From the IMG/VR virus record IMGVR_UViG_3300008117_006829, positions 1 to 24,018 of that record: a DNA stretch of 24,018 bases; one strand, given 5' to 3'. The translations under genes and the position numbers were made by a program. Under the pieces are notes generated by a model. That model worked only from the letters and a program-made list of their open reading frames with translations, was not told where the DNA came from and searched no databases. Source of the stretch: a virus. Numbering within the stretch: position 1 is the first letter of the stretch; every line of letters begins with the position of its first letter. Shown in pieces: positions 1 to 24,018 of the stretch.

Positions 1-2022
1 GTTAGATAAGAATACATAAGGAGGACGACCAGTGAAAACACCAGTACCACCACGAACTTGAGTTTTACCTGTACCTTTAACGTTCCAGTTAAATCCTAAA
101 CGTGGTTCAAATAAAACTTGTGTTTTAGGCATTGTACCTGTATTCCATTTTTCACCATTTGCAAACGTCATTGCTGTAATAGCTTTATTTTCTAAAGCAG
201 TGTTTTCAAAAGCAATAATGTTAGCTCTTAAACCAGCAGTTAACTTTAGATTTTTAAAACCATTAAACTCATCTTGTAAATAAAAATCAGTTCTAGATGA
301 TTCTAAAGTTTGCATTGGAGCAACTCCACTTGGTAAAGCAGAATAGCGAAGTTGGAAACGTGCAGGTGCAAAAGTTGAAGGAGCTCCATTAGCAGCTAAT
401 GATTGATTAGCAGCAGTATAGAAATCGTTCAAACTATTGAAAATATAAACACCATTAGATGCTGGGAAGAACAAGTTATTAGATTGGTATCTTTGGAAAT
501 TAACACCACCTACAACTGTATGTTTACCAAAATATTTAGTTAAGTTATTAGTAATATTAAATGTCCAATAATTTAACTTATTATCTGGGGTAAATGGATC
601 AAATCCAACAGATGTATAAGTAGCAGATCCCTCACGAATATCAATTGTAGGGAACAAATTACTCATATAAGCTCTATCTTCAATTTGCTTGTCATAAGAT
701 ACGATCAAGTTATTATGAAGTGTATTAGTTAACTTAGAGTTAAGTTCTAATACAGCTGAACGAGTGTTATCCTGAATAATGTATCCACTGTTTTTAAATG
801 ACATAGCGTTAAACTGAGTGGTACGGTTACCAGCACCTGCTGATTGTGAATTTGAAATGTTTATTTCAGCGGATGAGTTATGGTGAACATAACGAGCAGT
901 AAGCTTGTTTTTATCATTGATGTTCCAATCAACACGAACGAGAAATTTCTTAGACTCATTAGTGTTTGAATACCCCTCCCATGGTCCAGTTGTATAGTTA
1001 AATTTAGACTGCATAAATTTAGAAAGTGAATCCATTGCAGAATATCTAACTCTACTGATCTGAGATCCTGTTAAAGGTGATCCACTAGAGATCCAAGTAG
1101 TACCAGGTTCTGTTCTTTCAATTTGCTCATAGTTACCAAATACAAATAATTTGTTTTTGATAAGTGGAGCACCTAAACGTAAACCTTGTACTTTTTCATC
1201 AAATTTAGCTGCTGTAACTGTAGTACCACGAGCATTATCACCTACATAACGTGAAGAGTTATCACGTTGTGTTTGATAAACACTACCCTCAATTTCATTA
1301 GTACCAGAGCGTGTTACAGCATTAATACCAGCACCTGTAAATCCAGATTGACGAATGTCAAATGGTGCAATATTAACCTGTAATTGGTCAATAGCATCAA
1401 GTGAAATTGCAGAGGCACCAGTACGACCACCAGCTTGAGCTGAAGATCCTAAACCGAAATTGTTGTTGAATTGAGAACCATCAATTGTAAAGTTGTTCAT
1501 ACGGCTGTCTTGAGCGCCGAATGAATTACCATTACCAAATGGATTGTACTTGGTAATACCATCAATTGTTCTAGCTCCTGTAATAGGAACTGAGGTTAAT
1601 TCTCTACGAGTAAATTGTTGAGCAGCACCAGTTCTTTCTTTAGAAAAAATACTGTTACGGTTAGCTCCAACAACTACCTCTTTAAGAGCTTTTACTTCAT
1701 CAATTAAAACGAAGTCAATGTTAGATGTTAAACCTAACTGTGTGTTAACTTCAGTTACTTCGCCTTTTTTGTACCCGACGAATGAGGCATGAATTGTGTA
1801 AGGCCCACCTACACGAACTGCAGGTAAAACATACACCCCTGATTTGTTTGCAGTAGTAGTGTACTGCGTTCCAGTTGGAAGGTGAGTAGCGTGAATTGAT
1901 GCTCCCACCAACACTTCTTTCTTCTCGTTAACTACAACACCTGAAATTGCAGAAGTGGTAATTTGACCAAATCCAACAAAAGCAAGCATCATGAATAACA
2001 AGGATAAGACTGTTTTTTTCAT
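1..2022 (-). CDS. TonB-dependent outer-membrane receptor, Oar-like (3' end beyond window)
   Basis: The frame is open from the ATG at 2022 to the window edge, giving 674 residues without a stop. A signal peptide (MKKTVLSLLFMMLAFVGFGQ) ends at Gly-Gln, the usual Bacteroidota cleavage context. Residues about 22-115 form a carboxypeptidase-regulatory-like beta-sandwich (ISGVVV, then GAS, SGVYVLPAV, FVGYK). A plug domain follows at about 120-255 (MNNFTIDGS, APFDIRQSGFTGAGINAVTR), then the start of the beta-barrel. The last residues, RGGTGVFTGRPPYVFLSN, are typical of the Oar/OmpA-like receptor group, whose members are usually about 1000 residues or more, so roughly a third is missing. Such proteins import ligands using TonB energy or serve in adhesion; the substrate cannot be read here. 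It lies 79 bases downstream of a phage nuclease gene but has its own host-type promoter. It could be a phage-borne cargo gene, a prophage/host junction or a chimeric assembly. Confidence 0.93.
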   Translation of the reverse strand, partial: MKKTVLSLLFMMLAFVGFGQITTSAISGVVVNEKKEVLVGASIHATHLPTGTQYTTTANKSGVYVLPAVRVGGPYTIHASFVGYKKGEVTEVNTQLGLTSNIDFVLIDEVKALKEVVVGANRNSIFSKERTGAAQQFTRRELTSVPITGARTIDGITKYNPFGNGNSFGAQDSRMNNFTIDGSQFNNNFGLGSSAQAGGRTGASAISLDAIDQLQVNIAPFDIRQSGFTGAGINAVTRSGTNEIEGSVYQTQRDNSSRYVGDNARGTTVTAAKFDEKVQGLRLGAPLIKNKLFVFGNYEQIERTEPGTTWISSGSPLTGSQISRVRYSAMDSLSKFMQSKFNYTTGPWEGYSNTNESKKFLVRVDWNINDKNKLTARYVHHNSSAEINISNSQSAGAGNRTTQFNAMSFKNSGYIIQDNTRSAVLELNSKLTNTLHNNLIVSYDKQIEDRAYMSNLFPTIDIREGSATYTSVGFDPFTPDNKLNYWTFNITNNLTKYFGKHTVVGGVNFQRYQSNNLFFPASNGVYIFNSLNDFYTAANQSLAANGAPSTFAPARFQLRYSALPSGVAPMQTLESSRTDFYLQDEFNGFKNLKLTAGLRANIIAFENTALENKAITAMTFANGEKWNTGTMPKTQVLFEPRLGFNWNVKGTGKTQVRGGTGVFTGRPPYVFLSN

Positions 2023-2059
2023 GTGATTTGTTTTGGTTAAAAAATAAAAAAGGCAGGTA

Positions 2060-2090
2060 CAAAGGTAAAACATCCAATTCGAAATTTCAA
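2060..2090 (-). promoter_or_regulatory. Bacteroidota-type promoter for the TonB-dependent receptor
   Basis: On the minus strand TTG (2090-2088) is followed by 20 bases and then TACCTTTG (2067-2060). This matches the Bacteroidota primary-sigma consensus of TTTG, 17-23 bases, TAnnTTTG; the -7 box is perfect. The ATG at 2022 is 37 bases downstream of the -7 box, leaving a leader of about 30 bases. It implies transcription by unmodified host RNA polymerase, independent of phage late transcription. Confidence 0.75.
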
Positions 2091-2100
2091 GCATAAATAT
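2091..2100 (-). promoter_or_regulatory. ATATTTAT motif between nuclease and receptor genes
   Basis: The minus strand reads ATATTTATGC immediately after the stop of the nuclease gene. It is the same core seen upstream of eight phage genes in this window, but here it lies 68 bases from the next ATG and abuts the -33 element of the host-type promoter. It may be a leftover phage regulatory site marking the point where the receptor gene was joined. Confidence 0.35.
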
Positions 2101-2101
2101 G

Positions 2102-2884
2102 TTAGAGAACTTTGACCGATGTGGGTAATAATTCAGTCATAGGCTTGAAATCTGGGTTTTCAAGTTTAAATATTTCCTGTATATTTTGGAACATTTTAAA
2201 GTTTTTTTCAATATCATCTATGGTTTTTAATTGCCATCCTTTACCTTGAATACTATCACCTTTTCCCTCTCCACGAGTGGATGCTTTTAACCACAAGATA
2301 CCAGTACGCTCAATTGCCTCGTTATGTGTTTCGCTCCATGCCGTTGCATAGGCAGCTAACTGTAAATCGTATGAGGTATGAAGTGAATTAGATGTTTTAA
2401 TATCTAATAACCATAATTTACCTTGAAAACGAACAACTAAGTCGGCTGTACCAGCAAACTCATGTTTATCTGAAAATAAATGATATTCAGTTGCTACTAA
2501 TTCTGGTTTATGTGTATTCCAAAATTCAGCAAACTTTAAAATCATTTTCCAAACATCAAGTGAGTAAATGGCATTTCCAAATTCATCAATCCAATTAATT
2601 TCTTTTCCATTTAAAAAATTATCAATTGCAGTGTGTACTTGAGTACCTTCGGCTGCTGCTTTAGAGGCAATAATATCACTATTATGTCCTACATCTTTTA
2701 ACCATGAGTGGAAAAAGCTATTTTTAGGAAAATAATTTAAAATAGATGTTACTGAAGGGTAATACTTGCCATCTCTCCTATAAAACCTACTATCCAATAC
2801 ATTGATTTGTTTATTGTCTTCAGTGTACTCAACAATACGTTTAATTTTAGGATCTTTAATGACATTTGCATTTTTGTCAATCAT
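2102..2884 (-). CDS. PD-(D/E)XK nuclease, RecB/Cas4-like
   Basis: The 260-residue protein carries the ordered motifs of the RecB/Cas4-type nuclease fold: His84 in EGTQVH, Glu133, Asp148 in GTAD, the Asp161-Ile-Lys163 core (LLDIKTS), and motif Gln175-xxx-Tyr179 (QLAAY). Together these predict a two-metal DNA exonuclease or endonuclease. No helicase domain and no clear Cys cluster for an Fe-S site is visible. The start overlaps the stop of the primase gene by four bases (ATGA), so the two are translationally coupled and probably act together in phage DNA replication or recombination. Recombination-associated exonuclease is the likeliest role; degradation of host DNA is an alternative. The family assignment is firm, the exact role is inferred. 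Confidence 0.88.
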   Translation of the reverse strand: MIDKNANVIKDPKIKRIVEYTEDNKQINVLDSRFYRRDGKYYPSVTSILNYFPKNSFFHSWLKDVGHNSDIIASKAAAEGTQVHTAIDNFLNGKEINWIDEFGNAIYSLDVWKMILKFAEFWNTHKPELVATEYHLFSDKHEFAGTADLVVRFQGKLWLLDIKTSNSLHTSYDLQLAAYATAWSETHNEAIERTGILWLKASTRGEGKGDSIQGKGWQLKTIDDIEKNFKMFQNIQEIFKLENPDFKPMTELLPTSVKVL

Positions 2885-3822
2885 AATAATTGTAGTTTTT
2901 TCTCGATTAGTGTCTTAAGATTAAGAGGAACTGTTTTCTCGAGAGTGTTAAGAAATTGTTCAAAACCAATTTCGTTAGCGTCTTTTCCTTCCATTTCAAC
3001 TAAATACACTTCTTTACCATATGACATTAAAGTTTCAGCTTGTTTTAAAGCATCTTTTCTAGCATCATTATCTAAAGCAATATAAATACGATCAACAGAG
3101 GATTTAACTAACTTTTGCATTAGTTTACTGTGTAATACTTTACCAAATAAAGGTATAACATTACGTTTAATAGTAAGTGCATCAAATATTCCTTCAACAA
3201 GAATAATTGGTGCATCCCAATTTATATATAATTCGAACCCGATTACATCTTTAGCTGATGCGGGTGGATTTTTATATTTTTGAAGTGATGGTTCTTTATA
3301 ATCACGAGCAATAAAATAATTTAATTTACCATTTTCATCATAAGATGGTATAATAACTCTATATTCGTATTTTCCCTCCTTACAAAAACCAATATTGTAT
3401 TTTATAATATCGTTTTGTGTGATATTACGTTTTTTTAAAAATTTTAAAGCATGTTTTGCTTCAATTTGAGCAATTTTATCTTCAACTGGAGTAGTTAATG
3501 AGATAAATTCTTTAGGTAATTCAAGAGTACCTATTTCAACATGTTCCTGTTTTTTAGATGGAACAATTAAAATATTTAATTCATTAATTTTATCTTGTGG
3601 TGCCTTAATTTTTTTAAATAATGTAAGCAATGTTTTACCCTTAGCACCACATACCCAACAATGCCAGAAATTTTCACGTTTAGCGGTTGTACGTAAACTA
3701 ACCTCTAATTTGTTTTTATGATGCGTACAGAAAGGACATTTAAAAGCATAGTTGCCTTTACTAGTTGATTGTCCTTTACCTAACACGGATTCAGTTAGGA
3801 ATAGTAGAGCTGTATTCTCCAT
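2881..3822 (-). CDS. DNA primase (zinc finger plus Toprim), T4 gp61/T7 gp4-like
   Basis: This 313-residue protein begins with a zinc-binding domain (CPFC at 29-32, HCWVC at 54-58) of the kind that recognises primer start sites. The middle third resembles the N-terminal part of the DnaG catalytic core (IIPSYDENGKLNYFIARDY near 157-175). A Toprim fold follows, with Glu210-Gly in IILVEGIFDAL and Asp251/Asp253 in ALDND as metal ligands. There is no helicase domain, so it should act with a separate replicative helicase, as T4 gp61 does (342 residues there). It makes RNA primers for lagging-strand synthesis. It is coupled by ATGA to the downstream nuclease and follows the GIY-YIG gene after 27 bases. 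The ATG at 3822 is the only sensible start, because the zinc finger begins soon after it. Confidence 0.9.
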   Translation of the reverse strand: MENTALLFLTESVLGKGQSTSKGNYAFKCPFCTHHKNKLEVSLRTTAKRENFWHCWVCGAKGKTLLTLFKKIKAPQDKINELNILIVPSKKQEHVEIGTLELPKEFISLTTPVEDKIAQIEAKHALKFLKKRNITQNDIIKYNIGFCKEGKYEYRVIIPSYDENGKLNYFIARDYKEPSLQKYKNPPASAKDVIGFELYINWDAPIILVEGIFDALTIKRNVIPLFGKVLHSKLMQKLVKSSVDRIYIALDNDARKDALKQAETLMSYGKEVYLVEMEGKDANEIGFEQFLNTLEKTVPLNLKTLIEKKLQLL

Positions 3823-3849
3823 AACCTGAAATATACGAAATAATTTTGA

Positions 3850-4281
3850 CTATAACAAGTCTTTAGTAAAGAATTTACCTAGTATGTTATCGTTATATGA
3901 TCTATCCCTACCAATTAATACTTCTTCTTTGCATTGGTAATGCATTTCGTAGTATGTTAGTTCTTTTTTTGTTTTACATTGTCTATAAATCCAACATTGA
4001 AAGTTCTCTTCACCAAATTCTTTAATATCAGCAAGTAATTGCTTATTAGAACCCCAATATGTTTTCCAATCGCTTTCAGTACGAATTACCTCGTGAGTTG
4101 GTTTACGACCTGGTCCTGTTTGTTCAGCAAGTTGTTTTTTGGTAAGTTTATGTTTTTTATTATTCCAATAAACCTTTTTACCAATATAAAATTTACCAGT
4201 TACATTGTTGGTAATTTTATAAACAAAACCATAATATTTTTCAGGATCTATTACATCCCAAGTTTTCCATTTAGATATCAT
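3850..4281 (-). CDS. GIY-YIG family homing-type endonuclease
   Basis: The 143-residue protein has the GIY-YIG signature near its start: GFVYKITN at 18-25, then KFYIGKK at 30-36. In place of the first Tyr stands Phe in GFV, a common variant. Later segments (SDWKTYWGSNKQLL, EFGEENF, TYYEMHYQ with a candidate catalytic Glu) fit the small phage seg-type and intron-type endonucleases. Such enzymes nick or cut DNA with one metal ion, and many are selfish elements that spread between phages. The gene sits exactly between the structural operon and the replication genes, and its start overlaps the end of the preceding structural gene by 11 bases, as expected for an inserted free-standing homing gene. 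It could also have been recruited for DNA repair. Confidence 0.8.
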   Translation of the reverse strand: MISKWKTWDVIDPEKYYGFVYKITNNVTGKFYIGKKVYWNNKKHKLTKKQLAEQTGPGRKPTHEVIRTESDWKTYWGSNKQLLADIKEFGEENFQCWIYRQCKTKKELTYYEMHYQCKEEVLIGRDRSYNDNILGKFFTKDLL

Positions 4282-4582
4282 ATTTCACAACAAATGTCAT
4301 GTCCGTATCAGGGGACATCATGATTGGTTTACCTAATTTAGCTACAGCTAATAAATTGTTATAATCATCATACAATCCAATTTGTGTAGCGTAAGTATAA
4401 AAATCGGATCCAGTAGCAAAATCTCTTAAAGAGCCACTTTCATAACTACCTGTTACTAAAGTAGGATTATAAGATAAATTATAATCACTTGATTTTACTA
4501 AACAGCGCACTTCATTTTCATAAACGGTATGTTCGTTTTTAAATGATACTGTAAATGAACCTGTATGAATTACTGTTGGCAT
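4271..4582 (-). CDS. Small structural protein; stand-alone copy of a neighbour's C-terminal domain
   Basis: The 103-residue product aligns along almost its full length with the last ~100 residues of the protein at 5671-6675. Both share a K-x-x-D-[YF]-N ... NP stretch, then a closing block of G-[LM]-Y-[DN]-D-x-N-x-LLAVAKL-xxP. The DNA also keeps an 18-base identity: TAATTTAGCTACAGCTAA in plus-strand reading occurs in both genes. The LLAVAKL block recurs in structural proteins of T4-like phages from environmental samples (family knowledge). It is the last of four consecutive fibre-like genes. Its function is unknown; an accessory fibre/baseplate subunit or a small adaptor competing with or trimerising the parent domain is possible. 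The stop overlaps the start of the GIY-YIG gene. Confidence 0.75.
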   Translation of the reverse strand: MPTVIHTGSFTVSFKNEHTVYENEVRCLVKSSDYNLSYNPTLVTGSYESGSLRDFATGSDFYTYATQIGLYDDYNNLLAVAKLGKPIMMSPDTDMTFVVKYDI

Positions 4583-4593
4583 AATTTAATTTA

Positions 4594-5667
4594 TTAAGAA
4601 CAACTTGCACTTATAAGACTATATGATCCTGGACCTGAAACTTTAGTTATACTGCCTGATACACACCTTTCAGGTGCTTCAAAATCACTTAAACTTTCAG
4701 TTACAGGAGCACCACTACATGTAGTATAATGAAATACTGTTAAATCTCCTTTACTTCCAGCAAGACCATAAAGTGAACAAGTAGGAGCTGTTACAGTAAC
4801 AGTAACTTTAGCAACATTACTTCTTAAATTTACAGAACAAGAACCAGCTATATCGGCTCCAATAGTATAATAAGCAATATAAGTACCCGCTACTGTTGTT
4901 GTTAATACAATAGTACCATTACTTGCAGTAGCAAAAGAATAACCTGCACCGCTAGTGCTACCTGAAAATATAATTGAGCTTGTATTTAATGTTCCACTTC
5001 TAGCATAATCATTTAATGATGCAGAAATAGTTTTTGGAGTAACTGTAGATAAAAAAGACCCACTATCGTTTTTAGCAATAGGAGTAAGAGGAAACATTAA
5101 TTGATAATCTTGATTAGTAATAATAGCTAATCCATAGGCATAAAATATATTTCCTACATGAGTTTTACTTCCAGAATAATCAAATAAATTTCCATAAGCA
5201 TCATCTTTAACATTATAAGCAGATGATGATAATTGAAAATTGCCTGGTAGGACTTTATTACCAAATACATTTTGATTAATTGCTAATACACGTATTCCCT
5301 CCATTGCTCCTGTAGGGAAATAATCAATTAAATTAGAATTATCATTAAAGATAAAATAAGATGATGTTGGGCGTTGTTGAGAGGCAGATTCGTAATAGAT
5401 AGAACGAGCTAAAGAAGCTGTATTTAAAGAAGCAGTATATGCTTGATAAAATAATTGATTTATTTCAGCATAAATTAATCGTTCGTATTCTCCTTCAGTA
5501 ATTGGATCATTATCTACAGAAAAGGAACCTGTAACATTTGTGCCTTTATAAATAGTTAAGTATTGAGATGAAGTTGGATATGGACAATAAGGTAAAGTCC
5601 ACTGCTTGTTAGCGTTGTTTGCTACAACTGTAACGTCTGATTTGCTTAACTGTTTGAATGAAGACAT
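4594..5667 (-). CDS. Phage structural (fibre/baseplate-associated) protein with Cys-rich C-terminal domain
   Basis: This 357-residue protein has no enzymatic motif. Residues 1-210 form a compact-looking domain (QWTLPYCPYPTSS, ITEGEYERLIYAEINQLFYQ, TSSYFIFND, ILPGNFQLSSSAYN-like, HVGNIFYAYGLAIITNQDY). A Ser/Thr/Gly-rich beta region follows at about 211-290. The last 65 residues hold regularly placed cysteines (TCSLYG, YTTCSGAP, ERCVSGS, SASCS). That tail looks like a separate small module and is rich in Ser/Gly as in exposed virion domains. The gene starts four bases after the preceding structural gene stops, so it belongs to the same late operon. No signal peptide is present. A role as tail fibre or fibre-attachment protein is inferred from position and composition. 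Confidence 0.72.
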   Translation of the reverse strand: MSSFKQLSKSDVTVVANNANKQWTLPYCPYPTSSQYLTIYKGTNVTGSFSVDNDPITEGEYERLIYAEINQLFYQAYTASLNTASLARSIYYESASQQRPTSSYFIFNDNSNLIDYFPTGAMEGIRVLAINQNVFGNKVLPGNFQLSSSAYNVKDDAYGNLFDYSGSKTHVGNIFYAYGLAIITNQDYQLMFPLTPIAKNDSGSFLSTVTPKTISASLNDYARSGTLNTSSIIFSGSTSGAGYSFATASNGTIVLTTTVAGTYIAYYTIGADIAGSCSVNLRSNVAKVTVTVTAPTCSLYGLAGSKGDLTVFHYTTCSGAPVTESLSDFEAPERCVSGSITKVSGPGSYSLISASCS

Positions 5668-5670
5668 GCA

Positions 5671-6675
5671 TTAATAATCTAATTTGATCCTAATTAAGGC
5701 CTCTTTAGTAAAGTCTTTTGTTAATGGTTGACTTAATTTAGCTACAGCTAACAACTCATTATTGTCATTATACATACCTACAGAGGTAATAAATGTTTGT
5801 GGGTTGTCAATTAATGTAGTATATAATAAGTTACCATTTGCATCTATAATAGATGGGTTTGTTGTATAGTTAAAATCACCATTCTTTACACGAGTAAAGA
5901 AATAACGTGAAGATACTGTTTCAGATGATTGTAATTGCATGCTACCTGTAACACCATCAGAACCACTAGAAATTGAATTAAATAATTTATTATAATTATC
6001 TTGTCTTGAAGAGGTAGCTGTTGTTAATGGAGCAAAATAGCTTGTTAATGATACAGTAGATGAAGCAGAAGCATTTAAAACAATAATATCTAAATCTGGG
6101 AACATCATTCCATAATATGAAGAAGAGGCAGCAGCTGTATATGCGTTACCATTGCTTCCAGAAATAATATAATAAACTTCATTTTCACCAATAAAGCGAG
6201 TTAAACTTGTAGTACCACTATCATCAGTTAATTTAATAACAGCACTTCCGCTTTTTAAAGTTAAATTAAATGAACCTGGTAATAATGATTCTTTATAGCG
6301 AGAACGAGCAAAGTTAATAATGAATATATCGTTTGCTGTTGTAACACCATTATCAAAACTAAAGTTTTGAGTTTCAGTTCCGTATACTAAGTTTCTATAC
6401 TCACCGTATACAACACGAGATGGAGTATACCCACCTGTAGGAACATTTGGGTTAATAATTAAAGAACCAGATCCGTATAAGTTACCATATTGAATAGCAA
6501 ATTGTACAGAGGAACCACTAGCTGCTGGGCTTCCATTATATACATCTAGATAATATTCGTTTACACTTTGGCTATAAAATGTAGTTAAAGTGTTATTATC
6601 TCCTGTAAATAAACCACGTACTACGGTTTCGGAGCTAATTACTGAATCTTCTGGGTTATATCTTACAAATGACAT
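5671..6675 (-). CDS. Phage structural protein with LLAVAKL C-terminal domain
   Basis: The 334-residue protein is beta-rich and full of Gly-Ser and Thr-Gly-Ser steps. It begins SFVRYNPEDSVISSE, and its C-terminal 100 residues (YNDNNELLAVAKLSQPL) are homologous to the small gene at 4271-4582. An internal stretch near 135-175 (RYKESLLPGSFNLTLKSG, VIKLTDDSG) resembles the ILPG-F-L region of the 4594-5667 protein, so the neighbouring genes may share an ancestral virion domain. It lies 8 bases downstream of the 6684-7346 gene in the late operon. No catalytic motif or membrane segment is seen. The likely place is the baseplate periphery or tail fibre; the exact T4 counterpart is not recognisable. 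Confidence 0.75.
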   Translation of the reverse strand: MSFVRYNPEDSVISSETVVRGLFTGDNNTLTTFYSQSVNEYYLDVYNGSPAASGSSVQFAIQYGNLYGSGSLIINPNVPTGGYTPSRVVYGEYRNLVYGTETQNFSFDNGVTTANDIFIINFARSRYKESLLPGSFNLTLKSGSAVIKLTDDSGTTSLTRFIGENEVYYIISGSNGNAYTAAASSSYYGMMFPDLDIIVLNASASSTVSLTSYFAPLTTATSSRQDNYNKLFNSISSGSDGVTGSMQLQSSETVSSRYFFTRVKNGDFNYTTNPSIIDANGNLLYTTLIDNPQTFITSVGMYNDNNELLAVAKLSQPLTKDFTKEALIRIKLDY

Positions 6676-6683
6676 ATGTTAAA

Positions 6684-7346
6684 TTAGATTGTTGATACTT
6701 TTTGAATATTAAGAGGAACTGTAATTCTAGCACCACTATCTCTACCAATTACAGTAATTGTAGTAGCTAAACTAGTTAATGTAGAACCAAATAATGTATT
6801 GATTGTTGTACCTGTAATTGAGAATGAAGTACCAACTTGAGTAGCAGATACTACTGTACCACTAGTTGTGTTAAGGTTTCCTAAAGGCTCAGTTATGGTA
6901 ATACCTGTACCAGTAAATGTAGATACTAAACGAGCATCAGCGATTGTTGCTGTATAACCGTTTGCCTCAAATGTACTTGTAGCACCTAAATAATTAAGTG
7001 TTTGAGGAGTAATTGTTAATGAAGCACCCTGGCGTAATGTGATACTGTTATAACCCAAGTTAATAACTGGGAGTTTAGAAGTACCACGAGGTAACGTTAC
7101 TAATTTATAGCGCATTACTTGTGATTCGTTTGGAATAGCCTCTAATACTGGTGTATTTTCTAATGCTTCACCGTAAAATGCAGATCCTGATGGGTGATTT
7201 GGATTATACAAAGTATAATCAATTTCATCATCAGCTAATGAAAATTGCGTAATTTGAAAAGAACCATCGTTACGAGCCAATAATTCACGGCCCTTCGTGG
7301 TTAATATTGCATCTACAGTGATCGTTGTAGGATTTAAAATTGCCAT
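6684..7346 (-). CDS. Phage structural protein (baseplate/tail type)
   Basis: The 220-residue protein has a conserved-looking N-terminal domain of about 85 residues (TVDAILTTKGRELLARNDGSF, then FSLADDEIDYTLYNP), a type seen in environmental T4-like phages. A Thr/Gly/Ile-rich beta domain of repeated short strands fills residues about 100-220. The change in composition after residue 90 suggests two domains, the second fibre-like or Ig-like. It is preceded by a 38-base gap holding an ATATTTAT element 21 bases before the ATG, so a new transcript may begin here. No known enzyme motif is present. The virion location is inferred from the operon. Confidence 0.72.
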   Translation of the reverse strand: MAILNPTTITVDAILTTKGRELLARNDGSFQITQFSLADDEIDYTLYNPNHPSGSAFYGEALENTPVLEAIPNESQVMRYKLVTLPRGTSKLPVINLGYNSITLRQGASLTITPQTLNYLGATSTFEANGYTATIADARLVSTFTGTGITITEPLGNLNTTSGTVVSATQVGTSFSITGTTINTLFGSTLTSLATTITVIGRDSGARITVPLNIQKVSTI

Positions 7347-7367
7347 AATTTCTTTATGTTGTATATA

Positions 7368-7377
7368 CTATAAATAT
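7368..7377 (-). promoter_or_regulatory. ATATTTAT motif, 21 bases before the 7346 start
   Basis: The minus strand reads ATATTTATAG in the short gap between two structural genes. It is one of eight copies of the same core placed just upstream of gene starts, and a candidate late promoter for the encoded gp55-like sigma factor. The longer spacing than at most other sites makes this copy a weaker case. Confidence 0.4.
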
Positions 7378-7384
7378 GTTAAAT

Positions 7385-8125
7385 TTAGAAGTTTCCACCG
7401 CTTAAACTATCTATCGCTGATTGTTCATTGATAAGTTTTTGTTTAACCTCACGAGTAATTGTATCGATATTTGCTAATACCTCAGGAGATAAGTTATTTG
7501 GTATTACAAAACCATATGATGTTTTACCATCACGTTTTTTAAACACTACGTGAGTATTTGTTTCATCTTCTCGTCTTGACAATACTAAAAATCTTTTATA
7601 ACTTCCTGATATTAAGTCGCTGGAATATAAGTTAGAAAGGGGTGTATCCAAAGTAACTTGTAATAAGCTTGCAGAAGTATTTACATTTAATACTCTTGAT
7701 TCTACATAAGTACTATCAGATAAATAAGTTAATATAATATCAAATGGTTTAATACTAAATGGATAATCAACATCCCCATAAGTACTATATAAACTATTTT
7801 CAGATCCAGTTAATGGATTAGGAACAAATGTATAATTAGTATCATGGAAATTACTTACACCAGGAGAAAATGTAATCACATTATTGTTTCCAGCTACTAA
7901 TGAAGATGATATAGAAGCTGAACTAAAATAAGGGCAGTTTGTTGTAACATATCCAATTGATGGAGCTAATGACGATACATTTAAAGCACCTTTACTTATT
8001 GAGGCAGTAAAGTTATTTGCCTCTGTAGTTCCTTTAACTTTAAATTTAAAATACAGTATATCTCCATCCTGTAAATTAACAGAACTTTGATCTATACTAA
8101 ATGATTTGGTTTGTGTAAAGGCCAT
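7385..8125 (-). CDS. Hypothetical phage structural protein
   Basis: This 246-residue protein is not recognised by family. It begins MAFTQTKSFSIDQSS, is dominated by predicted beta strands with many Ser/Asn, and has a more charged segment (VLSRREDETNTHVVFKKRDGK, shortened here to its key residues RREDE and KKRDGK, about 186-207) before an alpha-helical tail (EVLANIDTITREVKQKLINE). It begins 11 bases after the stop of the very large structural gene and has no regulatory motif in between, so it is probably co-translated from that message. Position between the 1225-residue protein and fibre-like proteins suggests a baseplate or tail-fibre component. Confidence 0.65.
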   Translation of the reverse strand: MAFTQTKSFSIDQSSVNLQDGDILYFKFKVKGTTEANNFTASISKGALNVSSLAPSIGYVTTNCPYFSSASISSSLVAGNNNVITFSPGVSNFHDTNYTFVPNPLTGSENSLYSTYGDVDYPFSIKPFDIILTYLSDSTYVESRVLNVNTSASLLQVTLDTPLSNLYSSDLISGSYKRFLVLSRREDETNTHVVFKKRDGKTSYGFVIPNNLSPEVLANIDTITREVKQKLINEQSAIDSLSGGNF

Positions 8126-8136
8126 TTTTAATTATT

Positions 8137-11100
8137 TTAACATTGAGGTACACCTGTATTAGTACCTAATACTCCACTTGTTATAGGATATACAGGAAGT
8201 AATCCAGATCCTGGAAGATATTGGGCTACATATCCTGTTACACTAATAGGAGTTAAAAGATTAAAGTCTGTGTAAATAGTATCTCCATCTGTAAGGTAAT
8301 CTCCAACAGTATAATCTTTACTTGACCATCCTGCTACAGTAGCTGCACTACATGGATCAGATGCTAAAGAACCAGAGGTATAAAATACTCTATATGATGT
8401 TACAGGCACAACATTAGTAAATATTTGATCTACCTCAAATAATGGATTTGGATCACTATTTTTAAATACTTGAAGAGACCAAGTAGCATTAGCACCATCA
8501 GGTAATGTTAAAGTTAAATCAAGTGATGCTTGTACTCTATGATCACCTGATTCTTGAACTGAATAACTAGGTTGTGTTGTTGCTGTTCCACCTGCAAAGT
8601 ATGAAGTACCTTCAACTACAGTATCAAATAATTTAGTTACAAATGAAGAAGATATTGGGTGATTCATTGTACCAGATCCACTAACAGTATAAGGTTCACT
8701 GTTATATGCTGTAGCTAAATAACTACCTAAAGTACCTGATGGTTCAAAATATATTTTTGGGTCACCACTACATGAGGCAAAGTAAAGTATTGGGTTATAA
8801 GTATAACCACTATCAAAAATAGGTTTAGTACCATCAACAATCTTTTGGTTACTAAACTTTTGATTATCAAATAATGATACATCTAATACTTCACCTGCTA
8901 CAAATGTATTTTGAATTTCTTGCCAATGTTTATTACGTTGGTTTAATTCAGTTAATTCACCAAGGCTATTTACTAAATATTTTAATGCTACATTATTACG
9001 ATTAGGTAAAAACTTATTAGCAGTAACCTCTGTAAATAAACCTATTTTAAGTACATTTTTATCTATTGCTGCTGTTTTACCATAAGAATCATCTCCTACA
9101 TAATTAGCAGAGGCACTAGTATAAGTATTATATTTTAAACTAGATACTTTTACCCCATCATAACGTGATAACATATGTGTTTTTAAGGACTCATATGAAT
9201 CTTGTAATTCAGCTGTTGTTAGTATATAATTTGGTGTACCGTAAATATATTCAATATCTCTTCTAGTACGAGATATTAAACTATTTGATACATTATTTAA
9301 CATTACATTAAAATCTGTATGGTCAAAAGTATACAAATTACCTGCTGTAAGACTTGCAGTTGGAAATAGATAAGGGTTATAATTTCCTGCTTCAAAATAA
9401 GCATAAGTATCTATATAACTACCTGTAAAAGCACCATTATAATAAGCTGCTCTACTCCCTGTTAATCCTTGATAAATGTCAGTATATTCAGTTGTAATAG
9501 TAGGTCCTGCTATACTGCCTGTATTTACATCAACTTCAGATGTAGATGAAGGATTAGCATAAGACCATTTATTTCTTTCAAGTATAGGTGAACTAATAGT
9601 TACACCAGTTGATAAACTTGTTCTTGCAGGAACAAAATCCTGCAGCATTTTAAATAATGAATTATCAAAAAACTGAATTAAGCGAATAAAGCTATTATAG
9701 TCAGTTGCTGCTAATGATCCACTACCTAAAGAAGCAGTATATGGTAATTGAGATGCTGATAATGGAGATAAAAATGTATTTCTATCTACATCTAAGGCCG
9801 TGTACGAACTACTATATAAATAACCAGGATCACCAATAATATCATCTATTGTCCAAGAGGCACTTACAGCTACAATTGATGCTGAAGAGTAAATATCAAT
9901 TTTATCTTGTGGAGAAAATGATATATCAGCATAATTTAAATCATTTGTTCTAAATAAGTTAGAGGCTGTTGGATATTCAATTACACTAATAAGAGGTGAT
10001 AATACACTACCTGTTACAATACTACTAGATACAATTCTAACTTTGTCATTATTAAATTCATCTAATGTATTTGATTTTAAATCACCACCATATTCTTTAA
10101 CAATTAAAGTACTACCTGTAATACCAAAAGTAGATACTAATGTTTGTAAACCATAAGTTGTACCCTTAGTTTTTAATAATAAAGGTAAGTTATGATAAAT
10201 ACGTTTATAAGATTCAGCAAGTAAATCCTTACGTGGTACTGTATTTAAATAAGAACCAGTTGAAGTAAAATTATCATCAAAATTAGCACTACCACTATTA
10301 CCAATCAAGAAATTTAAATTACTTGAATCTCCATATTGGTTATATAATTTAGTACCTAATGATTCTAATACATAATATACTAAATCTTTAGATACACCTT
10401 TTTCTAAATTATTGTTTGCTAAATTAATGTCAGTAATAGCTGATAAGAAAATCCAAATATTATCAAAATAATGACCAACCATATCAAGAAAATTAAGATA
10501 TGGTTCATTATTACCATCATCTTTAATAAATGATGGTACAGTAAATGTTAATTTATTTTGATTTATATCATCATAATCCTCAGCACTTCCTGTAGCCCAA
10601 TCATACCATTGTTGTACTTTAACTGATGATGTAGAAAGTAATGGGTATGGTAATAAAGATCCTGTTTTTGGATATGGTGTAATATTATAATCTAAAGAAG
10701 ATGTTAAAGTAGATCCACTTTCAAAATATAAATAATACTCAAACCCATCAAACCCAGCAATTAATTCATTTATACTAGCAGTAGCTCTATTTAAATCATT
10801 GAGCATATTAGGATAAAGAGAAGATGAAACAGTATATTTTGCAATGTCTGTTTTATAATCTTCTATTTGTTTTACCTTATCATAAAAGTTTGTTATTCGT
10901 TTTTTAGCTGAACTAAAAAATACAAAGTTATTAAAATCAGAATAATCTGTATTAATATCAATACTTTGTGAAGTAACTAAACTTAAAAATTGCTGGTATG
11001 ATGCAGTAGATATAGTATTAATGCTAGTAACTAAGCTACTAAATGTTTGGTATGGAGTAGCTACATTATTTTGATTAGGAACATCAATAGCGAAATTAGG

Positions 11101-11814
11101 ACCTTTTAACTGTGGAGCTGGTGGGGGTAAAATTAATCTGTCTAAGTTAATTTCAAAAACATATGGATTGATTTTTTCCTTTACTATCCATAATGTAGAT
11201 TTATCAGAAATATTATCTGGTAAAGGTTCATATAATTTAAATAGTATTTCGTATCCACTTTCAAGTTTATTTAAAGCCGTATTAACAGCTATAGACTGTA
11301 CATTATCTCCAAAGTTAATGATATAGTCAACAAAGTAAACTGAGCTTGAGTATGAATTTAAAATTGCTAGTGAACCACTTTCAATTTGTTCATTAGTTAA
11401 AGTAGTAGAGCCTACTCTTATTTCTGTTCTATCAGCAGATACTTCTTTTAAAAATAAACCTTGTTGATCAGCATCAGAAATAGTATTATTAAAGAAATTA
11501 TATCGAACATTAAATTCACCTGATGAATAACCTAAATTTTGAAGATCTTTAATAGGGTCAATCTCAATAATAGGCAAAGATCCATTAACTGGATCCATGT
11601 ATGAGGTAGTAGGTAATTTGAAACTTTTATAGTTATAGTTTATTTCTAATAAATTACCTCCAGCATCATAAACATAATACTCAATGTAATCGTTTTGTTG
11701 CCCAAAATCTTCTTTGATTAAAAATGGAGATAATAAATTAAGATCATCCACATTATAACGAGGAATCTCTTGTGTATTTAAAATTTCACCTACTATTTTA
11801 ATATTATCAGCCAT
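8137..11814 (-). CDS. Large baseplate/tail structural protein, possibly gp7-like
   Basis: At 1225 residues this is the largest gene in the window. Near residue 540 it has ESYKRIYHNLPLLLKTKGT followed by a LQTLVSTFG segment, which resembles the core of P2 gpI-type and other baseplate tail proteins (LP-LLKTKGT and a downstream FG). It starts ADNIKIVGEILNTQEI, contains long mixed alpha/beta stretches, and ends in a Ser/Gly/Thr-rich region with several cysteines (SCSGDP, DPCSAAT) and an IYTDFNLLTP segment typical of exposed Bacteroidota-phage domains. T4 gp7, also a large wedge protein (1032 residues), lies next to gp6 in T4; here several genes intervene, so the gp7 parallel is tentative. Its start overlaps the stop of the preceding gene by one base (TAATG). 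Confidence 0.75.
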   Translation of the reverse strand: MADNIKIVGEILNTQEIPRYNVDDLNLLSPFLIKEDFGQQNDYIEYYVYDAGGNLLEINYNYKSFKLPTTSYMDPVNGSLPIIEIDPIKDLQNLGYSSGEFNVRYNFFNNTISDADQQGLFLKEVSADRTEIRVGSTTLTNEQIESGSLAILNSYSSSVYFVDYIINFGDNVQSIAVNTALNKLESGYEILFKLYEPLPDNISDKSTLWIVKEKINPYVFEINLDRLILPPPAPQLKGPNFAIDVPNQNNVATPYQTFSSLVTSINTISTASYQQFLSLVTSQSIDINTDYSDFNNFVFFSSAKKRITNFYDKVKQIEDYKTDIAKYTVSSSLYPNMLNDLNRATASINELIAGFDGFEYYLYFESGSTLTSSLDYNITPYPKTGSLLPYPLLSTSSVKVQQWYDWATGSAEDYDDINQNKLTFTVPSFIKDDGNNEPYLNFLDMVGHYFDNIWIFLSAITDINLANNNLEKGVSKDLVYYVLESLGTKLYNQYGDSSNLNFLIGNSGSANFDDNFTSTGSYLNTVPRKDLLAESYKRIYHNLPLLLKTKGTTYGLQTLVSTFGITGSTLIVKEYGGDLKSNTLDEFNNDKVRIVSSSIVTGSVLSPLISVIEYPTASNLFRTNDLNYADISFSPQDKIDIYSSASIVAVSASWTIDDIIGDPGYLYSSSYTALDVDRNTFLSPLSASQLPYTASLGSGSLAATDYNSFIRLIQFFDNSLFKMLQDFVPARTSLSTGVTISSPILERNKWSYANPSSTSEVDVNTGSIAGPTITTEYTDIYQGLTGSRAAYYNGAFTGSYIDTYAYFEAGNYNPYLFPTASLTAGNLYTFDHTDFNVMLNNVSNSLISRTRRDIEYIYGTPNYILTTAELQDSYESLKTHMLSRYDGVKVSSLKYNTYTSASANYVGDDSYGKTAAIDKNVLKIGLFTEVTANKFLPNRNNVALKYLVNSLGELTELNQRNKHWQEIQNTFVAGEVLDVSLFDNQKFSNQKIVDGTKPIFDSGYTYNPILYFASCSGDPKIYFEPSGTLGSYLATAYNSEPYTVSGSGTMNHPISSSFVTKLFDTVVEGTSYFAGGTATTQPSYSVQESGDHRVQASLDLTLTLPDGANATWSLQVFKNSDPNPLFEVDQIFTNVVPVTSYRVFYTSGSLASDPCSAATVAGWSSKDYTVGDYLTDGDTIYTDFNLLTPISVTGYVAQYLPGSGLLPVYPITSGVLGTNTGVPQC

Positions 11815-12155
11815 TACCTATTGCTTGTTGCTTTAGTTAATTCATTTATTGTTGTTTGGGCATCAAGTACTTGTTGCCTTAAAGCAGTAATTTCATCTAG
11901 TAGTGCTTGAACATCTTCTTGACTAATAGATACACCTAAATAATCTGCCTCACGTTGTAAAATAAATCGATGTGAGTTTGTTTCTCCTTCAGTTGGAATT
12001 TGATAAAATAATTGATCATATAATTCAAAAAAATCCTCAACTGAAAATGATAATTCTTCTTCACCTGCCCCAATTAATTGATTAAATTGAGTGTTAACTA
12101 CTTTTGAAAAAGTATCTTTATCAAATACTGTTTTTTGTACAGGAATTTGAGACAT
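11814..12155 (-). CDS. Small hypothetical structural protein with coiled-coil tail
   Basis: The 113-residue protein is acidic in the middle (AGEEELSFSVEDFFELYDQLFY) and ends in a predicted coiled coil of heptad-like leucines (VQALLDEITALRQQVLDAQT). It begins SQIPVQKTVFDKDTF. Both ends overlap neighbouring genes by single bases (stop and ATG sharing TAATG), so it is translated with the large protein downstream and the 365-residue protein upstream. Family not recognised. A small trimerising or connector subunit of the baseplate would fit, but this is inference from the coiled coil and position only. Confidence 0.65.
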   Translation of the reverse strand: MSQIPVQKTVFDKDTFSKVVNTQFNQLIGAGEEELSFSVEDFFELYDQLFYQIPTEGETNSHRFILQREADYLGVSISQEDVQALLDEITALRQQVLDAQTTINELTKATSNR

Positions 12156-13252
12156 TATCTTACAACTTTAAAAATATAATTGTTATCAAACACTACTGTT
12201 TCACCATCTGCCATTACTGATTTTAAAAGTATTTTGTAATAACGTTCTGGTTCCAATCCGTTCATATAAACATCAAAGTAGTTGCTTGATGAATCACAAC
12301 TAATTTTAGTATATGAGGTATCATAATCTACGACAATTTCTTCAGTATCCAAATCTTTTATTGACCAATATGAAGAAGAAGGTAATGCTTTTTGATTAGC
12401 AAAGCTTAATGTAGTTCTAAATGTTACAGAAGGGTAAATATCTCTTACAGCAACTCTAAAACGTTGAACTGAATCTTGTTGATATTCACCTTTATTGTTA
12501 TTTAATGTAGGTACACAGTAGCTAGAGGTAACTACTACTAATGAACCAGTAGTATAAGATGAATCATTCCATCTAAATTCTAATGATGGAGGATAAATAG
12601 TATGAGTAGTATCTGAGAAATATTTTAATTCAAATTTAGAGGCTGTTGTAAACTCTAAAGATGAAGAATGTTTTAAAATAAAACCATAATTAGAAATAAC
12701 ATTAGTGTAACTAGCACTTACAGCATTAGTTACCTTCAGTTCAATATCTTTTTCAGTATTAAATGTAAAAGATTGAGTTGATTGGTAAGTAGAAGCAGTA
12801 TACCAAGTGCCACCACCAAAATTGCTTCCAGAGTAAGAACCAGTAATACCTGGTAAAAAGGTACCAGTTGTCCATTTTGTACTTCCTGATTGGTCTGTAT
12901 ATGTCCAGCTTACTCCATTTGTAGTTTGGGGTAAATTACCTAAACGTCCTGTACCTTGGTTCCAATCAGCTGCTATTGGGTGACAAAATATAGTATAATC
13001 TAATGGAATTGCAGAGGCATCTGCTAAGTATGCTTTTAAATAAACATCAAAACTAGATGTTTTAATTAGATTAGTAAAAACACTACTTATTTCGCTTGTT
13101 GAAAATTTAATTACAGGGCGAGATACCTCTTCAGTACTTTCAATAGATTCATATGTACTAAGTTCTAGTATTTCGTCTAATCCTGTATTTAAAGCAGGAT
13201 AGAATGAATAAAGCGTTGCGCTTTTTTCAGGGAATATTTTATAAACGGCCAT
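12155..13252 (-). CDS. Phage structural protein, DNRLRE-like beta-sandwich
   Basis: The 365-residue product opens with YKIFPEKSATLYSFYP, then NTGLDEILELSTY. That resembles the start of DNRLRE-type beta-sandwich domains, which carry a D/SAT-Y pattern followed by N-G and a row of strands. Segments such as SFDVYLKAYLADAS, HPIAADWNQGTGRLG and GGTWYTAS fit a jelly-roll adhesion domain over residues 1-240. The C-terminal part (FRVAVRDIYPSVTFRTTLSF, DVYMNGLEPERYYKILLKS) reads as one or two Ig/FN3-like domains. It may be a fibre or decoration protein that contacts glycans or anchors other fibres. An ATATTTAT element and an imperfect hairpin precede the ATG. Confidence 0.65.
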   Translation of the reverse strand: MAVYKIFPEKSATLYSFYPALNTGLDEILELSTYESIESTEEVSRPVIKFSTSEISSVFTNLIKTSSFDVYLKAYLADASAIPLDYTIFCHPIAADWNQGTGRLGNLPQTTNGVSWTYTDQSGSTKWTTGTFLPGITGSYSGSNFGGGTWYTASTYQSTQSFTFNTEKDIELKVTNAVSASYTNVISNYGFILKHSSSLEFTTASKFELKYFSDTTHTIYPPSLEFRWNDSSYTTGSLVVVTSSYCVPTLNNNKGEYQQDSVQRFRVAVRDIYPSVTFRTTLSFANQKALPSSSYWSIKDLDTEEIVVDYDTSYTKISCDSSSNYFDVYMNGLEPERYYKILLKSVMADGETVVFDNNYIFKVVR

Positions 13253-13296
13253 AGTTAGTAATTACTACGTATAAATATAGTAGCTACTAAACTGTT
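13253..13296 (-). other. Imperfect hairpin enclosing an ATATTTAT element
   Basis: The gap between the endolysin gene and the next structural gene can fold on the minus strand into a stem AGTTTAGTAGCTACTA against TAGTAATTACTAACT, with one bulge, one wobble and one mismatch. The loop is TATTTATACG, so the ATATTTAT core (13278-13269) spans the end of one arm and the loop. It has no downstream run of T, so it is unlikely to be a simple intrinsic terminator. A processing site, or an operator around a promoter, is possible. Confidence 0.45.
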
Positions 13297-13890
13297 TTAC
13301 GCCAATAAATGGTAATATTCTTTAAAGTGCTTTTGACGATCAGCTAAACCAATCGTACCACCGTTAACACATTTAGTCACGGCTAATACAGATGCATCAG
13401 AGGCATCTTTACACTTTGCTAGACAATTTTTAGAAAAAAACCAAGCAGCGGATAACAGTGGATATTTAGTAGCAACTAAATCAGGATTAGCAGCAATATC
13501 AACACCAATTGCTTTACCAAATGCTGTATAATTTTGCTTACCTGTTAATTGGATATAACCACGTCCACGAAATTTAAAACCTTCACCTGATGTTTCATCA
13601 CCATTACCCATGCGAGATGCATAAACGCGATTAGCTATTTTTTCAGGTTTACGTTGATATTGTTCAGCTAAAGCTTGTGTTGGAAAATATTTTTTAAATA
13701 TACCTAATAAACCTTTAGCAGAATAATTAAGATTTTCATTTACAACACGAAATCCACCTGATTCATGTCCACATTGGGCTAAGAAATGTGCTACTTCAAC
13801 TGGTGTATCAATACCAAATTTAGTCATTACATCAGGAATCTGAGCGATTACTGTATCAGGAATATGTCCTTTTAATTTATTTAAATCCAT
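13297..13890 (-). CDS. Endolysin, glycoside hydrolase family 19 (chitinase-like lysozyme)
   Basis: The 197-residue protein matches the catalytic domain of GH19 phage endolysins over its whole length. It has the first catalytic Glu43 in AQCGHESGGF, a second acidic candidate Glu52 in NENLNYS, the substrate-cleft segment FKFRGRGYIQLTGKQNY at about 106-121, and a closing VTKCVNGGTIGLADR. It cleaves the glycan strands of peptidoglycan (family knowledge) and should act in lysis. No signal peptide or membrane anchor is present, so a holin elsewhere is expected. It lies inside the baseplate operon next to the gp6-like gene, so a tail-associated role is an alternative. It has its own ATATTTAT element 13 bases before the ATG, allowing separate late expression. 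Confidence 0.92.
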   Translation of the reverse strand: MDLNKLKGHIPDTVIAQIPDVMTKFGIDTPVEVAHFLAQCGHESGGFRVVNENLNYSAKGLLGIFKKYFPTQALAEQYQRKPEKIANRVYASRMGNGDETSGEGFKFRGRGYIQLTGKQNYTAFGKAIGVDIAANPDLVATKYPLLSAAWFFSKNCLAKCKDASDASVLAVTKCVNGGTIGLADRQKHFKEYYHLLA

Positions 13891-13903
13891 ACTTTATAAT
13901 TTT

Positions 13904-13913
13904 CAATAAATAT
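13904..13913 (-). promoter_or_regulatory. ATATTTATTG motif, 13 bases before the endolysin start
   Basis: The minus strand reads ATATTTATTG, with its first base in the stop codon of the gp6-like gene, then exactly 13 bases to the endolysin ATG. The same 10-base element with the same 13-base spacing occurs before the 129-residue gene at 19302, and variants at 13 bases occur before the 20632 and 22499 starts. It is a candidate late promoter or translation-leader signal. Confidence 0.5.
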
Positions 13914-15742
13914 TATTGAGTAACTACTCTACCTTGAATATCAGTATTAGGGAATCTTAACTCAAATACTGCTGGGTCTAATGATGGGTATACATTACCA
14001 TTTTTAGTTGCGCCTGCTATATCGTACCCGTAAGGGGAGTAATTTCCACCTTGTTTATTTACTATTTCAAGTTTAACTACAGATTGAACACCTTTAACTT
14101 GTAAAAGTTTAGATATAATATCTGATAAAATAATTGGTTGGTTAATTTGCCAATTATCTATATTAAAATGATTTTGTAAAACAGTAACACAATTAGTTAA
14201 TATTTCTTTATTTGAATATCCACTTAGTATTGTAATATCAAAATTAACACCAATATTAATATAAAAAGCATCTCTAATATTAATAGCATCAGTAACCATC
14301 CTATATTGATTAATATAGGTTACTAAATTATTTTTTAATGATATTGGTGCTTGTGTTAATTGTTTATTACTATTATAAGATAAAATATATAAATCAAGAG
14401 CAAGTGGATTGTATTGTGGAATAGTAGCTACTGTTTGTTGTGGTGTTCTATTAATATCTTGAGAGATATAGGCTTTAGCTACAGTACCATAATCAGAAGG
14501 CATTGATAATGCTCTTACAATATAATCATCCTTAGTTACAGCTCTTAATTGAGTTGAATAAGAATATAATGCGTTTTGGCGAACTTCATCTGTTGTATCT
14601 CCATCTCTACCACCAGAGGATGGAATTGGATTTGCAGATATTACACTAGCTAAAACAGAGGCAGATAAAGGACCAGGTGTATTTTTAAAATAAACACCTG
14701 AGGTGTCAATGATTGTTAAATCATTAGCAGGCACGTTTGAGGTAATACCACCACCTACTAAATAACTTACATTTAAACTACCAACAGGAACTAAACCATA
14801 TTCTTGAGTAAAGAATACAGATGCTTCATTATAATTATTAGTTAAATTAGAAATACCAGGAACTGATCCAGCAGCAATTGAATTAGCAGTTGGAATTACT
14901 TGACTATCAGTATATGTTTGAGATAAACCTGCGCCGAATTCAAGTTGTAAAGTATTATCAGATAAAAGTCTAGATACAAAACGTTGAGGTACTCTTTCAA
15001 TTTGTAATAAATAAGGTACCTGATCAGTAGCAAATGATGGATTAGCTATTTTTTCAAAAATCGAAGATTGGGCTAAATAAGGTACTTCATACCAAACATC
15101 ATTTACACCACCACTCCCAGTTACTGTTAATATTTGTAAAATATTTGAATCAGTAATATTAACTGTTCCAAATTTTTGATTTTGTGGAGGAGTTACAGTA
15201 GTATTTTTTATTTCAGCTGATATAGCAGGAACTGATTTTTTAAATAAGAAGTTATTATTATCATAAAAAGTAATCTCAGCACTTCCTGTTTCAGTAAAAT
15301 CAATTTGTTGTGTAGTTAAAAATCTAATTCCTGTAGAAGTAGATGTTAAATAAGTATTAGCTGGAATAATTAGTCCGTATGTATTATAATCTGGTGATGA
15401 TACTCCACCACTTGAGGTAATAGGAATTAATTGATATACATCTACAATTGTATTTGATGCATATGATGCTTTAGGACGATAACCCATAACATATGACATT
15501 GCATATAGGTTTTCTTTTTCCTTAGCGTATAATAAGAAATTTTCTTGTACTTGAGTATCTAAATAAAATGAGGTAACATCACCAACATACGAAGCCATTT
15601 CAATAAATAAATTACCTGGAGTAGATTCAGTGAAATCGTTATATGTTGTTGGAAAGTATGTTTTAGCATACTGTTGCAACGCTGCTTTAAAGCTTGTAAA
15701 ATCTTTATTTAAATACGATATATTTTTATCCTCGTTAGCCAT
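13913..15742 (-). CDS. gp6: Baseplate wedge subunit, T4 gp6-like / baseplate J family
   Basis: The 609-residue protein (T4 gp6 has 660) begins with the typical wedge N-terminus NISYLNKDFTSFKAAL followed by a helical FIEMASYVGDVTSFYLDTQ region. The middle shows the baseplate-J pattern: SGGRDGDTTDEVRQNALYS near 380 and then LRAVTKDDYIVRALSMP with YGTVAKAYI. The C-terminal part (INIRDAFYINIGVNFDI, NKEILTNCVTVLQNHFNI, LSDIISKLLQVKGVQSV) fits the last domain of gp6. It forms the inner ring of the baseplate wedge and joins the gp25-like subunit, whose gene ends two bases upstream. This tight gp25-gp6 order is widely conserved in contractile tails. Confidence 0.9.
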   Translation of the reverse strand: MANEDKNISYLNKDFTSFKAALQQYAKTYFPTTYNDFTESTPGNLFIEMASYVGDVTSFYLDTQVQENFLLYAKEKENLYAMSYVMGYRPKASYASNTIVDVYQLIPITSSGGVSSPDYNTYGLIIPANTYLTSTSTGIRFLTTQQIDFTETGSAEITFYDNNNFLFKKSVPAISAEIKNTTVTPPQNQKFGTVNITDSNILQILTVTGSGGVNDVWYEVPYLAQSSIFEKIANPSFATDQVPYLLQIERVPQRFVSRLLSDNTLQLEFGAGLSQTYTDSQVIPTANSIAAGSVPGISNLTNNYNEASVFFTQEYGLVPVGSLNVSYLVGGGITSNVPANDLTIIDTSGVYFKNTPGPLSASVLASVISANPIPSSGGRDGDTTDEVRQNALYSYSTQLRAVTKDDYIVRALSMPSDYGTVAKAYISQDINRTPQQTVATIPQYNPLALDLYILSYNSNKQLTQAPISLKNNLVTYINQYRMVTDAINIRDAFYINIGVNFDITILSGYSNKEILTNCVTVLQNHFNIDNWQINQPIILSDIISKLLQVKGVQSVVKLEIVNKQGGNYSPYGYDIAGATKNGNVYPSLDPAVFELRFPNTDIQGRVVTQ

Positions 15743-15744
15743 TA

Positions 15745-16155
15745 TTATTGAAATTGTACTGTTACTTGATCTGGTGTATTAGATATGTTTAAAATATAAT
15801 CAACACTTAAGCTAACTAAATTATAATCAGCATTTGGTGTTACAGTTATATTAGTTAATGTTATTTGAGGAAGATAAATAGAAACACTATTTGTTAAACT
15901 TGCTTTTAATAGTTCTATATTTTCCTCAGTTATATGAGCAAATAAAAATCGTCTTAATTCAGTTCCAAATCCAGGATTCATTACTCTTTCTCCTGTTTCT
16001 GTTAATAATAAATTAATTAAGTTAGATTTAATTTGATCCTTAGTAGTATAAGTACTTTTAAATACACCAGGTGCATTAAAAGGCAGCGATACCCCAATTG
16101 CAATATTTTTCTGTAAATCTAATGGATTTACTCGTATTACGCGAGGTATTGGCAT
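15745..16155 (-). CDS. gp25: Baseplate wedge subunit, gp25/GpW family
   Basis: The 136-residue length matches T4 gp25 (132). The diagnostic segment is TETGERVMNPGFGTELRRFLF, with E-x-R-x-x-x-P-x-x-G conserved across contractile tails, R-type pyocins and type VI secretion sheath-initiators (TssE). The N-terminal LPFNAPGVFKSTYTTKDQIKSNLINLL and C-terminal strand-rich end complete the fold. It connects the baseplate wedge to the sheath start and forms the core bundle with gp6. Its stop lies two bases before the gp6-like start. The gene name carries the historical word lysozyme in databases, but no catalytic role is implied. Confidence 0.92.
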   Translation of the reverse strand: MPIPRVIRVNPLDLQKNIAIGVSLPFNAPGVFKSTYTTKDQIKSNLINLLLTETGERVMNPGFGTELRRFLFAHITEENIELLKASLTNSVSIYLPQITLTNITVTPNADYNLVSLSVDYILNISNTPDQVTVQFQ

Positions 16156-16156
16156 A

Positions 16157-16486
16157 TTATCCTAAGTTTCTTAATCCTGATAAATCCTGAGCAGTCATGT
16201 TAGCAGCAGCGTCTTCAATAAAAGCCATAAATGGATTATCTGCTTTAGGATCTACTTTTAATTGTGGTTGAGCTTGAGGCGTGTCGTAACCAAACATGGC
16301 CCCCATTTTACTACGTAAAGCCGATTTAGTATCAGCCCCCATCGGTACATCATTGCTAGAAAAACTAACGGTTCTACCTTCAGTTAATTCTTGCTTTCTT
16401 TGCTCTAATAACATCACACCAATTTCTTCACGAACTGCTTCGCGAACCGCTTCTTTAATTAATTGTTTAAATAATTTTGCGTTCAT
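16157..16486 (-). CDS. Small hypothetical virion-associated protein
   Basis: I chose the ATG at 16486 (109 residues, NAKLFKQLIKEAVREAVREEIG at the start, here named by its amphipathic repeat KEAVREAVREE) instead of the longer frame from 16525, because the longer one runs 26 bases into the upstream gene and its extra codons read through an ATATTTAT element. The N-terminal helix is strongly amphipathic. The remainder is low in hydrophobics, and ends NPFMAFIEDAAANMTAQDL. A similar helical motif (K-E-[AM]-V-R-[EQ]-E) occurs in the 178-residue protein at 20809-21345. Family not recognised; it sits directly before the gp25-like gene with only one base between. Confidence 0.65.
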   Translation of the reverse strand: MNAKLFKQLIKEAVREAVREEIGVMLLEQRKQELTEGRTVSFSSNDVPMGADTKSALRSKMGAMFGYDTPQAQPQLKVDPKADNPFMAFIEDAAANMTAQDLSGLRNLG

Positions 16487-16488
16487 AT

Positions 16489-16498
16489 TTATAAATAT
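16489..16498 (-). promoter_or_regulatory. ATATTTAT motif adjoining the 16486 start
   Basis: The minus strand reads ATATTTATAA two bases before the chosen ATG, and overlaps a perfect TATAAATA (16493-16486), the T4 late-promoter -10 sequence. If it were the promoter for this gene the message would have to start inside the coding region, so either the real target is downstream (gp25/gp6) or the element acts in translation. Confidence 0.35.
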
Positions 16499-16499
16499 T

Positions 16500-17744
16500 T
16501 TATCCTTGTAAGTTTTGTTGATCAATAACTAGTTTCAATTGTTCTATTAAATCATTAGGATCCTGGGTGAATGAATATTCACTTTTAAGTTGTTCTAGCC
16601 CATCCCTATTAATAGCTACGGCATAACGGCGTTTGTTACCTTTAACGACAAATTTTAAATCATTTTCCTCTTTAATTTTAAATTTAAATCCTTTGTATGG
16701 AGGATAATCTAAACCAGTTGGTAAAAAGAAATTAGACAATGCTGTTAAATTATCTAATGATTTTCCGTCTAATTTTAAGCTAATTTCCTTTAATCTTTCT
16801 TTTAATTCTTTTATTCTATTAACCTCGTTTCCTAGTAATGTAGTAGCAATAGCTATAACAGTAGTTAATGCTGCTACTAATGCTAATAGTCTTGTTAATC
16901 TTGGTTGTAATTTTATTTGAACAGGAATTAAAAAAGGAAAAGGTAAGTTTATTATCACAATAAAACCAGCTATTATAGCTGAAATTGTAGCTAGAATTCT
17001 TGTTATTTTTTGTAAGGAATCTCTTAATTTTTCTAATTTTTTAGCACTATTGTTAATTAATGTAATAGCATTATTTCTTAAATTAGTAGCAATAATAACT
17101 GTTTGTTCATCTTTTACTTGTGTATCAATATAAACATTTACTTGATCTACTAAAAGTTCTAATTTTTTTCTTTGATTAATTATATTAAAAAATTGTTTAA
17201 TAAGCTGTAGAGCAATTACAGGTGCTAAACTTTTAGCTGTATTAGTAGCTACTTGTTTAGCTAAATCTATACTAGATTTTGTTTCATCACTTTGAGATTT
17301 CTTTCTTAATCCTTTTAATCTAGTTTTTAAAGCTTTTTGATTTTGTCTTATTTTAGTATAAGGATCATTTTGTATAGCATTTTTATCTTGTTGTATTTTT
17401 TCTCGCTGTACATTAATAGCTGCTATTTCTGCTCTATAGGCAACCTCAGCTGCAGCTTTAATATCGTTATACTGTTTTTCAGTAATTTGTTTTGAATTAT
17501 AATCCTTTTGAGCTTTTTCAACTGTTGCTTTTTGTGTTTCTCCTGCTTGTTGTTCTTTAATAGTTAATGCTTGTAATTCATTATCTAATTGACCTGTTTT
17601 AGATTGATTACCAACAATCAGTTTTTCTTTATTTTTATCTATAAGTTGAGATCCAAAAGTTTTAATGGCAGTAGCAGCTGATATTGTTTTTAAAATATCA
17701 GGCGATATAACAGGTGCTACATTTATTTTATTTTTATCTGCCAT
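16500..17744 (-). CDS. Tail/baseplate-associated protein with coiled coils and a hydrophobic hairpin
   Basis: The 414-residue protein is highly Lys/Gln/Ala/Ile-rich and mostly helical. A long charged coiled coil covers about 45-155 (LQALTIKEQQAGETQ, KQITEKQYNDIKAA). A second helical stretch at 165-245 follows, then two hydrophobic segments near 248-272 and 284-305 (ATISAIIAGFIVIINL; LLALVAALTTVIAIATTLLG), another short coiled coil, and a small C-terminal domain (DYPPYKGFKFKIKEENDLKF). Lying between the spike and gp25-like genes, it occupies the position of hub or tape-measure components. It is short for a myovirus tape measure, but the coiled coils and membrane-like hairpin fit a protein threaded through the tube and released into the host membrane. 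That role is inferred. It overlaps the spike gene by one base. Confidence 0.65.
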   Translation of the reverse strand: MADKNKINVAPVISPDILKTISAATAIKTFGSQLIDKNKEKLIVGNQSKTGQLDNELQALTIKEQQAGETQKATVEKAQKDYNSKQITEKQYNDIKAAAEVAYRAEIAAINVQREKIQQDKNAIQNDPYTKIRQNQKALKTRLKGLRKKSQSDETKSSIDLAKQVATNTAKSLAPVIALQLIKQFFNIINQRKKLELLVDQVNVYIDTQVKDEQTVIIATNLRNNAITLINNSAKKLEKLRDSLQKITRILATISAIIAGFIVIINLPFPFLIPVQIKLQPRLTRLLALVAALTTVIAIATTLLGNEVNRIKELKERLKEISLKLDGKSLDNLTALSNFFLPTGLDYPPYKGFKFKIKEENDLKFVVKGNKRRYAVAINRDGLEQLKSEYSFTQDPNDLIEQLKLVIDQQNLQG

Positions 17745-18916
17745 TATGATGTAAATACTTTTTGTGATGGAATTTTTTCTATTAAATCACACATGCGTTG
17801 AGCATCCTTAATTAATTCTTTACCAGCAGCATTTATTCCTAACATAGGAGCACCCTCAGGTACTCCAACAGCACTAGATAAATAACTAGCTAATTTAGTT
17901 AATGTTTGTTGTAAATGTTCAAATAAATTAGTTGTTTCGTACCCTAATAACACTGGTTGAGGGATATTATTACTATTATAAGGACCTAAAAATACTGAGT
18001 TTGAGTTTAAATGCACTCTTGTATCGGCATTTAAGTTAATAATATTTTTAGTATTTATTTCAACGTTAGTGGTAGCAAAAATCATTACTTCATCTTTTTT
18101 AGAGTTTAAAGTAACACGATCTGCATTTATAATAACTTGAGCATTAAAATAATCAGGTGCATTTAAAGGATTAGTTAAATTATTTAATACACCTGTTTTA
18201 TCAGTTTGTAAAGGTAATTTTTGAGTTGAGGTTAAATAAATAGAAGATGCATCTAAATTTATTTTTTCAACATGGTATTTTTCACCAGGTATATAAGCAA
18301 ATCCATTTGATAAAATAGTAATTGGACTATCATCTTTACCTATGCTACTCCATTCATTTAATTTACTAAATAAAGTTGTTGTAGTAGAAAACCTAATAGC
18401 ATTGCCTTGTCTACCTTGTAAAATATGATCACCTTCAAAAGGTAATAAAGTTTTAATTTGAGGATTTTCTACAAACGTAGCTCCTAAACTAGCATCTTTA
18501 TCTGCTGGTTGAGAATTTTGTTGTTGGTTACCATAGAGATTAATGGTACTAATATAATATTTTTGAACAGAGGTATTTGATACCTGAGAGGCAGGTGATG
18601 GTAAATCCTCTAAAAATACTAATTCACCTAATACTGGGTAGTATTGGAATTGAGGGTAAAGGGGTTTAGCAACTTTACAATTATTTAAAAAATTATTATC
18701 AACTGTTCCAGTAGTATCCTTTGCTTGATCATAATCAAGATAAAAAATAGTTCCTACTCCATTATAACCACCTGCTTTTTTAAACATTTCAGGTGTTGGA
18801 GTTCCATCAGTAGTAACAACCCCATAAACTCTACCTACTTGAGCTTTTTTAATAGCTGTAAAGTTATTTTTACCTATAGAAGATACAACAGCCGATAAAT
18901 TTTCTCTTACTCTCAT
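17744..18916 (-). CDS. Baseplate central spike protein, gp5/VgrG-like
   Basis: The 390-residue protein starts with an OB-fold-like region (AQVGRVYGVVTTDGTP, YPVLGELVFLEDLPSP) as in gp5/VgrG hub-spike proteins. A middle part reads GDHILQGRQGNAIRFST, a form seen in spike proteins before the needle. Residues about 260-315 form a row of short strands (INADRVTLNSKKDEVMIF, VEINTKNIINLNADTRVHLN) consistent with the intertwined beta-helix needle. A helical tail follows (LQQTLTKLASYLSSAVG). There is no lysozyme domain, unlike T4 gp5; the GH19 gene may supply that activity. It would puncture the outer membrane during contraction. Start and stop overlap the neighbouring genes by four bases and one base. 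Confidence 0.82.
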   Translation of the reverse strand: MRVRENLSAVVSSIGKNNFTAIKKAQVGRVYGVVTTDGTPTPEMFKKAGGYNGVGTIFYLDYDQAKDTTGTVDNNFLNNCKVAKPLYPQFQYYPVLGELVFLEDLPSPASQVSNTSVQKYYISTINLYGNQQQNSQPADKDASLGATFVENPQIKTLLPFEGDHILQGRQGNAIRFSTTTTLFSKLNEWSSIGKDDSPITILSNGFAYIPGEKYHVEKINLDASSIYLTSTQKLPLQTDKTGVLNNLTNPLNAPDYFNAQVIINADRVTLNSKKDEVMIFATTNVEINTKNIINLNADTRVHLNSNSVFLGPYNSNNIPQPVLLGYETTNLFEHLQQTLTKLASYLSSAVGVPEGAPMLGINAAGKELIKDAQRMCDLIEKIPSQKVFTS

Positions 18917-19302
18917 TTTGCTGCCTCAAGTTGCACTACAGGTGCTTGTTCAAGTAATTTTTGACCTTGTTCTTGTACTGATTTTTGTTCCTCTAATAAA
19001 GCATTAATTTCATCCATATTAATTAATTCGGTTCCACTACTTGCATTAATAGTTGCGGCACGTTGTGCAATAGCTGCCATCTTAATTAATTGTTCGTTGT
19101 TTTTTACATTAACATCAATTAAATCCTTAACGGTAGGCATTAACATTACTGCGGAACCTGCGTTAGATGTGGCCATTGGTTTCATAGTATCTATGAACTC
19201 TCCAATTTGCTTATCAATATCTTTATTATTTTTGTGTATTTTTTTAAACAAATCCGATAAGGACATGCCATCAAATACCTGTACGTCATCAAAATTAGCC
19301 AT
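18913..19302 (-). CDS. Hypothetical small tail-associated protein
   Basis: The 129-residue protein is predicted mostly helical, with an N-terminal MSLSDLFKKIHKNNKDIDKQIG segment (key feature: alternating Lys/Asp helix) and a Gln/Glu-rich C-terminal helix (LLEEQKSVQEQGQKLLEQ). No family is recognised. It is the first gene of the baseplate operon, overlaps the spike gene by four bases (ATGA) and follows the sigma-factor gene after 29 bases, with an ATATTTATTG element 13 bases before its ATG. Being so tightly coupled to the spike gene, it may be a hub chaperone or tail-completion factor; this is inference only. Confidence 0.65.
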   Translation of the reverse strand: MANFDDVQVFDGMSLSDLFKKIHKNNKDIDKQIGEFIDTMKPMATSNAGSAVMLMPTVKDLIDVNVKNNEQLIKMAAIAQRAATINASSGTELINMDEINALLEEQKSVQEQGQKLLEQAPVVQLEAAK

Positions 19303-19315
19303 AAAATGCGTTTAC

Positions 19316-19325
19316 CAATAAATAT
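19316..19325 (-). promoter_or_regulatory. ATATTTATTG motif, 13 bases before the baseplate operon
   Basis: The minus strand reads ATATTTATTG, then 13 bases to the ATG at 19302. The element and its spacing are identical to those before the endolysin gene. It sits directly downstream of the sigma-factor gene and at the head of the baseplate operon, the position where a late promoter is expected. Confidence 0.55.
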
Positions 19326-19331
19326 GAATAC

Positions 19332-20105
19332 TTAAATCTTTATATATCCGTGTTGATAATATTCATTATACAATTGAACATAAATGGTTTTAAGCTTTTT
19401 AATTATTTTAGTAATCTGAGGTGTTGATACGTCTGTTATTTCGCGTATATAAATGTATAATGCTTTTTTATTAAATATTTCCAATGTTTCACGTTTACGA
19501 AATAACTCAACAATAGCATCAGCGGTTTGAGCATCTTGTTTTTTAGGAAATAATCTATATATGTGAGTGTCAATATACTTAATATATTGATCCATAAAAC
19601 TTAATTCATCAAATGCATTTTCTATATTTTTATCGTTTTCATATAGTAACATTTGTTCATCATCAGATTCATCTACATCAGCTTTTTCTTGAAGCTTTTT
19701 GTAGTTGTTCTCATTATAAACAATTAGATAGCGTTTAGCAATAGTACCAAAGTAAGAAAATGCTTTACCCTTAGTTGGGTTGTATAGATGAAGTTTTTCA
19801 AGTAGAAATGTAATTACCTCATGTTTTAACTCCTCAATCGTATCAGTATCGGTATAATAGAATTTAAACGTATGAATAATATTTTCAGCTAATTTATAAA
19901 AGCCATATTCAATACGCTCGTTGTAAATACGATTACGTTCAATTTGATCGCTAGATGCTAAATATTCTACAATTGCATCTTCAGTGTCTTGAGTAAAGTA
20001 AATACGAGGTTCTTTTGGTTTGCGTTTACGCGGTTTACCTCGTTTAGTTAGTGCTAAAGTTTCATCAGCAAAGATGTCAGCACCATAATTATCGTAATAT
20101 GACAT
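19332..20105 (-). CDS. gp55: Late-transcription sigma factor, T4 gp55-like
   Basis: I chose the ATG at 20105 (257 residues), because 15 extra codons from 20150 would read through the promoter and inverted repeat. Residues 35-130 match the gp55 sigma-2-like domain: YFTQDTEDAIVEYL, then YGFYKLAENIIHTFKF, then HEVITFLLEKLHLYNP and KGKAFSYFGTIAKRYL, the last segments being diagnostic. A basic patch (KRGKPRKRKPKEPR, 21-34) precedes it. T4 gp55 has 185 residues; the extra C-terminal part here has a helix-turn-helix-like REITDVSTPQITKIIKKLK at 221-239, resembling sigma region 4. Known gp55 proteins direct host polymerase to late promoters together with the sliding clamp. The gene precedes the baseplate operon and should switch it on. 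Confidence 0.88.
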   Translation of the reverse strand: MSYYDNYGADIFADETLALTKRGKPRKRKPKEPRIYFTQDTEDAIVEYLASSDQIERNRIYNERIEYGFYKLAENIIHTFKFYYTDTDTIEELKHEVITFLLEKLHLYNPTKGKAFSYFGTIAKRYLIVYNENNYKKLQEKADVDESDDEQMLLYENDKNIENAFDELSFMDQYIKYIDTHIYRLFPKKQDAQTADAIVELFRKRETLEIFNKKALYIYIREITDVSTPQITKIIKKLKTIYVQLYNEYYQHGYIKI

Positions 20106-20106
20106 A

Positions 20107-20150
20107 GTGATTTTCCTAGTTTTACTCCCAATATAGTGAGAGAAAATCAC
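20107..20150 (-). repeat. 9-base inverted repeat over the sigma-factor promoter and leader
   Basis: GTGATTTTC (minus 20150-20142) and GAAAATCAC (20115-20107) are perfect inverted copies 26 bases apart. The left arm lies within the promoter spacer and the right arm ends one base before the sigma-factor ATG. As DNA it could be an operator; as RNA only the downstream arm would be transcribed from the predicted start, which favours the operator reading. Confidence 0.55.
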
Positions 20151-20159
20151 ATAACCAAA
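20128..20159 (-). promoter_or_regulatory. Bacteroidota-type promoter for the gp55-like gene
   Basis: On the minus strand TTTG (20159-20156) is followed by 20 bases and TATATTGG (20135-20128), one mismatch from TAnnTTTG. The -33 box begins at the stop codon of the preceding gene. A transcript would start about 13-16 bases before the ATG at 20105. This would let host polymerase make the late sigma factor before late transcription begins. Confidence 0.55.
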
Positions 20160-20435
20160 CTAGCCTCTAGTATTATTAAATTCATTAATGATGGTTTGTA
20201 TTTCCCTCAAATTTTGAAAGAAAGTACCTACTTCATCATCAGTTTGAAACGCACCTAAAGTATCTAATTCTTTAAGTTTTTCATTAGAGTTATTAATAAT
20301 AATACTAATAGCATCAATATATTGACGTTGTTGATCAACGGCTTTTTCTAGAGCATTATTACGTCTAATAATTAAAAATACTCCAATACCAATTAATTCA
20401 ACAACATGAATTCCTATTAACCAAAGCCACATCAT
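20160..20435 (-). CDS. Small membrane-anchored coiled-coil protein
   Basis: The 91-residue protein has one N-terminal transmembrane helix (WLWLIGIHVVELIGIGVFLI) followed by RR, so the rest should face the cytoplasm. Residues 28-60 form a predicted coiled coil (ALEKAVDQQRQYIDAISII) and the tail is helical. The product resembles a small inner-membrane regulator. Its start shares one base with the stop of the previous gene (TAATG), so the two are co-translated. Family not recognised. A spanin or holin-like role cannot be excluded, though the long charged cytoplasmic part argues against a simple holin. Confidence 0.65.
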   Translation of the reverse strand: MMWLWLIGIHVVELIGIGVFLIIRRNNALEKAVDQQRQYIDAISIIINNSNEKLKELDTLGAFQTDDEVGTFFQNLREIQTIINEFNNTRG

Positions 20436-20632
20436 TATTGAGCGAATTGTTGTGCAAAATCGTCTTGTTCTAAAGAAACGATTTCGTTAATTTTTTCAAT
20501 TTGTTCTTTTACTTGATCTAAAGATTCCAAAACTTGGTCTTGATCCATTCCTCTGTTCACTTGAAATTTAACCTTGTTGACAGTAGCGTCTAATTGGTTT
20601 AATTTATCAAGTACATTGTTTTTAAATTTCAT
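20435..20632 (-). CDS. Small coiled-coil protein
   Basis: The 65-residue protein is almost entirely a predicted coiled coil (KNNVLDKLNQLDATVNKVKF; DQVLESLDQVKEQIEKINEI) with an acidic end (SLEQDDFAQQFAQ). It is translationally coupled to the membrane-anchored coiled-coil protein that follows, so the pair may form a complex. It is the first gene after the terminator and the 176-base gap, with an ATATTTATAT element 13 bases before the ATG. Its function is not recognised. Confidence 0.65.
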   Translation of the reverse strand: MKFKNNVLDKLNQLDATVNKVKFQVNRGMDQDQVLESLDQVKEQIEKINEIVSLEQDDFAQQFAQ

Positions 20633-20645
20633 AATATATGTTTAT

Positions 20646-20655
20646 ATATAAATAT
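20646..20655 (-). promoter_or_regulatory. ATATTTATAT motif, 13 bases before the 20632 start
   Basis: The minus strand reads ATATTTATAT and then 13 bases to the ATG at 20632, the same spacing as at three other gene starts. The surrounding DNA is very AT-rich, so this copy alone would be weak evidence; its position makes it credible as part of the set. Confidence 0.45.
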
Positions 20656-20725
20656 ATGACAATTTGTGGTTCCCGCTACCTCTCACGTTTATTCCCGTTC
20701 CCTTATTCTCTCAAACCCCGTAGGA

Positions 20726-20757
20726 TAAAGTTACAAAAAATATTTTATACTTCCAAA
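20726..20757 (-). promoter_or_regulatory. Possible host-type promoter in the 20633-20808 gap
   Basis: The minus strand has TTTG (20757-20754), 20 bases, then TAACTTTA (20733-20726), one mismatch from the Bacteroidota -7 box TAnnTTTG. It lies just after the terminator of the upstream gene and would give a leader of about 85 bases for the 20632 gene. The leader is purine-rich (GAGAGGTAGCGGGAACC). Confidence 0.4.
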
Positions 20758-20761
20758 GAAA

Positions 20762-20787
20762 AAGGGTATCTTTTTCAAGACACCCTT
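20762..20787 (-). terminator. Rho-independent terminator after the 20809 gene
   Basis: On the minus strand AAGGGTGTCTT and AAGATACCCTT pair over 11 positions with one G-U wobble around a GAAA tetraloop, followed by TTTCTTT. It stands 21 bases past the stop of the 178-residue gene and separates the right arm from the sigma/baseplate region. Confidence 0.85.
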
Positions 20788-20808
20788 CTTAATATAAAGT
20801 TAAACTAA

Positions 20809-21345
20809 TTAAGCGTTCTGACCCATTCCACCACCTTTACCTGTTGTAGAGGTAGAAGTAGCAGCACCACCAGTAGATTTATCAAGAGCTTGTTTTAATC
20901 CTGGTACTTTGTTTGCTAATTTAGCAAGAGCAGCTACTACAGCTACTGGAATAGCAACACCAGCTTCAGCAGATCTGAAAAGATCTTGGATCATATCCAT
21001 AGTAGCAGGAATGTCAAGACCTTCATCCATTTTCTCTTTCTTATCTTCGTCTTTCATTTTTTTCTTTTCAGCTAATACAGCTTGTAATTCTTGGCGAACC
21101 ATTTCTTTTAATTCGCTCTTAGTTAATTTCTTTTTAGTTTCCATTTCTTTGATGGTATTAATTTTTGGTGATTGTTTTAAAATTGTTTTTACAGCTTCCA
21201 ACTGTTTTGGATCATCAACAGCTACCTCAAATGTTTTCTCTAGTTTATTATCTACCATTTGATCAGTATCTAAAGCAACACCTGCTTTTTCCATACGATT
21301 CAAAAACGCAGCTTTATCTTCGAGAGCAAATTTAAATGTAGCCAT
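20809..21345 (-). CDS. Hypothetical phage protein with Lys/Glu-rich coil and Gly-rich tail
   Basis: I chose the ATG at 21345 (178 residues, MATFKFALEDKAAFLNRMEK) because an 18-codon longer frame would run through the upstream ATATTTATTG element. The N-terminal 60 residues look like a small alpha/beta domain. A charged helix follows (KSELKEMVRQELQAVLAEKK; KMKDEDKKEKMDEG), then an Ala-rich hydrophobic segment (GVAIPVAVVAALAKLANKVP) and a flexible tail ending GKGGGMGQNA. The charged helix resembles the N-terminus of the protein at 16157-16486. The layout suggests a scaffold, core or DNA-associated virion protein, but the family is not recognised. It is followed by the strong terminator. Confidence 0.65.
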   Translation of the reverse strand: MATFKFALEDKAAFLNRMEKAGVALDTDQMVDNKLEKTFEVAVDDPKQLEAVKTILKQSPKINTIKEMETKKKLTKSELKEMVRQELQAVLAEKKKMKDEDKKEKMDEGLDIPATMDMIQDLFRSAEAGVAIPVAVVAALAKLANKVPGLKQALDKSTGGAATSTSTTGKGGGMGQNA

Positions 21346-21355
21346 CAATGTTTGA

Positions 21356-21365
21356 CAATAAATAT
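21356..21365 (-). promoter_or_regulatory. ATATTTATTG motif, 10 bases before the 21345 start
   Basis: The minus strand reads ATATTTATTG, identical to the elements before the endolysin gene and the 19302 gene, here 10 bases before the ATG. With the terminator at 20762-20787 it would bound a single-gene transcript. Confidence 0.5.
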
Positions 21366-21424
21366 ACACAAGATATAAAACCCATTCATAGCCTTGCACC
21401 TACCACCTCCACTACCAATATCCG

Positions 21425-21459
21425 TATATACGCTACTTATGATAGCCTTATATACGCTA
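21425..21459. repeat. Direct repeat TATATACGCTA, 24-base period
   Basis: TATATACGCTA occurs at 21425-21435 and 21449-21459 in the gap after the small membrane-protein gene, and TATATACGCT again at 22699-22708 beside the GC-rich gap. The first two copies repeat after 24 bases. They could be binding sites for a phage regulator. The left edge of the second copy overlaps a perfect minus-strand TATAAATA at 21465-21458. Confidence 0.45.
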
Positions 21460-21460
21460 T

Positions 21461-21646
21461 TTATAATATTTGCTTTAACATTTTCTCTCCAAAATGCAAT
21501 GCAGTTTTATAATGAAGATAGATAGAAACAACAGTAGAAATAATCGTAACGATTGGTATTAAAAAAAGCTCTATCAGCCTAATATTTGCAATATAAAGTA
21601 AAACATGCGCTAGCATCCAAAATACTAAGATAATTAATTTATTCAT
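21461..21646 (-). CDS. Small membrane protein, two predicted helices
   Basis: The 61-residue protein starts at the ATG at 21646, inside the end of the T5orf172 gene with an 8-base overlap; a longer frame back to 21787 would overlap that gene by about 150 bases and is rejected. It has two hydrophobic helices (LIILVFWMLAHVLLYIA; LFLIPIVTIISTVVSIYL) and a short basic tail (HFGEKMLKQIL). Size and layout are compatible with a class II holin or a membrane accessory protein, but no family is recognised. It is the third gene of a tightly overlapping set. Confidence 0.55.
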   Translation of the reverse strand: MNKLIILVFWMLAHVLLYIANIRLIELFLIPIVTIISTVVSIYLHYKTALHFGEKMLKQIL

Positions 21647-22136
21647 TTGTATAATAATTAGTTTGATATTTTTTACCCAGGCGTTCGATAAGAGTACGAG
21701 CATCATCAGATGATATATAAAATCCCTCACGCTTTTGATTAAGACGCGCACCAAGGCGCTCGAGTTCAGTGTGGATTTCGCGCTCAAGCATCAATCCATC
21801 GGGGCACTTATACACAAATACTGGGTACCATGGCGTAATAACGCCCGTAGCCATATTAATTTGACGCACTCTATCATATACTGTGTTGGTAGTATAGCCT
21901 ATTTTACATACACCTGGAATGGAGGGATTGCAGAGAACATAGACGTAATGGGGATTTTGGGGAGTGAGAGTAGGATCGACCCAGGCTGCGCCATAATACG
22001 TTACTTGCTCCCAACCTGGTTCATTAGGGATGGGAGTAAGTGTGATAGCAATAGCGGATTTCATATTGTATTTGAAATCTAGCTCGGGCACGAGCTTGCG
22101 ATATAGCTTTGCCTCCTCCTCCGTGATTAGTTTCAT
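21639..22136 (-). CDS. T5orf172/MUG113-type GIY-YIG protein
   Basis: The 165-residue protein has a GIY-YIG-like C-terminal domain: YVYVL at 64-68, CKIGYT at 77-82, Arg89 and Arg91 in DRVRQIN, TGV, then LEREIHTELERLGAR at 117-131 and REGFYI at 136-141. This order (YVYVL, KIGYT, R-x-x-x-N, E-x-x-IH, R-x-E-F-[FY]) is that of the T5orf172 (MUG113) domain, found in phage DNA-binding or nuclease proteins. The first 60 residues are a separate, unrecognised domain. Codon use is visibly more GC-rich than in the structural genes, suggesting recent acquisition. It starts 7 bases after the 59-residue protein. A role in cutting or binding DNA is likely; whether it is a homing enzyme, a defence-related nuclease or a regulator is open. 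Confidence 0.78.
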   Translation of the reverse strand: MKLITEEEAKLYRKLVPELDFKYNMKSAIAITLTPIPNEPGWEQVTYYGAAWVDPTLTPQNPHYVYVLCNPSIPGVCKIGYTTNTVYDRVRQINMATGVITPWYPVFVYKCPDGLMLEREIHTELERLGARLNQKREGFYISSDDARTLIERLGKKYQTNYYTNE

Positions 22137-22143
22137 AACCTAA

Positions 22144-22323
22144 TTATTTAGGTGGAAGATCGTTAGGGGACTTTGCCTGGACAACACTTCCACTAGCAAT
22201 TGCTTGAGTGTATTGTTCAAGCGTTAATCCATACTGGGATGCTTCGGATTGGCGTTGTTGCTGAATATATAGTTCAAATGCCTCTTTAGTTAATAACACG
22301 TTATCTTGTAGGTATTTTTTCAT
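22144..22323 (-). CDS. Small hypothetical protein, 59 residues
   Basis: The frame runs from the ATG at 22323 to TAA at 22146-22144. The product starts MKKYLQDNVLLTKEAFELYI and continues with a Gln-rich helix, a LTLEQYTQAIASG segment and a basic, proline-containing end (KSPNDLPPK). No family is recognised. It starts within the stop of the preceding membrane-protein gene (ATGA) and ends 7 bases before the T5orf172 gene, so it is part of one operon with them. The tight coupling supports it as a real gene despite its length. Confidence 0.6.
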   Translation of the reverse strand: MKKYLQDNVLLTKEAFELYIQQQRQSEASQYGLTLEQYTQAIASGSVVQAKSPNDLPPK

Positions 22324-22499
22324 TTACTTTCGATTATGTAAAGTACTAATTTGTATAACCAAATTATACCACCGATGGCAAATATTGGTATTAAAACGAG
22401 TTTTGATTGTTCTGGATATCTAAGTACAATGCTTACTATAAAGGATAGTCCTAATAGTATGAATAGTGTGTAGAAAGCTGCTTTTGTTTTGTTGTTCAT
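22320..22499 (-). CDS. Small membrane protein, 59 residues
   Basis: The frame runs from ATG at 22499 to TGA at 22322-22320. Two hydrophobic helices are clear: about 7-25 (AAFYTLFILLGLSFIVSIV) and about 34-55 (LVLIPIFAIGGIIWLYKLVL), separated by RYPEQSK. A short basic start (NNKTK) and end (ESK) suggest both termini on the cytoplasmic side. An ACATTTATTG element is 13 bases before the ATG and the stop overlaps the next start (ATGA). It heads the accessory operon 22499 to 21461. Family not recognised; a small holin-like or superinfection-exclusion membrane protein is possible. Confidence 0.6.
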   Translation of the reverse strand: MNNKTKAAFYTLFILLGLSFIVSIVLRYPEQSKLVLIPIFAIGGIIWLYKLVLYIIESK

Positions 22500-22500
22500 G

Positions 22501-22864
22501 TTTGTTATTTGTCAATAAATGTATATACTTTGTATAGACCAAAAAAGTTGTTTAAAGGAGATTTTGGGGATTTGCAAAGATTTTCGAAAGGGGCTATAGT
22601 GGAAACCGCGGACGACGATGGGGGCGACGGGTGACGGGGGACGATGGTAGCGACGGTAGCCGACGTTACGTCGACGACATTACGTTATAGTATATGTGTA
22701 TATACGCTCGATGGGTAGAGATTGTGTTTCTGTTGAAAATACACATAGTTTTTTTACGTTGACCGCGCCCCATCGATGGACCGCAATTGGCATGGGAGCA
22801 GATCGCCATCAAACCGCTATCGGACCGCTAGCAATCGCCGGCGGCCCGATCTCGATTCGACCTT
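22501..22864. other. 364-base non-coding gap with GC-rich repeat-like islets
   Basis: No credible gene is seen on either strand. Two islets contrast with the AT-rich surroundings. The first (about 22605-22690) is a G-rich plus strand of degenerate GACG/GATG units, including GACGATGG twice, GCGACGG twice and G runs of five, three and five. The second (about 22760-22860) holds four ACCGC cores at 22762, 22780, 22813 and 22824, plus ATCGCC repeats. The central part has TATATACGCT at 22699-22708. It could be an origin, a regulatory hub or a recent insertion. Confidence 0.6.
22513..22522 (-). promoter_or_regulatory. ACATTTATTG motif, 13 bases before the 22499 start
   Basis: The minus strand reads ACATTTATTG, one base different from the exact ATATTTATTG elements, with the same 13-base distance to the ATG. 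It heads the overlapping set of four small genes that runs to 21461. Confidence 0.45.
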
Positions 22865-23071
22865 TTACATTTCTACAATTGCCACATCTAATAATTCACC
22901 ATCGCTGAACACATACACCATATCATCTATTGCCACATTACAATCGCCGTTATTTGCATCATACACATCATCCATGGTTTCGATATCGTAATCGATACCA
23001 CGTTCGTTTAATTCAACGATAAATTCATTTGCACTCATTGTTTCTGCTAATGTTGTGATTTGGAAGTTCAT
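22865..23071 (-). CDS. Very acidic small protein, candidate DNA mimic
   Basis: The 68-residue protein contains 17 Asp/Glu and a single Arg with no Lys, for a net charge near -16. It opens NFQITTLAETMSANEFIVEL, then runs through acidic strands and helices (DIETMDDVYDANNGD, DDMVYVFSDGELLDVAIVEM) with one Cys. No family is recognised. Small, extremely acidic phage proteins include DNA mimics that block restriction, CRISPR or nucleoid proteins (for example Ocr), so an anti-defence role is a reasonable but unproven idea; its neighbourhood of short accessory genes is compatible. A TATATTCA element and a hairpin precede it. Confidence 0.65.
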   Translation of the reverse strand: MNFQITTLAETMSANEFIVELNERGIDYDIETMDDVYDANNGDCNVAIDDMVYVFSDGELLDVAIVEM

Positions 23072-23094
23072 GTGTTTAATTTTTAATTGTGGTA

Positions 23095-23122
23095 TGAATA
23101 TATGAACGGGGCTTTGCCCCGT
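23095..23122 (-). promoter_or_regulatory. Hairpin plus TATATTCA module before the acidic-protein gene
   Basis: A 7-base perfect stem (ACGGGGC, loop of three, GCCCCGT; 23106-23122) is followed on the minus strand by TATATTCA (23102-23095) and then 23 AT-rich bases to the ATG at 23071. It lacks a long T run. The layout repeats before the 23728 gene and, in weaker form, before the 23385 gene, suggesting a terminator joined to a promoter. Confidence 0.55.
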
Positions 23123-23127
23123 CCTAT

Positions 23128-23385
23128 TTAATTTACTCTGGAGTGCATATCCATTATTTCACTCACACTCTCATCCCCATATCCCTTAAGTGCCAACTTA
23201 TAATTTTCCATTAGTTGATTGAATTGGGGCAGACACTCAGCTGCAGTACGTCCTTTTAATCCATAATATTTCTTGATCTGGGTGAATGTAATATTTTTGA
23301 ATTTCATCCCTTTAGCCATCAAGCTAAGATTATATTTGTGTACTGCAAGTTGATACCCGAAATAATCAATCGATCCCTCTCCCAT
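23128..23385 (-). CDS. Hypothetical small phage protein
   Basis: The 85-residue protein starts GEGSIDYFGYQLAVHKYNL. It has a basic central segment (KGMKFKNITFTQIKKYYGLKGRT) with a helix-turn-helix-like look and a helical, acidic end (YGDESVSEIMDMHSRVN). The GEGS start is preceded by AGAGG six bases upstream of the ATG, an unusual Shine-Dalgarno-like match in this window. A shorter start at the internal Met-Ala-Lys-Gly-Met (residues 23-27) is possible. Family not recognised; a small DNA-binding protein would fit the basic helix pair but is not shown. Confidence 0.6.
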   Translation of the reverse strand: MGEGSIDYFGYQLAVHKYNLSLMAKGMKFKNITFTQIKKYYGLKGRTAAECLPQFNQLMENYKLALKGYGDESVSEIMDMHSRVN

Positions 23386-23443
23386 ACTTACCTCTGGTGT
23401 TTTGAGAGTGCCGTTGATTGTGTTTTTTAATTTTTGGTTAATG

Positions 23444-23473
23444 TGAATATACGAGCTATATTTCGCCTAGCCC
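23444..23473 (-). promoter_or_regulatory. Weaker hairpin plus TATATTCA module before the 23385 gene
   Basis: On the minus strand GGGCTA and TAGCTC pair over six positions (one G-U) around a nine-base loop (23473-23453), then TATATTCA follows at 23451-23444. The distance to the ATG is longer (58 bases) than in the sister modules, so the start of this gene or the module's role is less certain. Confidence 0.4.
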
Positions 23474-23476
23474 TAT

Positions 23477-23728
23477 TTACTTCATTCCCACATACGTTCT
23501 TCCATCCTCACCCTTAATAGTGTATGTGTTATTTTTTCCCCACAGTTGACGTCTTAAATGTTCGATATCTTGTTTTTGCTCTTCCATTATACTGAATAAT
23601 AGGAATATTATAGCTCCCATCATTGTAATAAAGGCAAATGATAGATCAAGTGTGGTTTTAGATTGAATGAATAGGTAGAAGGATAAGATTGCTAATACCA
23701 TACTTAAGATGCCATGAATTATTTTCAT
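23477..23728 (-). CDS. Small membrane protein, two predicted helices
   Basis: The 83-residue protein has two hydrophobic helices, about 4-21 (IHGILSMVLAILSFYLFI) and about 29-48 (LSFAFITMMGAIIFLLFSIM), then a charged stretch (EEQKQDIEHLRRQLWG) and a C-terminal strand-rich tail (YTIKGEDGRTYVGMK). The long soluble tail after the second helix distinguishes it from the small 59-61 residue membrane proteins nearby. No family is recognised. A hairpin and TATATTCA lie 20-45 bases before the ATG. Confidence 0.6.
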   Translation of the reverse strand: MKIIHGILSMVLAILSFYLFIQSKTTLDLSFAFITMMGAIIFLLFSIMEEQKQDIEHLRRQLWGKNNTYTIKGEDGRTYVGMK

Positions 23729-23747
23729 ACGTTTTAATTTTATAACG

Positions 23748-23775
23748 TGAATATATGAGTGGGGCTCTGCCCCAC
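23748..23775 (-). promoter_or_regulatory. Hairpin plus TATATTCA module before the 23728 gene
   Basis: A perfect 7-base stem (GTGGGGC, loop of three, GCCCCAC; 23759-23775) is followed on the minus strand by TATATTCA (23755-23748) and 19 AT-rich bases to the ATG at 23728. The stem and its three-base loop closely resemble those at 23106-23122, with GGGGC/GCCCC arms in both. Confidence 0.55.
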
Positions 23776-23783
23776 CCCATTTA

Positions 23784-23927
23784 CTAGTTACCTTTATTAA
23801 TATGTAATTGTATTAACTGGGTTAACTCGTTTATGTACTGTTGTACTTTGTAGTTATCTATTAATTTGTTGTTTTTAATAGTAACACTTACAGTTACATC
23901 TTTAGTTGTGTTTTTTAATTTACTCAT
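23784..23927 (-). CDS. Small hypothetical protein, 47 residues
   Basis: The frame runs from ATG at 23927 to TAG at 23786-23784. The product begins SKLKNTTKDVTVSVTIKNNK and ends in an amphipathic helix (QQYINELTQLIQLHINKG), with no cysteine. A basic N-terminal strand pair followed by a helix is typical of small phage regulators but no family is recognised. The hairpin module that follows its stop marks it as the upstream unit of the right arm. Confidence 0.5.
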   Translation of the reverse strand: MSKLKNTTKDVTVSVTIKNNKLIDNYKVQQYINELTQLIQLHINKGN

Positions 23928-23960
23928 ATATTAAATATAAGTAATTAATTACGACCAGCC

Positions 23961-24017
23961 CTAAAATCGATTATAGTGTTTAGGTAATTTAGGTCCAGCA
24001 GGTTTAGAGTAATCACG
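23961..24017 (-). CDS. C-terminal end of a gene running off the right edge
   Basis: The minus strand reads RDYSKPAGPKLPKHYNRF and then TAG (23963-23961), open to the window edge. The Pro/Lys/Tyr-rich composition and the leftward reading direction fit a coding tail, but 18 residues are too few to name a family. If it is real, it is the upstream neighbour of the 47-residue gene, 33 bases away. Confidence 0.35.
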   Translation of the reverse strand, partial: RDYSKPAGPKLPKHYNRF

Positions 24018-24018
24018 T

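Follow-up and report, generated by a model that had tools for sequence, protein, structure and literature searches.

Phages are usually seen exploiting TonB-dependent receptors (TBDRs) for entry, not making them. The locus described here raises the question of whether a T4-like phage encodes such a receptor of its own, and of what that receptor would do for the phage. The locus lies in a single IMG/VR record of 24,018 bases, which was analysed whole and is referred to below as the window.

A receptor gene beside phage replication genes

The left end of the window holds the 5' two thirds of an Oar-type TBDR gene on the minus strand (1..2022; 674 of about 1,090 codons). The receptor begins with MKKTVLSLLFMMLAFVGFGQ and is cut by the left contig end, where its frame is still open. 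A gap of exactly 79 bases (2023..2101, minus strand), with an A-rich leader before the ATG that is common to relatives, separates it from a PD-(D/E)XK exonuclease gene (2102..2884; phrog_298, E 1.6e-37), which borders the receptor slot discussed below. Domain and family matches identify the next genes on the same strand as a DnaG-like DNA primase (2881..3822) and, near the slot, a SegE-type GIY-YIG endonuclease (3850..4281). Together with tail, baseplate (gp25), and endolysin genes, these belong to the T4-like phage gene complement that makes up the remainder of the window. The first-pass annotation had described an Oar-type receptor downstream of phage replication genes, and had called such a receptor unusual for T4-like phages. 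The 79-base distance to the exonuclease and the Pfam domains of the protein (CarboxypepD_reg and OMP_b-brl_4) bear out the description, and we uphold the remark on its rarity.

In the phage Oar-type receptor, the TonB box, the plug, and the barrel are all intact, as is a putative signal peptide. The latter (MKKTVLSLLFMMLAFVGFG; 1966..2022, on the minus strand like all receptor features given here) is read from the sequence: the N-terminus is hydrophobic and ends in FGQ, and its Gln (Q20), invariant in 62 aligned sequences, would be the first mature residue. It is followed by a CarboxypepD_reg domain (1705..1947; residues 26-106, Pfam E 5e-17) and by the TonB box region LKEVVVGAN (1660..1686; residues 113-121). 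Every phage receptor in the alignment has a TonB box that fits L-x-[ED]-[VI]-[VI]-[VI], and residues 112-122, the TonB box area, are a flexible low-pLDDT stretch in the AlphaFold model. The plug domain (1288..1647; about residues 126-245), which is the best conserved region of the receptor, was placed from the alignment and the model. The first part of the beta-barrel extends from there to the contig end (1..1287), with an OMP_b-brl_4 match at residues 236-668 (Pfam E 1.5e-34). Full-length relatives are ~1,090 aa long and end in RYTFGR or RYTFGK, with Y1088 and F1090 invariant in the aligned receptors. The Oar-like transporters of Bacteroidota and Myxococcus (OMP_b-brl_4, PF25183, with CarboxypepD_reg) have the same domain order and length, and likewise a TonB box, a plug, and a barrel.

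The protein that was folded is the receptor of locus L048, which is 91% identical to that of the window over the shared part. AlphaFold gives it a confident TBDR fold (pLDDT 86.3, pTM 0.82), and the model and the Foldseek matches agree on the plug-inside-barrel arrangement of a TBDR. At E <= 0.001, Foldseek matched 386 PDB entries; the best 50 of the 386 are all TBDRs, with FusA (ferredoxin receptor), YddB, and Cir at the top and E values down to 7e-36. These matches to a predicted model support a TBDR fold without naming a ligand. A sequence search of the PDB found no full-length relative, and the Pfam Plug model matches only L057 among the Oar types scanned.

The joint between exonuclease and receptor is genuine. 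Protein searches of viral contigs yielded 13 loci with the exonuclease as query and 47 with the receptor, and the two genes are also adjacent in some ten further viral contigs (L003, L004/L022, L016, L018, L019, L030, L034, L039, L044, and L048). An AAA/zeta-like kinase gene lies beyond the full receptor in L016, L019, L034, and L039; past this kinase, L016 and L039 continue with a nucleotidyltransferase-like gene and other phage genes. Those phage genes directly follow the exonuclease in the receptor-less L005. The first-pass annotation had suggested looking for the same junction in related phages and for what continues leftwards: the junction is there, and it is phage genes, not host genes, that lie beyond the receptor in the related contigs. 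Furthermore, gp23, the T4-type major capsid gene, shares a contig with an Oar-type receptor in 19 records (8 in a first set and 11 in a second; about 17 after removing a near-copy and a split gene). These contigs span 58-321 kb (e.g., 179, 198, 221, 245, 287, and 321 kb), and L039 (179 kb) and L048 (76.5 kb) carry gp23. L232 and L234 (321 kb) probably represent a single genome in two near-identical versions. Each record of the first set has a single receptor, that of L055 being split.

An assembly chimera or host flank, in which host receptor DNA was joined to a phage contig, would fit both the position of the window's end within the receptor gene and the normally cellular nature of outer-membrane receptors. 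The joint also shows local variability of assembly or sequence: L003 (9770-9826) is otherwise near-identical to the window, but ~56 bases of the gap at window positions 2023-2101 are absent from it and its exonuclease C-terminus is altered. However, the same order recurs in about ten other contigs, with phage genes on both sides and gp23 on the same contigs, and the joint is therefore not chimeric. Nor was a cellular gene of more than 59% identity found, this being the value for the closest relative among 297 sampled Bacteroidota genomes. On the strength of the conserved synteny we reject an assembly chimera, and we attach a negligible chance to host DNA at this end of the window by either route. 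The presence of gp23 and the conserved phage synteny mark the receptor contigs as bona fide phage genomes, and the receptor is almost certainly phage-encoded.

A slot with interchangeable cargo

The gap between the exonuclease and kinase genes is a receptor slot with interchangeable cargo. Across related phages, its content varies: some have an Oar-type receptor there, others a plug/barrel TBDR unrelated to it, others again a third TBDR coupled to a lipoprotein, and in some the slot is empty. The unrelated TBDR, of 838 residues, lies between exonuclease and kinase in L009. The third (class C, about 748 residues) occurs in L326, L329, L346, L348, and others; its stop overlaps the start of a gene for a 400-residue lipoprotein, for which no Pfam match was found. 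The slot of L376 holds a distant Oar-like receptor, 30% identical. When 78 exonuclease loci were classified by script, 8 had a window-type receptor, and many of the 78 had kinase, nucleotidyltransferase, or other genes directly next to the exonuclease. Class C had no match in the 297 Bacteroidota genomes at a strict E <= 1e-80, a weak negative obtained without a positive control. No SusD-like partner, as a SusCD pair would have, was found among the scanned neighbours of the receptors.

These other receptors also share contigs with T4-type capsid genes. L346 carries gp23 together with class C, as does L321, in which the class C gene is frameshifted (it is intact in L322). gp23 is present in L178, L191, L192, L211, and L213 as well, each with a distant relative (about 33-37% identical) of the L009 receptor; L191 is a record of 253 kb with two PF00593 matches and L192 one of 276 kb. 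At another locus, the receptor of L057-L060 is flanked by the same series of phage genes as in L021, L026, L029, L045, and L051, yet the receptors of L057-L060 come from another Oar lineage and share 37-39% identity with that of the window. Two Oar lineages at one phage locus and unrelated TBDRs at the exonuclease slot point to loci that are reserved for a receptor, though not always for the same one. On a broader reading, to which we give even odds, T4-like phages of Bacteroidota would maintain a dedicated locus for exchangeable receptors as a module for re-equipping the infected-cell surface, and the class of receptor, with or without its cognate lipoprotein, would change along with host or nutrient.

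A further observation concerns L309, where a small protein encoded after the exonuclease (6872-7447) has a signal-peptide-like N-terminus and the look of a beta-barrel; it is possibly another outer-membrane cargo of the slot.

The gap itself carries a strand-specific, phage promoter-like motif, ATATTTAT, just past the exonuclease stop (2093..2100, minus strand). Across eight loci of the exonuclease context, 39 of 178 genes have this motif upstream in sense orientation and 1 of 178 has it in antisense, and in the window it mostly stands 12-23 bases before start codons. Its overall frequency in the window is not raised (9 found vs 8.4 expected); it is orientation and position that stand out, and for this reason we read it as a promoter-like phage element, possibly a late one. 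ATATTTAT follows the exonuclease in most relatives, receptor present or not. The motif is the phage's own, and we find no support for the earlier proposal that the point where it meets the -33 box is the natural junction of inserted host DNA. The near-perfect Bacteroidota host promoter proposed at the same time is not retained either. Its claimed -7 box, TACCTTTG (TAnnTTTG; 2060..2067, minus strand), is probably a chance match: the window contains 34 copies of the motif where 40.6 are expected, so there is no enrichment, and the motif is not conserved upstream of the relatives' receptors. On these two grounds we reject a host promoter at 2060-2067.

Most relatives have a GC hairpin and a T run before the A-rich leader, which are missing or degenerate (shortened) in the window. 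Of 36 phage leaders, 23 passed a test for a leader hairpin that only about 4% of the other phage genes pass. Since 24 of 74 cellular leaders passed a looser test in which several start codons were tried, we do not hold the hairpin to be phage-specific, and that candidate feature was dropped.

The phage receptor has no fixed partner gene; a GroEL, secreted endonuclease, CpeT, or kinase gene follows it, depending on context. A phage GroEL gene is immediately downstream in eight loci from two contexts (L035:4019-5641, with homologues in L025, L031, L036, L038, L043, L050, and L053). Putatively secreted Endonuclease_NS and CpeT-like genes lie just downstream of the receptor at L028:11448-12083 and L029:13472-14089. 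One phage context has NifU/IscU-like, Fe-S biosynthesis (IscA-like), and ferredoxin genes near the receptor (L017:7657-8067, L025:9156-9479, and L050:16265-16582), which suggests iron-sulphur functions in these phages.

Cellular origins of the phage receptors

Window-type phage receptors are about 65-100% identical to each other and form one clade (SH-aLRT 100). This clade adjoins cellular genes of Bacteroidota and Saprospiraceae/Chitinophagales. The cellular Bacteroidota Oar genes align end to end with the phage receptor, at no more than the 59% identity given above; in a scan of genome contigs, cellular relatives were at most about 55% identical. What distinguishes the phage version from cellular Oar is its separate clade, its location in T4-like phage loci and, in the window-type locus, the phage promoter-like motif upstream. 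Among INPHARED phage records, only two matches were found, the better one 34.5% identical.

Other phage Oar-type receptors are placed elsewhere in the tree. Those of L291 and L292 (gp23 present) group beside Cloacibacterium, those of L057 and L058 fall among Chitinophagaceae, and that of L298, a putative phage on a 10-kb contig, is also placed apart. A single clade of all phage Oar receptors is rejected (p-AU 2.5e-82). The separate placements and this rejection indicate that Oar-type receptors have entered phages at least three times; as judged from sequence phylogeny, they derive from at least three cellular lineages. The trees are unrooted, with the midpoint used for drawing only, and in the trees so drawn the phage clades are nested among Bacteroidota genes, as expected for genes of host origin. 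Because the receptor's cellular relatives, the sole basis for a host assignment, are Bacteroidota, the host of this T4-like phage group is probably a Bacteroidota bacterium.

Selection and the possible role of the receptor in infection

Selection on the receptor is similar in phages and cells. Pairwise dN/dS is 0.06-0.17 among close phage receptors and about 0.04-0.13 among cellular counterparts, for which dS is high or saturated. Within the phage receptors, dN/dS is about 0-0.09 for the plug and about 0.03-0.13 for the barrel, and cellular pairs give comparable regional values. The resemblance of phage to cellular values implies that the receptor is maintained about as strictly in phages as in cells, and the frame is intact over about 1,090 codons in nearly all copies examined (except L055). 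Between L025 and L027, dS is 0.46 in the N-terminal part vs 0.09 in the barrel, an unevenness that suggests recombination inside the gene. Internal recombination, and the presence of the gene at several loci, could point to a passive passenger: a captured host gene, useless to the phage, kept by recent transfer or by hitch-hiking with homing endonucleases, of which SegE (3850-4281) and T5orf172 genes do lie near receptor loci. However, purifying selection and the near-absence of broken copies make this very improbable.

We somewhat favour, as the explanation of the whole, a genuine and swappable phage receptor that is made in infection and imports a ligand for the phage. Such a receptor would be made during infection and then secreted; host BAM would insert it in the outer membrane, host TonB-ExbBD would energise it, and the infected cell would take up a ligand that otherwise limits phage production. 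This ligand might be iron-, peptide-, or protein-borne, or else a fragment of a polymer, and a swap of receptor class would fit it to host or habitat. For energised import as the main role, we see an even chance. Two features speak for import: the phages retain the entire transporter, from TonB box through plug to barrel, and the class C receptor has held on to its lipoprotein partner, a pairing that, by analogy, resembles import pairs of the SusCD kind. The neighbourhoods of cellular homologues consist of housekeeping genes; no transport or catabolic cluster hinting at a substrate was found there, and assigning a ligand from cellular neighbours was abandoned for want of a clue.

The main rival, which we regard as possible but doubtful, is surface remodelling, in which the phage protein takes the place of host receptors or draws BAM or TonB away from them and so excludes superinfecting rival phages and bacteriocins that enter by host TBDRs. 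TBDRs are common phage and bacteriocin receptors, and the swapping of classes within one slot, the very conserved plug and TonB box, and the phage-type promoter motif upstream would all fit exclusion. Yet a decoy or TonB sink would need no constrained barrel such as the dN/dS values reveal, and no retained lipoprotein partner as in the class C pair. Known T4-like exclusion proteins, moreover, are small membrane proteins. T5 Llp, a phage superinfection-exclusion protein that acts on FhuA, is likewise a small blocker, whereas the present protein is a whole receptor; the trait they share is that both would alter the cell surface during infection. Less probable still is export, in which the receptor assists the outward passage of a protein of phage or host through the outer membrane, for example the neighbouring secreted nuclease or CpeT-like protein. 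Endonuclease_NS or CpeT genes with signal-peptide-like N-termini do lie directly downstream in several contexts, but only in some, and the window-type locus has the kinase next and no adjacent secreted-protein gene. Oar of Myxococcus xanthus, the one well-studied Oar, is required for protein (PopC) secretion, not import (PMC6434023). This speaks for export and against import; the lack of a fixed partner gene in phages and the setting of the homologues among housekeeping genes also count against import.

Import, our preferred reading, can be set beside known phage systems. The cyanophage gene pstS, a transport-related auxiliary metabolic gene of phages, is likewise a host-derived uptake gene kept by the phage. 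Unlike pstS, the phage receptor is an energy-coupled outer-membrane protein of about 1,090 aa, and its locus alternates between receptor classes. A phage-encoded TBDR has a precedent, since a SusC-like TBDR has been reported in the marine megaphage Mar_Mega_1 and in LR745206 and proposed to raise carbohydrate uptake (PMC9723777). Both that protein and ours are phage-encoded TBDRs, but as described the former is a SusC type in two megaphages, whereas Oar-type and other TBDRs are a recurrent, swappable cargo of T4-like phages. Among the BFVD structure matches listed, the only TBDR is the SusC of an uncultured marine phage, which may be the same protein as the Mar_Mega_1 receptor. In open-licence papers, a coverage by which earlier reports may be missed, Mar_Mega_1 was the only prior report of a phage TBDR found, and the Far-T4 and moraphage papers make no mention of TonB. 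In this incomplete body of literature, we found no account of T4-like phages with a recurrent slot for exchangeable receptors; what is new here is the exonuclease-kinase gap as a receptor slot.

That the receptor was captured repeatedly and independently, is under purifying selection, and swaps class within a single locus indicates that a new energised receptor is of real benefit to these phages. The large T4-like phages that carry the receptor probably remodel the uptake or surface display of the infected cell. This matters for how nutrients limit infection in natural waters, for competition among phages, and for the flow of receptor genes between bacteria.

Follow-up and report, generated by a model that had tools for sequence, protein, structure and literature searches.

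A probable late promoter, differing from that of T4, before virion genes of T4-like Bacteroidota phages

The 8-base box ATATTTAT, with the form CTATTTAT in marine relatives of a sister clade, probably serves as a late promoter for host RNA polymerase acting with a phage-encoded sigma factor, as judged from the comparison of phage sequences. The original prediction had proposed a late-promoter type differing from that of T4, and this is now supported by the genome-wide placement of the box, its strand, its retention in orthologs, the class of genes that it precedes, its start-site signature and its variation between sister clades. The phages that carry ATATTTAT are a large, little-studied group of aquatic Bacteroidota viruses.

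The window, the whole stretch of DNA that was analysed, is a complete virus record of 24,018 bases. A fragment of a T4-like phage takes up the part from approximately position 2,100 to the end at 24,018, with a primase, an exonuclease, an endolysin and baseplate genes resembling gp25 and gp6. The annotated phages nearest to it are Flavobacterium phage immuto, Microcystis phage Mel-JY01 and an uncultured phage of 484 kb. Related viral contigs were recruited through the sigma gene (80 close and 80 immuto-like), and full-length records were taken for six related contigs (57–169 kb) and the complete immuto genome. Gene starts were set at the first ATG, which blurs some of the spacings.

All of the elements listed in the original prediction were found at their places on the minus (coding) strand, and the spacings recomputed for the 8-mer bore out that a 10-base element stands 13 nt before the ATG at four starts and 10 nt before it at one (Table 1). 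The total count of ATATTTAT in the window is ordinary for AT-rich DNA (9, with 8.4 expected); it is the placement that stands out. Seven of the eight coding-strand copies lie 0–30 nt upstream of starts, in 3.6% of positions (binomial p = 6e-10), and ATATTTAT is the best placed among all 56 8-mers of the same composition in the window, matched only by words that overlap it. Seven of 28 upstream windows contain the box, compared with a mean of 0.24 and a maximum of 4 in 5000 simulations. The sole plus-strand copy (16485–16492) overlaps the minus-strand copy at 16491. Chance placement is ruled out by these statistics taken with the genome-wide enrichment and ortholog conservation described below.

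Table 1. Positions of the late and early-class boxes and of the sigma-like gene in the window; spacing is the distance from the 8-mer to the ATG. Late boxes are exact ATATTTAT apart from the variant at 22515–22522.
Feature	Position	Strand	Spacing (nt)	Orthologs with [A/C]TATTTAT	Remarks
Late box ATATTTAT, orphaned	2093–2100	-			After the exonuclease stop, as in G001, G002 and G004; contig junction seen
Late box, tail gene starting 7346	7370–7377	-	23		Exact ATATTTAT; no ortholog passed the filter
Late box, tail gene 13252	13271–13278	-	18	44/84	Predicted start site 13266 (A)
Late box, endolysin gene 13890	13906–13913	-	15	8/26	Predicted start site 13901 (A)
Late box, ATG 16486	16491–16498	-	4	47/47, all at spacing 4	Predicted leaderless, start site at the A of ATG
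Late box, gene 19302	19318–19325	-	15	157/157	First gene of the baseplate run, adjoining the sigma gene
Late box, gene 20632	20648–20655	-	15	27/39	Sigma is the third gene of the run
Late box, ATG 21345	21358–21365	-	12	31/32	
Variant late box ACATTTAT, gene 22499	22515–22522	-	15		No ortholog passed the filter
Phage sigma-like factor, ATG 20105	19332–20105	-			Sigma2-type domain, distantly gp55-like, and a C-terminal helical domain
Early-class box TATATTCA with upstream GGGGCAAAG, gene 23071	23095–23102	-			Early-class definition
Early-class box TATATTCA with upstream GGGGCAGAG, gene 23728	23748–23755	-			Early-class definition

The eighth exact coding-strand copy, absent from the earlier list, is the orphaned one. 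In relatives ATATTTAT follows the exonuclease stop and precedes the next phage gene; at the same point the window continues into a Bacteroidota outer-membrane receptor gene. This copy looks like a late element cut off by the contig junction, the phage gene having apparently been replaced by host DNA.

The same placement is seen across the related genomes. In a blind scan of upstream words, ATATTTAT was the top 8-mer in G001, G002, G003, G004 and G008 (for example, 48 occurrences where 4.3 were expected and 33 where 2.4 were expected), while in immuto and G006 either ATATTTAT or the overlapping TATATTTA was among the top words. The box is commoner upstream of gene starts than elsewhere in these genomes: in G001–G004, 144 of the 201 coding-strand copies fall 0–40 nt upstream of ORFs, a region comprising about 6% of positions. 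Copies on the opposite strand of these four genomes are rarer and lie mostly elsewhere than upstream of genes. Almost all genes of each genome run one way and no minority-strand gene carries ATATTTAT, so that divergent genes offer no comparison. The marine sister clade has CTATTTAT in the same geometry, 49 times upstream with 2.2 expected.

The T4 late box TATAAATA was not the enriched upstream word of the blind scan. The likeness of the box to the reverse complement of the T4 late box, to which the original prediction had drawn attention, is incidental: the box in its proposed coding-strand register matches TATAAATA at five positions, and T4 late promoters facing the other way are ruled out, as copies on the opposite strand show no enrichment ahead of genes. 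Plain sigma70 -35/-10 promoters showed no excess over shuffled sequence, which rules out that reading as well, and a search for known RNA families returned zero matches.

Conservation was followed in orthologs of six of the box-bearing genes; genes 7346 and 22499 had no orthologs passing the filter. The form [A/C]TATTTAT is retained before all or nearly all orthologs of genes 19302, 16486 and 21345 and less often before those of 13252, 20632 and 13890 (Table 1). As a control, five element-free genes of the window gave 0 of 343 orthologs with a box. In three of the six upstream regions ATATTTAT is the best conserved of the window's 8-mers, and in two more it shares first place with an overlapping word; 13890 is the only gene at which an unrelated upstream word is better kept. 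Orthologs within one clade are not independent; the protein identities extend down to 25–35%.

In a dereplicated set of 295 late sites, base composition gives an estimate of where transcription starts. A purine occupies the fifth position past the box in 165 of 181 sites with a spacing of 14 or more and in 40 of 40 with a spacing of 8–13 (about 90% overall), and G is depleted at the fourth base, immediately before it. In the marine clade, the fifth base after CTATTTAT is A in 27 of 29 cases. Given this fixed purine, we infer that transcription starts at the fifth base, which would place the box at -12 to -5. The same procedure applied to the T4 late region gave the purine maximum at +6 after TATAAATA, as expected, although the signal was weak with only 13 sites. 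No conserved column was found upstream of the box, and a TTTG at -33 is not visible, in a set that left aside sites with an upstream GTTG or GGCAA; the base preceding the box varies (T in 76 of 173).

The commonest spacing is 4 nt (39 of 295 sites), and all of these sites have an ATG. With a start site 5 nt after the box, a spacing of exactly 4 would make the A of the AUG the first base transcribed, giving a predicted leaderless mRNA. In the seven long genomes spacings of 8–13 are nearly empty, with 5 sites in all where spacings 4 and 15 have 21 each, while the marine clade has spacings of 4–6 and 10–20. The earlier suggestion of a nearly leaderless message is thus retained as a prediction for the 4-nt subset, but most sites would have a leader of approximately 8–25 nt. 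Leaders of this length are unremarkable for Bacteroidota, which lack Shine-Dalgarno sites. Only 4–10% of genes in the related genomes have such a site, compared with 60% of T4 late genes, and translation in this phage group does not seem to make use of them. The start context of the late sites is a mild A-rich pattern with A favoured at -3, as it is in Flavobacterium (PMC6847099).

These features also bear on the possibility that the box is a translation-leader signal, as the original prediction had offered in the alternative, or an RNA-processing signal, rather than a promoter. The nearness of the box to the ATG (mostly 4–30 nt) and the lack of Shine-Dalgarno sites in the phages would suit such a role. 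However, the spacing ranges over about 25 nt, none of the 343 orthologs of genes inside operons carries the box, the start context shows nothing beyond the mild pattern described above, and the fixed purine, preceded by a depletion of G, resembles an initiator, all of which make a translation or processing signal extremely improbable.

The late promoter reading agrees with the classes of genes served. With gene classes transferred by blastp from the immuto annotation to five genomes, the box precedes 38 of 112 structural genes as compared with 5 of 118 metabolic genes (Fisher 4e-9). In most of the five genomes it stands before the genes for terminase, portal, tail tube, tape measure, PhoH and head completion and before genes of the baseplate run; some metabolic genes (GroES, thioredoxin and NadR) and small genes of unknown function also bear it. 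Structural genes with no box of their own are assumed to be served by a box further upstream. The same genomes contain a second promoter class, in two parts and distinct from the late box, with the form TTTGG..GGCAAA..TCGTATATT[TC]A[CT] in the clade of the window and GTTG-N20-TATATTTAGGTAT in immuto and the marine relatives. The two-part class stands chiefly before small unknown genes (92 early-class, 58 late-class), whereas structural genes are found 3 times behind the two-part class and 38 times behind the late box (2e-10). From the type of gene, those behind the two-part class are presumed to be early genes.

This early-class promoter resembles the sigmaA promoter of Bacteroidota, -33 TTTG / -7 TAnnTTTG, and it is unlikely, but worth weighing, that the late box is likewise an ordinary host sigmaA promoter for which no phage factor is needed. 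The two boxes would occupy the same interval, -12 to -5, and have T-8 and T-7 in common (PMC6847099, PMC9723704); T often precedes ATATTTAT, the resulting TATATTTA fits TAnnTTTG save for the final G, and TATATT[TC]A is found in the early-class promoters of these phages. Set against the -7 consensus TAHHTTTG at -12 to -5, however, the late box lacks T-12, A-11, T-6 and G-5 and thereby departs from the consensus at four of its six nearly invariant positions (PMC6847099). The preceding base is not fixed, the marine form is CTATTTAT, no TTG is visible at -33, and the early and late classes can be separated by gene type. The -33 TTTG is present in the early class, which fits the sigmaA promoter far better than the late box does.

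The candidate for the phage factor is the sigma-like gene that adjoins the baseplate run (Table 1). Searched with the profile of its own family, five genomes have exactly one copy each, and in four long genomes it is the best match to the Pfam sigma2 model, with E of 2e-4 to 4e-3, below the curated cut-off. Aligned as a profile with T4 gp55 (hhalign), it gave E 4e-4 and a probability of 34%. The AlphaFold model has a mean pLDDT of 75.5; the PDB entries listed for it by Foldseek are almost all sigma factors, none of them significant (best E 0.08), and a sequence-profile search of the PDB gave no match. These results suggest, for the gp55-like factor of the original prediction, a sigma2-like domain with a distant resemblance to gp55; the individual scores are weak and the protein has an extra C-terminal domain. 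Because the gene lies downstream of the late box of gene 20632, its product could amplify its own expression.

The association of this sigma with the box is correlative, and recognition of the one by the other is put forward here as probable. The box might instead be read through another phage factor, either an activator acting with a host sigma or a phage polymerase that has escaped recognition. Some distant sigma homologs do lack the box: in Mel-JY01 and LR756508, whose sigmas are approximately 42% identical, it is absent from the 50 kb around the sigma gene, and the Mel-JY01 sigma had no relatives among the viral contigs searched. Half of the phage genes, moreover, have no known function. 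Another factor is nevertheless quite unlikely, in view of the single sigma per genome, a search (run without a positive control) that found no T7-type polymerase, and the fact that an activator normally leaves a second conserved site, of which there is none upstream in the set that excluded sites with GTTG or GGCAA.

With the adjacent sigma as the probable factor, host RNA polymerase would be directed by it to the virion genes late in infection. It would recognise a single coding-strand box at about -12 to -5, with no -33 element, and start at the purine 5 nt downstream; where the box is exactly 4 nt before the ATG the mRNA would begin at the AUG. The system would be akin to the T4 late promoter and gp55, with a changed box and no detectable T4-type sliding clamp. 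Neither a T4-type (gp45) nor a bacterial-type clamp (PF02916, PF02768) was found in five genomes, four of which may be fragments, in a search that detected the T4 control at E 2.9e-35 and that a diverged clamp may escape. To a further proposal we give slightly less than even weight: that these phages have a clamp-independent form of late transcription peculiar to Bacteroidota phages, with a two-domain sigma, a new box [A/C]TATTTAT at -12 to -5 and routinely leaderless virion mRNAs.

No earlier report of late promoters in phages of Bacteroidota or Flavobacterium was found in the open-access literature searched. The box provides a late promoter, at the level of sequence, for T4-like phages of Bacteroidota, and allows late and early genes to be distinguished in hundreds of contigs of uncultured aquatic phages. 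It also forms with the sigma a testable pair, and the specificity changes, AA to TT at -9/-8 and, between clades, A to C at -12, lend themselves to comparison with the T4 gp55 complex, whose structure is solved. From the 4-nt class, leaderless virion mRNAs are to be expected in hosts in which such mRNAs are rare, being a small minority of 5.5% in F. psychrophilum (PMC9723704).

Among known phages, the cultured Flavobacterium phage immuto (Immutovirus) is like the window in its gene order around the sigma and baseplate genes, in having the late box [A/C]TATTTAT and in having a clear early class. It differs in that its sigma, annotated merely as hypothetical, is 49% identical to that of the window, and in that both ATATTTAT and CTATTTAT are in use.

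Set out in the proposed register, the coding strand of the box is [A/C](-12) T A T T T A T(-5), and that of the T4 box TATAAATA is T(-13) A T A A A T A(-6); the two agree at -12, -11, -10, -7 and -6 and differ at -9/-8, where AA in T4 is replaced by TT. In T4, gp55 contacts A-12 through Y97, A-9 through N13 and H95, and A-8 through T99 (PMC7892883). The profile alignment sets Y97 on the invariant Y118 of the phage sigma, and N13, H95 and T99 on a gap, F116 and G120. A replacement of contact residues matching the change at -9/-8 is suggested by this single, moderately confident alignment (probability 34%, E 4e-4). The C at -12 of the marine clade recalls the late box of phage Aeh1, which also has C at that position (PMC2988020). 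The predicted leaderless class, the hosts lacking Shine-Dalgarno sites and the extra C-terminal helical domain of the sigma are all unlike the T4 system of gp55, gp33 and gp45. As the T4 consensus, in whose place [A/C]TATTTAT stands, and the clamp were not found, the box is not classed as a strict member of the T4 type. It does share with the T4 late promoter, in which the box is set about one turn before the start and a -35 element is lacking (PMC2988020), a single 8-bp AT-rich box of the -10 type, about one turn upstream of the predicted start sites and with no -35/-33 element, in the service of virion genes, as well as a putative dedicated phage factor of the sigma2 type that keeps the aromatic residue, and in this sense it appears to work like a T4 late promoter.

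The left end of the window, occupied by an outer-membrane receptor gene whose best matches, at 54-55%, are in Saprospiraceae/Chitinophagales MAGs, is host DNA, and its ATG at 2022 is preceded by a host-type TACCTTTG box. Because this host DNA is joined to phage sequence, the contig is probably chimeric.

Receptor gene and GIY-YIG-like genes of the window
Feature	Position	Strand	Basis
Outer-membrane receptor gene	1-2095	minus	CarboxypepD_reg and OMP beta-barrel domains
GIY-YIG-type nuclease, candidate	3850-4281	minus	Resemblance by eye
T5orf172/MUG113 (GIY-YIG-like) protein	21639-22136	minus	Pfam

Two distant phages, Microcystis phage Mel-JY01 (L132) and LR756508 (L133), have homologous sigma and tail genes; no clear enriched upstream word was found within the 50 kb examined in these two phages.

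The early promoters of the window clade (window 23065-23760, and the early regions of the related long viral contigs G001-G004) carry, besides the -33-like TTTGG, an additional GGCAAA box, possibly an activator site, which precedes the -7-like box by approximately 10 nt. In the cultured relative Flavobacterium phage immuto (L009-L012) and further viral contigs (L151-L214), the early promoter takes the form GTTG-N20-TATATTTAGGTATCAATAATTAAA. At many small genes of immuto these promoters are near-identical across approximately 50 nt, as if duplicated together with the genes.
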